DNA of 64,000 bases from Rhizobium sp. 16-488-2b (lineage in GTDB: Bacteria > Pseudomonadota > Alphaproteobacteria > Rhizobiales > Rhizobiaceae): contig NZ_JAGHMF010000007.1 in assembly GCF_017741815.1 (NCBI RefSeq), forward strand, positions 1 through 64,000, given 5' to 3'. Positions 1 through 64,000 of this stretch are shown here, one piece after another; within the stretch, counting starts at the first letter, position 1; each line of letters begins with the position of its first letter. A program made the translations under genes and the position numbers. The notes below the pieces were generated by a model. The model made no database searches. It saw only the letters and a list, made by a program, of their open reading frames with translations, and had not been told where the DNA came from.

Positions 1-1984
1 GGGGGGTGGGGGGGGGGGGCGGGGGGGCGGTGACGCCGGGGATGGCGCGCAGGGTGATGCCCTGGTGGGCGTAGTCCATCAGGCGCTTGAAGGTCATCGC
101 CGGAAGCGTGCCGCCGGTCATCTTGTTGGTCGAGGTATAGTCGTCGTTGCCGAACCAGACGGCGGTGGTGAAATTGCCGGTGAAGCCGATGAACCAGGCG
201 TCGCGATAGGCCTGCGTCGTGCCGGTCTTGCCTGCCGTCAGAATGCCGTTGTCGAGGGCTGCGCGCCTTGCGGTGCCGACATAGGGCACGCGCGACAGCA
301 TCTGGTTCATGTAGGCGTCGGCCTGCTCGGAGAGCACGCGCTTGGCCGGCGGCTCGTCCTTGTCGAAATCGTAGAGAACGTCGCCGCCGTAATCGAGGAT
401 CTGGGTGATGCCGTGGCGCCGCGACTGATAGCCGCCGGCGGGGAAGACCGCATAGGCGGTCGCCTGGTCCATGACGGTGACTTCCGACGTGCCGATCGGG
501 ATCGTCACGTCGTTTCGAACCGGCGATTCCACGCCGAGATTGGTGGCCATGGCCCGGATCGGGGCGATGCCGAACTTCTCCTTGGCGAGGCGGACCGGGA
601 TGGTGTTGATCGACTGCGCCACCGCGGTCGCAATCGTGATGCGGCCGGCATAGCGGTTTTCGTAATTGTGCGGGCTCCAGTTGCCCCAGGAAATGGGCGC
701 GTCGACGACGATGCTGTCGGGGGTCATGCCGTTCTCCATGGCCACCGAATAGGTGTAGACCTTGAAGGACGAGCCCGGCTGGCGCAGGGCCTTGGTGGCG
801 CGGTTGAACTGGCTCTCGCCGTAATCGCGCCCGCCGACCATGGCGCGCACCGCGCCGCCGTTTTCGATCATCACCATCGCGCCCTGCTTGGCGTGATAGC
901 TCTCGCCATATTCGCGCAGCGACGTTTCCATCGAATCCTCGGCCGCGTGCTGCAGGCCCATGTCGACGGTGGTGCGCACGATCAGCGAATGCTGGTGGAA
1001 GCGCGGCGAAAGCCGCATGGTTTCGTCAAAGGCCCAGTCGAGGAAGAAATCGGGCGATTCCACCTGGTTGCGGTCGACGACGGTGGCCGGGCTGCGGCGT
1101 GCCGCGATCACCTGGCCCTCGGTCATCATGCCGCTCTGCACGAGATTGGTCAGAACCTCGTTGGCGCGGCCGCGGGCGGCCGGCAGGTTGACGTGTGGGG
1201 CGTATTTCGCCGGCGCCTTGAAGAGGCCGGCGAGCATGGCGGATTCGGCAAGGTTCACATCGGTGATGTTCTTGCCGAAATAGAATTGCGCCGCCGCCGC
1301 CGCCCCGAACGTGCCGCCGCCCATATAGGCGCGGTCGAGATAGGTGGAGAGGATTTCCTTCTTCGACAGATTGGCCTCAAGCCAGAGCGCCAGGAAGGCC
1401 TCGGTGATCTTGCGGTCGATCGAGCGCTCGTTGGAGAGAAACAGGTTCTTGGCAAGCTGCTGCGTCAGCGTCGAGCCGCCCTGAACCACGCCGCCGGCCT
1501 GCGCGTTGGTGACGATGGCGCGGAAGAGGCCGATGACGTCGATGCCGAAGTGGCTGAAAAAGCGGCGGTCTTCGGTCGCCAGCACCGACTTGATCAGGCT
1601 GTCGGGCAGCTCGTCGATCGGCACGGAATTCTGGTGGATGACGCCGCGATGGCCGATGACGTTGCCGTAACGGTCGAGAAAGGTGACGGCATAATCGCCG
1701 CGATTGCGCCAATCTTCCTTGGTAGCTTCGAATGCGGGCTGGGCAAGGGCAAGCATCAAGACGGCGCCGACCGAACCCCATGTCAGGCCTTCGCCGGCGA
1801 GTTCGAACACGACGCGCTTCCAGCCGCGAACGCGGAAGCGGCGGAAGAAGATGGTGATGTCTTCCCAGATTTCGGCGGAGCGGAAACCGGCGTTCCAGAT
1901 GGTGGAATCGATCCAGGAATCGATCTTCAGCAGCAAGTGGCGTTTCTTGCGCGGCTGCTTTTCTGGATTGTCCGGATCCGTCAC
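1..1984 (-). CDS. Class A penicillin-binding protein (bifunctional GT51 glycosyltransferase / transpeptidase), 3' end cut by window
   Basis: Bifunctional peptidoglycan synthase of the inner membrane: it polymerises glycan strands and cross-links stem peptides in the periplasm. The reading frame is open from the GTG at 1984 to the window edge; a TAA lies two codons upstream, so this GTG is the first possible start. A basic cytoplasmic head is followed by one membrane segment at about residues 66-83. The GT51 motif with catalytic Glu (ATEDRRFF) is near residue 138. The transpeptidase motifs follow in order: SSFK near 403, SIN, and KTGT near 583. At least 660 residues are visible. The last visible codons form a proline-rich tail encoded by an almost pure G tract (C on the coding strand). 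It belongs to the PBP1 family; which rhizobial paralogue it is cannot be decided here. The gene reads away from the divergent YcgN-like gene. Confidence 0.93.
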   Translation of the reverse strand, partial: MTDPDNPEKQPRKKRHLLLKIDSWIDSTIWNAGFRSAEIWEDITIFFRRFRVRGWKRVVFELAGEGLTWGSVGAVLMLALAQPAFEATKEDWRNRGDYAVTFLDRYGNVIGHRGVIHQNSVPIDELPDSLIKSVLATEDRRFFSHFGIDVIGLFRAIVTNAQAGGVVQGGSTLTQQLAKNLFLSNERSIDRKITEAFLALWLEANLSKKEILSTYLDRAYMGGGTFGAAAAAQFYFGKNITDVNLAESAMLAGLFKAPAKYAPHVNLPAARGRANEVLTNLVQSGMMTEGQVIAARRSPATVVDRNQVESPDFFLDWAFDETMRLSPRFHQHSLIVRTTVDMGLQHAAEDSMETSLREYGESYHAKQGAMVMIENGGAVRAMVGGRDYGESQFNRATKALRQPGSSFKVYTYSVAMENGMTPDSIVVDAPISWGNWSPHNYENRYAGRITIATAVAQSINTIPVRLAKEKFGIAPIRAMATNLGVESPVRNDVTIPIGTSEVTVMDQATAYAVFPAGGYQSRRHGITQILDYGGDVLYDFDKDEPPAKRVLSEQADAYMNQMLSRVPYVGTARRAALDNGILTAGKTGTTQAYRDAWFIGFTGNFTTAVWFGNDDYTSTNKMTGGTLPAMTFKRLMDYAHQGITLRAIPGVTAPPPPPPTP

Positions 1985-2176
1985 GTCTTATATTCCCGCC
2001 CGATCAGTCAGTTCGACACTGGCTAGCTTGGGCTAGCATGAGGTCGAACTATGGCAAATCTGCCGCTCGCATCCGGGGTAACCGGCGCAGGGTGAATCTT
2101 TGGTTGATTTGCCACCGAAGAACAAGAGAAATGGAAAGCACTCACGCGATTTTGCGGGTGCTGTTGCAAGAACGGA

Positions 2177-2671
2177 ATGATGGAAGAGCAACCCTTCTGG
2201 AAGCAAAAGACGCTGAACGAGATGACCAATGCCGAGTGGGAAAGCATCTGCGACGGCTGCGGTCTCTGTTGTCTCAACAAGCTCGAGGAGTGGGATAGCG
2301 GCGATATCTACTTCACCTCGATCCGCTGCAAGCTGCTCGACAGCGAGAGCTGTCAGTGTTCCAGCTACCCCAATCGCTGGGACTTCGTGCCCGATTGCGT
2401 GCAACTGACCAAGCAGAATGTCGACGAAATCCCCTGGCTGCCGCCGACCTGCGGCTACCGGCTGCTGAACGAGGGGCGCGATCTCTACTGGTGGCATCCG
2501 CTGGTATCGGGCGACCCGGAGACGGTGCATATCGCCGGCATTTCGGCGCGCGGCCGCACCATCGACGAGACGGGCATCGATGTCGACAATTACGAGGACT
2601 ATGTCGTCGACTGGCCGCTGACGGTGGGCGACGACGCGCCGAAGACGCCGGATGAGGTTGGCAATCGCTGA
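2177..2671 (+). CDS. YcgN/UPF0260-family cysteine-cluster protein
   Basis: A 164-residue soluble protein of the YcgN/YkgJ cysteine-cluster family, whose biochemical role is unknown. The hallmark is the CDGCGLCC motif near residues 26-33, with further cysteines at CKLL, CQC, PDC and TCGY, a spacing that suggests Fe-S or Zn binding. Length and the motif WWHPLVSGD fit the UPF0260 family well. The start is one of two adjacent ATGs (2177 or 2180). It is divergent from the penicillin-binding protein, with about 190 bases between the two starts, and convergent with the MmcQ-like gene, whose end is 21 bases away. Family assignment is firm; function is not. Confidence 0.88.
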
Positions 2672-2692
2672 GTTGGTTCCAGCTGAATCGAC

Positions 2693-3037
2693 TCATGGGG
2701 AAGGGATGACAACGAACTGTCTTTGCAGGGTTTTCGGCGCGGCGTTCTGCCAGGAGCGGCGCACCAGATCCTGCACCAGCGCGTCGCTCGCCAGCTGAAA
2801 GAACAGCCGCGTCGAGCCGCGCAATCCCCAGCCGCCGGGAACGGCGATCGTCTCCTTCGGCGAGACCGCCAGCGTCATGTGCTGCTGCTCCGGCGTCAGC
2901 CGGACGACGCAATAATCCTGTTCCGGCATGGTGAGAAAAATCCTCGTCCGCACGCGAAAATCGCGTGTGCCGTGATGCGCGCTCTCGACCGCCTCGGGCA
3001 GGCTGAGCGCGAAGGATGCAAGCTCTTCGCGGGTCAT
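2693..3037 (-). CDS. MmcQ/YjbR (DUF419) family protein
   Basis: A 114-residue protein of the MmcQ/YjbR family, small proteins with a CyaY-like fold often annotated as DNA-binding, with no defined pathway. Visible family features are the N-terminal LASFALSLPEAVES, the HHGTRDFRV segment, WGLRGSTRLF in the second half and the final helix VRRSWQNAAPKTL. Length is normal for the family. The ATG at 3037 is followed by an ordinary N-terminus. The preceding gene on this strand is the HD-GYP gene (ends at 3086); the 48-base gap is AT-rich, so this gene could be co-transcribed with it or start from its own promoter. Confidence 0.85.
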   Translation of the reverse strand: MTREELASFALSLPEAVESAHHGTRDFRVRTRIFLTMPEQDYCVVRLTPEQQHMTLAVSPKETIAVPGGWGLRGSTRLFFQLASDALVQDLVRRSWQNAAPKTLQRQFVVIPSP

Positions 3038-3085
3038 GATTTTTATTTTAGCACAATAGAATATTGTCAGGCCAATCAGAAAAAC

Positions 3086-4468
3086 TCACGCAGCCGCGCG
3101 GTCTTCCTCGGGCACGCTGTCCCGCCGCTCCAGCTCAGTCCTAGCAAGTGCCCGCTGCAGCGCCTCGATGCAGATGGGGTCATGCGCCTGGCCGGCGCCT
3201 TCCCAGAGGATCGACAGCGCCTTGGAGATCGGCAGGGCGGCGCGATAGGGGCGGTCGGCGGTAAGCGCGTCGAACACGTCGGCGGTCGAGACGATCCTGA
3301 CTTCCATCGGGATCTCATCGGCCATCAGCCCGCGCGGATAACCCTTGCCATCCAGCCGCTCGTGATGAGCGCCGCCGATGCGGGCGAGATCGGAGAAGGC
3401 GCCAATATGGGAGAGGATCATCTCCGAGAACTCGGCATGGCGCTTCATCTGGCCCCATTCCTCGTCGTCGAGCTTGCCCGGCTTGTCGAGCACGCTGTTG
3501 CTGACGCCGAGCTTGCCGATATCGTGAAGCAGGGCGGCGCGGCGCAACAGCCGGCGGCCTTTCTCGTCGATCCCCATCTCCTCGGCGATCAGATCGGTAA
3601 ACAGCGCCACGCGGTCGCTATGGCCTGACGTATAGGGGCTCTTGGCGTCGATGACGCGGGCGAAAGCGGCAGCGATGTCATCGAGATAATCGTCATCGGC
3701 CATGATCGCCTGCTGGCCGGGCTCGCTGTCGAGCACGATCGTCTCCAGCGCCTCGGATCGCAGCGTCTGCCAGAACGCGTCGCGGCCTGCGATGCGGATG
3801 AAGGCGGCCGCAAGTGAAGGGTCGAACCAGCTGCCGGCCCGCTTTTCAATCTCGGCGATGGCGGCCTCTCGCCCGGCGCTCATCTGGAAGATATCGGCCA
3901 CCTGCGAGACCAGCGCGATGCGCGAATAGAGCGGGATCTCCTCGCCGGAAATCCCCAGCGGCTTGCCGCCGCCGTTCCAGTGTTCGTCGAGGCTGAGCAC
4001 GCCGTTTGCGACGCCCTCCGAAAAGCGCATCTGCCTGGCGATCTCGGCGCCCCGCTGGCAGCGGGTCTGGATCAGGTCGGTGGCGATGCGTCCGCCATTC
4101 TGCAGGATGTTGACGATCCCGCGAAAGCGCTCGGCAAGGCCGGCCTGCATGCCGGTATGCGAAAGCACGAAGCGCAGCACCTGGCTGAGGCTGCCGTCGA
4201 CCAGCTTGAAGTCGCGCTTGAAGGAAAGATCGTCGGCCATGTAGAGCTCGCAAATCCGCGCCGCATTGCTGCTGCAGCCGAGATCCTTGAGAAGCAGCGT
4301 GTAATAAAGCTCCTGCAGCGCCTCATCCGCCATGCCGATCTCGCGGCCGATATGGGTGCCGATGTAGCAGGCGCGGATGCAATGGCCGGGCGGCTGGCCC
4401 TCCGTGAGGTCGAGCGCCTTGCTCAACGCCTCGATGATCTCCGCTAGTCGTATCTGGATGGCCTGCAT
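3086..4468 (-). CDS. HD-GYP domain protein, predicted cyclic-di-GMP phosphodiesterase
   Basis: A 460-residue cytoplasmic protein with no membrane segment. The C-terminal half is an HD-GYP domain: HDIGKLG near residues 315-321, the conserved KRHAEF stretch, and HHERLDGKGYPRG near 367-379. These carry the metal ligands and the GYP motif of enzymes that hydrolyse cyclic-di-GMP. The N-terminal half (about 1-280) resembles a degenerate HD domain (GHCIRACYIG, LLLKDLG) and may be regulatory. The MQAIQIRL start at 4468 is the first ATG. The gene is divergent from the GTA cluster and shares a roughly 320-base control region with it. A role in motility or biofilm control is inferred from the family only. 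Confidence 0.87.
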   Translation of the reverse strand: MQAIQIRLAEIIEALSKALDLTEGQPPGHCIRACYIGTHIGREIGMADEALQELYYTLLLKDLGCSSNAARICELYMADDLSFKRDFKLVDGSLSQVLRFVLSHTGMQAGLAERFRGIVNILQNGGRIATDLIQTRCQRGAEIARQMRFSEGVANGVLSLDEHWNGGGKPLGISGEEIPLYSRIALVSQVADIFQMSAGREAAIAEIEKRAGSWFDPSLAAAFIRIAGRDAFWQTLRSEALETIVLDSEPGQQAIMADDDYLDDIAAAFARVIDAKSPYTSGHSDRVALFTDLIAEEMGIDEKGRRLLRRAALLHDIGKLGVSNSVLDKPGKLDDEEWGQMKRHAEFSEMILSHIGAFSDLARIGGAHHERLDGKGYPRGLMADEIPMEVRIVSTADVFDALTADRPYRAALPISKALSILWEGAGQAHDPICIEALQRALARTELERRDSVPEEDRAAA

Positions 4469-4556
4469 GTCGATCGCCCCTTGCTGCGATCCGTTCTAGC
4501 CTTGGCTTTCTTGAGGATTCATTGAAATAGCCAGGGAAAAGTCGAGAAAACCTATA

Positions 4557-4583
4557 TTTATCAATAGATTAGACATAGATAAA
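4557..4583. promoter_or_regulatory. Imperfect inverted repeat, possible operator upstream of the GTA cluster
   Basis: The arms TTTATCAAT (4557-4565) and ATAGATAAA (4575-4583) are complementary at 8 of 9 positions around a 9-base spacer, in an unusually AT-rich patch between the HD-GYP gene and the GTA cluster. The centre lies about 70 bases upstream of the candidate -35 box at 4638. The symmetry suggests a dimeric regulator; which one is unknown. Confidence 0.35.
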
Positions 4584-4637
4584 TTGCAATTCGACGGCGC
4601 TTTACAGGAGAATTTTCCGGATGTAGGAAAATAATCC

Positions 4638-4666
4638 TTGACGGCGTAACGGTGCTTTGATAGGGT
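4638..4666 (+). promoter_or_regulatory. Candidate sigma-70 promoter for the GTA cluster
   Basis: TTGACG (4638-4643) followed after exactly 17 bases by TAGGGT (4661-4666). The -35 box is strong and the -10 box is weak, which would fit a promoter needing an activator. Transcription would begin near 4673, giving a leader of about 115 bases before the first gene. Only the spacing and hexamers support this. Confidence 0.4.
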
Positions 4667-4787
4667 TATGGCATAGTCGGAAAGTTGCGGGCGAAAAGCG
4701 GCGAGGGGCATGGTCTCCTCGCTGGTCGATCATTGCCGCCGGCACCGCCGCTTTTCCACGCAACGCCTGTTGCCCCGGGATGTCCCC

Positions 4788-5360
4788 ATGACCGATATCG
4801 ACGATTTCGCGCCGGAGCTGTTTGGCCTCTGGCCGGCTCAGCACGCTTATGACGGCGATCCCGCGCGGGCTCTCGACGTGGACAGGGCAAAGGCGGTGGC
4901 CGAGGCCTGTATGCTCGAGACCAAGTCCGCAGCATCCCCCGCCGAAGAGCTGCGGGTGCTTCTGAACGAGATGACGGCCGAGATGCGCGAGCAGTTTTCG
5001 GCCTTTCGTGATCTGCGAAGGGCAGCTGAACAGGCGGCCTCCAGCGGTGGCGACGATGCCGCCGCCAAGCTCGCCCGCGCCGACCTGAAGGCCGCGACCG
5101 ATGCCATGTCGCTGATCGTCCGCACGCTGGAGAAGATCGACCAGCTGCAGCGCCAGTTCGCCCGCGACCGCGAGCAGGCGGCCGAGGAAAGCGAAGCGGC
5201 GAGGGGGCTCGACCATGTCAAAGCGAAATTCCTCGCACGCATCGAAGAGCGAGCCGAAGCCCGCGCCCGCCAATTGCTGGCCGAATGGCAGCGCGACGGC
5301 GCTCCCCCAAACATTGACGACGGACCAGCGTTCGCCAGCCGCGAAGCCGAACCGGGTTGA
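4788..5360 (+). CDS. First GTA-cluster gene; candidate small terminase (g1 position)
   Basis: A 190-residue acidic, highly helical protein. Residues 50-170 are rich in Ala, Glu, Arg and Gln with heptad-like spacing (EELRVLLNEMTAEM, KIDQLQRQFARDRE) and look coiled-coil. I do not recognise a named domain. It sits directly before the large terminase, where the R. capsulatus GTA carries g1, its small terminase, so a TerS-like DNA-recognition role is inferred from position and helical character. ATG 4788 was chosen because the next 20 residues look protein-like. An in-frame ATG at 4710, preceded by GAGGGG, would add 26 basic, non-coding-looking residues and is the alternative start. Confidence 0.62.
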   Translation: MTDIDDFAPELFGLWPAQHAYDGDPARALDVDRAKAVAEACMLETKSAASPAEELRVLLNEMTAEMREQFSAFRDLRRAAEQAASSGGDDAAAKLARADLKAATDAMSLIVRTLEKIDQLQRQFARDREQAAEESEAARGLDHVKAKFLARIEERAEARARQLLAEWQRDGAPPNIDDGPAFASREAEPG

Positions 5361-5424
5361 GCGGCGCGTCGCGGACGCCAACACGGGCAAGGTCGCAGGC
5401 GCCTTGCTGGACTACAGTCATAAA

Positions 5425-6960
5425 ATGGATGTGATCGTGGCGAAACGGGCTGATGACCGCGCGGTAATCCTGGGTGCCGTTGCGCCTGCAGCCTCGCTGA
5501 TCGGGGCGATGTCGCAGCGGGATAGCGGGGCGGTGGCAGCGGCTGTTTCCGGTGAGGCGCCGGTGGTTGACGCTGTGACGAGCAGTGTGCCCCGGTCCGC
5601 CAACGCCAACGCCAACGCCAACGCCAACGCCAACGCCGATGTCCATGCTGGCGCCGATGTCGATACCGGCGAGCCCGAACTCTCGCCGGGCGACATGCTT
5701 GATCTTTCCGCCGAGGACCTCGCGGAACGGCTGGGGCTCTGGCCGTCGCTCGGTAATCTCTGGGCCTTCACCGGCCGCGACGAACAGCAGCCGCCGCCGG
5801 GAGACTGGCGCACATGGCTGATCATGGGCGGGCGCGGCTCGGGCAAGACGCGGGCGGGGGCCGAATGGGTGCATGCGATTGCCAGCGCCGGGCGCTCCTC
5901 GGATCTGCGCATTGCGCTGATCGCCGAAACGCTGGGCGATGCCCGCGAGGTGATGATCGACGGCATCTCGGGCATCATGCGGATCGCCCGCAGCCGTCGT
6001 CCCGAATTCGAGATCTCCCGCCGCCGGCTGGTCTGGCCGAACGGCGCGGTGGCGCAGATATTCTCGTCGGAAGATCCCGAAAGCCTGCGGGGACCGCAGT
6101 TTCATTTCGCCTGGAGCGACGAGCTCGCCAAGTGGAAGCATGGGCAGGAGACCTGGGACATGCTGCAGTTCGGCCTGAGACTGGGCAACGCACCGCGCCA
6201 ACTGGTGACGACGACGCCGCGCCCGGTGCCGCTGTTGAAGGCGCTGATATCGGACCCGACGACGCTGACGACGCGTATCAGCACCCGCGCCAATGCCCAC
6301 AACCTCGCGCCCGGCTTTATCGACGCGCTCGCCAACCGCTACGGCGGCACGCGGCTGGGGCGGCAGGAGCTGGATGGCGAGCTGATCGAGGATCGCGAGG
6401 ATGCGCTCTGGCGCCGCGAGATGTTCGATGCCGTGACGATCCGCCTTTCCGGCGATCTCCGCCGTATCGTCGTGGCCGTCGATCCGCCGGCGGCGGCGGG
6501 GGTGAACTCCTGCTGCGGCATCGTTGTCGCGGGGCTGGATGCGAGCGGCCGCGCGGTGGTGCTGGCCGATTGCTCGGTGGAGGGCGCAAGCCCGGCGGGC
6601 TGGGCGAGCGCGGTGGCGAAAGCCTATCGCCGCTTCGCCGCCGACCGCGTTGTCGCCGAGATCAACCAGGGCGGCGATATGGTGACCGCGATGCTGAAAA
6701 GCATCGACGAGACACTGCCGGTGACGACGGTGCGCGCCACGCGCGGCAAATTCCTGCGCGCCGAACCGGTGGCGGCACTCTACGAGCAGGGGCGTGTCGC
6801 CCATGCCGGGCGTTTCATGGCGCTGGAAGATCAGATGTGTGATTTCGGCCCGGACGGATTATCCCAGGGCCGCTCTCCCGACCGGCTGGATGCGCTGGTC
6901 TGGGCGCTGACGGCGTTGATGCTCGAAGGGGGAGGAGAGCCGCGTGTGCGGGGTATTTGA
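5425..6960 (+). CDS. GTA large terminase / DNA-packaging ATPase (g2)
   Basis: Motor ATPase that pumps DNA into the capsid. The Walker A motif GGRGSGKT is at about residues 135-142 of the predicted protein and is followed by RAGAEWVHA, typical of GTA and P22/HK97-type terminases. A Walker B-like FAWSDELAKWK lies near 230. The nuclease-domain acidic motifs VVAVDPP, VVAEINQGGD and SPDRLDALVWAL follow in the C-terminal half. The N-terminal roughly 130 residues before WRTWLIMGG are variable and include an Ala-Asn repeat. The frame is open from ATG 5215, which has a GAGGGG ribosome site but overlaps the upstream gene by 146 bases with shadow-like residues. ATG 5425 is therefore preferred; the start is uncertain. 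Confidence 0.9.
   Translation: MDVIVAKRADDRAVILGAVAPAASLIGAMSQRDSGAVAAAVSGEAPVVDAVTSSVPRSANANANANANANADVHAGADVDTGEPELSPGDMLDLSAEDLAERLGLWPSLGNLWAFTGRDEQQPPPGDWRTWLIMGGRGSGKTRAGAEWVHAIASAGRSSDLRIALIAETLGDAREVMIDGISGIMRIARSRRPEFEISRRRLVWPNGAVAQIFSSEDPESLRGPQFHFAWSDELAKWKHGQETWDMLQFGLRLGNAPRQLVTTTPRPVPLLKALISDPTTLTTRISTRANAHNLAPGFIDALANRYGGTRLGRQELDGELIEDREDALWRREMFDAVTIRLSGDLRRIVVAVDPPAAAGVNSCCGIVVAGLDASGRAVVLADCSVEGASPAGWASAVAKAYRRFAADRVVAEINQGGDMVTAMLKSIDETLPVTTVRATRGKFLRAEPVAALYEQGRVAHAGRFMALEDQMCDFGPDGLSQGRSPDRLDALVWALTALMLEGGGEPRVRGI
5599..5634 (+). repeat. Hexanucleotide microsatellite (GCCAAC)6 inside the terminase gene
   Basis: Six perfect tandem copies of GCCAAC, followed by one degenerate unit GCCGAT. 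It encodes alternating Ala-Asn dipeptides in the non-conserved N-terminal extension of the terminase. Because the unit is six bases, changes in copy number would keep the frame. Confidence 0.95.
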
Positions 6961-7004
6961 AGCCTTGAGGGCGTATTGGCCACTGCCGGAGGGGCGGGCC
7001 GTGA

Positions 7005-7023
7005 GGGGGTGTTTGACACCCCC
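7005..7023. terminator. Perfect short hairpin after the terminase gene
   Basis: GGGGGTGT (7005-7012), loop TTG, ACACCCCC (7016-7023): a perfect 8-bp GC-rich stem. It lies 45 bases after the terminase stop and 13 bases beyond the stop of the small antisense gene at 7036. No U-tract follows in either direction, so a Rho-independent terminator is only possible, not shown. Confidence 0.4.
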
Positions 7024-7035
7024 GGGCACTTGCGC

Positions 7036-7167
7036 TTAACGCTGCTGTTGCTGCGTGGCCGGACGTGGTGTCTGCGGCACGGAGCGAACCTGACGCCACT
7101 CGCTTTCGAGTTGGTCCGTTACATGCTGGGGAATGATCGGCTGATTGCTGTGAACGGGCTGCGTCAT
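7036..7167 (-). CDS. Small hypothetical protein (43 aa), antisense within the GTA cluster
   Basis: A short frame on the reverse strand, opposite to all neighbouring GTA genes. The ATG at 7167 is preceded by GGAGGA with a 4-base gap, one of the best ribosome-binding sites in the window. The peptide starts MTQPVHSNQ, has a QVRSVPQTPRP segment and ends in QQQQR; it is hydrophilic with no signal peptide or membrane segment. An upstream in-frame ATG at 7218 would give 60 residues. I recognise no family. The terminase-endolysin gap (about 356 bases) otherwise holds only a hairpin and an AT-rich inverted repeat. Confidence 0.4.
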   Translation of the reverse strand: MTQPVHSNQPIIPQHVTDQLESEWRQVRSVPQTPRPATQQQQR

Positions 7168-7252
7168 GCGGTCCTCCGAAGACGAATTGAATGATGGATC
7201 ATCACTGCCATGCGCCAAACGGTCTGTAAATCAGGGCCTTAAACGCTTTAAA

Positions 7253-7292
7253 CGATTAAAATAAATTTAATCGATTAAGGACATCAAGTCCT
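7253..7292. promoter_or_regulatory. Two adjacent inverted repeats upstream of the endolysin gene
   Basis: CGATTAAA (7253-7260), ATAAA, TTTAATCG (7266-7273): perfect 8-bp arms. Next to it AGGAC (7278-7282), ATCAA, GTCCT (7288-7292): perfect 5-bp arms. The stretch 7240-7275 is strongly AT-rich in a GC-rich neighbourhood and ends 25 bases before the endolysin start, so it probably holds the promoter and an operator for that gene. Confidence 0.42.
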
Positions 7293-7316
7293 CATCAGCT
7301 TTTAGGATTACACGCT

Positions 7317-8003
7317 ATGGTTATCCACATCGACAGGCGTTTTTTCTTCGACACGGTGCGCGAGGCGCTGTTCAAGGGCACGCTTTCGGGCCCGCAGGTC
7401 GAGGGCATGACGGCGATTCTGAATTTCTGGGAAGCGCGGATGGCCGACGCCGACCCGCGCTGGCTGGCTTATATCCTGGCGACCGCCTTTCACGAGACCG
7501 CCTACACCATGCAGCCCGTGCGCGAGACGCTGGCGACGACGGACGCACGCGCCGTCGAGATCCTGGAAAATGCATTCGCGAGCGGCAAGCTCTCCTGGGT
7601 GAAGACGCCCTATTGGCGGCCCGACGAGGATGGCAAGAGCTGGCTCGGCCGCGGCCTGGTGCAGCTCACCCACAAGCGCAATTACGAGGCGATGAGCGCG
7701 CTCACGGGCATCGATCTCGTCGCCGAGCCGGACCGGGCGATGGAGATGGGGTCGGCGGTATCGATCCTGATCGAGGGCATGGTTCAGGGCAGCTTCTCCA
7801 AGCACAAGCTCGCCGACCATCTGAACGCGACGAATGACGACTGGATCAACGCCCGCCGCATCGTCAACGGCACCGACCGGGCCGAGAAACTGGCAGGCTA
7901 CGGCAAGACCTTCCTCGCCGCCATAAGGCCTGAGCAGCCGACGACCTGGTTCACCCGGTTGAAGCAGTGGCTGTGCCGTGGTATCGCCCGGCTTACGGGC
8001 TAA
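7317..8003 (+). CDS. Phage-type endolysin (GH19 chitinase/lysozyme-like)
   Basis: A 228-residue predicted muralytic enzyme. The GH19-like fold is indicated by ILATAFHETAYTMQPV, where Glu60 is the likely catalytic acid, by SWLGRGLVQLTHKRNYEAMS (the conserved GRG.QLT.R.NY motif), and by NARRIVNGTDRAEKLAGYG. It has no signal peptide, so it would need a holin to reach the wall. The last 20 residues are basic and amphipathic (FTRLKQWLCRGIARL). Its place between g2 and g3 of the GTA cluster suggests a lysis role in particle release. It is preceded by its own AT-rich control region. ATG 7317 is the first start in the frame. Confidence 0.85.
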   Translation: MVIHIDRRFFFDTVREALFKGTLSGPQVEGMTAILNFWEARMADADPRWLAYILATAFHETAYTMQPVRETLATTDARAVEILENAFASGKLSWVKTPYWRPDEDGKSWLGRGLVQLTHKRNYEAMSALTGIDLVAEPDRAMEMGSAVSILIEGMVQGSFSKHKLADHLNATNDDWINARRIVNGTDRAEKLAGYGKTFLAAIRPEQPTTWFTRLKQWLCRGIARLTG

Positions 8004-8031
8004 ACCCAATCAGAATTTACAGGAGTTCCGC

Positions 8032-8340
8032 GTGATCCGTCACATCGTCTTCTTCACGGCGCCGATCGAAAACCTGGAGAAGGTGCGCGCCGGCTTGTCG
8101 ATCCTGACGGCCATCCCGCACGCCCGGCTGCTTGAGATCGGCACCAATGTGAAGACCGACCAGCTCGGCACCGAGGTGGATCTCGTGGTCTATGGCGAGT
8201 TCGACGACGAAGCAGCGCTGGCCGCCTACAAGGCGCACCCGAACTACCAGCTCTCCATCGACCTCGTACGCCCGATCCGCGAAATGCGCATGGCGGCGGA
8301 TTACGAGAGTGACCTGGCGGTGAAGCAGCCGCTGGGGTGA
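8032..8340 (+). CDS. Dabb (stress-responsive alpha/beta-barrel) family protein
   Basis: A 102-residue protein starting MIRHIVFFTA at GTG 8032, with AGGAG seven bases upstream. The family signature is the N-terminal IRHIVFF, the central DLVVYGEFDDEAALAAYKAHPNYQ and the final RPIREMRMAADYE. These dimeric ferredoxin-like proteins have few known roles. It follows the endolysin by 28 bases and could be co-transcribed with it. The gene is not a GTA component in other alphaproteobacteria that I know of, so it is likely cargo inserted in the cluster. Confidence 0.85.
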   Translation: MIRHIVFFTAPIENLEKVRAGLSILTAIPHARLLEIGTNVKTDQLGTEVDLVVYGEFDDEAALAAYKAHPNYQLSIDLVRPIREMRMAADYESDLAVKQPLG

Positions 8341-8426
8341 TTGGGGGCTTAGCCGTTCGTGCCTGTGGTTCGCCAAAGAGGCGGCCTTGCAAATTGGGTT
8401 GTTGCTAACAAGAACTGCCTGTGAAA

Positions 8427-8455
8427 TCATTGCGACTGGAATTCAGTTGCGATGA
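8427..8455. promoter_or_regulatory. 12-bp imperfect inverted repeat, candidate operator of the HicB-like gene
   Basis: TCATTGCGACTG (8427-8438), spacer GAATT, CAGTTGCGATGA (8444-8455): 10 of 12 positions are complementary. It lies 55 bases upstream of the HicB-like start. Long symmetrical operators of this type are usual for autoregulated antitoxins. Confidence 0.45.
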
Positions 8456-8510
8456 TGGGCGATCAATCGCGTCAACCGGATTGCAACTATCTGACCGACG
8501 GGAAAGAGCT

Positions 8511-8696
8511 ATGAAGCCGATCACCTACAAGGGCTATCAGGCGTCGGTCGAGCGTCAGGATGGCACGCTGTTCATCAAGATACTGCATGTCGACGATCTC
8601 CTGCTTGCGGAGTGCGAGGATTCGAGGCTCTTGGAAGCAACTGCGCGGACGCTGATCGACGACTATATCCAAAGCCGCATCGAACTGGCCGCTTGA
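8511..8696 (+). CDS. Orphan HicB-like small protein
   Basis: A 61-residue protein beginning MKPITYKGYQASVERQDG, with ILHVDDLLLAECE and ARTLIDDYIQSR at the end. This is the layout of the partial RNase-H-like fold of HicB antitoxins (YKGY.A.VE, central beta strands, then a helix with DDYL). It lacks the C-terminal DNA-binding ribbon-helix-helix seen in longer HicB proteins, and no HicA toxin gene lies on either side. The start at 8511 has a GGGAAAGAG ribosome site. Assignment rests on fold-level similarity only. Confidence 0.6.
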   Translation: MKPITYKGYQASVERQDGTLFIKILHVDDLLLAECEDSRLLEATARTLIDDYIQSRIELAA

Positions 8697-8826
8697 TCTT
8701 TACCGCCACTGTTCCAGCGCGCCGCAAACGCACCGGTTGCTGCCGCGTGCATGTTTTCGGTTTTAATTCAACCTGAAGTCGGATATTCCCATTGGGTTGG
8801 GAAAACAGACGTTTCAGGAGATAAAA

Positions 8827-9237
8827 TTGAAGATCATGGTGATGACGGCGGCGCTGCTGCTTTCGGGCGCGGGCTTGGCTGAGGCGGCTTCCTGCGAGGC
8901 GAATTTCAAAGTGTCGGGCGTGCCGATGGTGACGGCGCTGAGCTACAAGACGTGGCAGGAGTTTCCGAAGGCGAAATCCGCCGCCGTCTTGAAGAACCTC
9001 GCCCAGGCGGTCGCCGCCGAGGGCTTCTCCGGCATCAAGGTCAACAAGGAGCTCTCCTCGGTGGACGCCTTCCAGGAAACGACAGGCAGCGGCCGCATCC
9101 AGACCCTGCGCGTCGTCGCCCGCCAGAAGGGTTCAGGCGTGCGCGTCGATGCCGTCTTCGATATCCAGGCAGGCCAGCTGACCACCAAGGAAGTGGTGCG
9201 CACCGGGCTTTGCAACATCATCGGCTCGGCGCTCTGA
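8827..9237 (+). CDS. Secreted protein of unknown function
   Basis: A 136-residue protein with a signal peptide: MKIMVMTAALLLSGAG followed by LAEAAS, cleavage likely after AEA. The mature part is small and basic, with two cysteines (near the mature N-terminus and near the C-terminal LCNIIG), which could pair in the periplasm. TTG at 8827 is the preferred start because AGGAG lies just upstream; an in-frame ATG at 8797 lacks a ribosome site and ATG 8836 is an alternative. I do not recognise a domain. It sits between the HicB-like gene and the GTA portal gene and has its own hairpin after the stop. Confidence 0.72.
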   Translation: MKIMVMTAALLLSGAGLAEAASCEANFKVSGVPMVTALSYKTWQEFPKAKSAAVLKNLAQAVAAEGFSGIKVNKELSSVDAFQETTGSGRIQTLRVVARQKGSGVRVDAVFDIQAGQLTTKEVVRTGLCNIIGSAL

Positions 9238-9242
9238 TAGTT

Positions 9243-9265
9243 GCGGCCGGACGTGAGCCGGCCGC
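9243..9265 (+). terminator. Hairpin after the secreted-protein gene
   Basis: GCGGCCGG (9243-9250), loop ACGTGAG, CCGGCCGC (9258-9265): perfect 8-bp GC stem four bases after the stop codon region, followed by GCGTCGTTCTT, a weak T-rich tail. A likely transcription end before the portal gene. Confidence 0.5.
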
Positions 9266-9401
9266 GCGTCGTTCTTGAGCATCCACGTCGCGGGGACATG
9301 CCCGCGACCGCCGCCCTTGCGGCGCCTCGGGCTTAATCGCACTATGCAGACGATAGCACCGGCCAATTGAGCGCCGGTCGCAAACATCAGGAAACCGGAT
9401 C

Positions 9402-10559
9402 ATGAACCTTCGATCTCTCCTGCCGTGGGGCTCCGCGGCGGGCCGCACATCTGTGCCCGAACGAAAAGCCGCGGGAGGCTTCTTGTCGCTGACCTCGGAG
9501 GGTAGGGCGAGCTGGACAGGCCGCTCCTACGCGGCCTTGTCGCGCGAGGGCTTCATGCGCAATCCGGTCGCGCATCGCTGCGTGAGGATGGTCTCGGAGG
9601 CGGCAGCCTCGGTGCCGCTGCTGCTCTACGAGCAGGATCGCGAACGGCCGGACCACCCGCTGCTGCATCTGCTGCGCCAGCCGAATGCCCGCATGAGCGG
9701 CCCCGATTTCTTCGAGGCGCTCTATGGCCATCTGCTGCTGTCCGGCAATGCCTATGTCGAGCCCGTCGAGATCGGCGGCGCGCTGCGCGAACTGCATCTG
9801 CTGCGTCCCGACCGTATCGGCATCGTCGAGGGCCGCGACGGCTGGCCGGAAGCCTATGACTACCGCGCCGGCGGCCTCGTCCGCCGCTTTCCCGTCGAGA
9901 CCGACGGGCTCGGCCTGCTGCACCTGAAACTCTTCCACCCGCTCGACGATCATCTCGGCTTTCCGCCGCTCGCAGCCGCTCAGGTGGCGCTCGATCTCTC
10001 CAATGCGGCGGCGACCTGGAACAAGGCGCTACTCGACAACTCCGCGCGCCCTTCCGGCGCGCTCGTCTACCAGCCCAGGGAGGGTGGCAATCTCTCGCCG
10101 GACCAGTATGAGCGGCTGAAGCAGGAGCTCGACGAGGGCTATTCCGGCCCGATGCGCGCCGGCCGGCCGCTGCTGCTCGAAGGCGGGCTCGACTGGAAAT
10201 CGATGGGGCTCTCGCCCAAGGACATGGACTTCGTCGAGGCCCGCAATGGCGCCGCCCGCGACATCGCGCTCGCCTTCGGCGTGCCCCCCATGCTGCTCGG
10301 CATCCCCGGCGACAACACCTACGCCAACTACCAGGAAGCCAACCGCGCCTTTTATCGCCTGACGGTGCTGCCCATGCTGACCCGCACGCTGGCGGCGCTG
10401 TCGAGTTGGGCGGCGGCAGGCTATGGCGACGGGCTGCGGCTGGAGCCGGATCTCGACAAGGTCGCGGGTCTCTCCGCCGAGCGCGGCGAGCTCTGGAAAC
10501 GCGTGGGCGAGGCGGCGTTTCTGACGGATGAGGAGAAGCGGCAGGCGGTGGGGTATTGA
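9402..10559 (+). CDS. GTA portal protein, HK97 family (g3)
   Basis: A 385-residue portal protein: forms the dodecameric ring at the capsid vertex through which DNA passes. Family features are RNPVAHRCVRMVSEAAASVP near residue 50, LLRQPNARMSG, LYGHLLLSGNAYVE, and the HK97-portal C-terminal block with FGVPPMLLGIPGDNTYANY and EANRAFYRLTVLP. Length is normal for GTA portals. The start at 9402 has a CAGGAAA ribosome site. The next conserved GTA gene (prohead protease) is about 1.2 kb away because a toxin-antitoxin pair and a small membrane gene lie between. Confidence 0.93.
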   Translation: MNLRSLLPWGSAAGRTSVPERKAAGGFLSLTSEGRASWTGRSYAALSREGFMRNPVAHRCVRMVSEAAASVPLLLYEQDRERPDHPLLHLLRQPNARMSGPDFFEALYGHLLLSGNAYVEPVEIGGALRELHLLRPDRIGIVEGRDGWPEAYDYRAGGLVRRFPVETDGLGLLHLKLFHPLDDHLGFPPLAAAQVALDLSNAAATWNKALLDNSARPSGALVYQPREGGNLSPDQYERLKQELDEGYSGPMRAGRPLLLEGGLDWKSMGLSPKDMDFVEARNGAARDIALAFGVPPMLLGIPGDNTYANYQEANRAFYRLTVLPMLTRTLAALSSWAAAGYGDGLRLEPDLDKVAGLSAERGELWKRVGEAAFLTDEEKRQAVGY

Positions 10560-10587
10560 GTGGGGCGACATTGAGGCCCGCTTCGAA

Positions 10588-10612
10588 ATTTGTTATACAC
10601 CGTATTACAAAT
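10588..10612 (+). promoter_or_regulatory. Palindromic operator/promoter of the RHH-RelE pair
   Basis: ATTTGTTATAC (10588-10598), ACC, GTATTACAAAT (10602-10612): the arms match at 10 of 11 positions. The palindrome lies 15 bases before the antitoxin ATG and contains TATAC/GTATTA elements suited to a -10 box, so antitoxin binding would block transcription, the standard autoregulation of such pairs. Confidence 0.65.
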
Positions 10613-10626
10613 CGAGGAGCAAGCCG

Positions 10627-10887
10627 ATGACCAAGCCCGTTCTCTCCGACCCGATTGCCCTGCGCATTCCAGAAGACATGTTGAAGGACATCGAGACCAT
10701 CGCCAAGGCCACCGACCGCAGCCGCAGCTGGGTCATCGTCCGGGCGTTGAAATATTATCTGATGGAAGAGGGGAATGATGTTCTGCAGACGCTGAAGGGC
10801 GAAGAGCAGATCCGCAATGGCGAGACCGTCGATTTCGAGGAGTTCATGCGGGAACTGACATCCTCTCCCAGAGATGACGCGGCATGA
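10627..10887 (+). CDS. Ribbon-helix-helix antitoxin of a RelE/ParE-type system
   Basis: An 86-residue antitoxin. The N-terminal half reads IALRIPEDMLKDIETIAKATDRSRSWVI, the beta-strand plus two helices of a CopG/RelB-type ribbon-helix-helix DNA-binding domain. The acidic C-terminal tail (NGETVDFEEFMREL) is the usual toxin-wrapping region. The ATG at 10627 has AGGAGC upstream. It overlaps the toxin gene by four bases (ATGA), so translation is coupled. It is expected to neutralise the toxin and bind the palindrome at 10588-10612. Confidence 0.88.
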   Translation: MTKPVLSDPIALRIPEDMLKDIETIAKATDRSRSWVIVRALKYYLMEEGNDVLQTLKGEEQIRNGETVDFEEFMRELTSSPRDDAA

Positions 10888-11192
10888 TGAAGGTCATTCT
10901 TTCCAAGGATGCCGCGGACTATCTCAGCCACGAATATGGCTATCTGAGCGCGTTCAATTCCCGCGCTGCCGACGCCGCCATGGCGCGAATTCAGGGCGGC
11001 ATCAGAAGGCTTGCCGCCTATCCCCAGATCGGCGCTCCCGTACCCATGTTGACAGGACGCCGTCAGCTGGTCGTCGGCCCCTATATCATCACCTACCGTA
11101 TCGGCCGTGATGCCATCATGGTCTCCGACATCACGCATGGCAGGCAGCGCGAGCAACTGGACAGGGACGACGGGCTCGACGAGAGCGACTGA
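10884..11192 (+). CDS. RelE/ParE superfamily toxin
   Basis: A 102-residue toxin of the RelE/ParE fold: KDAADYLSHEYGYLSAFN, then the helix IQGGIRRLAAYPQIGAPVP, then the strands RRQLVVGPYIITYRI and DAIMVSDITHGRQ. The LAAYPQIG and Y.I.YRI..D.I.V..I.HGRR pattern is the family signature. Whether it cleaves ribosome-bound mRNA (RelE) or poisons gyrase (ParE) cannot be read from sequence; the YRI...HGR block is more ParE/YoeB-like. Start is the first of two ATGs, overlapping the antitoxin stop. The pair separates g3 from g3.5 of the GTA cluster. Confidence 0.87.
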   Translation: MMKVILSKDAADYLSHEYGYLSAFNSRAADAAMARIQGGIRRLAAYPQIGAPVPMLTGRRQLVVGPYIITYRIGRDAIMVSDITHGRQREQLDRDDGLDESD

Positions 11193-11399
11193 CGCGTCAC
11201 GAGTATCGCCCGTGTTTTGAACCTTGTTTGGCCGACCTCATCGACAATTGATTCATCGTGTGAACCGCCGGACTCAATCTTGGAGCGGCTGTCCGCAACA
11301 GATTCAAAAGACAGCAGAATTGAACCGGCTGCTGCATCGCTGCCGCGGAAGACGCGCATTTCGCGCACACCCACACCCACACCACAAAGGCCCAAACCA

Positions 11400-11717
11400 A
11401 TGGCCGACTTCTCCAACGACACCAGCCTCTGGGCGACCAGGGCACTGGGCGCGTCGGCGGGTGCCGCCGTGTCGCTGATCTATCTGCTGCCGAAGAGCCG
11501 GCGCGAGGCGGCGAGCCGGTTCTTTACCGGGCTTTCCTGCGGCATCGTCTTTGGCGGCCCGACGGGGATCTGGATCGCCGAGCGGCTGGATCTGGTCGAT
11601 CGGCTCTCTGCTGTCGAAGTGATGCTCTCGGGCTCGGCCGCCTCCAGCCTCTGTGCCTGGTGGGGCCTCGGCATTCTCCAGCGCATCGCCGGCCGATACG
11701 GCGCCCGCAACCGGTAA
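11400..11717 (+). CDS. Small membrane protein at the GTA g3.5 position (DUF6107-like)
   Basis: A 105-residue protein with two to three hydrophobic segments (ALGASAGAAVSLIYLLP; FFTGLSCGIVFGGPTGIWIA; and near SAASSLCAWWGLGIL). It lies between portal and prohead protease, where alphaproteobacterial GTA clusters carry orf g3.5. From memory, rhizobial homologues are filed as DUF6107; this was not checked. The frame extends upstream to 11217 but ATG 11400 begins the protein-like sequence MADFSNDTSLWATRA. Role unknown; it might be a membrane factor for head assembly or lysis. Confidence 0.7.
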   Translation: MADFSNDTSLWATRALGASAGAAVSLIYLLPKSRREAASRFFTGLSCGIVFGGPTGIWIAERLDLVDRLSAVEVMLSGSAASSLCAWWGLGILQRIAGRYGARNR

Positions 11718-11750
11718 GCCGGCCAGCCACAAAACCATGAAACGAGGAGC

Positions 11751-12365
11751 ATGATGATGACCGCAAGCCGCGCGCTGGCGCGAACCCCCACGCGCTTGTC
11801 TACCCGGGCCATTCCCGGCGCGGATACGCGCAAGTTCGCCAATCTGGAGCTGCGGGGCCTCAGCCGCGACGGCACCTTTTCCGGCTATGCCAGCGTCTTC
11901 GGCGAGGTCGATCTCGGCAAGGATGCGATCGAGCGCGGCGCCTTTCTGCGCTCGCTGAAGACACGCGGCGCCGGTGGCGTGCGTATGCTCTTCCAGCATG
12001 ATCCGGCCGAGCCGATCGGCGCCTGGAAGACGATCCGCGAGGATAGTCGCGGGCTCTATGTCGAGGGGGTGCTCGCCGATGGCGTCAGCCGCGCCCGCGA
12101 GGTGCACCAGCTTTTGAAGAACGGCGCGCTCGATGGGCTGTCGATCGGCTTTCGCACCGTCCGCGCCAAGACAGACGCCAAATCCGGCGTGCGCCGGATC
12201 CTGGAGGCCGACCTCTGGGAGATCTCGGTGGTGACCTTCCCCATGCTGCCGTCCGCCCGCGTGCAGAACATCAAGAATGCGCGGTGGTTCCGCGACAAGG
12301 AGACCGAGCTCGTCCGCGCCATGCGCCGGGCGGCCCGGATGATGCTGCAAGACACCTTCAAGTAG
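11751..12365 (+). CDS. GTA prohead protease, HK97 / S78 family (g4)
   Basis: A 204-residue serine protease that matures the capsid. The S78 layout is clear: FSGYASVFGEVDLGKD with ERGAFLRSL, the catalytic His in MLFQHDPAEPIG near residue 86, VEGVLADGVSRAREVHQLLKNG, the catalytic Ser in LDGLSIGFRT near residue 131, and ADLWEISVVTFPMLPSARV. There are three consecutive ATG codons (11751, 11754, 11757) behind GAGGAGC; the first is given. It is followed 24 bases later by the capsid gene, its substrate, as in HK97 and all GTA clusters. Confidence 0.94.
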   Translation: MMMTASRALARTPTRLSTRAIPGADTRKFANLELRGLSRDGTFSGYASVFGEVDLGKDAIERGAFLRSLKTRGAGGVRMLFQHDPAEPIGAWKTIREDSRGLYVEGVLADGVSRAREVHQLLKNGALDGLSIGFRTVRAKTDAKSGVRRILEADLWEISVVTFPMLPSARVQNIKNARWFRDKETELVRAMRRAARMMLQDTFK

Positions 12366-12389
12366 ACCTTCACAAAGGATGATCCCGCA

Positions 12390-13646
12390 ATGACCAACAC
12401 GCAGATTGCCGAGAAAATCGCCCCCGAAATCAAGGCCGCGCCGGAAATGACCGCCGCCTTCGACGAATTCATGGAAGCCTTCGAAGCCTTCAAGGAGACC
12501 AACGACGCCAGGCTCGGCGAGATCGAGCAGAAGCTGACCTCCGATGTCGTTACCCGCGACAAGATGGATCGTATCAGCCGCGCCATGGACGAGCAGAAGA
12601 AGGTGCTCGACCAGCTGGCGCTGAAAAAGGCCCGCCCGCCGCTCGGCCGCACTCATCCCGCCAGCGGCGAGATCACCGAGCACAAACAGGCCTTCGAGCA
12701 GTATATCCGCCGCGGCGACGAGGCCGGCCTGCGCGAGATCGAGGCGAAGGCGATGTCCTCAGGCTCCGGCGCCGATGGCGGCTATCTCGTGCCCGACGAG
12801 ACCGACAGCGCCATCGGCCGCCGCCTCTCCGTCGTGTCGCCGATCCGCTCGATCGCGACGGTGCGCCAGGTCTCGGGTGCCGTGCTGAAGAAGCCCTTCG
12901 CGATCTCCGGCATGGCGTCAGGCTGGGTGGCCGAGACGGCGGCGCGGCCGCAGACCAATGGCGCCCAGCTTGCCGAGTTGAGCTTCCCCACCATGGAACT
13001 CTACGCCATGCCGGCCGCCACCCAGGCGCTGCTCGACGATGCCGCCGTCGATATCGAGGCCTGGATCTCGAGCGAGGTCGACACCGTCTTCGCCGAACAG
13101 GAAGGCGCCGCCTTCGTCGCCGGCGACGGCATCAATAAGCCGAAGGGCCTGCTGGCCTATACCGCCGTTGCCGACAGCGCCTGGAGCTGGGGCAATCTCG
13201 GCTATATCGCCACCGGCGCCGCCGGCGACTTCAAGGCGACCGGCGCTTCCGACACGCTGATCGACACGATCTATTCGCTGAAATCAGGCCACCGCCAGAA
13301 CGCCAACTTCGTGATGAACCGCAAGACCCAGGCCGAGGTGCGCAAGCTGAAGGACGCCGAAGGCCGCTACCTCTGGCAACCGCCGGCAACGGCAGGCGAG
13401 GCCGCCTCGCTGGTCGGCTTCCCCGTCGTCGAGGCCGAGGACATGCCCGACATCGCCGCCAATGCGATGGCCATCGCCTTCGGGGATTTCCGCGCGGGCT
13501 ATCTGGTGGTCGATCGCACCGGAGTGCGGGTGCTTCGCGATCCCTATTCGGCCAAGCCGTATGTGCTGTTTTACACGACGAAACGGGTCGGTGGCGGGGT
13601 GCAGAACTTCGAGGCGATCAAGCTGGTGAAGTTTGCGGTGAGTTGA
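12390..13646 (+). CDS. GTA major capsid protein, HK97 fold (g5)
   Basis: A 418-residue capsid subunit. The N-terminal roughly 75 residues are helical and charged (AFDEFMEAFEAFKETNDA, DRISRAMDEQKKVLDQLALK), acting as an internal scaffold removed by the g4 protease. The HK97 core follows, with SSGSGADGGYLVPDETDSAI near 130, SVVSPIRSIATV, GWVAETAARPQT, QALLDDAAVDIEAWI, FVAGDGINKPKGLL, and FGDFRAGYLVVDR near the C-terminus. All family landmarks are intact. The downstream gap to g6 holds a RIME-like repeat. Confidence 0.95.
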   Translation: MTNTQIAEKIAPEIKAAPEMTAAFDEFMEAFEAFKETNDARLGEIEQKLTSDVVTRDKMDRISRAMDEQKKVLDQLALKKARPPLGRTHPASGEITEHKQAFEQYIRRGDEAGLREIEAKAMSSGSGADGGYLVPDETDSAIGRRLSVVSPIRSIATVRQVSGAVLKKPFAISGMASGWVAETAARPQTNGAQLAELSFPTMELYAMPAATQALLDDAAVDIEAWISSEVDTVFAEQEGAAFVAGDGINKPKGLLAYTAVADSAWSWGNLGYIATGAAGDFKATGASDTLIDTIYSLKSGHRQNANFVMNRKTQAEVRKLKDAEGRYLWQPPATAGEAASLVGFPVVEAEDMPDIAANAMAIAFGDFRAGYLVVDRTGVRVLRDPYSAKPYVLFYTTKRVGGGVQNFEAIKLVKFAVS

Positions 13647-13761
13647 CTGGGTGAGGGGGTGTGGCTCGGGTTGTGCCGCGCGGCTTTGAATGCGGCTGGC
13701 GTCGCGCCCGGAGCCCCGTCATCCCCGGTGCAACTTTGTTGCGCCTGAACCCTTCGGGCCA

Positions 13762-13860
13762 CCTTCTCTCCGCTGGGGCGAAGGGGAGGTTGAGCGAGCG
13801 GCCCACTCCGAGTCCCTTCTCCCCAGCGGGGAGAAGGTGCCGGCAGGCGGATGAGGGGGC
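13762..13860. repeat. RIME-like palindromic intergenic repeat between capsid and g6
   Basis: Two palindromes in tandem. The first is CCTTCTCTCC (13762-13771), GCT, GGGGCGAAGG (13775-13784), 8 of 10 matched. The second is CCTTCTCCCC (13815-13824), AGC, GGGGAGAAGG (13828-13837), perfect, followed by TGCCGGCAGGCGGATGAGGG. This combination is the widely dispersed Rhizobium intergenic mosaic-type repeat as I know it. It fills most of the 276-base gap between two genes that are adjacent in other GTA clusters and may act as a terminator or mRNA stabiliser. Confidence 0.7.
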
Positions 13861-13922
13861 CACTTGCTCCAGCCTCTCGAAGGCACCCACCCAGCACACC
13901 CACATCACCAGGAACCCCGCCC

Positions 13923-14492
13923 ATGACCTACGCCCTCATCACCCCACCCGCATCCGAACCCATCACCCTCGCCGAGACCAAATCCCACCTCCGCCTCGAC
14001 GACACCAACGAAGACACGCTGCTCGCCGCCCTCGTCCGCACCGCCCGCGAGCACCTGGAGCGTACCACCGGCCTCAGCCTCATCACTCAGACCTGGCGCC
14101 TCTATCTTGATTCAATTCCTGAAGACGGCGTGATTCAGATCGCGAGAGGTCCCGTCCAAGCCATTGAAAGCCTTACGCTTTACGACGCCGCCGGCGAAGA
14201 GCTCCAACTCCCGATGACCGGCCACATGCTCGACGGCCACGCCCGCCCGGCGCGCCTCGTGCTCGGCCGCGCCGTCAGTCCCGGCCAGCCCATCAACGGC
14301 ATCGAGATCGACTTCACCGCCGGCTTCGGTGAGAGCGGCGCCGAGGTGCCGGATACGCTGAAGCGGGCGATGCTGATGCATGTCGCGCAGATGTTCGCGT
14401 TTCGCGGCACGGTCGCGGTCGATGACCAGCCGGCGGATATTCCCGCAGGCTACGACCGCCTGATCGCGCCCTTCATGGTGAGGAGGCTCTGA
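13923..14492 (+). CDS. GTA head-tail connector (g6; phiE125 gp8 / HK97 gp6-like)
   Basis: A 189-residue adaptor that docks under the portal. Features: PITLAETKSHLRLDDTNED at the start (the common opening of gp6/gp8-type connectors), LVRTAREHLERTTGLSLITQTW, YLDSIPEDGVIQIARGPVQ, and the helical LKRAMLMHVAQMFAFRG near the end. The frame runs open upstream to 13851 through the repeat, but ATG 13923 starts the conserved sequence. The stop overlaps the start of g7 (TGATG), showing translational coupling. Confidence 0.87.
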   Translation: MTYALITPPASEPITLAETKSHLRLDDTNEDTLLAALVRTAREHLERTTGLSLITQTWRLYLDSIPEDGVIQIARGPVQAIESLTLYDAAGEELQLPMTGHMLDGHARPARLVLGRAVSPGQPINGIEIDFTAGFGESGAEVPDTLKRAMLMHVAQMFAFRGTVAVDDQPADIPAGYDRLIAPFMVRRL

Positions 14493-14827
14493 TGCGCTCG
14501 GTCTTCTTCGACCCCGGCCAGATGACGGCGCGGCTGGCGCTGGAAGCGCCGGTGGAGGCGCCGGACGGGCAGGGCGGCGCCACAGTATCCTTCACCGAAA
14601 TCGCCTCCCTCTGGGCCCGCGTCGAACCGGTCAGCGAGCTGCGCGAGGAGCAGGCGGGCGCTGACGTATTCACGTTGACCCACCGCATCTGGCTGCGCTT
14701 CCGCGACGATATCAAGCCCGGCATGCGGCTGCGCAAGGGCGCGCGGGTCTTCGCGATCCGCGCCTGGCGCGACCCCGACGAGCGCGGCAACTATCTCGTC
14801 TGCCTGTGCGAGGAGGAAAGCCGATGA
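14492..14827 (+). CDS. GTA head closure / head-tail adaptor protein (g7)
   Basis: A 111-residue protein of the SPP1 gp16-like head-closure type: MRSVFFDPGQMTARLALEAP, then GGATVSFTEIASLWARVEPVS, HRIWLRFRDDIKPGMRLRKG and IRAWRDPDERGNYLVCLCEE. The pattern W.R.EP..., I.P.MR and D...YL is typical of head-tail adaptors (Phage_H_T_join-like). It overlaps g6 and g8 by one and four bases, so g6-g7-g8 form a tightly coupled block. Confidence 0.88.
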   Translation: MRSVFFDPGQMTARLALEAPVEAPDGQGGATVSFTEIASLWARVEPVSELREEQAGADVFTLTHRIWLRFRDDIKPGMRLRKGARVFAIRAWRDPDERGNYLVCLCEEESR

Positions 14828-15246
14828 GCGCCGCCAATCGATTGCTGACGGCGATCCAGGCGCGCCTCGCCTACGACACGGAACTGTCGGCCATGATCGG
14901 CCCCGAAGGCCTGCGAGACCGCCTCGTATCGGGTCGCAAGCTCCCCGCCGTCATCGTCGCCGATCTCGCAAGCAACGACTATTCCACGACGACCGAGACC
15001 GGCGCCGAGCACCTGCTGACACTAGAAATCTGGACCGACGCCGGCGGACGAAAAGAGGCCGCGACCATAGCCGAGCGCCTGCGCATGCTGTTGCACGATG
15101 CGCCGCTGTTGCTGGAAACGCACCATCTCGTCAGCTTGCTGCATCTTTCGACACGCACCCGGCGCGAAATGAAGACGCGGCTGCATGTCGCCGAGATGCG
15201 CTTCAGGGCAGTGACGGAGGCGATGGTCGAAGTCTCCGGCGGCTGA
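14824..15246 (+). CDS. GTA tail completion / DUF3168 family protein (g8)
   Basis: A 140-residue protein: LLTAIQARLAYDTELSAMIGPEGLRD at the start, then LPAVIVADLASNDYSTTTETGAEHLLTLEIWTDAGGRKEA, AERLRMLLHDAPL and TRTRREMKTRLHVAEMRFRAV. This is the DUF3168 layout of tail-terminator-like proteins that join tail to head. ATG 14824 overlaps the g7 stop. In standard GTA clusters g9 follows directly; here a TacAT-type pair and an MFS gene intervene, pushing g9 2.2 kb away. Confidence 0.86.
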   Translation: MSAANRLLTAIQARLAYDTELSAMIGPEGLRDRLVSGRKLPAVIVADLASNDYSTTTETGAEHLLTLEIWTDAGGRKEAATIAERLRMLLHDAPLLLETHHLVSLLHLSTRTRREMKTRLHVAEMRFRAVTEAMVEVSGG

Positions 15247-15309
15247 GAGCCCAAATCTGGACCGCGTAGCCATATTGCTGTATAGACATTGTCCGTACGA
15301 ATTTATTAA

Positions 15310-15321
15310 TCCGCATGCGGA
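15310..15321 (+). promoter_or_regulatory. Perfect 12-bp palindrome in the TacAT-like leader
   Basis: TCCGCATGCGGA is fully palindromic and ends nine bases before the antitoxin ATG, overlapping its ribosome site (GGAG). Further upstream, TCCGTACGA around 15291 is another imperfect symmetrical site. Both are candidates for autoregulatory antitoxin binding. Confidence 0.45.
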
Positions 15322-15330
15322 GCGACTGAT

Positions 15331-15606
15331 ATGCCCGGCGTCAAGAAAAGCGAAACCATCAACCTGCGCATCGATACTGAGACGCGCGAGATCATCGCGC
15401 GCGCCGCCGCCGTCAGCGGCAAGTCGCTCACGGCATTCATGACCGAGGCTGCGTTTTACTCGGCGCAGAGGGAGTTGCTGGATCAGCGGTTCATCGGTGT
15501 CGATGCGGCGGTCTTCGATGCCGTCGAGGAGCTTCTCGACGACCCGGCGAAGGCCAACGACAGGCTCGTCGCGCTGTTCAAATCCAATGCCGAATGGATC
15601 GACTGA
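15331..15606 (+). CDS. DUF1778 (TacA/AtaR-like) antitoxin
   Basis: A 91-residue antitoxin. The ribbon-helix-helix part is KSETINLRIDTETREIIARAAAVSGKSLTAFMTEAA, the exact DUF1778 style (I.LR.....R..I..AA...G.SL..F). The C-terminal half (LDQRFIGVDAAVFDAVEELLDDP, then ANDRLVALFKSNAEW) is the partner-binding tail. It ends three bases before the acetyltransferase gene. In Salmonella and E. coli, TacA/AtaR proteins bind and block their acetyltransferase toxin and repress the operon. Confidence 0.9.
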   Translation: MPGVKKSETINLRIDTETREIIARAAAVSGKSLTAFMTEAAFYSAQRELLDQRFIGVDAAVFDAVEELLDDPAKANDRLVALFKSNAEWID

Positions 15607-15609
15607 CGG

Positions 15610-16116
15610 ATGTTTCGCAAGCCCGTTCCTCTCAGCGAGCACCATGTCGTCGATGATTTCGACAGCGGCAAACCGGCGCTGGATGGCTTCCTGAAGGACA
15701 TGGCGCTCTACAATCAGCAGCAGGAATATACCCGGACCGTTGTCATCGCGACCGAGGATTACCGCGTCGTCGGCTATCACTCGCTGTGCGCGGGCATGAT
15801 CAGCCGCAACAGCGCGCCGAGGCAGGTCAAGGGGCATCGGGCGCCGGGCGAAATTCCGGTCGCGCTGCTTGCGCGGCTTGCGGTCGACCGCCGTCACCAG
15901 AACGTCGGGCTGGGCAGGGCATTGCTGAAGCATGCGCTGATGTCCGTCGTCTCGTCGTCGCGCTCGGTCGCCTTTCGCGCCGTCATGGTTCATGCCTTGG
16001 ACGACGAGGCGGAGGCCTTCTATCTGAAATTCGGCTTCCGCGCCGCCAAGGGCCTCGAGCGCACGCTGCTTTTGCCGACGAAGGACATCGTCGCTTCGCT
16101 GGCTCAGGCGACCTGA
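15610..16116 (+). CDS. GNAT acetyltransferase toxin (TacT/AtaT-like)
   Basis: A 168-residue GNAT protein paired with a DUF1778 antitoxin. Features: PLSEHHVVDDFDSGKPALDGFL (the F.SG...LD.FL opening of TacT toxins), YTRTVVIATEDYRVVGYHSL, IPVALLARLAVDRRHQNVGLGRALLKHAL with the acetyl-CoA loop QNVGLG, and EAEAFYLKFGFRAA with the conserved tyrosine. Known TacT/AtaT enzymes acetylate aminoacyl-tRNAs and stop translation; that activity is inferred here. The 3' end overlaps the convergent MFS gene by 13 bases. Confidence 0.9.
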   Translation: MFRKPVPLSEHHVVDDFDSGKPALDGFLKDMALYNQQQEYTRTVVIATEDYRVVGYHSLCAGMISRNSAPRQVKGHRAPGEIPVALLARLAVDRRHQNVGLGRALLKHALMSVVSSSRSVAFRAVMVHALDDEAEAFYLKFGFRAAKGLERTLLLPTKDIVASLAQAT

Positions 16117-17318
16117 GCAAGCGGCTTTGCGCGGCGGATGAGGCTTGCCAGCATCAGCACGAGGCCGAAGGCGAGTGCTGCGAGCGTGCAGCATAGGGCC
16201 ATCACCATGCCGGCGCCGGCGCGGTCGAGGATGGCGGTGAAGATGATGGGGGCGGCGGCGTTGGCGATGTTTTGCGGCAGCGACAGGCGGGCGGCCTGCA
16301 GGCCGTATTCGCGCGGCGAAAACAGCGCCAGCGGCAGCAGCGCGCGGGCAACCGCCATGACGCCGGCGCCGAAGCTGTAGATCACGATGAAGCCGACGAG
16401 CAGCGATGTCGAGGGCGGGACGATGAGGATCAATCCGAAGCTCGCCACCATCAGGCCGATCCCGGCGATGGCGCTGACGATGGGGTTGCCGCGCTTGCCG
16501 AGCAGCATGTCCATGCCGCGCGCCGTTATGCCGATGACCCCACGCGCCGAGCCGAGCTGGAGTGCCAGCACCGGCGCGGCGCCGTATTGGCGCAGGACCT
16601 CCAGCAACGATGGCGCCAGGCCGAAGGTGACGAAGCTCGATAGCGTCGTTGCGGCCGCAAGCAGCAGGAAGGCCTTGCGGCGATCATCGGGCGAAAGATC
16701 GACCGGCGCCGCATGCATCTCGGCGGATCCGGCTTGCGTGGTGGCCGGACGCGGCAGGCCGAAGAGATAGAGCGGCAGGCAGATGCACAATTGCAGTGCC
16801 GCGCAGATGACGAACGTGGTCCGCCAGCCGAAGTGAGCGTCGAGCATGCTGAGGATCGGCCAGAACAGCGTGCTGGATAGGCCGGTGAACAGCATCAGCA
16901 TGGCGATGATACGCTTGCTGTTTGCGCCCTCGCGCTCGACGACGGCGGTATAGGTCGGCGTCGTCAGGCCGAGCGCGCCGCCGATGCCGATCACGATCCA
17001 GGAGATTGTGTAGAGCACGATGCCTTGCGCGGCGGCCAGCATGAGAAGGCCGGCGGCGAAGGTGACGGATGAGGCGGCAAGCACGGGCACGGCGCCGTGG
17101 CGCTGCAACAGCCGGCCGATCGTCGGGCCGAGAAGCGCAAGCACGACCATCATCACGGTCAGGCCGCCGAAGACAATTTCATTCGCCAGCCCGAGATCGG
17201 GCGCGATCACCCGGCCCATGACGCCGAGCATGTCGAAGGTCGTGCCCCAGCCGATGAGCTGCGTCACGGTGAGCACGGCAATCATCTGTGTCGAACGCAG
17301 AGGGAAGGCCCGGGACAT
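16104..17318 (-). CDS. MFS transporter inserted antiparallel in the GTA cluster
   Basis: A 404-residue major facilitator with about 12 hydrophobic segments in two halves separated by a hydrophilic loop (PATTQAGSAEMHAAPVDLSPDDRRK). Its opening segment contains VTQLIGWGTTFDMLGVMG, reminiscent of the NarK/oxalate-formate group, but no substrate can be assigned. The frame is open upstream to 17414, but MSRAFPLRST at 17318 is the natural N-terminus. It lies between g8 and g9 on the strand opposite to the GTA genes, together with the TacAT-like pair. No transposase or repeat ends are evident. Confidence 0.88.
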   Translation of the reverse strand: MSRAFPLRSTQMIAVLTVTQLIGWGTTFDMLGVMGRVIAPDLGLANEIVFGGLTVMMVVLALLGPTIGRLLQRHGAVPVLAASSVTFAAGLLMLAAAQGIVLYTISWIVIGIGGALGLTTPTYTAVVEREGANSKRIIAMLMLFTGLSSTLFWPILSMLDAHFGWRTTFVICAALQLCICLPLYLFGLPRPATTQAGSAEMHAAPVDLSPDDRRKAFLLLAAATTLSSFVTFGLAPSLLEVLRQYGAAPVLALQLGSARGVIGITARGMDMLLGKRGNPIVSAIAGIGLMVASFGLILIVPPSTSLLVGFIVIYSFGAGVMAVARALLPLALFSPREYGLQAARLSLPQNIANAAAPIIFTAILDRAGAGMVMALCCTLAALAFGLVLMLASLIRRAKPLAQVA

Positions 17319-17404
17319 GGTGTGGATTTCGGCGAAGGGAAGGGATCGAAGCGGTCGTAGCATCTTCGCCGTCAGGTTGAAAGTGACAAGTCGATGACAT
17401 CGCG

Positions 17405-17429
17405 GGCGTCCCATCGGGGCGCCTTTTTT
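17405..17429 (+). terminator. Strong Rho-independent terminator-like hairpin just before g9
   Basis: GGCGTCCC (17405-17412), loop ATC, GGGGCGCC (17416-17423), followed directly by TTTTTT (17424-17429). Eight base pairs with one G-U and a pure U-run: the textbook shape for the + strand. It stands 18 bases before the g9 ATG, so it would end transcripts coming from upstream or act as a leader attenuator for g9 onward. Confidence 0.7.
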
Positions 17430-17447
17430 CGTGGAAGGGACGAGGCC

Positions 17448-17855
17448 ATGGTGGCGCAGAAGGGCAAGGATCTGCTGTTGAGGGTTTTCAACGGCACGGA
17501 TTATGAAACGGTGGCGGGGCTGCGTTCGAAGCGGCTGGCCTTCAATGCCGAGACGGTGGATGTGACCGATGCCGAGAGCGCCGGGCGCTGGCGCGAGCTT
17601 TTGGGTGGCGCCGGCGTGCAGCGGGCTTCGGTATCGGGTTCAGGCATCTTCAAGGATGCGGCCTCCGACCAGCTGGTGCGCAACGCCTTCTTCAATGCCT
17701 CGATCCTGAGCTGGCAGATCGTCGTGCCGGATTTCGGCAGCGTCACCGGTCCGTTCCAGGCAAGCGCGCTCGAATATTCCGGCCAGTATAATGGCGAGGT
17801 GATGTTCGGGCTGGCGCTGGAATCGGCGGGCGCTATCATCTTCGAGGCGCTGTGA
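17448..17855 (+). CDS. GTA major tail protein, TP901-1 family (g9)
   Basis: A 135-residue tail-tube protein: MVAQKGKDLLLRVFNGTDYETVAGLRSKRL, then AETVDVTDAESAGRWRELLGGAGVQRASVSGSGIFKDAASDQ, and WQIVVPDFGSVTGPFQASALEYSGQYNGEVMF. This is the phage major tail protein TP901-1 pattern, with GKDLLL, the NAETVDVT core and E.SG..NGE at the end. The ATG at 17448 follows GGGACGAGG; an upstream in-frame start at 17394 would run through the terminator hairpin and is unlikely. The stop overlaps the start of g10 (TGATG). Confidence 0.92.
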   Translation: MVAQKGKDLLLRVFNGTDYETVAGLRSKRLAFNAETVDVTDAESAGRWRELLGGAGVQRASVSGSGIFKDAASDQLVRNAFFNASILSWQIVVPDFGSVTGPFQASALEYSGQYNGEVMFGLALESAGAIIFEAL

Positions 17856-18232
17856 TGGCGGCCCGCACGGCAGTGGAACAAGTGGCAGGGCGAAGGGGCA
17901 ATCGGCGGCGTGGTGAGATCGAGGCTGAGATCGACGGCGAGCGGCGGGTTCTGTGCCTGACGCTGGGGGCCTTGGCGGAGCTTGAGACGGCGTTTTCGGT
18001 CGATAGCTTGAATGGGCTGGCCGAGCGCTTCTCCGGCGGCCGGCTGAAGGCGGCGGATATGATCCGCATCATCGGCGCCGGCCTGCGCGGCGGTGGCAAT
18101 CTCTATTCCGACGAGGATGTGGCGGAGGCCGATATCGAGGGCGGCATTGGTGGTTATGCGGCGATCGTCGGCGATCTGCTGACCGCAACGTTTTCGGGGC
18201 ATGGCGCGGACGCCTCCGCGCGCCCCCTCTAG
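17855..18232 (+). CDS. GTA gp10 family tail assembly chaperone (g10)
   Basis: A 125-residue protein with RGEIEAEIDGERRVLCLTLGALAELETAF at residues about 19-47 and LKAADMIRIIGAGLRGGG, YSDEDVAEADIEGGIGGY further on. The R/GE(IE)..IDG..R.LCLTLGALAELE opening is diagnostic of the GTA-gp10 family (Phage_TAC_11). It is thought to help assemble tail protein around the tape measure. It overlaps g9 and ends 11 bases before g10.1. Confidence 0.9.
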   Translation: MAARTAVEQVAGRRGNRRRGEIEAEIDGERRVLCLTLGALAELETAFSVDSLNGLAERFSGGRLKAADMIRIIGAGLRGGGNLYSDEDVAEADIEGGIGGYAAIVGDLLTATFSGHGADASARPL

Positions 18233-18243
18233 CCGCAGCGGGC

Positions 18244-18489
18244 ATGGAGACGACGGACAATGCGGGGCCAACGCCATTCCCCTGGGCGCGGGTTCTGCAT
18301 GTCGGTCTCTGCCTGCTGCGGCTTCCCCCGCAATCCTTCTGGGCGATGACGCCGGTGGAGTTTCACGCCGCCGCCGGTGGCCTCTTGCCGCCGCGTCCCG
18401 CCGTCTCCCGCGCCGATCTCGATGGGCTGATGGCCCGTTTTCCGGACAGCCGGGCAAGCTTAGACACGAGGAACGACCATGACCGATGA
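18244..18489 (+). CDS. rcc01693-type tail assembly chaperone (g10.1)
   Basis: An 81-residue protein containing PFPWARVLHVGLCLLRLPPQSFWAMTPVEFHAAAGGL, the signature of the rcc01693 family (small GTA gene between g10 and g11). It ends with DLDGLMARFPDSR, and its last codons overlap the tape-measure start by 11 bases. As in tailed phages, a pair of small genes before the tape measure suggests a chaperone role (inference). Confidence 0.88.
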   Translation: METTDNAGPTPFPWARVLHVGLCLLRLPPQSFWAMTPVEFHAAAGGLLPPRPAVSRADLDGLMARFPDSRASLDTRNDHDR

Positions 18490-19024
18490 CCAGACGGACC
18501 TCTCCGCCATGACCGACGAGGCGGCGACGCTGCGGCGTGCGCTGGACGATCTGGAGGGCCGCTCGCGCTCCTTCGGCTCGGCACTGTCTGGGGCGCTGCG
18601 CAGCGCGGTCTCGGGCGGAAAGGGGCTGGACGATGTGCTGCGCGGGCTGGCCAATCGCATGACGGATATCGCGCTGCAGGCGGGGTTGAAGCCGCTGGAG
18701 ACGATGCTTTCGGGTGCCGCCTCCAGCCTCCTCGGCGGCGCCGGCAAGCTGCTGCCTTTCGCCGATGGAGGTGTCGTCTCGCAGCCCACCTACTTTCCTC
18801 TCGGCGGCGACATGGGGCTGATGGGCGAGGCGGGCAGCGAGGCGATCCTGCCCTTGCGGCGCGGCGCCGACGGTTCGCTCGGCGTCGCCGCATTGGGCGC
18901 GGGGACCGCACCGCAGATCGTCTTCAACGTCACCGCGACGGATGCCGAGAGCTTCCGAAAGAGCGAGGCGCAGATTTCCTCGATGCTGGCGCGCACCGCA
19001 ATGCGCGGTCAGCGCAACCTGTGA
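18479..19024 (+). CDS. Short tape measure protein (g11)
   Basis: A 181-residue tape measure protein, very short compared with phage tape measures but normal for GTA particles with small tails. Residues 20-60 are helical (LRRALDDLEGRSRSFGSALSGALRSAV), followed by the hydrophobic ALQAGLKPLETMLSGAASSLLGG and a conserved C-terminal part with PFADGGVVSQPTYFPLGGDMGLMGEAGSEAILPLRRG, which is found at the end of many phage tape measures. The start overlaps g10.1. Confidence 0.9.
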   Translation: MTDDQTDLSAMTDEAATLRRALDDLEGRSRSFGSALSGALRSAVSGGKGLDDVLRGLANRMTDIALQAGLKPLETMLSGAASSLLGGAGKLLPFADGGVVSQPTYFPLGGDMGLMGEAGSEAILPLRRGADGSLGVAALGAGTAPQIVFNVTATDAESFRKSEAQISSMLARTAMRGQRNL

Positions 19025-19036
19025 GGATCAGAACAG

Positions 19037-19678
19037 ATGGCAACCGGTTTCCACGAAGTGCGCTTTCCGCTCCGCCTGTCGCTGTCGACGAGTGGCGGGC
19101 CTATCAGGCGCACCGATATCGTCAATCTCTCCAATGGCCGCGAAAGCCGCAACAGCCGCTGGCGCGATGCGCGCCGCAGCTATGATGCGGGCTCCGGCCT
19201 GCGCTCGGTGGCGGATCTCTACGAGGTCTTGGAGTTCTTCGAGGCCCGTAGCGGCGAGCTCTATGGCTTCCGCTTCCGCGATCCGATCGATTGCACCTCG
19301 ACACGGCCCGGCGCTGAGATCGGAGCGGGCGACCAGCCGATCGGGATCGGCGACGGCGTGACGGGCTCATTCCCGCTCGCCAAGACCTATGGCGATGCCG
19401 GAGCCAGCAGCACGCGGCGGATTGAGAAGCCCGTCGAGGGCTCGGTCGTCGTCGCGGTGGATGGCGTGCTGCAGGCGTCGTCCGCCTTCGTGTGCGACCC
19501 CACGACCGGCATCGTCACCTTCGCGGTGGATGCCGTTCCGCCAGAGGGTGCGTCGGTGACGGCGGGGTTCCTGTTCGACGTGCCGGTGCGCTTTGCGACC
19601 GGGCGCATCGACGTCAACCTCTCGGCCTTCAATGCCGGGCGCATTCCCACCATTCCGCTGATGGAGATCATGCCATGA
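19037..19678 (+). CDS. GTA distal tail protein, DUF2460 / TIGR02217 family (g12)
   Basis: A 213-residue baseplate protein: FHEVRFPLRLSLSTSGGPIRRTDIVNLSNGRESRNSRW at the start (the R.P..IS.G..GGP...T.IV.L.SG.E.RN..W family motif), SYDAGSGLRSVADLYEVLEFFEAR, LYGFRFRDPIDCTS, GSFPLAKTYG, and FDVPVRFATGRIDVNLSAFNAG. In the R. capsulatus GTA the equivalent protein forms the distal ring joining tube and hub. It overlaps g13 by four bases. Confidence 0.93.
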   Translation: MATGFHEVRFPLRLSLSTSGGPIRRTDIVNLSNGRESRNSRWRDARRSYDAGSGLRSVADLYEVLEFFEARSGELYGFRFRDPIDCTSTRPGAEIGAGDQPIGIGDGVTGSFPLAKTYGDAGASSTRRIEKPVEGSVVVAVDGVLQASSAFVCDPTTGIVTFAVDAVPPEGASVTAGFLFDVPVRFATGRIDVNLSAFNAGRIPTIPLMEIMP

Positions 19679-20565
19679 GGCATATTCCGGACGCGCTCGC
19701 CGCGCATATCTTGGGCGACGCCACGACGCTCTGCCACGCCTGGCGGGTGACGCGCCGCGATGGCGTCGTGCTTGGCTTTACCGAACACGATCACGACCTG
19801 ACCTTCGCGGGCACCACCTTCCTGGCGGCGAGCGGCTTTTCCGCCAGTGCGGCGGAAGAGGAGACGGGGTTGCTGGCCGCCACCAGCGATGTCGCCGGCG
19901 GCTTCTCCAGCGCGGCGATCACCGAGGAGGATCTGACGCGCGGCCGCTATGACGGCGCCCGCGTCGAGGTCCATCTCGTCAACTGGGCGGACCCCGAGCA
20001 GAATATGCTCCTGAAGGTGCAGGAGATCGGCGATGTCACGCGCGACGCCGGCCAGTTCCAGGCGGAGCTGCGCAGCTTCGCCAGCCGCCTTGGCGAGCCG
20101 CAGGGCCGCGTCTATGGCCGGCGCTGCGACGCCACGCTTGGCGATCAACGATGTGGCGTCGATCTCTCGGCGCCCGCGATGCGCGCCGAAGGCGTCGTGG
20201 TCGAGGTCGCGGATGCCAGCCGGCTTGTGCTCTCGGGTATCAGGGCCGTGCCCGACGGCTTCTTCCGTTTCGGCGTGCTAGGTTTTCTCGACGGCGACAA
20301 TCAAGGCCAGCGGTTGGAGATCGAGACGCATGCGGCGAAGGACGGTTTGCTGGAGGTGACCCTCTGGCTGCCGCTCGACGCCACCCCAAATGCGGGCGAC
20401 CGCGTCGTGCTCACGGCGGGCTGCGACAAGGCCTTTTCCACCTGCCGAACGAAGTTCGCCAACCACCTGAATTTTCGCGGTTTCCCCCACATCCCCGGCA
20501 CCGATTTCGCCTACACCTACGCCGATGGCGAGACCCTTCACGACGGGAGCGCGCTGTTCAAATGA
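19675..20565 (+). CDS. GTA hub protein with four-cysteine domain, DUF2163 / Phage_BR0599 (g13)
   Basis: A 296-residue baseplate hub protein. The N-terminal half carries TLCHAWRVTRRDGVVLGFTEHDHDL, typical of DUF2163. The C-terminal BR0599-like domain has four cysteines (151, 160, 250, 257) in GRRC, QRCGVDL, GCDK and STCRTKFANHLNFRGFPHIPG. In the related lambda tail protein L the equivalent cysteines bind an Fe-S cluster, so a cluster here is a reasonable inference. The ATG at 19675 overlaps the g12 stop; the 3' end overlaps g14 by four bases. Confidence 0.92.
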   Translation: MRHIPDALAAHILGDATTLCHAWRVTRRDGVVLGFTEHDHDLTFAGTTFLAASGFSASAAEEETGLLAATSDVAGGFSSAAITEEDLTRGRYDGARVEVHLVNWADPEQNMLLKVQEIGDVTRDAGQFQAELRSFASRLGEPQGRVYGRRCDATLGDQRCGVDLSAPAMRAEGVVVEVADASRLVLSGIRAVPDGFFRFGVLGFLDGDNQGQRLEIETHAAKDGLLEVTLWLPLDATPNAGDRVVLTAGCDKAFSTCRTKFANHLNFRGFPHIPGTDFAYTYADGETLHDGSALFK

Positions 20566-20996
20566 CCGACATTGCAATGGAAGTGCTGCGGCTGGCCGAA
20601 GGCTGGATCGGCACGCCCTACAGGCACCAGGCTTCGCTCAAGGGCGTCGGCTGCGATTGTCTCGGGCTGATCCGGGGTATCTGGAGGGAGCTTTACGGGC
20701 AGGAGCCGGAGCGCCCACCACCCTATGCGCCGGATTGGGCCGAACGCGGCGGCGGGGATCGGCTGATGGAGGCCGCACTCCGGCATTTCGGCCCGCCGCT
20801 GCCGCTTGTCAAGGCGAGGCCCGGCGACGTGATTCTGTTCCGCTGGCGCCCGCAGCTCGCCGCCAAGCATGCCGGTATCCTCTCGGGCGAGCGGCAGTTC
20901 ATCCATGCCTACGAGCAGGCGGCGGTGGTGACCTCGCCGCTGGTGCCGAGCTGGCGCCGACGCATCTCGGGCGTCTTTCGTTTTCCGGAGAGATAG
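20562..20996 (+). CDS. GTA NlpC/P60 cell-wall peptidase (g14)
   Basis: A 144-residue tail-tip peptidase expected to cut peptidoglycan when a particle injects DNA. Catalytic residues are visible: Cys33 in GVGCDCLGLIRG and His103 in AAKHAGILSG. GWIGTPYRHQAS at residues 13-24 and KARPGDVILFRW are conserved in the NlpC/P60 family from GTAs and phages. It lies between hub (g13) and megatron (g15) genes exactly as in R. capsulatus. The stop is followed at once by the g15 ATG. Confidence 0.93.
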   Translation: MTDIAMEVLRLAEGWIGTPYRHQASLKGVGCDCLGLIRGIWRELYGQEPERPPPYAPDWAERGGGDRLMEAALRHFGPPLPLVKARPGDVILFRWRPQLAAKHAGILSGERQFIHAYEQAAVVTSPLVPSWRRRISGVFRFPER

Positions 20997-23900
20997 ATGG
21001 CAACGCTCCTCTTCCAGGCCGCTGGCGCGGCACTCGGCAGCGTCTTCGGCCCTGTCGGCGCGATCATCGGCCGTGCGGCGGGCGCGCTTGCTGGAAGCGT
21101 CGTCGATCGCGCGCTGATCAACGGCCGCTCCACCGTGCGCGGCGCGCATCTGGCGAGCGCCCGCATTCCAGGCGCCGACGAGGGCACGGCGATCAACCGC
21201 GTCTATGGCAGTGTGCGCGTCGGCGGCACGCTGATCTGGGCGACGCGCTTCGAGGAGGAGGTGACCAGCGAACGGCAGGGCGGCAAGGCCACCGGCGGCA
21301 CCCGCGTCGAGAGCTTCCGCTACTTCGCCAATCTCGCGGTCGGTCTGGCGGAAGGGCCGATCGGGCATGTCAGGCGCGTCTGGGCCGATGGCAAGGAACT
21401 GGATCTGACGAGGATCGAGATGCGCGTCTATCGCGGCGACGAGGCGCAGCTGCCCGATCCGCTGATCGAGGCCAAGCAAGGGGCCGGCAATGCGCCCGCC
21501 TATCGCGGACTTGCTTACGTCGTCTTCGAGCGGCTACCGCTCGATGCCTATGGAAACCGCATTCCGCTGCTGCAGTTCGAGGTCGTGAGATCGGTCGGCG
21601 AGCTGGAAAATGAGATCAGGGCCGTCTGTATCATCCCCGGCTCGACCGAGCATGGCTACCAGCTGGTGCAGGTCTCGGAGAGCATCGGCGCCGGCAGCGC
21701 CCGCATTCTCAACCGCAACAGCCTGCGCGGCACGAGCGATTGGGATATCTCGATCGACGAGCTCATGGCGCTCTGCCCCAATCTCGAGCGTGTTGCGCTC
21801 GTCGTCTCCTGGTTCGGCACCGATCTGCGCGCCGGCCAATGCCGCGTGGTGCCCGGCGTCGAGGTGGCGAGCCGCGCGGAGGAAAGCAGGCCGTGGTCGG
21901 TCTCCGGCATCGCGCGCGAGGCTGCCCATCTCGTCAGCCGCAGCAATGGCGGCCCGGCCTATGGCGGCACGCCCGATGATGTCAGCGTGCTGTCGGCGAT
22001 TGCCGATCTCAGGAGCCGTGGTCTCAAGGTCTATCTCTATCCCTTTGTCATGATGGATATTCCCGCCGACAACGCCCTTGCCGACCCTTATGGCGGTGAG
22101 CGCCAGGCGTCCTATCCCTGGCGCGGCCGCATCACCTGTGATCCTGCGCCGGGGCGGCCTGCTAGCGTCGATCGGAAGGCGGCCGTGCGCGGGCAGGTGC
22201 AGGCCTTCGCCGGCAATGCGCAGGCGGGCGATTTCACGATTGCGGGCGGCCATGTGGTTTATCATGGTGGCGAGGAGAGTTACCGGCGTTTCATCCTGCA
22301 CTATGCGCAGCTGGCGCGTCTTGCCGGCGGGGTCGATGGCTTCCTGATCGGCTCCGAGCTTCGTGGCCTGACGCAGCTGCGCGATGGCGGCGATGCCTTT
22401 CCCTTCGTCGAGGCGCTGGTGCGGCTGGCGGGCGACGTCAAGGCGCTGCTGCCGGCCGCCAAGATCACCTATGGCGCCGATTGGAGCGAGTATTTCGGCT
22501 ATCACCCGGCTGATGGCAGCGGCGACGTCTATTTCCATCTCGATCCGCTTTGGGCCTCGTCTGACATCGATGCAGTCGGGATCGACAACTACATGCCGCT
22601 CGCCGACTGGCGCGACGACGATCTGGCCAGCGCCAATCCCGACGGCTTCCGGCTTGCCGATGATCGAAATGCGCTGACGGCGGCGATCACTAGCGGCGAG
22701 GGTTTTGGATGGTACTACGCGGATGGCGATGCCCGCAAAGCCCGGCAGCGCAGCCCGATCACCGATGGTCTCGCCGGCAAACCTTGGGTCTTCCGCTACA
22801 AGGATATCGCCGCATGGTGGGCCAATCCGCATTATGAGCGCATTGGCGGCGCAGAGCGCGCGGCGCCCACGGCATGGGTGCCGTCGGGCAAGCCGATCTG
22901 GTTCACCGAGCTTGGCTGCGGCGCCGTCGACAAGGGCGCCAATCAGCCGAATGTCTTTGCCGATCCGAAGTCGGTGGAAAGCGGGGCGCCGTATTTCTCC
23001 ACCGGCATGCGCTCGGACAGCATGCAGCGCCGCTTTCTCGAAGCGCACCATCTCTGGTGGGCCGACGATGATGCGCCCGCCGGCATGGTCGATCCCTCGC
23101 ATCTCTTCGTCTGGTGCTGGGATGCGCGGCCGTTCCCGGCCTTTCCGTTGGCAACGGATATCTGGTCCGACGGCGGAAATTGGCGCACCGGGCACTGGCT
23201 GAACGGTCGGCTCGGCGCCGGCACTCTGGCCGATATCGTAGCGGTGGTGCTGCGCGATCATGGATTCTCCGATTTCGATGTCACCGAAGTGAGCGGCGAC
23301 CTGATCGGTTACGTCAAGGGCGAACTCGGCTCGGCCCGCGACCTGATCGAACCGCTGCTGCAGGCATTCCAGATCGATGCCTTGGAAGATGCCGGCCTCC
23401 TGCGCTTCCGCTCGCGCACACGCGCCAGCCTGCCGGCGATGCGGATCGAAACGCTCGTCGACAGCGAGAACGAACCGCTCTGGCAGGAGACACGCGGCCA
23501 CGACAGCGACTTCGCCGCCGAGGCGGTGGTGACCTTCTACAATCCCGATCTCGACTACGAGCAGGCCAGCGCCCGCTCGCACCGCGCCGGGCAGGCGACG
23601 AGCCGACAGATCAAGCAGGATCTGCCCGCCGTGCTTTCCGAAGAGACGGCGCTGGACGCGGCCGAGGCGCTGCTGCGCGACAATCGCATCGCCCGCCGCT
23701 CGCTGCGCTTCTCGCTGGCGCCGGGCCGGCTGGACGTGCAGCCGGGCGACGTCGTCTCGCTGACCGATGGTCCCGATGGCCGCTTCCTGGTCTCGCGCAT
23801 CGAGGATGGTGATGCCCGCCGCATCGAGGCGCGGGCGTTTGCACCATCTTCAGGCGGCGCTCCGCCTGCCGTAACCGATGGCCGAAATGGCGGCGGCACC

Positions 23901-24842
23901 GCCTCGAACCTGTTCAAGCCGGTCGTGCATCTGATGGATCTGCCGCGCTTCGACGGCGAGGCGGCGACGAGCTTCGCGCGAGCCGCGGTGTTCGCAAAGC
24001 CCTGGCGCACCGTCGGCCTGTCGTCATCGGCGACGACGGAGGGATATCGGGGCAGGGTGGTGCTAGACCGTCCGGCAACGATGGGGACTCTTGTGTCCGC
24101 ATTGGCACCCGGCGTCACCGGCCGTTTCGACTGGTCCGAGCCGCTGATCGTCGATCTCGCTTACGGCGAACTGTCCTCGGCGGCCGAGATAGCGGTGCTG
24201 AACGGCGCCAATCGGCTGGCGGTGCGCTCAGTGAGCGGCGTGTGGGAGATCCTGTCTTTCCTGCAGGCCGAAGAGATCGCGGCCGGGCGATGGCGGCTCG
24301 GCGGGTTGCTGCGCGGGCTTGCGGGCACCGAGGATGCGATGGTCTTGGGCATTCCCGAGGGTGCGGCGGTCGTGCTGCTCGACGAGGCGGTCAGGCCGCT
24401 CGGGCTGCGTAGCGACGAGGCCGGCCTGTCGCTCAACTGGATCGCCGAGGCGGCCGGTTCACTTACCATGGCGGGATCGTTCGTGTTCGCGGGCGGCCTG
24501 CGCGCAGAGACACCGCTCGCCCCGGTGCATCTGCGCTGCCGACGCACGGATGCCGGCGATGCCGTGATCTCCTGGACAAGGCGCGGACGCGACAATGCCG
24601 ACAGCTGGACCGGCGCCGACATTCCGCTCGACGAACCCTTTGAACGCTACCGGGTCGAGATACTCGACAGCGCCGACATCGTGGTCCGGGCGGTGGAGGT
24701 CGGGACGCCGGAATGGACCTATCCGCTCGCCGACGAAATGCTCGATTTCGGCGGGCGGCAGACGAGCCTTGCGGTGACGATCCGCCAGCTTGGCGAGCGC
24801 GTGCCGCTGGGATTGCCCGCCCGGGCGAGCTTTCAGACGTGA
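20997..24842 (+). CDS. GTA megatron / host-specificity tail protein with TIM-barrel domain (g15)
   Basis: A 1281-residue multidomain tail-tip protein. The N-terminus has Gly/Ala-rich hydrophobic helices (LLFQAAGAALGSVFGPVGAI) then INRVYGSVRVGGTLIW and SFRYFANLAVGLAEGPIGHVRRVWADG, as in phage tail-tip J-like proteins. A glycoside-hydrolase-like TIM barrel (GTA_TIM) spans roughly residues 300-750, with LVSRSNGGPAYGGTPDDVS, YPFVMMDIP, WSEYFGYHP, DYMPL-like IDNYMPLADWRDD and WFTELGCGAVDKGANQPN. A Phage-tail_3-like domain follows (about 800-960), with further beta domains to the end. It probably forms the spike and receptor-contact part of the particle. Confidence 0.93.
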   Translation: MATLLFQAAGAALGSVFGPVGAIIGRAAGALAGSVVDRALINGRSTVRGAHLASARIPGADEGTAINRVYGSVRVGGTLIWATRFEEEVTSERQGGKATGGTRVESFRYFANLAVGLAEGPIGHVRRVWADGKELDLTRIEMRVYRGDEAQLPDPLIEAKQGAGNAPAYRGLAYVVFERLPLDAYGNRIPLLQFEVVRSVGELENEIRAVCIIPGSTEHGYQLVQVSESIGAGSARILNRNSLRGTSDWDISIDELMALCPNLERVALVVSWFGTDLRAGQCRVVPGVEVASRAEESRPWSVSGIAREAAHLVSRSNGGPAYGGTPDDVSVLSAIADLRSRGLKVYLYPFVMMDIPADNALADPYGGERQASYPWRGRITCDPAPGRPASVDRKAAVRGQVQAFAGNAQAGDFTIAGGHVVYHGGEESYRRFILHYAQLARLAGGVDGFLIGSELRGLTQLRDGGDAFPFVEALVRLAGDVKALLPAAKITYGADWSEYFGYHPADGSGDVYFHLDPLWASSDIDAVGIDNYMPLADWRDDDLASANPDGFRLADDRNALTAAITSGEGFGWYYADGDARKARQRSPITDGLAGKPWVFRYKDIAAWWANPHYERIGGAERAAPTAWVPSGKPIWFTELGCGAVDKGANQPNVFADPKSVESGAPYFSTGMRSDSMQRRFLEAHHLWWADDDAPAGMVDPSHLFVWCWDARPFPAFPLATDIWSDGGNWRTGHWLNGRLGAGTLADIVAVVLRDHGFSDFDVTEVSGDLIGYVKGELGSARDLIEPLLQAFQIDALEDAGLLRFRSRTRASLPAMRIETLVDSENEPLWQETRGHDSDFAAEAVVTFYNPDLDYEQASARSHRAGQATSRQIKQDLPAVLSEETALDAAEALLRDNRIARRSLRFSLAPGRLDVQPGDVVSLTDGPDGRFLVSRIEDGDARRIEARAFAPSSGGAPPAVTDGRNGGGTASNLFKPVVHLMDLPRFDGEAATSFARAAVFAKPWRTVGLSSSATTEGYRGRVVLDRPATMGTLVSALAPGVTGRFDWSEPLIVDLAYGELSSAAEIAVLNGANRLAVRSVSGVWEILSFLQAEEIAAGRWRLGGLLRGLAGTEDAMVLGIPEGAAVVLLDEAVRPLGLRSDEAGLSLNWIAEAAGSLTMAGSFVFAGGLRAETPLAPVHLRCRRTDAGDAVISWTRRGRDNADSWTGADIPLDEPFERYRVEILDSADIVVRAVEVGTPEWTYPLADEMLDFGGRQTSLAVTIRQLGERVPLGLPARASFQT

Positions 24843-24866
24843 CATTTCAACCGAAGGAGAAGGACG

Positions 24867-25076
24867 ATGCCTGATTTGAAAAACTGGTACAGCTCGAAGA
24901 CCATCTGGGGCGCGGTCGTTGCGATCCTCGCTTCGGCTTTGCACTTTACGGGTGTGGATATCGCATCCGGCGATCGCTCTCAGATCGTCGATGCGATCGT
25001 CAACATCGCCGGCGCGCTGGGGGGGCTGCTGGCGGTCTATGGCCGGGTGACGGCGAAGTCGGCGATCAAGCCCTGA
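24867..25076 (+). CDS. Holin-like small membrane protein
   Basis: A 69-residue protein starting MPDLKNWYSSKTIWGAVVAILAS, with two hydrophobic stretches (GAVVAILASALHFTGVDIA; IVDAIVNIAGALGGLLAVYG) separated by a polar turn and a basic tail (RVTAKSAIKP). The opening KNWYSSKTIWG resembles small phage proteins annotated as holin or holin-like. It is the last gene of the GTA transcription unit, 24 bases after g15, with AAGGAGAAGG upstream. With the endolysin at 7317 it could form a lysis pair; this is inference. Confidence 0.75.
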   Translation: MPDLKNWYSSKTIWGAVVAILASALHFTGVDIASGDRSQIVDAIVNIAGALGGLLAVYGRVTAKSAIKP

Positions 25077-25092
25077 GTCCGGGGGCGATAGC

Positions 25093-25130
25093 GGCACGGT
25101 GGCGCGAATGCCGCCGCCAACCGTGCCTTT
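25093..25130 (+). terminator. Terminator at the end of the GTA cluster
   Basis: GGCACGGTGGCG (25093-25104) pairs with CGCC (25115-25118) and ACCGTGCC (25120-25127) with a single bulged A, then TTT. A 12-bp stem 16 bases after the holin-like gene makes a convincing end for the cluster. Confidence 0.62.
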
Positions 25131-25272
25131 CCGGCCACAGCAGCGGCGTCGGGTGCCTTGCGGCATGCTCTGAGACACCCCCAAGCACCCGACATTACCT
25201 TGCATTCATTTGCCATTCAGGTCTCCTGAGTACATAGTCAGGTCAAGTTGGTATCCATTGAAAGCATAGCAC

Positions 25273-25521
25273 ATGGCCTCTCCTCTGAGCGTCGCAGCGT
25301 TGGCCGTTTGGCTGACGGTACCGTCGCCCTCACCGGATAATACGCACAACCTTTTGGTGCGCGTAGCAGGCGATTGCAGTGAAGCCGCCCAGCAGGTTGT
25401 CGAGAAGACCGGGGGGCAGCTGCTCTCCGTTCAGCCCTCCGGCGACAGCTGCATCATCACCGTGCTCGTCCAGGGCAACGGCCAGCGACCGCGTAAAGTA
25501 ACCGTCAAGGTTCCGATGTAG
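25273..25521 (+). CDS. feuN: FeuN, small periplasmic modulator of FeuQ
   Basis: An 82-residue protein with a short hydrophobic N-terminus (SVAALAVWLTVPS) and a mature part with two cysteines (35 and 60) that may form a disulfide. It sits directly upstream of feuP and feuQ. In Sinorhizobium meliloti a small periplasmic protein of about this size in this position, FeuN, binds the FeuQ sensor domain and restrains FeuPQ signalling; loss is lethal there. Identity here is from size, export signal and position, not alignment. A TCAGG-TCT-CCTGA palindrome lies at 25218-25230 upstream. Confidence 0.75.
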   Translation: MASPLSVAALAVWLTVPSPSPDNTHNLLVRVAGDCSEAAQQVVEKTGGQLLSVQPSGDSCIITVLVQGNGQRPRKVTVKVPM

Positions 25522-25574
25522 GCAGAATCGCCCTATTTAGACATCGAAGACATAAAGCGGAGTAGAGCGGACCG

Positions 25575-26246
25575 ATGCGCATCCTGGTAGTCGAAGACGA
25601 CGTCAATCTGAATCGTCAGCTGAGCGAAACCCTGAAAGAGGCCGGCTACGTCGTCGATCAGGCGTTCGACGGCGAGGAGGGACACTTCCTCGGCGATACC
25701 GAGCCCTATGACGCGATCATCCTCGATATCGGCCTGCCCGAGCTCGACGGCGTCAGCGTTCTGGAAAAGTGGCGCGGCGCCGGCCGCGGCATGCCGGTGC
25801 TGATCCTGACGGCCCGCGACCGCTGGAGCGACAAGGTCGCCGGCATCGACGCTGGCGCCGACGATTATGTCACCAAGCCCTTCCACGTCGAAGAAGTTCT
25901 CGCCCGTATCCGCGCGCTCATCCGCCGCGCCGCCGGCCACTCTTCGTCCGAGATCGTCTGCGGCCCCGTTCGCCTCGACACCAAGACCTCGAAGGCCGTG
26001 GTCAACGGCGTGGCGCTGAAGCTCACCTCGCACGAATACCGGCTCTTGGCCTATCTCATGCATCACATGGGCGAGGTCGTGTCGCGCACCGAGCTGGTCG
26101 AGCACATGTACGACCAGGATTTCGACCGCGACAGCAACACGATCGAAGTCTTCGTCGGTCGCCTGCGCAAGAAGATGGGCGTCGATCTGATCGAAACGGT
26201 GCGCGGTCTCGGCTACCGCATCCAAGCGCCGACCAATGCGAATTAA
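25575..26246 (+). CDS. feuP: FeuP, OmpR-family response regulator
   Basis: A 223-residue response regulator. The receiver domain has acidic residues E7-D8-D9, phosphoacceptor Asp51 in IILDIGLPELDG, and Lys in YVTKPFH near 101. The winged-helix effector domain contains LTSHEYRLLAYLMHHMGEVVSRTELVEHMYDQD and NTIEVFVGRLRKKMG. In S. meliloti FeuP controls cyclic glucan export (ndvA) and osmoadaptation. The feuQ gene starts 11 bases before the feuP stop. The assignment to FeuP rests on the FeuN-FeuP-FeuQ arrangement. Confidence 0.86.
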   Translation: MRILVVEDDVNLNRQLSETLKEAGYVVDQAFDGEEGHFLGDTEPYDAIILDIGLPELDGVSVLEKWRGAGRGMPVLILTARDRWSDKVAGIDAGADDYVTKPFHVEEVLARIRALIRRAAGHSSSEIVCGPVRLDTKTSKAVVNGVALKLTSHEYRLLAYLMHHMGEVVSRTELVEHMYDQDFDRDSNTIEVFVGRLRKKMGVDLIETVRGLGYRIQAPTNAN

Positions 26247-27639
26247 GTCTCTTACCGCACGCGTCCTGCTTCTGACCACGATCTGGTCGACCGTGGCGCT
26301 TGTCGTAATCGGCCTGTTGATCTCGACGCTCTATCGCAAGAGCGCCGAGCGCGGCTTTCAGGATTTGCTTCGCGCGCAGCTCTATAACGTCATCAACTCG
26401 GTGGCGATCGGCGATCAGGGCGCACTATCAGGCAGCCCGCAGCTCGGCGACCTGCGCTTCGCCCAGCCGAAGACCGGCTGGTACTGGATGGTCGAGCCGC
26501 TGGGGACCTACACGGCCCCGCCGCTGGTCTCGCCCTCACTCGGTGCCACCACCATCCCCGTTCCCTCCGTGCTGGAAGCGCCGTTCGACAAGAACTACGA
26601 GCGCTATTATCAGGTCACCGACACCTCGCAGAACCGCATTCAGGTCGCCGAGACCGAAGTGGTGCTCGACACCGATGGCCGTGCCGCGCGCTTTCGCGTC
26701 ACCGGCAATGTCGATGTCGTCGAGGATGATGTCCGCAACTTCTCCCACAGCCTCTATCTCGCGCTCGCCGGCTTCGGCGTCGGCAGCCTGATCGTCAACG
26801 CGCTTGCCATTCTCTATGGCCTGAAGCCGCTCGACAAGGCGCGCGCCGCGCTCGAGCGCATCCGCGCCGGCGAGAGCGAGCAGCTGAAGGGCGAGTTCCC
26901 GCGCGAGATCCTGCCGCTTGCCAACGAGGTCAACGCGCTGATCGACAGCAACCGCCGCATCGTCGAGCGTGCCCGCATGCAGGTCGGCAATCTCGCCCAT
27001 TCGCTGAAGACGCCAATCGCCGTGCTGCTCAATGAAGCCCGCGTATTGGAGCGCTCGCATGGCGAGCTGGTCAAGAGCCAGGCGGAATCGATGCAGGGGC
27101 AGGTGCAATCCTATCTCAACCGCGCCCGCATTGCCGCCCAGCGCGAATCCGTTCTCGCCCGTACCGATGCCGAGCCGGCGCTGGAACGGCTGGTGCGCGT
27201 CATGCGCCGTCTGAACGTCGACAAGGAGTTCGACCTCCTCGTCAATCCGCCGCATCTGGCCGTGGCGCTGGAGCAGCAGGATCTGGAGGAAGTGGTCGGC
27301 AACCTGCTTGAAAACGCCTCGCGCTTTGCCGTGCACAAGGTCAGGCTTTCGGTCGCCGAAGCCCCCGATGACGTCAAGGGCGGGGAGGGCAGCGCCCGCC
27401 GCCATTGGGTCGAGGTGATCGTCGAGGATGATGGCCCCGGTCTTGAGCCCGACCAGATCCGCGAGGCGCTGAAGCGCGGCCGCCGTCTCGACGAGAGCAA
27501 GCCCGGCACCGGCCTTGGCCTGTCGATCGTCACTGAGATCGCCAACGAGTATCAGGGCCGGCTGGAAATGTCGCGTGGCGAGTGGGGCGGGCTGAAGGCG
27601 CGCCTTATTCTTCCCGGTGTCACAAAGGATGTTGCGTGA
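26236..27639 (+). CDS. feuQ: FeuQ, sensor histidine kinase
   Basis: A 467-residue PhoQ-like membrane kinase. TM1 is at about residues 11-32 (VLLLTTIWSTVALVVIGLLI), a periplasmic sensor domain runs to about 170, and TM2 is at about 172-194. The dimerisation domain carries His255 in QVGNLAHSLKTPIAVL. The ATP-binding domain has an N box (LEEVVGNLLENASRFA), a G1 box (VEDDGPGLEPDQI) and a G2 box (GTGLGLSIVTEIA). It is the partner of FeuP; its sensor part is the proposed contact of FeuN. The start overlaps feuP by 11 bases. Confidence 0.88.
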   Translation: MRIKSLTARVLLLTTIWSTVALVVIGLLISTLYRKSAERGFQDLLRAQLYNVINSVAIGDQGALSGSPQLGDLRFAQPKTGWYWMVEPLGTYTAPPLVSPSLGATTIPVPSVLEAPFDKNYERYYQVTDTSQNRIQVAETEVVLDTDGRAARFRVTGNVDVVEDDVRNFSHSLYLALAGFGVGSLIVNALAILYGLKPLDKARAALERIRAGESEQLKGEFPREILPLANEVNALIDSNRRIVERARMQVGNLAHSLKTPIAVLLNEARVLERSHGELVKSQAESMQGQVQSYLNRARIAAQRESVLARTDAEPALERLVRVMRRLNVDKEFDLLVNPPHLAVALEQQDLEEVVGNLLENASRFAVHKVRLSVAEAPDDVKGGEGSARRHWVEVIVEDDGPGLEPDQIREALKRGRRLDESKPGTGLGLSIVTEIANEYQGRLEMSRGEWGGLKARLILPGVTKDVA

Positions 27640-27749
27640 TCGGCGGCTTGATGCCAGAAAGACATTTGCATAGCATGCTTTACCTCGGCCTAAGGCGGGG
27701 TGCGGCTTGCACCTGTGGCGCGTTTGACACCTGGTTCGGGTTCGACTGA

Positions 27750-28178
27750 ATGATACCTAGCTCAAAAGGCATAATTGGTCTTTCTCTTGTGGCATGCATG
27801 GCTCTGACCGGCTGCCAGACGACGAAGAGCGGCGCCTCATCCGGCCTTTTCGGCGGCCGCAAGCCATCGGCCTCCGCCACCATCATCGAAGCCTTGCAGG
27901 GCGGCATCGTCGGCCGCACCGGCGTGACCTTGAGCGACAGTGACCGGCAGCGGGCGCTGGAAGCCGAGTATCGTGCGCTGGAAGGCGCAGCCGTCGGCCA
28001 GCCGGTCGTCTGGAGCGGCCGCAATGTCAGCGGCAAGGTCGTGGCTGCCGCTCCCTATCAGGTCGGATCGCAGAATTGCCGCCAGTACACCCACACGCTC
28101 ACCGTCGACGGCAAGGACACGCTGGCGCGCGGATCGGCTTGCCGCAACGGCGACGGCAGCTGGTCGCCGCTCGGCTGA
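27750..28178 (+). CDS. Outer-membrane surface-antigen-like lipoprotein
   Basis: A 142-residue lipoprotein: signal peptide IIGLSLVACMA with lipobox LTGC, so Cys22 would be acylated. The mature part has a Gly-rich stretch and the segment LSDSDRQRALEAEYRALEGAAVGQPVVWSG and CRQYTHTLTVDGKDTLARGSACRNGDGSW, as in RT0821/Lpp0805-type and 17-kDa rickettsial-type surface antigens. It stands alone between feuQ and ccmI. The ribosome site before ATG 27750 is poor and a TTGACA lies only 20 bases upstream, so the true transcript or start might differ. Confidence 0.78.
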   Translation: MIPSSKGIIGLSLVACMALTGCQTTKSGASSGLFGGRKPSASATIIEALQGGIVGRTGVTLSDSDRQRALEAEYRALEGAAVGQPVVWSGRNVSGKVVAAAPYQVGSQNCRQYTHTLTVDGKDTLARGSACRNGDGSWSPLG

Positions 28179-28290
28179 GCCAAAGTCCTGATGTTGCGGT
28201 CGTTTGGTGACGTGCGGCAAAATACTTCAAATCATCGTCATCGTGGCTTTGCATATTGGAATGATCGCGCGCTTCGAGTAATTGGCGGTC

Positions 28291-29457
28291 ATGACTTTCT
28301 GGATTCTCCTGGCCGTGATGACGGCATCCGTTGCCGCTCTTCTGCTTTATCCGCTTTTGCGGGGCTCGAAGGCGACCGGCGATAGCCGTGCCGGCGAAAC
28401 CGCCGTCTACCGCGACCAGCTTGCCGAACTCGACCGCGACCGCGCCGGCGGTCTGATCTCCGCCGAGGAAGCAGAATACGCCCGCGCCGAAATCGGCCGC
28501 CGCCTGCTTGCCGTATCGAGCGCCGAGACGTCGGCTGCGCCGAAAGCCGGACGCGGATACCGCCGCGCCGCCGAAGTCTTCGTGCTCATGCTGCTGCCGC
28601 TCACGGGGCTCTGTCTTTACATCATAATGGGCAGACCCGATCTGCCCTCGCAGCCTCTCGAGGCGCGCCTGGAGAATCCCGGCAACGACATGGCGATCCT
28701 TGTCGCCAAGGCCGAGCGGCATCTCGCCGAGAACCCGGATGACGGCAAGGGCTGGGATATCCTGGCGCCGATCTACTTCAACACCATGCGCATCGCCGAC
28801 GCCGAAACCGCCTACCGCAATGCCATCCGCCTGCTCGGCGAAACGGCGGCCCGGCTCGACGGGCTGGCCGAAACGCTGATCGCTGCCTCGAGCGGCGTGA
28901 TTACCGATGATGCGCGCGATGTGCTGACGCGGTCGCTGAAGCTGGAGCCGGAAAACCCGCGCGCCCGCTTCTACATCGCGCTCGGTCTCGAACAGGCAGG
29001 CAAGGCCGACGAGGCCCGCGCCGGCTTCGAGGCGATCGCCAAGCAGTCTCCGCCCGACGCGCCATGGATGCCGCTGGTGAGCGAGCATATTGCAAAGAAC
29101 GGCGGCACGCCGGCTGCGGGCAATACTCCCACGGCAGCCGCACCGCTCGGCGGACCGACGCAGGCTGATGTCGCAGCGGCCGATCAGATGAACAGCGGCG
29201 ATCGTCAACAGATGATCCGCGGCATGGTCGACAGTCTCGACGCGAAGCTGACCGAGAACCCCGACAATCTCGACGGATGGCTGCGGCTGGTCCGCTCCTA
29301 TATGGTATTGAACGACAAGGACCGCGCGGCGGCGGCGCTGAAGCGCGGCTTGGCCGCTTTCCCTGGTGATAGCGAGAAGGGCAAGCAGCTTGTGGCGCTC
29401 GCCCATGAACTCGGTCTTCCCGCGGACGCAGCGGCGACACAAGGAACGATGCAATGA
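28291..29457 (+). CDS. ccmI: CcmI/CycH, apocytochrome c chaperone
   Basis: A 388-residue cytochrome c maturation protein that presents apocytochrome c to the CcmF/CcmH ligation complex. It has two membrane segments: [23 protein letters not shown] at the N-terminus and [19 protein letters not shown] near residue 100. The conserved linker [34 protein letters not shown] lies between. A periplasmic TPR-rich domain follows ([26 protein letters not shown] and later repeats). ATG 28291 is chosen over an upstream in-frame TTG. The last four bases overlap ccmE, beginning the cycHJKL operon. Confidence 0.93.
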
Positions 29458-29906
29458 CGCGCAAGCAGAAACGCCTTGCGGTAATCGGCGGCGGAATGAG
29501 CTTCATTGTCGCGGCCGTTCTGTTGGTGATGTTCGCCTTCAGCAATTCGGTCGCCTATTTCTACATGCCGGCCGATCTCGCCAGCAATCCGGTCCCTCCG
29601 GGAACCCGTATCCGCCTCGGCGGGCTGGTCGGCGAGGGCAGCGTCGTCAGGGGCGCAGGATCGACGGTGCGCTTCGCCGTGACCGATGCCTCCGGCGATC
29701 TGGTTCACGTCCGCTTCACCGGCATCCTTCCCGATCTTTTCCGCGAAGGGCAGGGCGTGGTGACCGAGGGCACTTTCGAGAGCGGCAGCGACGTCTTCAC
29801 CGCCGATACCGTGCTTGCCAAGCATGACGAGAAATACATGCCCAAGGATGTCGCCGACAGGCTGAAGCAGCAGGGGCTCTGGAAAGACGAACAGGCGGCG
29901 AAATGA
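29454..29906 (+). CDS. ccmE: CcmE/CycJ, periplasmic heme chaperone
   Basis: A 150-residue membrane-anchored heme chaperone: one TM near residues 10-32 ([21 protein letters not shown]) and a periplasmic OB-fold with [23 protein letters not shown] and [28 protein letters not shown]. The covalent heme-binding histidine is His124 in [10 protein letters not shown]. All residues expected of CcmE are present. Overlaps ccmI and ccmF by four bases each. Confidence 0.96.
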
Positions 29907-31891
29907 TCATCGAAATCGGCCACTACGCTCTCATTCTGGCGCTCGCCACCGCGATCATCGTGTCTCTGGTGCCGCTGATCGGCGCCCGACGCGTGGATCA
30001 GGCGATGATGGATGTCGGGCCGATCGGCTCTGTCGTCCTTTTCGCGCTGGTCGCCTTCTCCTTCGGCGTGCTGACCTATGCGCATGTCGTCTCCGATTTC
30101 TCGGTCAAGAACGTCTGGGAAAACTCGCATTCGCTGATGCCGCTGATCTACAAATACTCCGGCGTCTGGGGCAATCACGAGGGATCGATGATGCTCTGGC
30201 TCTTGATCCTGGCTCTCTTCAGCGCGCTGGTAGCAGTCTTCGGCCGCAATCTTCCCGAGACGCTGAAGGCCAATGTACTCTCGGTCCAGGCCTGGATCTC
30301 TGTCGCCTTCATCCTCTTCATCCTGCTCACCTCCAACCCCTTCGCGCGCCTTGATCCGGCGCCGGCCGAGGGCAAGGATCTGAACCCGATCCTGCAGGAT
30401 ATCGGCCTCGCCATTCATCCGCCGTTGCTCTATCTCGGCTATGTCGGCTTCTCCGTCTGCTTCTCCTTCGCTGTCGCCGCGCTGATCGAAGGCCGCATCG
30501 ACGCCGCCTGGGCGCGCTGGGTGCGCCCCTGGACGCTCGCCGCCTGGACCTTCCTCACGCTCGGCATCGCCATGGGTTCCTACTGGGCCTATTACGAGCT
30601 CGGCTGGGGTGGCTGGTGGTTCTGGGACCCGGTCGAAAATGCCTCCTTCATGCCCTGGCTCGCCGGCACGGCGCTGCTGCACTCGGCGCTCGTCATGGAA
30701 AAGCGCGAGGCGCTGAAGATCTGGACGGTGCTGCTCGCCATCCTCACCTTCTCGCTGTCACTGATGGGTACCTTCCTGGTGCGCTCGGGCGTGCTGACAT
30801 CGGTTCACGCCTTCGCCAGCGACCCCTCGCGCGGCGTCTTCATCCTCTGCATCCTGCTGCTCTTCATCGGCGGCGCGCTGTCGCTCTTTGCCTTCCGGGC
30901 GCCGAGACTGACGGCCGGCGGCCTGTTCGCGCCGATCTCGCGCGAAGGCGCGCTCGTCGTCAACAACCTGATCCTGACGGTCGCCTGCGGAACGGTGCTG
31001 ACGGGTACGCTCTACCCGCTGGTTCTGGAAACGCTGACCAACGACAAGATCTCGGTCGGCCCTCCCTTCTTCAACATGACCTTCGGCCTGTTGATGGCGC
31101 CGCTTCTCGTCATCGTGCCCTTCGGCCCGCTGCTGGCTTGGAAGCGCGGTGATCTGCTGGGCGCGCTGCAGCGGCTCTATGCGGTTGCCGCACTCGCCTT
31201 CGTCGCCGCCGTCCTGTTCTTCTATCTCCAGCATGGCGGCCCGGTCATGTCGGTTCTCGGTCTCGCGGCCGGTCTGTTTCTCGTCCTCGGCGCCATCGCC
31301 GATCTCTGGTATCGCGCAGGCGTCGGCAAGCAGCCTCTTGGCATCGCCTGGCGCCGCCTCAAGGGTCTGCCGCGTTCGGCCTTCGGCACGGCGCTCGCCC
31401 ATGCGGGCCTCGGCATTTCCGTGCTGGGCATCGTCGCCGTTTCCACCTTCCAGACCGAGCACGTCCTGCAGATGAAGCAGGGCGAGGTGACCGATGCCGG
31501 CGGCTACACGCTGCGCTTCGACGGCATGAAGAAGGCGACCGGACCGAACTACACCGAGGATCGCGGTCATTTCACCATCGCCAGGGGCGGCGTCGACGTG
31601 GCTGACGTCTGGTCGGCCAAGCGCATCTACACCGCCGGCCAGATGCCGACGACGGAAGCCGGTATCCTGACCTTCGGCGCGAGCCAGCTTTACGTCTCGC
31701 TCGGCGATCCGACCGATGACGGCGGTATCGTCGTGCGCATCTGGTGGAAGCCCTATATTCTCTGCATCTGGGGCGGCGCCCTCGTCATGGCGTTTGGCGG
31801 CTTCGTCTCGCTCAGCGACCGGCGCCTGCGCGTCGGCGCGCCGCGCCGCAAGGCAAAGGCGCAGCAGCCTGTCATGGAGCCGGCCGAATGA
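29903..31891 (+). CDS. ccmF: CcmF/CycK, cytochrome c heme lyase subunit
   Basis: A 662-residue polytopic protein with many membrane segments. The tryptophan-rich WWD motif is seen at [27 protein letters not shown] (about residues 235-260), and conserved histidines that bind heme flank it. Upstream [17 protein letters not shown] and downstream [21 protein letters not shown] are typical. It forms the heme ligation complex with CcmH and CcmI. The stop overlaps ccmH by four bases. Confidence 0.97.
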
Positions 31892-32343
31892 TGCGTCGCT
31901 TCCTTCTGGCTCTCTTCCTGATCGCATCCGCAGCGCCGGCCTTCGCCGTCAACCCGGACGAGATGCTGAAAGATCCCGCTCTCGAAAGCCGGGCGCGCGC
32001 GATCTCGGCGGAATTGCGCTGCATGGTCTGCCAGAACCAGTCGATCGACGATTCCAACGCCGAGCTGGCCAAGGATCTGCGTCTGCTGGTGCGAAAGCGC
32101 ATTACCGACGGCGATAGCGACCAGCAGGTCATGAGCTACATCGTCTCCCGCTACGGTGAGTTCGTGCTGCTGAAGCCGCGCCTCGAGACAAAGACGCTGC
32201 TCTTGTGGGGCGCTCCGATCCTGCTCGCGGTGCTGGGCGGCCTGTCGCTGGTCGTCTTCGCCCGCCGCTATACCGGCCAGCCGACCGGATCGGCGCTGAC
32301 GAGTGACGAGCAGGCGCGCCTGAACGAGCTATTGAAAAAGTAA
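31888..32343 (+). CDS. ccmH: CcmH/CycL, thioreductase subunit of cytochrome c maturation
   Basis: A 151-residue protein with signal peptide ([17 protein letters not shown]), the redox motif [23 protein letters not shown] with Cys45 and Cys48, and a C-terminal membrane anchor ([22 protein letters not shown]). It reduces the CXXCH cysteines of apocytochrome c before heme attachment. Start is ATG 31888, overlapping the ccmF stop. It is the last gene of cycHJKL. Confidence 0.95.
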
Positions 32344-32356
32344 GCCTGAGGCGGAA

Positions 32357-32379
32357 GAATTCGGACATTACGAATTTTT
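32357..32379 (+). terminator. Weak hairpin after ccmH
   Basis: GAATTCG (32357-32363), GACATTA, CGAATTT (32371-32377) with more T's following. The stem is AT-rich and only 6-7 bp, but ends in a T-run, so it may end the ccm transcript ahead of degP. Confidence 0.35.
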
Positions 32380-32485
32380 CATGCCTCGGACAGTTCGCAG
32401 TAAGGTGTGCCGTCCTATATCTTCATCCATCGACCGATCCGGTAACCGCCGGTCCCGTGGATTTAAATATAAGAAGGTGCGTCTT

Positions 32486-34045
32486 ATGCTGAAGACTATC
32501 AAAGCTCCGTCACTGTCGACCGTGCTCAAGGCCTCGACCGTTGCCGGTCTTGCCACCGCCGTCCTGGCGACCGGTGTCCCCCTCGAAATCACGCGTTCCT
32601 ATGCCGAAGCGGTCAAGGTCGAGGCACCATCCGTGCCGAGCTTCGCCAATGTCGTTGACGCCGTTTCGCCTGCCGTCGTTTCCGTTCGCGTCGAAAGCCG
32701 CGTCAAGCCGGTCTCCGATGAGGATGGCAATGGCTTCTCCTTCGATTTCAACGGCCGTGGCTTCGATGATCTCCCCGATGCCCTGAAGCCGTTCTTCCGT
32801 CAGTTCGGCGAGCAGCAGGGCCGCCGTGGCCCTCCCGGCGCGCATCCTCCCGGCCCGGGTCATGAGGGTCGTCTGCGTCCGGTCGCTCAGGGCTCCGGCT
32901 TTTTCATCTCCGAAGACGGCTACATCGTCACCAACAATCACGTCGTCTCTGATGGCGCGGCCTTCGTCGCTGTCATGAAGGACGGCACTGAACTCGACGC
33001 CAAGCTGATCGGCAAGGACCCGCGCACCGACCTCGCCGTGCTGAAGGTCGACGGCAAGGGCAAGAAGTTCACCTACGTCAACTGGGCCGACGACAACAAC
33101 GTCCGCGTCGGCGACTGGGTCGTGGCCGTCGGCAACCCGTTCGGCCTCGGCGGCACGGTGACGGCAGGTATCGTTTCGGCCCGTGGTCGCGATATCGGCT
33201 CTGGCCCCTATGACGATTATCTCCAGGTCGACGCCGCGGTGAACCGCGGCAATTCCGGTGGCCCGACCTTCAACCTCAGCGGCCAGGTGGTCGGCATCAA
33301 CACCGCCATCTTCTCGCCGTCGGGCGGAAGCGTCGGCATCGCCTTCGCGATCCCGGCTTCGACCGCCAAGGATGTGGTTGCCGACCTGATGAAGGACGGC
33401 CAGGTGTCGCGCGGCTATCTCGGCGTGCAGATCCAGCCGGTCACCAAGGACATCGCCGACTCGCTCGGCCTGTCTGAAGCCAGCGGCGCGCTCGTCGTCA
33501 ACGCTCAGGCTGGAACGCCGGGTGAAAAGGCCGGCATGAAGGCGGGCGACGTCGTCACCGCCGTCAACGGCGAGACCGTCAAGGACGCCCGCGATCTGAG
33601 CCGCCGTATCGGCGCGATGACGCCGGGCAAGAAGGTCGAACTCTCCGTCTGGCGTTCGGGCAAGTCGCAGTCCCTGACGGTCGAGCTCGGCACCCTGCCG
33701 GCTGAACAGCAGCAGGCCGCGACCGACGATGGCGATCAGGCACCGGAAGCACAGACCCCGGCATCCGAGAAGGCGCTCGCCGATCTCGGCCTGACGGTCG
33801 GTCCGGCCGATGACGGCAAGGGCCTGCAGATCACCGGCATCGACCCGAACTCCGACGCTGCCGACAAGGGCATCAAGGAAGGCGAAAAGATCACCTCGGT
33901 CAACAACCAGGAAGTCTCCACCGCCGATGACGTGGTCAAGGTCCTGAACCAGGCGAAGAAGGATGGCCGCACCCGCGCGCTGTTCCAGATCCAGTCCAAG
34001 GACGGCAGCCGCTTCGTGGCCCTGCCGGTCGAAAACCAGGGCTAA
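32486..34045 (+). CDS. degP: DegP/HtrA periplasmic serine protease (Do family)
   Basis: A 519-residue protease-chaperone for damaged envelope proteins. An export signal is followed by an HtrA trypsin-like domain with triad His152 (NNHVVSDG), Asp182 (RTDLAVLK) and Ser257 (RGNSGGPTF). Two PDZ domains follow (SRGYLGVQIQPVTKDIAD... and a second starting near LGLTVGPADDGKG), with the linker AEQQQAATDDGDQAPEAQT. A long Gly/Pro-rich Q-loop (RRGPPGAHPPGPGHEG) lies before the catalytic domain. ATG 32486 is the natural start; upstream in-frame codons look non-coding. The gene follows cycHJKL in rhizobia. Confidence 0.95.
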   Translation: MLKTIKAPSLSTVLKASTVAGLATAVLATGVPLEITRSYAEAVKVEAPSVPSFANVVDAVSPAVVSVRVESRVKPVSDEDGNGFSFDFNGRGFDDLPDALKPFFRQFGEQQGRRGPPGAHPPGPGHEGRLRPVAQGSGFFISEDGYIVTNNHVVSDGAAFVAVMKDGTELDAKLIGKDPRTDLAVLKVDGKGKKFTYVNWADDNNVRVGDWVVAVGNPFGLGGTVTAGIVSARGRDIGSGPYDDYLQVDAAVNRGNSGGPTFNLSGQVVGINTAIFSPSGGSVGIAFAIPASTAKDVVADLMKDGQVSRGYLGVQIQPVTKDIADSLGLSEASGALVVNAQAGTPGEKAGMKAGDVVTAVNGETVKDARDLSRRIGAMTPGKKVELSVWRSGKSQSLTVELGTLPAEQQQAATDDGDQAPEAQTPASEKALADLGLTVGPADDGKGLQITGIDPNSDAADKGIKEGEKITSVNNQEVSTADDVVKVLNQAKKDGRTRALFQIQSKDGSRFVALPVENQG

Positions 34046-34193
34046 TCGTCCGGATTTCCGGATCGAATTCGAAGGGTCGCGCGCTCGCGCGGCTCTTCCT
34101 GTCAACCCATCGCAGGTGACGACAATGACCTTCCAGGAAGACGATCACGCTTTGAGCCTTGCCGAAACACAGCCGGCGGGTAATGTCGGCCGC

Positions 34194-34871
34194 ATGAAGA
34201 TTCTCATCATCGAAGACGATCTGGAAGCGGCGGCCTATCTCACGAAAGCCTTTCGTGAGGCGGGTATTGTCGCCGACCATGCAAGCGACGGCGAAAGCGG
34301 CCTCTTCATGGGGACCGAAAACACCTACGACGTGCTTGTGATCGACCGCATGCTGCCGCGCCGCGATGGTCTTTCCGTCATCGCCGAGCTGCGCCGCAAG
34401 GGCATTCACACCCCCGTTCTCATTCTCTCCGCCCTTGGCCAGGTCGACGACCGCGTGACCGGCCTGCGCGCCGGCGGCGACGACTATCTCCCCAAGCCCT
34501 ACGCCTTCAGCGAGCTTCTGGCGCGCGTCGAGGTTCTCGGCCGCCGCAAGGGCACGCCGGATCAGGACGTTGTCTACCGCGTCGGCGATCTCGAGCTCGA
34601 CCGTCTGGCCCACGAAGTGCGCCGCGGCGGCAAGGAAATCCCGCTGCAGCCGCGCGAATTCCGCCTGCTCGAATATCTGATGAAGAATGCCGGCCAGGTG
34701 GTCACCCGCACCATGCTGCTCGAAAACGTCTGGGATTATCACTTCGATCCGCAGACCAACGTCATCGACGTACATGTTTCGCGGCTGCGCTCCAAGATCG
34801 AGAAGGACTTCAGCCTGCCGCTGTTGAAGACCATTCGCGGCGCCGGCTACATGATCAAGGATGACGGATGA
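34194..34871 (+). CDS. OmpR-family response regulator
   Basis: A 225-residue regulator: MKILIIEDD opening with E7-D8-D9, phosphoacceptor Asp51 (VLVIDRMLPRRDG), Lys in YLPKPYAF, and a winged-helix domain with IPLQPREFRLLEYLMKNAGQVVTRTMLLENVWDYHFDP and VIDVHVSRLRSKIE. An in-frame ATG at 34125 would add 23 atypical residues. It overlaps the downstream kinase by four bases (ATGA), so the two form one signalling pair. Target genes are unknown; its place after degP hints at envelope control (inference). Confidence 0.9.
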   Translation: MKILIIEDDLEAAAYLTKAFREAGIVADHASDGESGLFMGTENTYDVLVIDRMLPRRDGLSVIAELRRKGIHTPVLILSALGQVDDRVTGLRAGGDDYLPKPYAFSELLARVEVLGRRKGTPDQDVVYRVGDLELDRLAHEVRRGGKEIPLQPREFRLLEYLMKNAGQVVTRTMLLENVWDYHFDPQTNVIDVHVSRLRSKIEKDFSLPLLKTIRGAGYMIKDDG

Positions 34872-36271
34872 ACCGCTTCTGGGTTCTCTTCAAGTCCACG
34901 GCAGTCCGCCTTTCGGCTCTCTACATCCTGCTCTTCGCCATCTGCGCCGCAACGCTCGTCTTCTACGTGACGGCGATGTCCGAGCGGCTGTTGACCAGCC
35001 AGATCCGCGAGGCGGTGCAGCAGGAGGTCGACCAGGTTCAGCGCGCCTACGACAATGGCGGCATGAACCTGCTGCTCAGGACCATGGAGCGCCGCGCCCG
35101 CCAGCCGGGTGCCAATCTCTATATCATCGCCGGTCCCTCGGGCGACATCCTCGCCGGCAACGTCGCGTCCGTCCAGCCGGGCGTGCTCGACGAGCAGGGC
35201 TGGACCAGCCTGCCGTTTCGCTACCAGCGTTATGCCGAGGGACGCCAGAGCAAGCCGCACATGGCCGTCGCCAACATCAACGTGCTCGACAACGGCCTGC
35301 GCATCCTGATCGGCCGCGACCTTGGCGAGCCGGAGGCGTTCCGCGTGCTCGTCAGGCAGGCGCTGATGGTCGCGCTGGCGATCATGGGTCTCGGCGCCGT
35401 CATCATCTGGTTCGGCATCGGCCGCAACGCGCTGAAGCGCATCGACCGCATGTCGGCGGCGAGCAAGAAGATCATGGCCGGCGATCTCTCGCAGCGCCTG
35501 CCGGTCGGCGGCTCCGGTGACGAGTTCGATCGGCTCTCCGTGTCGCTGAACACCATGCTCGGCCGTATCGAGAAGCTGAACGAGGGGCTGCGCCAGGTCT
35601 CCGACAACATCGCCCACGACCTGAAGACGCCGCTGACACGCCTGCGCAACAAGGCGGCGGACGCGATCGATACGCCGGATGCCGATACCCGCCGCGTGGC
35701 GCTGGAAGGGATCATTTCGGAATCCGACCAGCTGATCCGCACCTTCAACGCGCTGTTGATGATCTCCCGCGTCGAGGCCGGCTCGGTGGCCGCCGAGATG
35801 TCGACGATCGATCTCTCGGCCATCGTTGCCGACAGCGCCGAGCTCTACGAACCGGTGGCCGACGAGGCGGGCCTTGCCATGACCACCGATATCGAGCCCG
35901 GCATCGAGGTGCAGGGCAACCGCGAACTGATTGGCCAGGCGATCTTCAACCTCATCGACAATGCTGTGAAGTATTCGGCGGGTGCTGAGACCGGTGGCGA
36001 AGTCTCTTTGCGGCTGACGCGCCGTCCCGATGCCATCTGCCTGCAGGTCGCCGATCATGGTCCTGGTATTCCAGCCGACAAGCGCGAGGACGTACTCAAG
36101 CGTTTCGTGCGGCTGGACGAGAGCCGCTCGAAGCCCGGTACGGGCCTTGGCCTGTCGCTTGTTGAAGCGGTGATGGAATTGCACAGCGGCAAGCTGGAAC
36201 TCAGCGATACCGATCCGGATGCGGCGACCAATCGCGGTCTCGCCGTCACCCTCGTCTTTCCCCTGAAATAG
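34868..36271 (+). CDS. Sensor histidine kinase, partner of the upstream regulator
   Basis: A 467-residue membrane kinase. TM1 is at about residues 10-38 (AVRLSALYILLFAICAATLVFYV), a periplasmic domain runs to about 158, and TM2 at about 160-185 (VALAIMGLGAVIIWFGIG). A HAMP domain follows (NALKRIDRMSAASKKIMAGDLSQRLPVGG). The phospho-acceptor His250 is in SDNIAHDLKTPLTRLRN. The ATPase has N box IFNLIDNAVKYS, G1 VADHGPGIPADK, and G2 GTGLGLSLVEAV. It is a standard orthodox kinase of the same operon. Confidence 0.92.
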   Translation: MNRFWVLFKSTAVRLSALYILLFAICAATLVFYVTAMSERLLTSQIREAVQQEVDQVQRAYDNGGMNLLLRTMERRARQPGANLYIIAGPSGDILAGNVASVQPGVLDEQGWTSLPFRYQRYAEGRQSKPHMAVANINVLDNGLRILIGRDLGEPEAFRVLVRQALMVALAIMGLGAVIIWFGIGRNALKRIDRMSAASKKIMAGDLSQRLPVGGSGDEFDRLSVSLNTMLGRIEKLNEGLRQVSDNIAHDLKTPLTRLRNKAADAIDTPDADTRRVALEGIISESDQLIRTFNALLMISRVEAGSVAAEMSTIDLSAIVADSAELYEPVADEAGLAMTTDIEPGIEVQGNRELIGQAIFNLIDNAVKYSAGAETGGEVSLRLTRRPDAICLQVADHGPGIPADKREDVLKRFVRLDESRSKPGTGLGLSLVEAVMELHSGKLELSDTDPDAATNRGLAVTLVFPLK

Positions 36272-36393
36272 GCGTTTCCGCGCTACCCCGAATTGTCTGT
36301 TGGCCATTTGCGTCTCAGACCCTAACTTAGCCTCAGGCGGCGAGCGGCTTTGATTCTGCTTCAACTTTCGCTGCCTGTTGCCAGGGAGGGCGC

Positions 36394-39348
36394 ATGCTGA
36401 CGAATTCGACGCACAGCCTGAGCGAGGTGGTCGACGGCCTGTTGAAGCCATTGAGCAAGACCGAATTGAAGCTCGTGCTTGATGATCTACAGAAGATCGG
36501 CGCCGACGAACCCGTCGTGGCCGATATGCTGAAGACCGAGGGCGCGCTTCGCGATTTCATCTCCGCCGCGCTGACGCTCTCGCCTTATCTGCGCGATATC
36601 GCCAACATCGATCCCGGCGTCCTCACCATCGCCATCAGCGAGCCGCTCGAGCCGCGCCTGGAGGCGCTGATTTCGGAAGCGCGTGACGCCTGGATGCCGC
36701 GCGACGGGGCATCACCGAGCGAGAGTGAGATCATGGGCCGCCTGCGCACGGTCAAGCGCCGTGTGGCCTTTCTCTTGGCGCTCGCCGATCTCACCCGCGT
36801 CTTCGATGGCCGCACCACCACGGCGTGGCTGAGCCGCCTTGCCGAGGCCACGGTCTCTGCCGCGATCGATCACCTGCTTCTCTCCTCGCACGAAGCCCGC
36901 AAGCTGCAGTTGAAGAACGTCGCGCGGCCGAGCGAAGGATCGGGTCTCGTCGTGCTCGGCATGGGCAAGCTCGGCGCCTGCGAGCTCAACTATTCCTCCG
37001 ACATCGATCTCGTCGTCTTCTTCGACGAGCAGGCCGGGATCCTGTCCGATCCCGACGATGCGATCGATATCTTCCCGCGCCTGATGCGGCGGCTCGTCCG
37101 TATCATGCAGGAGCGCACCGGCGACGGCTACGTCTTCCGCACCGATCTTAGGCTGCGCCCGGACCCCGGCGCCACGCCGCTGGCCGTCTCGATCGATGCT
37201 GCCATGGTTTATTACGAGGGCAGGGGACAGAACTGGGAACGCGCGGCCTTCATCAAGGCGCGCCCCGTTGCAGGCGATATCGCCGCCGGCGACCACTTCC
37301 TGCGCGACCTCACCCCCTTCGTATTCCGCAAATATCTCGACTACGCGGCGATCTCCGACATCCATTCGATTAAGCGGCAGATCCATGCCCACAAGGGACA
37401 TGGGGCAATCGCGGTAAAGGGCCACAACGTCAAGCTCGGCCGTGGCGGCATTCGCGAGATCGAGTTCTTCGCGCAGACCCAGCAGCTGATCGCCGGCGGA
37501 CGCATGCCCGCGCTGCGCTCGCGCGCCACCGAGGAAACGCTCAACGAGCTCACCAAGGCCAAGTGGATCGACGAGGAGACCTGCGAGGAGCTGACGGACG
37601 CATACTGGTTCCTCCGCGATGTCGAGCACCGCATCCAGATGGTGCGCGACGAGCAGACCCATCTGCTGCCCGAGACCGAAGGCGAGCTGAAGCGCATCGC
37701 CTATATGATGGGCTTCAGCGACACGCCGAGCTTTTCCGAGCGCCTTGTCGAGGTGTTCAGGACCGTCGAGCGCCGCTACGCCCGGCTGTTCGAGCAGGAG
37801 ACCAAGCTGTCGACGGAGACGGGCAACCTCGTCTTCACCGGCCAGAACGACGATCCCGATACGCTGGTCACCCTGCGCAAACTCGGCTTCGAGCGTCCCT
37901 CCGACATCTCGCGCGTCATCCGCACCTGGCACTACGGGCGCTACAAGGCGACGCAATCGGTCGAGGCCCGCGAACGGCTGACGGAACTGACGCCGGAGCT
38001 GTTGCGCGTGTTCGGCGAAAGCAAGCGCGCCGACGAGGCGATCCTCAGGTTCGACAGCTTCATCTCGGGCCTGCCTGCCGGCATCCAGCTGTTTTCGCTC
38101 CTTGGAAGCAATCCGGCGCTGCTCTCGCTGATCGTCTACATCATGTCGGCGGCGCCGAAGCTCGCCGAGGTCATCGCAGCAAGACCGCATGTCTTCGACG
38201 GCATGCTCGATCCGGGACTGATGGCCGAGCTTCCGACGCGGGATTATCTGGCGGGACGCCTCAAGGGGTCGCTGCAGCAGGCGCGCTATTATGAAGAGGT
38301 GCTGGACCGGCTGCGCATCTTCGCCGCCGAGCAGCGCTTCCTGATCGGCATTCGCCTGCTGACGGGCTCGATCAACGGCGCGATGGCCGGCCGGGCGTTT
38401 ACGCATTTGGCCGATCTGATCGTCGAGGCGGCACTGGATGCCGTGCTCGCGGAGATCGAAGCGGCGCACGGCAAGTTCCCCGGCGGCCGCGTTGCCGTGG
38501 CCGGAATGGGCAAGCTCGGAAGCTTCGAGTTGACCGCGGGCTCCGACATCGATCTCATCCTGCTTTACGACTACGACGATGCGGCCGAGGAATCCGACGG
38601 CGCCAAGCCGCTGGACGCGGTGCGCTACTTTACCCGCATCACCCAGCGGCTGATCGCCGCCTTGTCGGCGCCGACAGCCGAGGGCGTGCTCTACGAAGTC
38701 GACATGCGCCTGCGCCCCTCGGGCAACAAGGGGCCGGTCGCCACCCGCGTCAGCTCGTTTTCGAAATACCAGCGCGAGGAAGCGTGGACCTGGGAGCACA
38801 TGGCGCTCAGCCGTGCGCGGCTGATCTGCGGCGATGCCAGCCTGATCGGCGACGTCGAGCGCGTGATCGAGGAGGTGCTGTCGACGCGGCGGGACGTGCG
38901 CAAGGTGGCCAAGGATGTGGTCGAGATGCGTGCGCTGATCGAACAGGAAAAACCACCGGCCAACATGTGGGACCTGAAGCTCGTCCCCGGCGGCGTCGTC
39001 GATATCGAGTTCATCGCGCAGTATCTGGCGCTGATCGCACCCGCGAAGGATGTCGTCGTCAAGGTCAATGGCATCAGCACCGGCGAAGCGCTGAAGCAGC
39101 TAGGCGCGCCGCTGATGGCATCGGCCGATGTCGATAGCTGCAGCGAGGCGTTCGTGCTCTACACCGAGTTGTCACAGCTCATCCGGCTCTGCATCGATGG
39201 TCCCTTCGATCCGAAGGATGCGCCGGCGGGTCTCATCGATCTCGTTTGCCGCGCCGGCGATTGCCCCGACATCAAGACCCTCGAGGGGGAGATGAAGCAG
39301 CTGTCGAAGACGGTGCGGAAGGTCTTTCAGGCGGTAGTCAAAGGCTGA
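36394..39348 (+). CDS. glnE: GlnE, bifunctional glutamine synthetase adenylyltransferase/deadenylyltransferase
   Basis: A 984-residue enzyme that adds and removes AMP on glutamine synthetase in response to PII and glutamine. Two nucleotidyltransferase domains are visible. The first has GMGKLGACELNYSSDIDLVVFFDE near residue 189 (deadenylylation half). The second has GMGKLGSFELTAGSDIDLILLYDYD near 704 (adenylylation half). Each is followed by the R.DLRLRP / DMRLRPSG motif and a helical PII-uridylyl-like region. Length is typical. The stop abuts the stop of the convergent kinase gene with no bases between. Confidence 0.97.
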   Translation: MLTNSTHSLSEVVDGLLKPLSKTELKLVLDDLQKIGADEPVVADMLKTEGALRDFISAALTLSPYLRDIANIDPGVLTIAISEPLEPRLEALISEARDAWMPRDGASPSESEIMGRLRTVKRRVAFLLALADLTRVFDGRTTTAWLSRLAEATVSAAIDHLLLSSHEARKLQLKNVARPSEGSGLVVLGMGKLGACELNYSSDIDLVVFFDEQAGILSDPDDAIDIFPRLMRRLVRIMQERTGDGYVFRTDLRLRPDPGATPLAVSIDAAMVYYEGRGQNWERAAFIKARPVAGDIAAGDHFLRDLTPFVFRKYLDYAAISDIHSIKRQIHAHKGHGAIAVKGHNVKLGRGGIREIEFFAQTQQLIAGGRMPALRSRATEETLNELTKAKWIDEETCEELTDAYWFLRDVEHRIQMVRDEQTHLLPETEGELKRIAYMMGFSDTPSFSERLVEVFRTVERRYARLFEQETKLSTETGNLVFTGQNDDPDTLVTLRKLGFERPSDISRVIRTWHYGRYKATQSVEARERLTELTPELLRVFGESKRADEAILRFDSFISGLPAGIQLFSLLGSNPALLSLIVYIMSAAPKLAEVIAARPHVFDGMLDPGLMAELPTRDYLAGRLKGSLQQARYYEEVLDRLRIFAAEQRFLIGIRLLTGSINGAMAGRAFTHLADLIVEAALDAVLAEIEAAHGKFPGGRVAVAGMGKLGSFELTAGSDIDLILLYDYDDAAEESDGAKPLDAVRYFTRITQRLIAALSAPTAEGVLYEVDMRLRPSGNKGPVATRVSSFSKYQREEAWTWEHMALSRARLICGDASLIGDVERVIEEVLSTRRDVRKVAKDVVEMRALIEQEKPPANMWDLKLVPGGVVDIEFIAQYLALIAPAKDVVVKVNGISTGEALKQLGAPLMASADVDSCSEAFVLYTELSQLIRLCIDGPFDPKDAPAGLIDLVCRAGDCPDIKTLEGEMKQLSKTVRKVFQAVVKG

Positions 39349-41670
<2,322 letters not shown>

Positions 41671-41850
41671 TTTCTGAGCCTTGTCCCTCGTGATTCGCTG
41701 CGCCGCTCGCCCGAACCTGACTCAATGAATCATTGGTGATTCGCCTTGTCCAGAGGAAAAGGTAAAAATCTGTTAACCGATTCTAAGTGCTGATTTTTCC
41801 AGCATGCGTGGGAGGCGGCTTCGACAGGCTCGGCCGCCTCGTGTCGCAAA

Positions 41851-44499
41851 TCACCCCTTGAGGGTGCGCTCGACGATATCGCGAACGTCGGTGGAGAGCG
41901 CCGGTGCTTCGGCGATCTCGGTCAGCGCCTTGCGTGCATGCTCGGCTCTTGCCGGCTCCAGCGAGCGCCAGGAGCGCATCGAGGTGAGGATGCGCGCCGC
42001 CAGCTGTGGGTTGCGTCCGTCGATATCGAGGATCTCGCGAGCGAGGAAGCGGTAACCCTCGCCATCCGCACGTCCGAAGCCGGTTGGGTTGCCGAATGCA
42101 AACGTGCCGACCAGCGCGCGCACGCGGTTGGGGTTGGTGCGCTTGAACTGCGCATTGTCCATCAGCTTCAGCACGCGATCGAGCGCCTTTGCGCCCGGAA
42201 TGGTCGCCTGAACGGAGAACCACTTGTCGATGACCAGCGCGTTTCCGGCAAAGCGGTCATGGAAAGCAGCGAGCGCTGCTGCCGCCTCGCTGCTGTCGGG
42301 GAAGCGGTGCGCGAGGATCGTCAGCGCCTGCATCAGATCCGTCATGTTGTTGGCAGTATCGAAGGCGGCCTTGGCGCGATCAGGCGTATTCTCTGAATAG
42401 GACAGATAGGTGAGCGCGCTGTTGCGGAGCGCACGGCGACCGGCGCTCTTGGCGTCGGGGCTGAAATCGCCTGGCGTGGTCATGCTGTCGTAGAGTGCGG
42501 CGAAGACGCTCTTTCCGGCGTCGGCGACCTGCTGCAGCACGGCGGAGCGGCCGGCGTGGATGGCGTCAGGGTCGTTGTTGCCGCCAAGTTCGCGGGCGAT
42601 GTCTGATTCGCTCGGGAGCGCCAGCGCCTGGGCGCGGAAGGCGGGCTCCAGCGTCTCGTCCGCCGCTGCCGCAAGCAGGGCTTCGACGAAGTCCTTGGAA
42701 GCAACGACCGGCTTGCCGTCACGCGCATCGCGGGCGGCTGCAAGCAGCGTCGGCAATGCGAGATCGGTCAGTGCCTGCCAGCGCGCGAAGTGGTCGGTCT
42801 CGAAGCGGGCGAGAAGCGCCAGATCCGTGGGCGACTGATCGAAATGCAGGTTGATCGGGGCGGAGAAGCTGCGGTTGATCGATACGATCGGCCGCGAGCC
42901 GATGCCCTTGAAGGTGGCTTTCTGGCTGCGCTCGGTCAGATGCAGCACATTGTCACCATACTCGGCGCCATCGACCGACGACGGCTCGAGCGGCGTGCCG
43001 TCTTCGGCAAAGAGCGCGATGCTGAGCGGAATGTGCATCGGCTTCTTGTCTGTCTGGCCGGGCGTTGCCGGAACCATCTGCTCAAGCGAGAGCGTGAAGC
43101 TCTTGGCGCTGGCATCATAGCTGCCGGATGCGGTGACGAGCGGCGTGCCGGCCTGGTGATACCAGAGCGAGAACTGCGTCAGGTCGCGTCCGCTGGCATC
43201 CTCGAAGCACTTGACGAAATCCTCGATCGTGACCGCCTGGCCGTCATGGCGATCGAAATAGAGATCCATGCCCTTCTTGAACAGGTCCTTGCCGAGCAGC
43301 GTCGCGATCATGCGCGTGACTTCGCTGCCCTTTTCGTAGACCGTCGTCGTGTAGAAATTGTTGATTTCGCGATAGGTGGTCGGGCGCACCGGATGCGCCA
43401 GCGGGCCGCCATCCTCGGGGAACTGCTCGGACTTCAGATGGCGCACTTCGGCGATGCGCTTGACCGGGCGCGAGCGCATGTCGGCGGAGAACTCGTGGTC
43501 GCGATAGACCGTCAGGCCTTCCTTCAGGCAGAGCTGGAACCAGTCGCGGCAGGTGATGCGGTTGCCGGTCCAGTTGTGGAAGTATTCGTGGGCGATGATC
43601 GCTTCGATGTTGGCGTAGTCCTGGTCGGTCGCGGTCTCCGGATCGGCCAGCACGTATTTGTCGTTGAAGACGTTGAGGCCCTTGTTCTCCATGGCGCCCA
43701 TGTTGAAGTCGGACACGGCGACGATCATGAAGATGTCGAGATCGTATTCGCGGCCGAACCGCTCCTCATCCCACTTCATCGAGCGCTTCAGCGCATCCAT
43801 GGCGTAGGCAGCACGCGCTTCCTTGCCATGCTCGACGTAGATCTTCAGCGTGACCTCGCGCTCCGACATGGTGACGAACTTGTCTTCGACGACACCGAGA
43901 TCGCCGGCGACCAGCGCGAAGAGATAGCTCGGCTTCGGATGCGGATCGAACCAGGCGGCGAAGGCGCGGCCCTCGTCATAGCCGGCGCCGCCGAGGAAGT
44001 TGCCGTTGGACAGCATGACCGGGTTGGCGGCCTTGTCGCCGATGATGGTGATCGTGTAGGGCGCCAGAACATCGGGACGATCGGGGAAGTAGGTGATGCG
44101 GCGAAAACCTTCGGCTTCGCACTGGGTGCAGTAGACGCCGTTGGTGCGGTAAAGGCCCATCAGCTGGGTGTTGGCCTCGGGATTGATGATCGTGGTGATC
44201 GTCAGCTCGAAGGGCTTGGATTTCGGCAGATTGCGGATCGTCAGGCTGTCAGGCGTTGCCGTATACTGGCTGGGCTTCATTTCCGCCTGATCGAAGAGCA
44301 GGCCGGAGAGAGCGAGTTCGTCACCGTCGAGGATCAGCGGCGCCTTGGGATCGGCGCCCTTGCGGCGGTGGAAGATCAGGCGGGCATCTACCTTGGTCGC
44401 GGTCGGGTCCAGTTCAAACGTCAGATCCACGCGCTCGAGTTCGAAATCGGTGGGGCGGTAATCTGCCAGATTGATGACCTGGCCGGTATCTGTGCGCAT
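41851..44499 (-). CDS. pepN: Aminopeptidase N (M1 metallopeptidase)
   Basis: An 882-residue M1 zinc aminopeptidase removing N-terminal residues from peptides in the cytoplasm. Substrate-binding GAMENKGLNVFN is near residue 266; the zinc site HEYFHNWTGNR (HExxH) is near 303 with the third ligand in LKEGLTVYRDHEFS. QLMGLYRTNGVYCTQCEAEGFR and the C-terminal helical domain are typical of the E. coli PepN type. The frame is open upstream to 44799 but MRTDTGQVINLADYRPTDFEL at 44499 is the family start, preceded by CAGGGA. Confidence 0.95.
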   Translation of the reverse strand: MRTDTGQVINLADYRPTDFELERVDLTFELDPTATKVDARLIFHRRKGADPKAPLILDGDELALSGLLFDQAEMKPSQYTATPDSLTIRNLPKSKPFELTITTIINPEANTQLMGLYRTNGVYCTQCEAEGFRRITYFPDRPDVLAPYTITIIGDKAANPVMLSNGNFLGGAGYDEGRAFAAWFDPHPKPSYLFALVAGDLGVVEDKFVTMSEREVTLKIYVEHGKEARAAYAMDALKRSMKWDEERFGREYDLDIFMIVAVSDFNMGAMENKGLNVFNDKYVLADPETATDQDYANIEAIIAHEYFHNWTGNRITCRDWFQLCLKEGLTVYRDHEFSADMRSRPVKRIAEVRHLKSEQFPEDGGPLAHPVRPTTYREINNFYTTTVYEKGSEVTRMIATLLGKDLFKKGMDLYFDRHDGQAVTIEDFVKCFEDASGRDLTQFSLWYHQAGTPLVTASGSYDASAKSFTLSLEQMVPATPGQTDKKPMHIPLSIALFAEDGTPLEPSSVDGAEYGDNVLHLTERSQKATFKGIGSRPIVSINRSFSAPINLHFDQSPTDLALLARFETDHFARWQALTDLALPTLLAAARDARDGKPVVASKDFVEALLAAAADETLEPAFRAQALALPSESDIARELGGNNDPDAIHAGRSAVLQQVADAGKSVFAALYDSMTTPGDFSPDAKSAGRRALRNSALTYLSYSENTPDRAKAAFDTANNMTDLMQALTILAHRFPDSSEAAAALAAFHDRFAGNALVIDKWFSVQATIPGAKALDRVLKLMDNAQFKRTNPNRVRALVGTFAFGNPTGFGRADGEGYRFLAREILDIDGRNPQLAARILTSMRSWRSLEPARAEHARKALTEIAEAPALSTDVRDIVERTLKG

Positions 44500-44852
44500 G
44501 ATATTCCCTGAGACCTTTAGACAATGCTTCGCAAACAGAGTGGGCGCTCTGCCGTAAAATTTGATTGGTATAATTACACTAAAGTCTGAACTAAAGCTAA
44601 AGCCAGAGGCAGTTTCGCGGGGTTTTAGGGACGCCAGTGCCGGAGATACTTGAGGCGCATTCTCGTGCGCGATGATCCGCTTCGTATGAGACGATCTGGG
44701 CGCTGAATGGGATGGTCTGGGCAAAAACAACGACCAAATTCGCGCATCCGGCGTTTTCACCTGTTCTTTAGCAGAAACCCTGTCAAAGTGAGCATGCATC
44801 GAATCCGGTGCGATCCCCCGACGTTCAATTGGTGAATTCGCGAGTTTCTGAC
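44500..44852. other. Divergent intergenic region between pepN and the DMT transporter gene
   Basis: A 353-base control region for two divergent genes. It is AT-rich near 44555-44600 (around TTTGATTGGTATAATTACAC), where a promoter for either gene could lie; a weak CAGAG...CTCTG stem is at about 44537-44552. No convincing small gene or RNA is seen. Confidence 0.5.
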
Positions 44853-45785
44853 ATGCGGCCGGTATTCGAAAATCCGATGCGAGGTATTGCGTGCAAGCTC
44901 GCCTCCGTCGTCTTCTTCCTGGCGATGCAGACCTTCATCAAGCTTGCGGGCACCGGCATCCAGCCTGGCCAGGTCACCTTCTACAGATCGTTCTTCGCCC
45001 TGTTCCCGATCATGGCGTTCCTTGCCTATCGCGGACAGTTGAAGGCGTCGTTCTATACGGCCAATCCTGTCGGCCATCTCAAGCGCGGTACGCTCGGCAT
45101 CATCTCGATGGGCCTGGGTTTTTATGGGCTGCTGCACCTGCCGTTGCCCGAGGCGATCGCGCTTGGTTATGCCATGCCGCTGATCGCGGTTGTCTTCGCC
45201 GCTCTGCTTCTGGGCGAGACGGTGCGCATCTATCGCTGGAGCGCGGTGTTCGTCGGCCTGATCGGCGTGGCGATCGTGTCCTGGCCGAAGCTCACGCTGT
45301 TTAGTGATGGTGGTGTCGAGACCGAACAAGCGATCGGCGCGGTTACGGTGTTGCTGGCGTCCGTTCTTGGTGGTCTGGCGATGATCCAGGTGCGGAAGCT
45401 GGTCGAGGAAGAAAAGACCTCGACGATCGTGCTCTATTTCTCGATCACGGCCTCGGTCTTTTCGTTGTTCACCGTGCCCTTCGGCTGGGATCTGCTCGAT
45501 CTTGCGCCGCAACTCTACCTGATCGCTGCCGGCTTCTGCGGCGGCGTCGCACAGATTTTCCTGACGGAAAGCTACCGTCACGCGGATGTCTCGACGATCG
45601 CGCCGTTCGAATACACGTCCATCGTGCTGGGCAGCGTGCTCGCCTACTTCGTGTTCGATGATATCCCGACCACAAGCATGCTGATCGGAACCGCTGTCAT
45701 TGTTGCCGCGGGCATTTTCATCATCTACCGCGAGCACCAGCTGGAACTCGAGCGGGCGGCTGCACGAAAAGCCAGCTCTCCGTAG
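44853..45785 (+). CDS. EamA/DMT-family transporter
   Basis: A 310-residue inner-membrane protein with about ten hydrophobic helices forming two EamA repeats: the first around SVVFFLAMQTFIKLAGTGI and GLLHLPLPEAIALGYAMPLIAVVFAALLLGE, the second around IGAVTVLLASVLGGLAMIQVRKLV and TESYRHADVSTIAPFEYTSIVLGSVLAYFVFDDIP. Family members export amino acids, purines or other small metabolites; substrate unknown. The frame opens at GTG 44808, but ATG 44853 (MRPVFENPMRGIACKLAS) is a better start. Confidence 0.88.
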   Translation: MRPVFENPMRGIACKLASVVFFLAMQTFIKLAGTGIQPGQVTFYRSFFALFPIMAFLAYRGQLKASFYTANPVGHLKRGTLGIISMGLGFYGLLHLPLPEAIALGYAMPLIAVVFAALLLGETVRIYRWSAVFVGLIGVAIVSWPKLTLFSDGGVETEQAIGAVTVLLASVLGGLAMIQVRKLVEEEKTSTIVLYFSITASVFSLFTVPFGWDLLDLAPQLYLIAAGFCGGVAQIFLTESYRHADVSTIAPFEYTSIVLGSVLAYFVFDDIPTTSMLIGTAVIVAAGIFIIYREHQLELERAAARKASSP

Positions 45786-45900
45786 TTCCCGCTCACGAAA
45801 TCGTGCGGCTAAGTGTCGCAAAATTCATGCATTTTTGCTGTTCCGCAACCCATCCTACAAAATTTGAGGGTGGCGTGCGACGGTGGCCTATGATTTGTAA

Positions 45901-45919
45901 AAATGAACAACTTTCATTT
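45901..45919. promoter_or_regulatory. AT-rich inverted repeat upstream of the unknown two-winged-helix gene
   Basis: AAATGA (45901-45906), ACAACTT, TCATTT (45914-45919), within an AT-rich stretch ending TTTATTTATACATC, about 90 bases before the 46008 start. It may be a promoter with operator for that gene; only symmetry and base composition support this. Confidence 0.3.
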
Positions 45920-46007
45920 ATTTATACATCCTGATGTTGAAAATAAGTGGCGGCTTTAGTTTGCTTGACTTGCGGTTACACGAGGTCGAGTGCCGTCCGG
46001 GAGACCA

Positions 46008-46874
46008 ATGCCGTTTCGTGCCACAGATTTGATAGCCGACCCCAAGTTCATCTTGGGTATTCGATTTCACGCAAGCCGCATGCGCAACATGTTCGATGCC
46101 GGCCCAAGGCTTGCGCGCTTGCTCGCATCGCACCAGCGGTGGCTGCTCACGCAGGTCGCCTATGCGCTCAGCATGGAGCGCCGCGATGGCGACCCAACGT
46201 CGGGGCTGACGGCGACGGCACTGACGACGGAGATCACGGCTTTCGAGGCTGCGAGCCGCAACACCATCCGCAGCTTTATCGATGAACTCGCGACCTACAG
46301 GTTCATCACCTGTGTCCCAGGCGAGGAGCGCAAGCGTCCGCGTCGTTACGAGGTGGCTGACATCGCGCAGCAAGCGATGTTCAGTTGGGTCTGGTCCAAT
46401 CTGCTGGCGCTCGACGTCCTCGATGACGGCGACAGGGCGGAGCGGTTTCAGGCAAATCCCGAATGGATCGGGGTGATGCAGCCGCGCATCGCGCGCGACT
46501 GCCTGCGTGACGCGGCCTGGCGCGAGCCCCCGCCGCGGGTTGGCCTGTTCATGTGGAACGATGCCGGTGGGTTGATCGTCGATTATCTGATGTCGAGGAT
46601 CGATCCGGAAGAAGAGCACCCCGATCGCTTCTTCGTCGGGCCGATCGACAGCAGGGCGCTGGCCGCCGACTTCATGATATCGCGCACACACATGCAGCGC
46701 CTCTTCGCCAAGGCGGCGCAGGATGGCTGCCTGGGGTGGGACGTCGATATGAAGAAGCCGTCGCTATGGATATCGCGCGCCTTCGTCGAGGAATATTGCC
46801 AGTGGCAGGCGATCAAGTTCGCCTATGTCGATCAGGCGTTTCACGCGGCAAGCGAGATGTCGGGAGAGAGGTAG
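46008..46874 (+). CDS. Unknown protein with two winged-helix-like segments
   Basis: A 288-residue cytoplasmic protein with no signal peptide. Two segments read like winged-helix DNA-binding units: residues about 40-110 (LTTEITAFEAASRNTIRSFIDELATYRFITCV then KRPRRYEVAD), and about 205-260 (SRALAADFMISRTHMQRLFAKAAQDGCLGWDVDMKKPSLWIS). In each, a helix-turn-helix with SRNTIR/SRTHMQR is followed by a basic hairpin. I do not recognise a named family. ATG 46008 follows GGGAGACC, a good ribosome site. It could be a transcription regulator of neighbouring genes; the target is unknown. Confidence 0.7.
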   Translation: MPFRATDLIADPKFILGIRFHASRMRNMFDAGPRLARLLASHQRWLLTQVAYALSMERRDGDPTSGLTATALTTEITAFEAASRNTIRSFIDELATYRFITCVPGEERKRPRRYEVADIAQQAMFSWVWSNLLALDVLDDGDRAERFQANPEWIGVMQPRIARDCLRDAAWREPPPRVGLFMWNDAGGLIVDYLMSRIDPEEEHPDRFFVGPIDSRALAADFMISRTHMQRLFAKAAQDGCLGWDVDMKKPSLWISRAFVEEYCQWQAIKFAYVDQAFHAASEMSGER

Positions 46875-46913
46875 GTCGCCGCGGCGGCGCTGACGTTCGC
46901 CGATGGCGACGCG

Positions 46914-47012
46914 TCAGGATTCGCGATCGTAGGCTTCCGCCGCGCATACGGCCGCGCGGATGTGCTCGATGGCGTCGATCTTGCAAAGAAGTGAGATGAG
47001 ACGGGTCGTCAT
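46914..47012 (-). CDS. Possible 32-residue small protein
   Basis: A short reverse-strand frame, MTTRLISLLCKIDAIEHIR... ending AYDRES, with protein-like, amphipathic helical composition. There is no clear ribosome site before ATG 47012, and a longer version from ATG 47129 would give 71 residues. It may be a real small gene or a remnant. Confidence 0.25.
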   Translation of the reverse strand: MTTRLISLLCKIDAIEHIRAAVCAAEAYDRES

Positions 47013-47061
47013 GAGAATAAGCCGATAAGCGGCAGGGACGGCGAATGGCCGTGCCCTGCGA

Positions 47062-47253
47062 TCAATACTGCTGGAAATCCGCGAAGATGGCAGCGGGGCG
47101 CACGATGCGACCGCTCGCGCCAGTGCCACGAGCGATCATCTGCTCGTTTGTGGCGAAGCCGGTGCGGCAGTAGCTCTGCGTGGTGCGACCGTTGCTGTTT
47201 GCGTTTCTCAAGGTTTCAAATCTGCAATGTGTAGGACGACGAGTGTTGCTCAT
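47062..47253 (-). CDS. Possible 63-residue small protein
   Basis: A reverse-strand frame starting MSNTRRPTHCRFETL, with AAGGA placed before the ATG at 47253 on its strand. The product is basic at the start, has two cysteines, and ends FADFQQY. No family recognised. Together with the 46914 frame it is the only content seen in the 517-base stretch between the winged-helix-like gene and the glycosylase gene. Confidence 0.35.
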   Translation of the reverse strand: MSNTRRPTHCRFETLRNANSNGRTTQSYCRTGFATNEQMIARGTGASGRIVRPAAIFADFQQY

Positions 47254-47391
47254 TGCCTTGGTTCCTTATGATTCCTCCCAAGACACAACGCTAATATTGC
47301 AGCGCACAATGGATTTCACAAGGCATAGGAATACGCGGCAGGCATGCGTTTTGCGCATGGGTCTCGTCGCAAATCTGTCAATGTTGGTTAT

Positions 47392-48273
47392 TTAGGAGGC
47401 AGAATTGATTTCTGTCAGTTTTGCCTGAAAAGCCAATAAATCGTTCCAGGCCAAGCGCTTATTGACCGGCGCCGTCAACAGGTCCTGCGGATGCAGTGTG
47501 GCGATGGCCGGGACGACGCGGTCGCCTGCGGCAATTTCACGCCACTGGCCGCGCAAGCCGTGAATCGTGTCGCCTTCGCCAAAAAACACCCGAGCCGCGA
47601 AATTCCCGAGCAGGAGAATCACTTTGGGCTCGGCAAGCGCGATCTGCCGCTCGATGAAGGGACGGCAGATATCCATCTCGGCGGGGGAGGCGACGCGGTT
47701 GCCCGGCGGGCGCCACGGGATGACCTGGGTCAACAGGATACCGGCGCGGTCGAGCCCGATCGCGGCCAGCATCTTGTCCAGCAGCTGGCCGGGGCGTCCG
47801 GCAAACGGCTGCCCCTCACGATCGTCCTCAGCGCCGGGCGCCGAGCCGATCAGCATGATGCCGCTCGCAGCATCTCCGCTGGCGAAGATCGTCGAGCGCG
47901 CGCTGTGCTTGAGATTGCAGCCATTGAAGGCCTCGAGCGCGGTCTTCAGTTCCGCGAGCGACCGCGCGCTCTCGGCGGCAAACCGCGCCTGCTGGATCGC
48001 TTCTCCATCAGGGATCGCCGGCTGCGGCCGCTGCGCCGAGCGCTCAGGCTGAGGCGCAGCGCGCTGTGCGGAAGTCGCTGGTGCGCGGGAAGCCGTCTCG
48101 CGCGCTTCCGCTTGCGGGGCAGGGGCGGCGCTGCGGCGCGCCGCCTTCATCGCCTCGAATTCGGCGAAGCGATCGACGGCCTCGTCCTCCAGCAGCCACT
48201 CGACGCCGGCATCCGCATGGAAATGCAGAAGGGCTGCGAGTTCGCCTGGAGAGAGGTCGTTGACGGAGATCAT
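47392..48273 (-). CDS. Family 4-like uracil-DNA glycosylase lacking two Fe-S cysteines
   Basis: A 293-residue repair enzyme removing uracil from DNA. A Pro/Ala-rich linker (about residues 45-90) joins a short N-terminal domain to the catalytic domain. Motif A is GSAPGAEDDREGQPFAGRPGQLLD (Ser replaces the usual Glu of GEAPG) and motif B is ATLHPQDLL near the end. Of the four cluster cysteines in Thermus UDGa, only those in GCNLKHSA and DICRPF remain; the first is absent and the third (KCRPP) reads PWRPP. The Fe-S cluster is therefore probably lost. Upstream on the same strand is the Hsp70-family gene. Confidence 0.85.
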   Translation of the reverse strand: MISVNDLSPGELAALLHFHADAGVEWLLEDEAVDRFAEFEAMKAARRSAAPAPQAEARETASRAPATSAQRAAPQPERSAQRPQPAIPDGEAIQQARFAAESARSLAELKTALEAFNGCNLKHSARSTIFASGDAASGIMLIGSAPGAEDDREGQPFAGRPGQLLDKMLAAIGLDRAGILLTQVIPWRPPGNRVASPAEMDICRPFIERQIALAEPKVILLLGNFAARVFFGEGDTIHGLRGQWREIAAGDRVVPAIATLHPQDLLTAPVNKRLAWNDLLAFQAKLTEINSAS

Positions 48274-48332
48274 GGCCGCGACATTACCGAAGCTGAGGCC
48301 TCAATGAAAGTGCGCAGCCGACACATCCCGGC

Positions 48333-49625
48333 CTATTGCACCGTCCATTGCGCGATATCGTCGCGTTCGCCGATCAGCGCCAGACCGTGCGCGATCGAAA
48401 GCATCTCGCCGCCGGTCTCGATGCGGTCAGCGTCGAAGCGCTCGGTGAAGATGCGGCGAACGGCCGGGACGAAGGAGGTGCCGCCGGTGAGGAACACCTT
48501 GTCGATCGCGCCCGCTTCGGTGTTGGTTTTTTCGAGCACATCGTCAAGCGCGCCTTCGATGCGGGCGAGATCGTCCGAAATCCAGCTCTCGAAGTCCGCA
48601 CGGGCCACCATGCGCTTTCCGGCGCGGCCGAGCGGCGAGAAGTTGAACTCGGCTTCCTCAGAGGCCGACAGCGCCATCTTCGTGGCCGAGACCGCCTGGT
48701 AGAGCGGATAGCCTTCGTCGTGATCGACGAGATCGATGAAGAGCTCCAGCTTTTCCGGCTCAAGCGCCGTGCGCACCAGCTTCTTCAGATCCTCGTATTC
48801 GCGCGAGGTCTTGAAGATCGACAGCTGGTTCCAGCGGCTGAAGCTGGAATAGTAATTGGTCGGCACTTCAAGGATCTTGTCGAAGCTCTTGAAATGACTC
48901 CCCTTGCCGATCTCAGGCGCCACGACGTTTTCGATGATGCGCGCGTCGAAGTGGTCACCGGCGATGCCGACACCGGAATGGCCGATCGGCGTGGCCTTCA
49001 GCTGGCCGGCGACGGTCTCGAAGCGTATCAGCGAATAGTCGGTCGTGCCGCCGCCGAAGTCGGCGACCAGCACCGTCGCGTCGGACTTCAGGTTCTGCGC
49101 GAAGTAGAAGGCGGCCGCCACCGGCTCATAGACATAGTGCACTTCGGGGAAGCCGAAGCGCGACAGCGCCTCGTTGTAGCGCTGCGTCGCCAGCACCGGA
49201 TCGGGGCTCGCGCCGGCGAAATGCACCGGCCGCCCGGTGACGATGCGCGCGACGTCCGACGGCCAGTTGCTGCCCGCATAATTGCTGAGGCGGCGGATGA
49301 ACACCTCCATCAGATCCTCGAAGCTGTGGCGCTTGGCGTAGATCAGCGTTCCCTGGAAGAGGGCGCTGGCGGCGAATGTCTTGATCGACTGCAGGAAGCG
49401 ACAATCACCGGGATTGTCGATGAACTGGCGGATCGCCGCATGGCCTGCCTCGACTTTAAGCGCCGATGCGCCGAGCTTGCCATCCTTCATGAAGGACAGC
49501 GCGGTGCGCATGCTGTCGCTTTCGCCCGCCGAGCTGGTGAAGCCCATGGAATGCGTCGTTTTGCCGTCCGCGGTGGCCATTACGGTGTTGGTCGTGCCAA
49601 AGTCCAAACCTAGCGCTTGAGCCAT
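48333..49625 (-). CDS. Hsp70-family protein (YegD-like)
   Basis: A 430-residue protein with the actin/Hsp70 ATPase fold: phosphate-1 loop LGLDFGTTNTVMA at residues 5-17, phosphate-2 VLVADFGGGTTDYSLIRF near 195, and adenosine motif FLTGGTSFVPAVRRIF near 385. The substrate-binding half of true DnaK is absent, as in E. coli YegD. A chaperone role is inferred only. ATG 49625 is the first in a protein-like context; the frame opens upstream to 49757. It is preceded by the terminator of the RND operon, so it has its own promoter. Confidence 0.88.
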   Translation of the reverse strand: MAQALGLDFGTTNTVMATADGKTTHSMGFTSSAGESDSMRTALSFMKDGKLGASALKVEAGHAAIRQFIDNPGDCRFLQSIKTFAASALFQGTLIYAKRHSFEDLMEVFIRRLSNYAGSNWPSDVARIVTGRPVHFAGASPDPVLATQRYNEALSRFGFPEVHYVYEPVAAAFYFAQNLKSDATVLVADFGGGTTDYSLIRFETVAGQLKATPIGHSGVGIAGDHFDARIIENVVAPEIGKGSHFKSFDKILEVPTNYYSSFSRWNQLSIFKTSREYEDLKKLVRTALEPEKLELFIDLVDHDEGYPLYQAVSATKMALSASEEAEFNFSPLGRAGKRMVARADFESWISDDLARIEGALDDVLEKTNTEAGAIDKVFLTGGTSFVPAVRRIFTERFDADRIETGGEMLSIAHGLALIGERDDIAQWTVQ

Positions 49626-49763
49626 GCTCGCACCTCTCAATGTCGATCGTTGCTGGAGACTGGAGCAATTGCTCCGCCGGGGCGCCAAGGGACGCCCGAA
49701 TTCAAGAGGGCGCGTGATGCCACAGCGGTTCGTCTTATTCAAGACGCGGAAGCGCAAAATGAA

Positions 49764-49785
49764 ACGGGCGCCGATGGGCGCCCGT
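49764..49785 (-). terminator. Rho-independent terminator of the RND efflux operon
   Basis: ACGGGCGCC (49764-49772), GATG, GGCGCCCGT (49777-49785): perfect 9-bp stem. Read on the minus strand it lies six bases after the stop of the pump gene and is followed by TTTCATTTT. Confidence 0.75.
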
Positions 49786-49790
49786 CTCGG

Positions 49791-52700
49791 TCATTCCGCC
49801 GCGATGGCCCGGGCGGGCTCCTCGTGTTGCTCTTCTGTCTTCTTCCGCCCAAGGCTGAGCAGCCAGTCGCTGAGCCGTCCCATCTCGACGAAGATGACGG
49901 GGGTGATGAACAGCGTCAGCGCCTGGCTGACGATGAGACCGCCGACCACGGCGATGCCGAGCGGCTGGCGAAGCTCCGAGCTCGCGCCCGAGCCGAGTGC
50001 GATCGGGAGCGCGCCGAGCAGCGCGCAGAAGGTCGTCATCATGATCGGGCGGAAACGTCGCACGCAGGCTTCGTGAATGGCCTCGGACGAGGTCATGCCA
50101 GTGCCGGAGCGCAGGTTCTCCAGCGCCACGTCGATCATCATGATCGCGTTCTTCTTGACGATACCGATCAGCATCAGGAGGCCGATCAGCGCGATGATCG
50201 ACAGATCGAAGTTCATCACTCTCAACGCCAGAAGCGCGCCGAGGGCTGCCGCCGGCAGGCCGGAGAGGATCGTCAGCGGGTGGATGAAGCTCTCGTAGAG
50301 GACGCCGAGAACGACATAGATCGTCAGCACCGCCGCCAGGATCAGGAGAGGCGTGTTCCCCTGCGATTGCTCGAAGATCTGCGCCGTGCCGCCATAGGAC
50401 GTGAAGACGTCCGAGGGCATGTCGATGTCCTTCTTGATCTGGTCGATCGCAGCCGTCGCATCGCCGAGCGCTTCGCCGGCAGGGAGGTTGAACGACACCG
50501 TGGTCGAGACCAGCTGGCCCGTCTGGTTGATCGTCACCGGACCGGTGGTGCGCTCCACCGTCGCGAAGTTCGACAGCGGAACGAGCGCGCCGCTCGACGA
50601 CGCCACGCGGATGTCCTGCAGCTTCTGGTCATCCCAGGGCGCATTGGTGTCGTACTCGACGAGCACGTCGTAGCTGTCGCCGGTCGACTGGATCTGGGCG
50701 GCCGCGTAACCGCCAAAGGATTCCTGCAGCGTCGTGCGCAGCTGGTCGTCGGTGATGCCGAAGGCGGCGGCCTTTTCCGTATCGACCTTGATCTCGGCCT
50801 GCAGCGCGTTGTTCTGCGCGTCCGATGTCACGTCGGTAAAGCGCGAATCACCGTGCATGGCCTGCTGGATCTTGTTGGCCCAGAGGTTTGTCTGGTCGGC
50901 GCTCAGCGCCTGGATGACCAGCTGATACTGGCTGGCCGTCTGCCGCCCGCCGAAGCGCAGGCTCTGCTGCGGCGTGATGAAGGCCTGCAGGCCGGGGATC
51001 TTGCTGATGCTGGCGCGCAGTTCGCGCAGCGTCTGGTCGAGCGGCGGCCTGTCCTTCTTGTCCTTCAGTTCGACGAACATCGTGCCGTTGTTGAGCGGGC
51101 TGCGGGCATTGCCGCCGACGATCGACATGACGTGGTTGACCGCCGGGTTCTGCTTCACGAGCGCCGCCGCCTGGTTCTGCAGGTCCTTCATCGCCGGGTA
51201 GGAGATATCCTGGCGGGCGCGGGTCGAGATGTTGAGGCGGCCAATATCTTCCGTCGGGAAGAAGCTCGTCGGCAGCGTCATGAACAGGTAGATGGTCAGT
51301 GCGACCGAGGCGAGAAACAGACCGAGAATGGCCGGGCGGTGCGCCAGGCACCAGGCGACGGAACGATCGTAGCCGCGCAGCGTCCGCTCGAAGCCGGCAT
51401 CGAACCAGCGAATGAAGAAGGGCGGCTGGCTGTGGCCGCTGCCGAGCCGCGAGGCGAGCATTGGCGTGACCGTCAGCGACACGATGGCGGATGCCACGAT
51501 GGCGATCGCCACCACCATGCCGAACTCGTTGAAGATGCGCCCGACGACACCGCCCATCAGAAGGATCGGAATGAAGACCGCGATCAGCGAGACGGACATG
51601 GAGATGATCGTATAGCTGACTTCGCCCGATCCCTTGATGGCGGCCTCAAGCACCGGCATGCCATCCTCGACATGCCTCAGGATGTTTTCGAGCATGACGA
51701 TGGCGTCGTCGACCACGAGGCCGACGGCGAGCGTCAGCCCGAGCAGCGAGATGTTGTCGACGCTGTAGCCCAGCACATACATCATGCCGAAGGTGGTGAT
51801 CAGCGACAGCGGCACGGCAAGGCCCGGTATGATCGTCGCCGTCAGGTGGCCGGTGAAGAGATAGATGACGAGAACGACGAGGCCGATCGTCAGGAACAGC
51901 GTGAACTTCACGTCCGAGATCGCGTCGCGGATCGGCTTGGCCGAATCGTTCATCACCTGCGTCGTCACCGATCCCGGTATCTCGGCATGCAGCGCCGGCA
52001 GCTTGGCATTGATCGCATCGACCACGGCGACCGTATTCGCATCCGGCTGGCGCTGGATCGCCAGGATGATGCTCTGTTTGCCGTCGTACCAGCTGCCGGT
52101 GTTCTGGTTCTCGACGCTATCCTCAACGTCGGCGACATCGCCAAGATGGATCGGCGCGCCACCAGGATTGGCAATCACGAGGGTGCGAAACTGCTCGGCA
52201 TTGGTGCGCTGCGTGTCCGCGGTGATCGTCATGCTCTGGCTGTCGTTCTGCAGCGTGCCGACGGGCACCTGGCTATTGGCAGCCTGGATCGCCTTGTTGA
52301 CCGTATCGATCCCCAGGCCACGGTTGAGCAGCTTGTTCGGATCGACCTCGACGCGCACGGCATAGGTCTGCGCGCCGAAGACCGAGACCTCGGCCACGCC
52401 GGGCAGGGTGGAGAGCGAGGGAGAGATGATGTTTTCCGCGACATCGTCGAGCTTGCTGCGCGGCATCGTATCGCTCTGCACCGCGAGCAGCATGACGGGC
52501 GCGTCTGCCGGGTTGGTCTTGCGGTAGCTCGGCGGTGTCGTCATGTTGTCGGGCAGCTGCCGCGTCGCATGCGAGATCGCTGCCTGAACGTCGGCGGCGG
52601 CCGCATCGATGCTGCGGTTGAGATCGAACTGCAGCACGATGCTGGTATTGCCGAGCGAGTTGGTGGCGCTGATTTCGCTGATCCCGGGGATCGTCTCGAA

Positions 52701-52907
52701 CTGCTTGATCAGCGGTGTCGCAACCGACGTCGCCATGGTCTTCGGCGAGGCGCCGGTCAGCGACGCCGAGACGTTGATCGTCGGGAAATCGACCTGCGGC
52801 AGGGCTGCCACCGGCACGAGCTGGTAGCCGGCGATGCCGGCAAGCACGGCGCCGATGGCGAGAAGCGTGGTGGCGACGGGGCGCCGGATACAGAAATTTG
52901 GTATCAT
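49791..52907 (-). CDS. RND-family multidrug efflux permease (AcrB/MdtB-MdtC-like)
   Basis: A 1038-residue inner-membrane pump. It begins MIPNFCIRRPVATTLLAIG, the usual MdtB/C-type start, with the porter-domain signatures LPQVDFPTINVSASLTGASP and ISEISATNSLGNTSIVLQFD. The membrane proton-relay residues are in GLVVDDAIVMLENILRHVE (DD in TM4), and a Lys-containing motif (GIVKKNAIMMIDVAL) is in the second half. Twelve hydrophobic segments occur in two halves. It overlaps the upstream periplasmic adaptor gene by four bases; no outer-membrane factor gene is nearby. Confidence 0.94.
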   Translation of the reverse strand: MIPNFCIRRPVATTLLAIGAVLAGIAGYQLVPVAALPQVDFPTINVSASLTGASPKTMATSVATPLIKQFETIPGISEISATNSLGNTSIVLQFDLNRSIDAAAADVQAAISHATRQLPDNMTTPPSYRKTNPADAPVMLLAVQSDTMPRSKLDDVAENIISPSLSTLPGVAEVSVFGAQTYAVRVEVDPNKLLNRGLGIDTVNKAIQAANSQVPVGTLQNDSQSMTITADTQRTNAEQFRTLVIANPGGAPIHLGDVADVEDSVENQNTGSWYDGKQSIILAIQRQPDANTVAVVDAINAKLPALHAEIPGSVTTQVMNDSAKPIRDAISDVKFTLFLTIGLVVLVIYLFTGHLTATIIPGLAVPLSLITTFGMMYVLGYSVDNISLLGLTLAVGLVVDDAIVMLENILRHVEDGMPVLEAAIKGSGEVSYTIISMSVSLIAVFIPILLMGGVVGRIFNEFGMVVAIAIVASAIVSLTVTPMLASRLGSGHSQPPFFIRWFDAGFERTLRGYDRSVAWCLAHRPAILGLFLASVALTIYLFMTLPTSFFPTEDIGRLNISTRARQDISYPAMKDLQNQAAALVKQNPAVNHVMSIVGGNARSPLNNGTMFVELKDKKDRPPLDQTLRELRASISKIPGLQAFITPQQSLRFGGRQTASQYQLVIQALSADQTNLWANKIQQAMHGDSRFTDVTSDAQNNALQAEIKVDTEKAAAFGITDDQLRTTLQESFGGYAAAQIQSTGDSYDVLVEYDTNAPWDDQKLQDIRVASSSGALVPLSNFATVERTTGPVTINQTGQLVSTTVSFNLPAGEALGDATAAIDQIKKDIDMPSDVFTSYGGTAQIFEQSQGNTPLLILAAVLTIYVVLGVLYESFIHPLTILSGLPAAALGALLALRVMNFDLSIIALIGLLMLIGIVKKNAIMMIDVALENLRSGTGMTSSEAIHEACVRRFRPIMMTTFCALLGALPIALGSGASSELRQPLGIAVVGGLIVSQALTLFITPVIFVEMGRLSDWLLSLGRKKTEEQHEEPARAIAAE

Positions 52908-54172
52908 TCTTCCGTGCCCGCCACGATGGTTTCCGTTGACTTCGGCTGATCCGCCGAGGCGACGTTGATCGCCTTGCTATCGAATTCTTCCTTCACGGCC
53001 TGCTTGTCGACGAGCTGCGCCTGTCCCTCGATGACCACATGGTCGCCTTCCGAAAGACCGGCCGAGATCGCGGTGTAGCCGCCATTCGCGCGGGCGACGG
53101 TGACGGGCGCCAGCCGCACCTTTCCGTCGTTGACGACGAACGAGTAGAAGCCATCGGCACCGGGGCTCACTGCCACCGTCGGCACGACGACCTGCTGTTC
53201 GTTGTTGTTGAAATGCACGACGATGTTGACCGACTGGCCGGGCCAGAGCGCGCCCGATGCATTCTCGAATTTCGCCTTGGCGAGGATGGTGCCGGATGCG
53301 GTATCGACGGTGTTGTCGTAGAAGCTGATGTGTCCGGTGCGCGGCTTGCCCTTGCCCGATGGCGGCACGGTGGTCACGTCGACGGGGCCGGCGGCGAGCG
53401 CCAGCTTCAGCTGCCGGAGATCACGCTCCTGCAGGTGGAATTTCACATAGATCGGGTCGTATTTCGCGATCGTCACGATCGTCGCACCCGCCGTCACGAA
53501 GGCGCCGGGGCTGACGGCGATGTCGCCAAGGCGGCCGTCGAAGGGCGCCCGGATGTCGGTATGCTCAAGCAGTACCTGATCGGAAGCGAGCGTCGCCTTG
53601 TCCGCCTGCACGGTGGCGACGGCGGTGTCGCGCGCGGCCTTGGCCTGGTCGTAGGTCTGCTGCGTGCCAGCTTTCGACGTGAGAAGGTCGGAGGCGCGCG
53701 TGAGAGCGGTTTCGGCCTCGGCGACGGTCGCGGTATCGCGCACGATCATCGCATTGTCCTTGTCGACTGCGGCTTGCGCCGTGCGGTTGTCGAGCTTGGC
53801 GATGAGGTCGCCTTGCTTGACGGAGGAGCCATCGCTGGCGATGATCTCGGTGACCAGCCCCTGTTCCTGCGCAGCGATCGTCGTGTTGTCGTCGGCGTCG
53901 GCCCAACCGGATGCGGTGACATCGCGCGGCAGCACGGTCTTCACGGCGGCCACGGTCTTCACCAGCGTGGGCCCGCCACCTTTGCGCCCCTTGCCCTTCT
54001 GGTCGCCGCCCTGCTGCACTCCATCGCCCGCGGCTTGCTTGCCGCCGGAGGCGTCGGCCTGCGCGGTCGGTTTCGGTCCGAATTGCGAGAGATAGGGAAT
54101 GCGGTCCTTATAGTGCCACGCGCCGAAGCCGGCTGCGACAACAAGGCAGGTGGTGATCCAGAGTTTCTTCAT
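52904..54172 (-). CDS. RND efflux periplasmic adaptor (membrane fusion protein)
   Basis: A 422-residue adaptor with an N-terminal anchor (LWITTCLVVAAGFGAWHY), a linker rich in Gly/Lys, and the HlyD/AcrA layout: barrel-sandwich half EQGLVTEIIASDGSSVKQGDLIAKLD (lipoyl-like), a coiled-coil hairpin (AEAETALTRASDLLTSKAGTQQTYDQAKAARDTAVAT), the second half LLEHTDIRAPFDGRLGDIAVSPGAFV, and beta-barrel and membrane-proximal domains. It connects the pump to an unlinked outer-membrane channel. The gene starts the operon and overlaps the pump gene. Confidence 0.93.
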   Translation of the reverse strand: MKKLWITTCLVVAAGFGAWHYKDRIPYLSQFGPKPTAQADASGGKQAAGDGVQQGGDQKGKGRKGGGPTLVKTVAAVKTVLPRDVTASGWADADDNTTIAAQEQGLVTEIIASDGSSVKQGDLIAKLDNRTAQAAVDKDNAMIVRDTATVAEAETALTRASDLLTSKAGTQQTYDQAKAARDTAVATVQADKATLASDQVLLEHTDIRAPFDGRLGDIAVSPGAFVTAGATIVTIAKYDPIYVKFHLQERDLRQLKLALAAGPVDVTTVPPSGKGKPRTGHISFYDNTVDTASGTILAKAKFENASGALWPGQSVNIVVHFNNNEQQVVVPTVAVSPGADGFYSFVVNDGKVRLAPVTVARANGGYTAISAGLSEGDHVVIEGQAQLVDKQAVKEEFDSKAINVASADQPKSTETIVAGTEE

Positions 54173-54210
54173 GTTGATACCGGTCGGGGGCTATTGAGTA
54201 TGACTTATTC

Positions 54211-54270
54211 AACCACTTTTATTGCGGCACGAAAAAGACACAATCCCGACAGGGGCATCACTAAGTGGTT
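54211..54270. promoter_or_regulatory. Distant inverted repeat upstream of the efflux operon
   Basis: AACCACTT (54211-54218) and AAGTGGTT (54263-54270) are perfect 8-bp inverted copies 44 bases apart, starting about 40 bases upstream of the adaptor start. The stretch 54190-54310 is AT-rich and likely contains the promoter. Two separated half-sites could bind a regulator and loop; speculative. Confidence 0.3.
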
Positions 54271-54382
54271 AGAATGGCTTAAATTTTCGTAATGTTCGAA
54301 TATTCTAAATAAGCTTCGATCGCGTGAATGTGACGCAACCGAGCTCGGGCGTCAGTAGCTGACGCCCGATTGTCGTTTGCGA

Positions 54383-55171
54383 TCAGAGGGATCGCGCCGC
54401 GCCGCCATCGCAGCGCACGAGGCTGCCGGTGATATAGCTCGCCTGCTGGCTGCACAGGAAGGCGGCGGTTGCCGCGAACTCTTCCACCTTGCCGTATCGG
54501 CCGACCGGGATGGCCGCCTCCTTGGCGACACGAACGTCTTCGATGCTTTTGCCCGTGCGCTTGGCGGCTGCGCCGTCGAGATCGTCGAGCCGGCTCGTGA
54601 GGATGCTGCCGGGGAGCAGCAGGTTGGTGGTGATGCCGAAGCGGCCGATTTCGGTGGCCAATGTCTTGCTCCAGCCGGCAAGCGCTGGGCGCAGCGTGTT
54701 GGAAAGCGCGAGATTACCGATCGGCTCGATCACGCCCGAGGATGCCACCGTCAGGATGCGGCCCCAACCCTGTTCCTTCATGCCGGGGAGCAGCGCGTTG
54801 GTGAGCGTGATGACCCGGAGCACCATCGAGAAGAAATAGGTCTCCAGCCGCTCGGCCGTCATGTCCTCGGTGGTGCCGGGCGTCGGGCCGCCGGTGTTGT
54901 TGATCAGGATGTCCACGCCGCCGAGCTTGCTCTTGACTGCTGTCGTGACCGTCTCGACGAAGTTTTCTTCCGAAAGATCGGCCCAGATCCAGTCGGCCTT
55001 GCCCTTGCCCTGGGCATTGATCGCCTTGCAGTTCGCCTCCAGCGTTTCGCCGCTGCGTCCGCACAAAAGCACATTGGCGCCTTCGCGCGCCAGAGCGACC
55101 GCGATGCCGTGGCCAAGTCCGCGCGACGATGCCAGCACGAGTGCGCGTTTGCCCTTGATGCCCAGATCCAT
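54383..55171 (-). CDS. SDR-family protein with replaced catalytic Tyr and Lys
   Basis: A 262-residue short-chain dehydrogenase/reductase-like protein: cofactor motif LASSRGLGHGIA (residues about 13-24), ILINNTGGPTPG (the NNAG region reads NNTG), and VASSGVIEPIGNLALSNTLRPAL. In active SDRs the Ser is followed 13 residues later by Tyr-x3-Lys; here those positions are Ser and Arg (SNTLR). The end, ASYITGSLVRCDGGAARSL, is ordinary SDR. It may be a variant enzyme or a non-redox binding protein. Divergent from the ETF-QO gene. Confidence 0.87.
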   Translation of the reverse strand: MDLGIKGKRALVLASSRGLGHGIAVALAREGANVLLCGRSGETLEANCKAINAQGKGKADWIWADLSEENFVETVTTAVKSKLGGVDILINNTGGPTPGTTEDMTAERLETYFFSMVLRVITLTNALLPGMKEQGWGRILTVASSGVIEPIGNLALSNTLRPALAGWSKTLATEIGRFGITTNLLLPGSILTSRLDDLDGAAAKRTGKSIEDVRVAKEAAIPVGRYGKVEEFAATAAFLCSQQASYITGSLVRCDGGAARSL

Positions 55172-55257
55172 TCTGAAGTCTCCTGTTGTTCGCTCCGTTT
55201 ATAGGGTGCGTGAGGATCAAAAGGAAAGGCCGGTCATGGCCTGATCAGCTTCATTTA

Positions 55258-55286
55258 TTGACGTTGACGTAAACGTCATGTAGTTC
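55258..55286 (+). promoter_or_regulatory. Promoter of the ETF-QO gene with a LiuR-like operator in the spacer
   Basis: TTGACG (55258-55263), 17 bases, TAGTTC (55281-55286). In the spacer lies TTGACGT (55264-55270), AA, ACGTCAT (55273-55279), with perfect TGACGT/ACGTCA arms. The sequence resembles the LiuR (MerR family) binding motif as I recall it, known for branched-chain amino-acid and ETF genes, and its position between -35 and -10 is characteristic for MerR-type regulators. Confidence 0.5.
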
Positions 55287-55426
55287 TTTTGTGAAGAGGA
55301 ATATCATTGCGCGAAATGGGGTATTGGCTGTCGTTTCCCGGCTCGACAATCCAGCCATGTTTTGCCAAGAGATACCCCATACACGGGGAATTGTGGCCGC
55401 AAAGCCGGCCGAGCGGAGAATGACGG

Positions 55427-57091
55427 ATGACCGAAGTGACTGAACTGCCCGAACGCGAGAGCATGGAATTCGACGTCGTGATTGTCGGCGGCGGCCCTGC
55501 CGGCCTTTCGGCTGCGATCAGACTGAAGCAGGTCAATCCCGAACTCTCCGTCGTGGTGCTGGAGAAGGGTGCCGAAGTCGGCGCGCATATCCTGTCGGGC
55601 GCCGTCGTCGACCCCGTCGGCATCGACCGGCTGCTGCCGGATTGGCGCGAAGAGGCCGATCACCCCTTCAAGACCGAGGTCAAGGACGACCACTTCCTGC
55701 TGCTCGGCCCGGCCGGCTCGATCCGCCTGCCGAACTTCGCCATGCCGCCGCTGATGAGCAATCACGGCAACTACATCGTCTCGCTCGGAAACGTCTGTCG
55801 CTGGCTGGCGGGCCACGCGGAAGCCTTGGGCGTCGAGATCTATCCGGGCTTTGCCGCAACCGAAGTGCTCTACAATGACCAGGATGCGGTCATTGGTGTC
55901 GCCACCGGCGACATGGGCGTCGAGAAAAACGGCGAGCCCGGCCCGAATTTTACCCGCGGCATGGAACTGCTCGGCAAATATACGCTGATCGGTGAAGGCG
56001 TGCGCGGCTCGCTCGCCAAGCAGCTGATATCAAAGTTCGACCTTCAGAAGGATCGCGAGCCGCAAAAATTCGGCATCGGCATCAAGGAGCTCTGGCAGGT
56101 CAAGCCGGAGAACCACAAGCAGGGTCTCGTGCAGCACTCCTTCGGCTGGCCGCTCGGCATGAAGACCGGTGGCGGTTCGTTTCTGTATCACCTGGAAGAT
56201 AACCTCGTCGCCGTCGGCTTCGTGGTGCATCTGAACTACAAGAACCCCTATCTTTATCCTTTCGAGGAATTCCAGCGCTTCAAGACGCATCCGGCGATCC
56301 GCACCACCTTCGAGGGCGGCAAGCGTCTGTCTTACGGCGCTCGCGCCATCACCGAGGGGGGCTACCAGTCGGTGCCGAAGCTGACCTTCCCAGGCGGCGC
56401 GCTGATCGGCTGCTCCGCCGGCTTCGTCAACGTCCCCCGCATCAAGGGCAGCCACAATGCCGTGCTCTCGGGCGTGCTGGCTGCCGACAGGATCGCAGAC
56501 GCGATTGCAGCAGGCCGCGCCAATGACGAGGTCATCGAAATCGAAAACGAATGGCGCGCAAGCGACATCGGCAAGGACCTGAAGAAGGTTCGCAACGTCA
56601 AGCCGCTGTGGTCGAAGTTCGGCACGGCTCTCGGCGTGGCGCTCGGGGGTCTCGACATGTGGACCAACCAGCTCCTCGGCTTCTCCTTCTTCGGCACGCT
56701 CGGCCACGGCAAGACCGACGCCGCATCGCTGGAGCCGGCCTCAAAGCACAAGAAGATCGATTACCCCAAGCCCGATGGCGTGCTCACCTTCGACCGTCTC
56801 TCCTCGGTGTTCCTGTCGAACACCAATCACGAGGAGAACGAGCCTGTTCATCTGAAGGTCAAGGACATGGCGCTGCAGAAGTCGTCGGAGCACGACATCT
56901 TCGCCGGTCCCTCGACGCGCTACTGTCCTGCCGGCGTCTATGAGTGGGTGGAGAAGGACGGGCAGGAGACCTACGTCATCAACGCCCAGAACTGCGTCCA
57001 CTGCAAGACCTGCGACATCAAGGACCCCAACCAGAATATCAACTGGGTACCGCCACAGGGCGGTGAGGGGCCGGTCTATCCGAACATGTAA
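55427..57091 (+). CDS. Electron transfer flavoprotein-ubiquinone oxidoreductase
   Basis: A 554-residue FAD and 4Fe-4S enzyme passing electrons from ETF (fatty-acid and amino-acid dehydrogenases) to ubiquinone at the membrane. FAD motif FDVVIVGGGPAGLSAAIRL is at residues about 15-33, followed by VVLEKGAEVGAHILSGAV. GWPLGMKTGGGSFLYH and the amphipathic membrane-contact region lie in the middle, and the Fe-S cysteines are at RYCPAGVYEW near 499 and CVHCKTCDIKDP near 523-529. It is highly conserved and complete. The ATG at 55427 lies just after GGAGAATG. Confidence 0.96.
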   Translation: MTEVTELPERESMEFDVVIVGGGPAGLSAAIRLKQVNPELSVVVLEKGAEVGAHILSGAVVDPVGIDRLLPDWREEADHPFKTEVKDDHFLLLGPAGSIRLPNFAMPPLMSNHGNYIVSLGNVCRWLAGHAEALGVEIYPGFAATEVLYNDQDAVIGVATGDMGVEKNGEPGPNFTRGMELLGKYTLIGEGVRGSLAKQLISKFDLQKDREPQKFGIGIKELWQVKPENHKQGLVQHSFGWPLGMKTGGGSFLYHLEDNLVAVGFVVHLNYKNPYLYPFEEFQRFKTHPAIRTTFEGGKRLSYGARAITEGGYQSVPKLTFPGGALIGCSAGFVNVPRIKGSHNAVLSGVLAADRIADAIAAGRANDEVIEIENEWRASDIGKDLKKVRNVKPLWSKFGTALGVALGGLDMWTNQLLGFSFFGTLGHGKTDAASLEPASKHKKIDYPKPDGVLTFDRLSSVFLSNTNHEENEPVHLKVKDMALQKSSEHDIFAGPSTRYCPAGVYEWVEKDGQETYVINAQNCVHCKTCDIKDPNQNINWVPPQGGEGPVYPNM

Positions 57092-57101
57092 GGCATGAGC
57101 C

Positions 57102-57647
57102 ATGAGCGCTACGCTTGAGATCAGGCAGGCGCGCTTGGAAGAACTGCCGCGCCTGACCGAGATCGAACTCGACGCCTTCGCGACATTGGCAGAGGCGTTG
57201 GGTATCTCCGACGCCGCGCATGCCTTGCCGCACGATATCCTGCGAAAAGCGCTTGAAGCCGGCCTCCTGATCGTGGCCGCCGACACCAATGATTGCCCGG
57301 TCGGTTTCTTCGCGGCGGAAGAGATTCACGACACCCTCTATGTGATCGAGCTCGATGTCAGCAGGGACTGGCAACGAAAGGGCGTCGGCCGGCGCCTGAT
57401 ATCCCACGCTGTCGAAATGGCAAGGACACGCCACCTCTCCGCGATGACATTGACGACGGACCGCCATGTCCCGTTCAACGCACCTTTCTACCAATCCATC
57501 GGCTTCCGAGCGGTAGACGGCGAGGCCATGCCGCCATTTCTGCGGGCCAAGATCGATGACGAGGTCAGCAACGGCATGGATCCGGAACGGCGCGTGGCCA
57601 TGATGCTGCGGCTTGGACGGGCGAACAGCCAGCTCACAACCTCTTAA
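57102..57647 (+). CDS. GNAT-family N-acetyltransferase
   Basis: A 181-residue acetyltransferase: LEIRQARLEELPRLTEIELDAF at the N-terminus, then VGFFAAEEIHDTLYVIELDVSRDWQRKGVGRRLI, where QRKGVGRRL is the acetyl-CoA pyrophosphate loop, and MTLTTDRHVPFNAPFYQSIGFR, with FY..IGF as the last motif. Substrate is unknown; similarity is to small-molecule or protein acetyltransferases. It follows the ETF-QO gene by 10 bases and is likely co-transcribed. Confidence 0.87.
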   Translation: MSATLEIRQARLEELPRLTEIELDAFATLAEALGISDAAHALPHDILRKALEAGLLIVAADTNDCPVGFFAAEEIHDTLYVIELDVSRDWQRKGVGRRLISHAVEMARTRHLSAMTLTTDRHVPFNAPFYQSIGFRAVDGEAMPPFLRAKIDDEVSNGMDPERRVAMMLRLGRANSQLTTS

Positions 57648-57650
57648 CGA

Positions 57651-57730
57651 ATACGTTACCGCAGGCACACGCTTAGCGGTTCATTAACCATAATCTCCTT
57701 AACCTCGGTCTCATCAACCGAACGTTAAGG
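57651..57730 (+). promoter_or_regulatory. TTAA-rich promoter region of the L,D-transpeptidase gene
   Basis: The stretch holds several TTAA-type words (CTTAACGAATACGTTACC, TCATTAACCATAATC, CCTTAACC and GTTAAGG). CtrA sites are pairs of TTAA spaced by seven bases; the spacings here are not exact (11 and 8 bases), so binding by CtrA is uncertain. AT-richness and position make it the promoter region. Confidence 0.3.
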
Positions 57731-57740
57731 AATTGCTTCG

Positions 57741-58361
57741 ATGTCGCTTTCCCGCCGTGGTTTCGTTCTGGGCGTCTCCGCGCTTCTCGCCGGCTGCGCT
57801 TCGAGCGGTCCTGATCATCGCGCCAACTACGCGGCCATTCCGGCCGAGAAGTTTCCGTTGCCGGCCATGCCGATCGACAAGATCGATCCGGAGCTTCGTC
57901 GCCAGCAGGTCAGCTACGCGTCGAGCTACAGCCCCGGCACCATCGTCGTCGACACGCCCGCCCGTCGCCTCTATTACATTCTCGGTGACAATCAGGCGAT
58001 GCGCTATGGCGTCGGTGTGGGCCGGGAAGGGCTGGCCTTTGCAGGTGGCGCCTATGTCGGGCGCAAGGCCGAATGGCCGAGCTGGACGCCGACCGAAAAC
58101 ATGCAGCGCCGCGAAGAGCGCTATCGCAAGCTCGCCGGCGGCATGCCGGGTGGGCCGAACAATCCGCTCGGTGCCCGCGCCATCTATCTCTATCGCGGCG
58201 GCAACGACACGCACTTCCGCATCCACGGCACCAACCAGCCGCAGTCGATCGGTCTTGCCATGTCGAGCGGCTGCATCCGCATGCTCAACCACGATGTCAT
58301 CGATCTCTACGAACGGGTAGAGCCCGGAGCGCAGGTCGTCGTCATCCAGGCAACGGCCTGA
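57741..58361 (+). CDS. L,D-transpeptidase (YkuD family), exported
   Basis: A 206-residue wall enzyme that forms 3-3 cross-links or attaches proteins to peptidoglycan. The N-terminus MSLSRRGFVLGVSALLAGC carries a twin-arginine-like RR and a lipobox (LAGC). The YkuD catalytic part includes GTIVVDTPARRLYYILGDN, YPVGVGR-like YGVGVGREG, and the active-site motif HGTNQPQSIGLAMSSGCIRM (catalytic Cys in SSGCIRM, His earlier). Length is typical. A strong bidirectional hairpin follows the stop. Confidence 0.92.
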   Translation: MSLSRRGFVLGVSALLAGCASSGPDHRANYAAIPAEKFPLPAMPIDKIDPELRRQQVSYASSYSPGTIVVDTPARRLYYILGDNQAMRYGVGVGREGLAFAGGAYVGRKAEWPSWTPTENMQRREERYRKLAGGMPGGPNNPLGARAIYLYRGGNDTHFRIHGTNQPQSIGLAMSSGCIRMLNHDVIDLYERVEPGAQVVVIQATA

Positions 58362-58372
58362 ATTAGAATGAA

Positions 58373-58396
58373 AAACGGGGCCGACTGGCCCCGTTT
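58373..58396. terminator. Bidirectional terminator between the L,D-transpeptidase gene and mgtE
   Basis: AAACGGGGCC (58373-58382), GACT, GGCCCCGTTT (58387-58396): perfect 10-bp stem. On the minus strand it is followed by TTTTTCATTC, a clear U-run for mgtE; on the plus strand by TTTCCTATTT. It serves both convergent genes. Confidence 0.8.
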
Positions 58397-58401
58397 CCTA
58401 T

Positions 58402-59778
58402 TTAAAGCAATGTGCCGCTGAGGATCAGCAGCGCCACCGAGAAGTAGATTACCAGCCCGGTCACGTCGACCAGCGTGGCGACGAAGGGTGCCGAGGCGCT
58501 CGCCGGATCGAGCCGCAGCTTCTGCAGCACGAAGGGCAGCATCGAGCCTGCGACCGAGCCGAACGTCACGATCCCGATCAGCGCCGCGAAGATCGTGAAG
58601 CCGACGAGAATCCAATGCTCGCCGTAATCATAGAGCCCGATATTCTGCCACAGGATGATGCGGGCAAAACCAACGGCGCCGAGGATCGAGCCGAGCACGA
58701 TGCCGGTCGGCAGTTCGCGCAGCAGCACCCGCCACCAGTCCGACAGCTTCAGCTCACCGAGCGCCAGCGCCCGGATGATGAGCGACGTCGCCTGCGAACC
58801 GGAATTGCCGCCAGAGCTCATGATCAGCGGCACGAACAGCGTCAGCACGATCGCCTTTTCCAGTTCGCCCTCAAAATGCTGCATGGCGCTCGCCGTCAGC
58901 ATTTCGCCGAGGAAGAGGGCGCAAAGCCAGCCGGCGCGCTTCTTCAGCATGCCGGCGAAGCTGATCGCCATGTAGGGCTTTCCGAGCGCCTCCATGCCGC
59001 CGAACTTCTGCGCGTCTTCCGTCTGGTCGGCGATCATCGTGTCGATCACGTCGTCGACGGTGACGATGCCCAGCATATGGCCGTTATCGCCGATAACAGG
59101 CAGCGCCAGCAGATTATGCTTGCGGATCAGCCGCGCCACGTCTTCCTGCGTCATCAGTGGATCGGCCCGGACGATGCCGCCCTGCTGGGCTACGCTCAGC
59201 ACCGAGGCCTGCGGCTCGCCGTTGATGAGACGGCGCAGCGTGACGACGCTCTTTAGTGCCTGTGTTTCGACATCGAGAACATAGATCGCATAGACGGTCT
59301 CGCGCGAACGCTCGACCTTGCGGACATGCTCCAATGTCTTTTCGACGGTCCAGGTCGCCGGCACGCTGACGAATTCCGTCGTCATGATGCTGCCGGCCGT
59401 GCGCGGCGGGTAGCCCATGAGGTGCTGGACGGCGAGACAGGTCGCGCGGTCGAGCTTGGAAAACAGGTGTGCCCGAGCGGCCTCGTCCATTTCTTGGAAC
59501 AGGTCGGCGACGCGGTCGTTGGCGGTGGCGTTCAATAGCCGTGCGGCCTGCTCGACCGGCATTTCGGTCAGCATCGCGGCGGCATGGTGCAGCTCCGGAC
59601 GTCCCAATATACGGACGGCCTTCTGCTGCGGCAGCGTGGCGAGGATAGCCGCTGCTTCGGGAATTTCGAGCGCGTTCAGACGCTCGACGCGCTCAGCCGT
59701 GGTGATGGCACCGAGGCTGTCGCTGGCAAAGAAACGGGCGGCATGGCCTGCCCGCAGAGGGAAGCGATTGATGTTCAT
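58402..59778 (-). CDS. mgtE: MgtE magnesium transporter
   Basis: A 458-residue Mg2+ channel/transporter. The N-terminal superhelical domain (about residues 30-130, EAAAILATLPQQKAVRILGRP), a CBS pair (about 140-260, with MTTEFVSVPATWTVEKTLEHVR and LPVIGDNGHMLGIVTVDDVIDTMI), and the C-terminal five-helix pore (SSGGNSGSQATSLIIRALALGE with Mg-site residues) are in order. ATG 59778 is the first start. A roughly 200-base leader lies upstream. Confidence 0.95.
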   Translation of the reverse strand: MNINRFPLRAGHAARFFASDSLGAITTAERVERLNALEIPEAAAILATLPQQKAVRILGRPELHHAAAMLTEMPVEQAARLLNATANDRVADLFQEMDEAARAHLFSKLDRATCLAVQHLMGYPPRTAGSIMTTEFVSVPATWTVEKTLEHVRKVERSRETVYAIYVLDVETQALKSVVTLRRLINGEPQASVLSVAQQGGIVRADPLMTQEDVARLIRKHNLLALPVIGDNGHMLGIVTVDDVIDTMIADQTEDAQKFGGMEALGKPYMAISFAGMLKKRAGWLCALFLGEMLTASAMQHFEGELEKAIVLTLFVPLIMSSGGNSGSQATSLIIRALALGELKLSDWWRVLLRELPTGIVLGSILGAVGFARIILWQNIGLYDYGEHWILVGFTIFAALIGIVTFGSVAGSMLPFVLQKLRLDPASASAPFVATLVDVTGLVIYFSVALLILSGTLL

Positions 59779-59979
59779 ATAGCTCGCCTTTCCGTCGATC
59801 CGCCGCAGCGTCCGACGGGCGAGCCCGATCGATATCGGTCAGCGCACGAAGGCCGCGTACGGCAAAGGCAATCGACTACTACTGTCGCTTGGCATCGTGA
59901 GATGGCTCCGTTGATATCCGCGCGAAACGGGCGTTCCGTGCGTGATGCTGTAGGTGGTCCCAAACGCTGAAAAAGTCAA
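59779..59979 (-). promoter_or_regulatory. Candidate promoter and long leader of mgtE
   Basis: Read on the minus strand, TTGACT (59979-59974) is followed after 19 bases by CCTACA (59954-59949), a weak promoter with start near 59942 and a leader of about 165 bases. No known magnesium riboswitch motif could be recognised by eye. The sequence around 59800-59900 has local self-complementary pieces but no clear consensus. Confidence 0.35.
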
Positions 59980-60000
59980 GCGGGGGAGGTAGTTGCGGCG

Positions 60001-60029
60001 AGAAAGCCGCGCAGGCCGCGCGGCTTTCT
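60001..60029 (-). terminator. Hairpin after the quinone oxidoreductase gene
   Basis: AGAAAGCCGCGC (60001-60012), AGGCC, GCGCGGCTTTCT (60018-60029): perfect 12-bp stem. On the minus strand it is 70 bases beyond the oxidoreductase stop and just before the mgtE promoter, so it probably ends that transcript. The tail has few T's. Confidence 0.55.
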
Positions 60030-60098
60030 TCGTGGGCGTGATGAATGAGTCGCTTCCTTATGCCGAAATGCTCATCCACCGGGACGAACCTGTCGCTA

Positions 60099-61112
60099 TC
60101 AGAAGCCTGCGAGCACCAGCTTGCCCCTGGTCTTCCCGCTCTCGATCATCGCATGCGCCGTCTTCAGGTTGGCCGCGTTGACCACGCCGAGTGTCTCGTT
60201 CAGCGTCGTGCGGATGGTGCCGGCATCGACCAGGTCGGCGATCTTGTTCAGAAGCTTGTGCTGCTCGATCATGTCGGCGGTGTTAAAGAGCGGGCGCGTG
60301 AACATCAGCTCCCAGTGAATCGAAATCGCCTTGCGCTTGAAGGGTACGATGTCGAGCGTCTTGGGGTCGTCGATGAGCGCAAAGCGGCCCTGCGGCGCGA
60401 TGGCCTCGACGATATCCTGCAGGTGGTCGCTGGTGTTCGTCGTGGAGAAGATGAAGCCGGGCGCGCCGATGCCGAGTGCTGCCATCTGCGCAGCGATCGG
60501 CGTCGAATGGTCGATCACATGGTGGGCGCCGAGTTCCTTCACCCAAGCCTGCGTTTCCGGCCGCGAAGCGGTCGCAATCACAGTGAGGTCGGTCAAGGCG
60601 CGGGCGATCTGGATGGCGATCGAGCCGACGCCACCGGCGCCGCCGATGATGAGGATGGCGTTGGCGGCACCGGGAACCGCGTCCTGAACCTTAAGGCGGT
60701 CGAACAGCGCTTCATAGGCAGTGATCGAGGTCAGCGGCAGGGCGGCGGCGGCCGCGAAATCGAGGCTTGCTGGCTTGCGGCCGACGATGCGCTCATCGAC
60801 CAGATGGAATTCGGCGTTGGAACCGGGGCGGTTGATCGCGCCAGCGTAGGAAACCTCGTCGCCGACCTGGAACAGAGTAACCTCGGGGCCTACCGCCTTG
60901 ACGATACCGGCCGCGTCCCATCCGAGAACCTTGAACTCGCCGTCGGCTGGCGCTACGCCGGCGCGGACCTTGGTGTCGACGGGATTGACCGAGACCGCCT
61001 TGATCTCGACCAGGAGATCGTGGCCGGTAGCCTGAGGCATCGGCAGGTCGACGTCGATCAGAGACGTTTCGGCGGAAATGGGCTGCGGTGTGGTGTAGGC
61101 GACGGCGCGCAT
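60099..61112 (-). CDS. Zinc-type alcohol dehydrogenase-like / quinone oxidoreductase (QOR)
   Basis: A 337-residue NAD(P)H-dependent medium-chain reductase. Start MRAVAYTTPQ at 61112 has CAGGAGTC upstream. Features: SVNPVDTKVRAGVAP, VLGWDAAGIVKAVGPEVTLFQVGDEV, and the cofactor motif ILIIGGAGGVGSIAIQIAR (about 155-173). No catalytic zinc cysteines are seen, so it belongs to the quinone oxidoreductase/zeta-crystallin side of the family. It is divergent from an HxlR-type gene whose product probably regulates it. The frame opens upstream to 61181. Confidence 0.9.
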   Translation of the reverse strand: MRAVAYTTPQPISAETSLIDVDLPMPQATGHDLLVEIKAVSVNPVDTKVRAGVAPADGEFKVLGWDAAGIVKAVGPEVTLFQVGDEVSYAGAINRPGSNAEFHLVDERIVGRKPASLDFAAAAALPLTSITAYEALFDRLKVQDAVPGAANAILIIGGAGGVGSIAIQIARALTDLTVIATASRPETQAWVKELGAHHVIDHSTPIAAQMAALGIGAPGFIFSTTNTSDHLQDIVEAIAPQGRFALIDDPKTLDIVPFKRKAISIHWELMFTRPLFNTADMIEQHKLLNKIADLVDAGTIRTTLNETLGVVNAANLKTAHAMIESGKTRGKLVLAGF

Positions 61113-61186
61113 GAAAGACTCCTGTGTTTGTTGCACGGGTGCTAGATGCGTCTTACGTTGAGATCGCGCAAGAATGCACAAATTCT

Positions 61187-61197
61187 GTACGTAGTAC
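61187..61197. promoter_or_regulatory. Palindromic operator candidate between the QOR and HxlR genes
   Basis: GTAC (61187-61190), GTA, GTAC (61194-61197): a short symmetrical motif in the 103-base divergent control region, close to the HxlR start (61216). HxlR/DUF24 regulators bind such small palindromes to repress divergent reductase genes. Confidence 0.45.
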
Positions 61198-61215
61198 CCA
61201 AAAGGATACCGTCAA

Positions 61216-61623
61216 ATGTCGTTGCCGAGAGACAAGCTGACCGAGAACTTCCCCGGATGCCCCGTCGAGGCGACGTTGAGTTTTCTGGATGGCAAGTGGA
61301 AGGGCGTGATCCTCTTTCACCTGATGGAGGGCACGCTGCGCTTCAATGAACTGCGCCGCAAGCTGCCATCGGTGACACAGCGGATGATGACTAAGCAGCT
61401 TCGGGAGCTGGAGGAATGCGGTCTGGTGTCGCGCACGGTGTTTGCCGTCGTGCCGCCCCGGGTGGATTATGCGCTGACGCCACTCGGCAAGACATTGAAG
61501 CCCGTCATCGCGGCCTTGGCTGCCTGGGGCGAGGAAAACATATCCTGCCGCCCCAATGGCCGCCACCTCAGGGATGTGGCGGCCGATGATCGGTCAGCCG
61601 CGGCTGCGGCGGTCGAGGCGTAG
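61216..61623 (+). CDS. HxlR/DUF24-family transcription regulator
   Basis: A 135-residue winged-helix regulator: [62 protein letters not shown], then [29 protein letters not shown]. Cys15 near the N-terminus matches the redox-sensing cysteine of YodB/QorR-type regulators. In Corynebacterium, QorR of this family represses a divergent quinone reductase gene, the same arrangement as here; regulation of the QOR by this protein is inferred. The 3' end overlaps the convergent MFS gene by 30 bases. Confidence 0.9.
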
Positions 61624-62811
61624 CGAAGCCGCGAAGACGACGATGCCGAGAGCCGACAGGATCGCGCCGACATAACCCGTCGAAGCCGAACCATAGCCCC
61701 ATGCGATGACGAGGCCGCCGAGCCAGGCGCCGAGAGCGTTGGCGATGTTGAAGGCGGAGTGGTTGGAGGCGGCCGCAAGCGTCTGCGCATCGGCGGCGAC
61801 ATCCATCAGGCGGGTCTGCAGCGCCGGACCGGCGGCAAAGCCGCAGCCGATCAGGAAGACGCACAGGCCAAGCATGAACGGGTTGGTCGCTGTCAGCGAA
61901 AACAGCGTCAGCACGATGATGTTGAAGATGAGCGAGCCGCCGATCGTGCCCATGATCGACTTGTCGGCGAGCCACGAGCCGACGACATTGCCGGCGTTCA
62001 TGCCGACGCCGAATAGCACCATCATGACGGCCACCATGCCGGGCTGCAGCATGGCGACATCGGTGGTGGTGTCGGCGATATAGCTGAACATCGCGAACAT
62101 GCCGCCGTAGCCGACGGCCGCAATCGCAAGTGTCAGCAATACCTGCGGGCGCTTGAAGGCGCCGAGTTCGCGCATGAAGCTTGCACCCTCGGACACCTCA
62201 TCGCGCGGCACGTAGTACCAGATCAGCGCCATGGTCACGAGGCCGATCACGCCGACAGCGGTAAACGCGACGCGCCAGTCTAGCGACTGGCCGAAGAAGG
62301 TGGCGAGCGGTGTGCCGAGCAGCGTCGCGATCGTCAGGCCCAGCATGACGCGGCCAACGGCGCGGGCGCGCTTGTGCACCGGCACCATCGATGCGGCGAC
62401 GATCGCGGCCACGCCGAAATAGGCGCCGTGCGGCAGGCCGGTGATGAAGCGCAGCACGGTGAAGCTCTCGAACGAGGGAGCCATGGCGCTCGTGATATTG
62501 CCGACGGCGAAGATCCCCATCAGCAGCAAGAGCAGCGAGCGGCGCGCCATCTTGGCGGCCAGAACGGCAATCACGGGAGCGCCGATGACCACGCCCAGTG
62601 CATAGGCGCTGATGACATAACCGGCCTGCGGGATGGTGACGGAAAACGTGCCGGCGACATCGGGAAGCAGGCCCATGATCGCGAATTCGCCGGTGCCGAT
62701 CCCGAAGCCGCCACAGGCCAGCGCCAGCTGCACAAGTGCGACCGCCATGGGCGAGGGCGCCTCGGAGACGGGGATGTCGGCGATGGAATCGTTTACGGCG
62801 ACCTGGCTCAA
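61594..62811 (-). CDS. MFS efflux transporter (AraJ-like)
   Basis: A 405-residue 12-helix transporter of the DHA1-like group: [57 protein letters not shown] includes the family motif (G..EF...GLLP..A). Motif A-like [25 protein letters not shown] follows. Members export sugars, drugs or nucleosides; substrate not assignable. ATG 62811 is the first start. The stop lies inside the coding end of the HxlR gene. Confidence 0.9.
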
Positions 62812-63110
62812 GCGCGAGCTCCTTCGGCATGCAATGGCTTGGAACAGTCGCGCAATGAAGTGTCACTGCCGGACGGACAAGCGGAAAATGAGGGAGATGG
62901 AGCGCCTGCTCCAACGCGGTATTAATTTACGATTTGTTGGGAGCCGTCATGTGCGTTTTATGCAGCGCAGCATCCCGCCAGGCGCATACGTGGGTGGCGT
63001 GGCGGCAGAACGCGCGCGTAACGGCGTCATTTGACATGCCATCTGCTTGAAATTGCACGCACAGCAACCATGTCTAAGCAGCGCGTCAGCCGATGAATAA
63101 CGGGAATTCG
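62812..63110. other. Divergent control region between the MFS gene and the kinase gene
   Basis: About 300 bases with moderate AT-rich pockets near 62915-62960. No small gene with a convincing ribosome site, RNA gene or strong palindrome was seen. It presumably contains the two divergent promoters. Confidence 0.4.
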
Positions 63111-64000
63111 ATGAAGCTTATAGGTTTTTTCAACCGCGATGGCGGCACCTTTCGCACGACCGACATGGAGGCGTACGAGAAACATGCCGAACGGGTGTTT
63201 CGCGAAGCCGGCCATGATTTCGAGGCAGTGGTGTTTCCCGGCAAGGAGATCGTCCCGGCCATGGAGCGTGCCGCGCGGCGAGACGACATCGACGGCATCG
63301 TCGCCGGCGGCGGCGACGGCACCATCTCGGCCGCATCGTCCATCGCCTGGAAGAACGGCGTGGCGCTCGGCGTGATCCCGGCCGGGACGATGAACCTGTT
63401 TGCGCGATCGCTGCGCATTCCGCTCGATATCTGGCAGGCGCTCGATGTTCTGGCTTCGGGCGAGGTCGATCATGTCGATATCGCCAGCGCCAACGACCGC
63501 CCCTTCATCCACCAGTTTTCCGCCGGCCTGCATGCGCGCATGGTGCGCTATCGCAATTCCTACAGCTATCGGTCCCGGCTTGGAAAAATGCGCGCCAGCA
63601 CCCGCGCGGCCTTCGGCGTCGTGCTCAATCCGCCGGAATTCGAGGTCGAGTTTGAGGCTATAGGCATCAAGGAACGCCGCAAGGTCTCTGCCGTGTCGGT
63701 ATCGAACAATCCATTCGGCGAGAACGCGCTGCTTTATGCGGATACGCTGACATCAGGCGAACTCGGCTTCTACACCGCCAAGCCCTTGAAGCCATGGGGC
63801 GTGGCGCGGCTTGCCATCGATCTCCTGCGCGGAAAGGTGAGGGAGAACGCCGACGTGATGATCATGCACCCGGCCGAAGTGCATCTGCACTTCCCGAAGG
63901 TGCACTCCAAGGCCAATTGCGTCATGGACGGCGAGCTTTTGCCGCTCGCCCGCGACGTCGCGCTGAAGCTGCATCCCGGCGAACTCAAGGTTCTCGTCCG
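63111..64000 (+). CDS. Diacylglycerol kinase-like (YegS/LCB5 family) protein, 3' end cut by window
   Basis: A lipid or sphingoid-type kinase with the glycine-rich nucleotide motif IVAGGGDGTISAAS near residue 70 and the conserved GVIPAGTMNLFARSL near 87, both diagnostic of the DAGK catalytic domain. HQFSAGLHARMVRYR and the C-terminal beta-sandwich (VSVSNNPFGENALLYADTL, CVMDGELLPL) follow. At least 296 residues are visible; the frame is open at the right edge. Start is ATG 63111 (MKLIGFFNRDGG); ATG 63093 in frame is an alternative. No membrane segment is visible. Confidence 0.88.
   Translation, partial: MKLIGFFNRDGGTFRTTDMEAYEKHAERVFREAGHDFEAVVFPGKEIVPAMERAARRDDIDGIVAGGGDGTISAASSIAWKNGVALGVIPAGTMNLFARSLRIPLDIWQALDVLASGEVDHVDIASANDRPFIHQFSAGLHARMVRYRNSYSYRSRLGKMRASTRAAFGVVLNPPEFEVEFEAIGIKERRKVSAVSVSNNPFGENALLYADTLTSGELGFYTAKPLKPWGVARLAIDLLRGKVRENADVMIMHPAEVHLHFPKVHSKANCVMDGELLPLARDVALKLHPGELKVLV

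Follow-up and report, generated by a model that had tools for sequence, protein, structure and literature searches.

What are host genes and toxin–antitoxin (TA) modules doing inside a GTA cluster? The question is raised by a window of 64,000 nucleotides from Rhizobium sp. 16-488-2b, the whole stretch of DNA that was analysed, in which positions 4788-25076 hold a complete RcGTA-type GTA in the standard gene order, interrupted by other genes. A sequence-only reading had described an ordered GTA split by at least four cargo blocks and had proposed that the TA modules stabilise the cluster or tie particle release to growth arrest. The description held when layouts were compared across Rhizobium: relatives keep the same order, and the genes are not scattered over unrelated loci. 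The proposals fared less well, as detailed below.

Scans with Pfam, NCBIfam and PHROGs recover g2, g3, DUF6107 (g3.5), g4-g10, g10.1 and g11-g15 in this order, every one as an open frame. The GTA genes and the right edge of the locus are as follows (identified by Pfam/NCBIfam/PHROGs unless indicated):

4788..5360, + strand, g1-position gene, 190 aa (position and conservation; all-helical model)
5425..6960, + strand, g2 large terminase (Pfam Terminase_6N/6C; start codon uncertain)
9402..10559, + strand, g3 portal
11400..11717, + strand, g3.5 (DUF6107)
11751..12365, + strand, g4 prohead protease (S78)
12390..13646, + strand, g5 major capsid
13923..14492, + strand, g6 head-tail connector
14492..14827, + strand, g7 head completion protein
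14824..15246, + strand, g8 (Tail_completion_gp17 family)
17448..17855, + strand, g9 tail tube
17855..18232, + strand, g10 (GTA-gp10 family)
18244..18489, + strand, g10.1 tail assembly chaperone
18479..19024, + strand, g11 RcGTA-type tape measure (NCBIfam 4.5e-43, under that model's own cut-off)
19037..19678, + strand, g12 (DUF2460)
19675..20565, + strand, g13 baseplate hub
20562..20996, + strand, g14 NlpC/P60
20997..24842, + strand, g15 (GTA TIM barrel, Rcc01698_C)
24867..25076, + strand, holin-like small protein (PHROG 6e-5)
25273..26246, + strand, conserved gene (82 aa) plus response regulator, delimiting the locus on the right with the GTA present or absent

The g1-like gene proposed earlier is upheld as to place and conservation and lacks any family or fold match: the protein has zero matches in Pfam, PHROGs and NCBIfam, and a PDB fold search with its model (pLDDT 72, pTM 0.39) was empty at E<=0.001. 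From its position, this conserved helical protein at the correct place is a putative small terminase. The cluster displays the vertical inheritance, fixed host flanks and lack of an integrase that characterize the RcGTA type. Indeed, the response regulator lies downstream in 23 of the 26 GTA loci of the genus, the contig ending earlier in the other three; the left marker (HD-GYP or its neighbours) is present in 15/26 and not within the stretch examined in 11; and a family profile scan detected no integrase family among the scanned cluster proteins. For the comparable genes of the window (those present and at least 80% covered in a given relative), dN/dS is at most 0.37, except for ParE between allele classes (0.56-0.65).

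The putative regulator follows the GTA, which is thus probably live and maintained: a DUF6456 (GafZ-type) gene is found in all 26 genomes carrying the GTA vs 1 of the 36 GTA-less genomes, that one with GTA relics. At the two loci inspected, in this genome and in G049, a gene with a Bac_DnaA_C domain precedes the DUF6456 gene; GafY is DnaA-domain-IV-like according to a published account (PMC9632790). By analogy with Caulobacter, such a GafY-GafZ-like pair, encoded elsewhere, would activate the whole cluster and read through terminators borne by the cargo. It is scarcely credible that the locus is instead a decaying prophage remnant. Decay is seen in some relatives (G052, G102, G112, G001 and G029), as a remnant would predict, but the GTA genes of the window are all open with low dN/dS, the GafZ-type gene is co-retained throughout, and the right flank is the same in every genus locus whose contig extends there.

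Similarity with the RcGTA of Rhodobacter capsulatus and the CcGTA of Caulobacter crescentus extends to the g2-g15 order, the tape measure, the TIM-barrel g15 and the GafY-/GafZ-like pair. However, the Rhizobium cluster has host genes and TA modules interposed between head and tail genes, and it spans ~20 kb vs ~14 kb for RcGTA and CcGTA, as given in PMC9836097 and PMC11150451. In Agrobacterium GTA clusters too, the terminase and portal genes flank a lysozyme gene; Dabb and MFS genes are additional in Rhizobium, and TA slots are not described in the portion of that source available (PMC11409702). Two other papers report a GTA in Rhizobium grahamii (PMC6117902) and GTA loss from nodulating Rhizobiales (PMC7363004), i.e. 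the same genus-level GTA with patchy loss.

The interposed genes are of two kinds. The first comprises the endolysin, the Dabb-domain protein and the transporter, listed here with a fourth, less regular gene:

7317..8003, + strand, endolysin, GH19-like (PHROG 2e-32; Pfam GH19 slightly below cut-off)
8032..8340, + strand, Dabb-domain protein (family match)
8797..9237, + strand, predicted secreted protein, present in only part of the genus loci
16104..17318, - strand, antiparallel MFS transporter (family match), long established at the g8|g9 junction

The secreted protein has zero family matches in the Pfam, PHROGs and NCBIfam scans. In the 36 GTA-less Rhizobium genomes examined, Dabb persists in 36, the lysin in 20 and the MFS gene in 19, with GTA relics in 3; once the GTA is lost, the lysin frame remains open and under purifying selection. 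Lysin, Dabb and MFS, as old residents, outlive the GTA deleted around them, and they would serve the host. Treating the cargo as a single class, as the sequence-only reading did, is therefore untenable, since these three persist without the GTA whereas the TA modules do not. Its individual assignments of endolysin, holin-like gene, Dabb, TacAT-like pair (TacA1 and GNAT) and MFS are all confirmed by family or PHROG matches. The lysin-Dabb-MFS footprints, which make past GTA loss readable in genomes now devoid of it, are mentioned no more than the TA slots in the parts of PMC6117902 and PMC7363004 available.

The second kind comprises the TA modules, which occur in 16/26 GTA loci vs 0/36 and 0/55 GTA-less loci, the named genome set overlapping the other so that the two are not independent. 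HicAB, TumE/TumA and TacAT are variably present across the GTA loci. In addition to a ParDE pair, the window contains the following elements of this kind, a repeat and a hairpin:

8511..8696, + strand, orphan HicB, C-terminally truncated, 61 aa (PHROG 7e-5), slot 1
13749..13863 (core), no strand assigned, palindromic dispersed repeat in the g5|g6 junction
15331..15606, + strand, tacA antitoxin, TacA1 family (TacA1 1e-19), slot 3
15610..16116, + strand, tacT GNAT toxin (GNAT 4e-9)
17404..17430, + strand, hairpin plus T-run, terminator-like, before g9

The gene read earlier as an orphan HicB-like one is indeed HicB-like and has no HicA toxin beside it in the window; more precisely, the ORF corresponds to the N-terminal half of HicB alone. 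HicA followed by HicB lies at the matching place in G064 and G093, and HicA also adjoins HicB in L192; slot 1 of relatives holds either hicAB or TumE/TumA. The TacA-type antitoxin is followed by its GNAT toxin; the pair shows dS of 0.8-1.4 vs G028/G093, is located at g2|g3 in G311, and has TacT relatives in 3,353 plasmid records. The repeat is a dispersed element, a putative RIME: when 40 of 80 candidates were scored, at least 77 segments of the 6.5 Mb genome matched, counting both strands. The hairpin and T-run before g9 were seen in three of five relatives inspected (G043, G015 and G028), and a scan for sigma-70 promoter and terminator consensus did no better than shuffles.

Insertions occupy the junctions g2|g3, g3|g3.5, g5|g6 and g8|g9, and the cluster would have been invaded at a few fixed places. 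An AlkB-type oxygenase (Pfam) is carried as cargo in 9/26 GTA loci. Further junction ORFs of relatives look, by eye, sulfatase-, GGDEF-, kinase- and SRPBCC-like. Foreign genes at fixed junctions of phage genes are known in prophages as morons. The variable P2/P4 hotspots (PMC9122126) show the same arrangement, but the carrier here is a domesticated GTA unable to spread itself, and its ParDE pair is resident, not mobile. The TA modules (ParDE, HicAB, TumE/TumA, TacAT) could be anti-phage cargo of this sort. Alternative TA modules turning over in fixed slots do resemble the variable defence hotspots described there, but a scan of eight cargo proteins of the window gave no match to a PADLOC model at E<=0.001, and a defensive role is unlikely. 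Far less likely still is co-transcription of the TA modules with the GTA, with producers forced to stop growing before they lyse. In genus loci, each of the four TA types points the same way as the GTA genes, but the ParDE pair carries its own operator-like site, one family-level TA is reversed (in G202), and the orientation bias relative to other cargo is not significant (p 0.2).

Could the TA modules instead act by addiction, keeping the GTA in the genome? Their restriction to GTA-bearing loci and a decay series without TA in the G008 clade argue for it. Nevertheless, grossly broken or relic loci number 2/16 with TA (G065, with an insert of ~39 kb in g5, and G081, with a g5 frameshift) vs 5/13 without, a small difference in which TA presence does not predict an unbroken cluster (Fisher p=0.19, on cases clumped on the tree and with kinship ignored). 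Adding single-gene interruptions (g3.5 in G022, g3 in G030 and g1 in G015 with TA; g3.5 in G097 without), some of which may be sequencing errors, gives 5/16 vs 6/13; short g10.1 genes and the short g10 of G032, which matches without a stop, were not counted, as they probably reflect differing starts. Moreover, the modules are themselves lost, as the orphan hicB and an orphan parD in G043 illustrate. The proposed stabilization by TA modules is thus not borne out, no protection being visible, and an addiction role appears improbable.

The ParDE pair behaves differently from passing cargo. Its parts in the window are:

10589..10611, no strand assigned, palindromic operator-like site TTTGTTATAC-ACC-GTATTACAAA, 15 bp upstream of the parD start
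10627..10887, + strand, parD antitoxin (RHH), A allele, 86 aa; N-half constant, C-half variable
10884..11192, + strand, parE toxin, A allele (ParE by Pfam), overlapping parD by 4 bases

What had been called a RelE/ParE pair is an RHH antitoxin with a toxin, which Pfam specifies as ParE. Like type II ParDE modules in general, it combines an RHH antitoxin gene overlapping the ParE toxin gene with an upstream palindrome; it differs from them in lying within GTA head genes and in having two allele classes that cross species while sharing a constant DNA-binding half. With up to three mismatches, the palindrome is found at 15/16 genus parD loci, at both family parD loci and at 0/36 GTA-less loci; it has decayed in G043, whose orphan parD has lost the toxin gene. 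It is a putative autoregulatory operator of ParD, conserved beyond the genus.

The slot between g3 and g3.5 holds two deeply diverged allele classes (A and B) with sharp borders, which alternate between closely related species. In three closely related pairs (G000/G015, close without being sisters in the species tree, G037/G057 and G038/G093), the DNA-binding N-half of ParD is 98-100% identical, its toxin-binding C-half 51-59% and ParE 33-42%, with parE of G064 and G093 read in its proper frame and G030, where a non-parE ORF stood in for it, left out. The dS of parE reaches 1.46, 1.62 and 1.86 in these pairs, respectively; that of the flanking genes is 0.22, 0.09 and 0.38 for g3 and 0.24, 0.11 and 0.28 for g3.5. 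Within one class, ParDE displays low dN/dS. The ParE tree sorts by allele and rejects species groups: AU tests exclude G037+G057 (p 0.003), G038+G093 (2e-62) and the species clade G000+G015+G065+G032 (2e-80), these groups being taken from the species tree and tested once the ParE tree had been seen. ParE-B-type proteins (at least 50% identity) occur only in the GTA slot among 62 genomes. The best match of ParE-A and ParE-B in 72,556 plasmids is about 36%, and ParD and ParE-A have none in 50,697 phages; the genome-wide search in relatives concerned the B type, that for type A plasmids and phages. Segments of this kind do move: in G064, a tract of ~5 kb running from g3 to g7 shares for the most part 90-97% identity with the window, against a background of about 80%.

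A neutral account would make the junctions a safe harbour that tolerates insertions; the TA modules would be ordinary mobile cargo, and introgression without selection would have produced the ParDE classes. The unrelated cargo at shared junctions, the plasmid-borne TacT relatives and the TA orientation agree with it. However, ParDE has no close relative among the plasmids or phages searched, its operator-like site and its constraint within a class speak against neutrality, and of the 12 copies that four TA families, picked post hoc, have across the genome, 2 fall within 0.31% of its length (P 7e-4). This account has a real but minor chance of being correct. We lean, by a little, towards a maintained, vertically inherited and regulated RcGTA-type GTA with a resident, polymorphic ParDE specificity locus, ParDE being no passing hitchhiker.

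How such a resident locus could work may be outlined. ParD would repress its own operon, and each ParD would neutralize only its cognate ParE. Replacement or deletion of the slot by recombination would leave a stable toxin without antitoxin, so that the pair would penalize replacement; rare alleles would then be favoured and both classes kept. More speculatively, and with somewhat less chance than the neutral account, ParDE may be a compatibility locus whose toxin classes, under balancing selection and older than the sampled species, decide whether cells survive overwriting of the GTA segment by DNA, perhaps GTA-borne, from the other allele class. Repeated introgression from unsampled lineages would yield the same ParE tree without balancing selection, and ParDE loci outside GTAs might commonly show such an A/B polymorphism too. 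Also against a resident role, 10/26 GTA loci carry no TA module at all, which makes it dispensable. In the open-access literature, nothing relevant was found on TA modules inside GTA clusters, nor on balancing selection or trans-species polymorphism of TA.

That the GafZ-type gene disappears along with the GTA speaks for a Rhizobium GTA that is regulated and in use. The locus also bears on why GTAs persist and on whether they pursue interests of their own. Two ParDE versions amid near-invariant neighbours hint that the particle genes have long harboured a conflict or compatibility function. If the compatibility reading were true, ParDE would be a bacterial self/non-self system within a domesticated virus; with its operator-like site, constant half and two old classes, it offers a natural experiment on selfishness and kin discrimination in such a virus.

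The gene transfer agent itself (GTA, RcGTA-type; window 4788-25076) is of a known kind, and the sequence-only reading of its gene order as complete holds for g2, g3, g3.5 and g4-g15, which lie in order and were identified among the window proteins by curated families; g1 is assigned by position. The assignment of g11 is based on PHROGs and on a match, below cut-off, to the NCBIfam model of the RcGTA tape measure, and that of the holin-like gene on a PHROG match. The cluster has the following neighbours:

3086-4468, minus strand, HD-GYP-like gene, left neighbour (named by reading)
25575-27639, two-component pair, right neighbour (family scan)

The inserts described in the same reading are confirmed at four junctions: lysin, Dabb, a truncated HicB and a secreted protein at g2|g3, ParDE at g3|g3.5, a dispersed repeat with at least 77 matching segments genome-wide at g5|g6, and TacAT with a reversed MFS gene at g8|g9. 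Elsewhere in the window's genome (G000), contig C51 encodes another portal protein and a distantly related capsid protein (275126-276091 and 273119-273940), which probably belong to a prophage.

A capsid orthologue (≥74% identity) is present in 26 of 120 genus genomes, including the window's, and comparison of cluster layout across Rhizobium genomes, a check proposed by that reading, showed that gene order is conserved wherever the cluster has not been deleted. Downstream, 23 of the 26 loci have the response regulator; in the other three the contig ends before it. Four clusters are grossly broken (G052, G065, G081 and G102) and four others show single-gene interruptions, either real or due to sequencing error (G015 in g1, G030 in g3, G022 and G097 in g3.5). 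In G065 (C5:243156-282045; fetched loci L009 and L028), an insert of about 39 kb interrupts the capsid gene close to its 3' end, and the capsid sequences on its two sides overlap by 17 bases; it looks like an integrative element that targets g5. More broadly, 145 of 199 family genomes have a capsid match at E≤1e-90, and many of the clusters fetched (40 of the 85 genera with a match) are compact while some carry inserts.

The window genes appear to be maintained, with dN/dS of at most 0.37 wherever comparable with up to seven close relatives, except ParE compared across its allele classes (0.56-0.65). A DUF6456 gene, found among control genomes only in Caulobacter, is present as one copy in the window's genome and occurs in 26/26 genus genomes with the capsid gene versus 1/36 without (62 genomes), the sole exception, G029, still harbouring GTA relics. 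A gene with a DnaA-C domain precedes it at both loci inspected (window's genome and G049). According to the accessible text of PMC9632790, GafY is similar to domain IV of DnaA, and GafY/GafZ are the counterparts of the two ends of GafA. Taken together, these data indicate that the regulator expected for the GTA is present and that both are lost together. Caulobacter GafZ is described as an anti-terminator in the accessible part of PMC11150451; a GafZ-type protein would read through terminators within the cargo, for example the hairpin at window 17404. In the window's genome, the GafY/GafZ-like pair is closely preceded by a MucR/Ros regulator gene in the same orientation (fetched locus L043, 20-448).

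GTA loss leaves footprints. Of the 94 GTA-less genomes of the genus, 36 were examined over a stretch of about 9 kb on the upstream side of the response regulator (G044: about 5 kb). Dabb is retained in every one of these 36 loci: 16 carry lysin-Dabb-MFS without GTA genes, three the same trio with GTA fragments, one lysin-Dabb and 16 Dabb alone; left-flank markers were seen in 19 and are absent from the examined stretch in 17. Since the MFS gene is located at g8|g9 and lysin-Dabb at g2|g3, the footprint requires at least two separate deletions sparing them. Wherever lysin, Dabb and MFS are present in the 36 loci, their reading frames are open, with dN/dS of 0.03-0.25 after GTA loss (11 pairs). 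In a 57-taxon tree, GTA-less lineages are interspersed with GTA-bearing ones at three or more positions. In the named set, the 80 loci found with Dabb, the best 80 of 461 relatives, comprise 23 GTA, one cut-off GTA, six relic-bearing (Rhizobium tibeticum, R. sp. CF122, R. mesoamericanum, two R. mongolense and R. sullae), 49 clean and one unclassed; the clean loci divide into 25 lysin-Dabb-MFS (e.g. R. johnstonii 3841) and 24 Dabb only (e.g. R. tropici). Loss of GTA genes in nodulating Rhizobiales is already known (PMC7363004), the accessible text of which contains no mention of the lysin-Dabb-MFS footprint. An 82-aa gene (window 25273-25521), without match in Pfam or PHROG, is kept beside the response regulator in 36/36 GTA-less loci examined.

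Toxin-antitoxin (TA) modules occur in 16/26 GTA loci versus 0/36 GTA-less loci of the genus, and in 11/24 versus 0/55 of the named set, which overlaps the genus set, relatedness being uncorrected. They occupy three slots. The first, between lysin and g3 and after Dabb in most loci, harbours hicAB (G064 and G093), HicB alone (four loci) or a TumE/TumA type (five loci, two of them before Dabb). The second, g3|g3.5, carries parD in 16 loci (G043 without toxin, G030 without recognised ParE), and the third, g8|MFS, tacAT in five. Among 40 family genomes, tacAT is found at g8|g9 (G130 and G202) and g2|g3 (G311), parDE in G221 and G295, and a reversed TumE/TumA in G202. The TA combination varies even among the window's close relatives. 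The four TA families have 8, 2, 1 and 1 copies in the window's genome, and 2 of these 12 lie inside the cluster versus 0.04 expected (P = 7e-4, for families chosen after seeing them). The proposal of the sequence-only reading that TA modules stabilise the whole cluster is possible but unsupported: 2/16 loci with TA are grossly broken or relics versus 5/13 without (p = 0.19), or 5/16 versus 6/13 if single-gene interruptions are included. In 9/26 genus GTA loci, the ParDE slot contains a gene for an AlkB-type 2OG-Fe(II) oxygenase, in the g3|parD or g3|g3.5 gap. The cluster of R. metallidurans DSM 26575 (L192), judged a good experimental strain, combines hicAB, AlkB, parDE and tacAT, and lacks MFS at g8|g9.

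The parDE slot is occupied by two allele classes, A (carried by the window) and B, which separate close relatives in three pairs: G000/G015, G037/G057 and G038/G093, the last two being sisters in the species tree (support 1.00). In these pairs, respectively, ParE dS reaches 1.46, 1.62 and 1.86, with 33%, 42% and 34% protein identity, against dS of 0.09-0.38 for g3 and g3.5. The border is modular: between classes, identity is 98-100% over ParD residues 1-46 and 51-59% over the remainder, and at the DNA level it falls mid-parD and is regained no later than g3.5; G038 and G093 also differ in the g3-parD stretch, by an insert with the AlkB-type gene. All three species groups are represented in both classes of the ParE tree, and AU tests reject grouping G037 with G057 (p = 0.003), G038 with G093 (p = 2e-62) and G000, G015, G065 and G032 together (p = 2e-80). 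The main rival explanation is that introgression without selection produced these classes; within a class, parDE displays low dN/dS. Exchange is visible in G064 (L003/L029), whose g3-to-g7 tract including parDE (window ~9,570-14,830) matches the window at mostly 90-97% identity, falling to ~75% across the dispersed repeat, against a background of ~80%. This tract of ~5 kb is near the GTA fragment size, reported as ~4 kb in the accessible text of PMC7363004.

The reading that we favour is that parDE forms a TA specificity locus that is both resident in the GTA cluster and polymorphic; no published report of such a locus was found in the open-access literature as far as accessible. B-type ParE (≥50% identity) occurs only at g3|g3.5, in 6 genomes, all else in 62 genomes being ≤40% identical; the best relatives on 72,556 plasmids reach ~36% for ParE and 49% for ParD, and ParD and ParE-A have no match among 50,697 phages. 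Relatives of TacT, in contrast, occur in 3,353 plasmid records, almost all of them at below 60% identity. Furthermore, an operator-like site, TTTGTTATAC-NNN-GTATTACAAA, lies at window 10589-10611 and recurs at ≤3 mismatches in 15/16 genus parD loci and both family ones, with none in the 36 GTA-less loci or in 100 shuffles of the window; it is decayed in G043, in which parE was not detected. ParD and ParE would be autoregulated, and neutralisation of toxin by antitoxin would be class-specific. Recombinational replacement of the slot would then carry a penalty, which would resist overwriting and favour rare classes.
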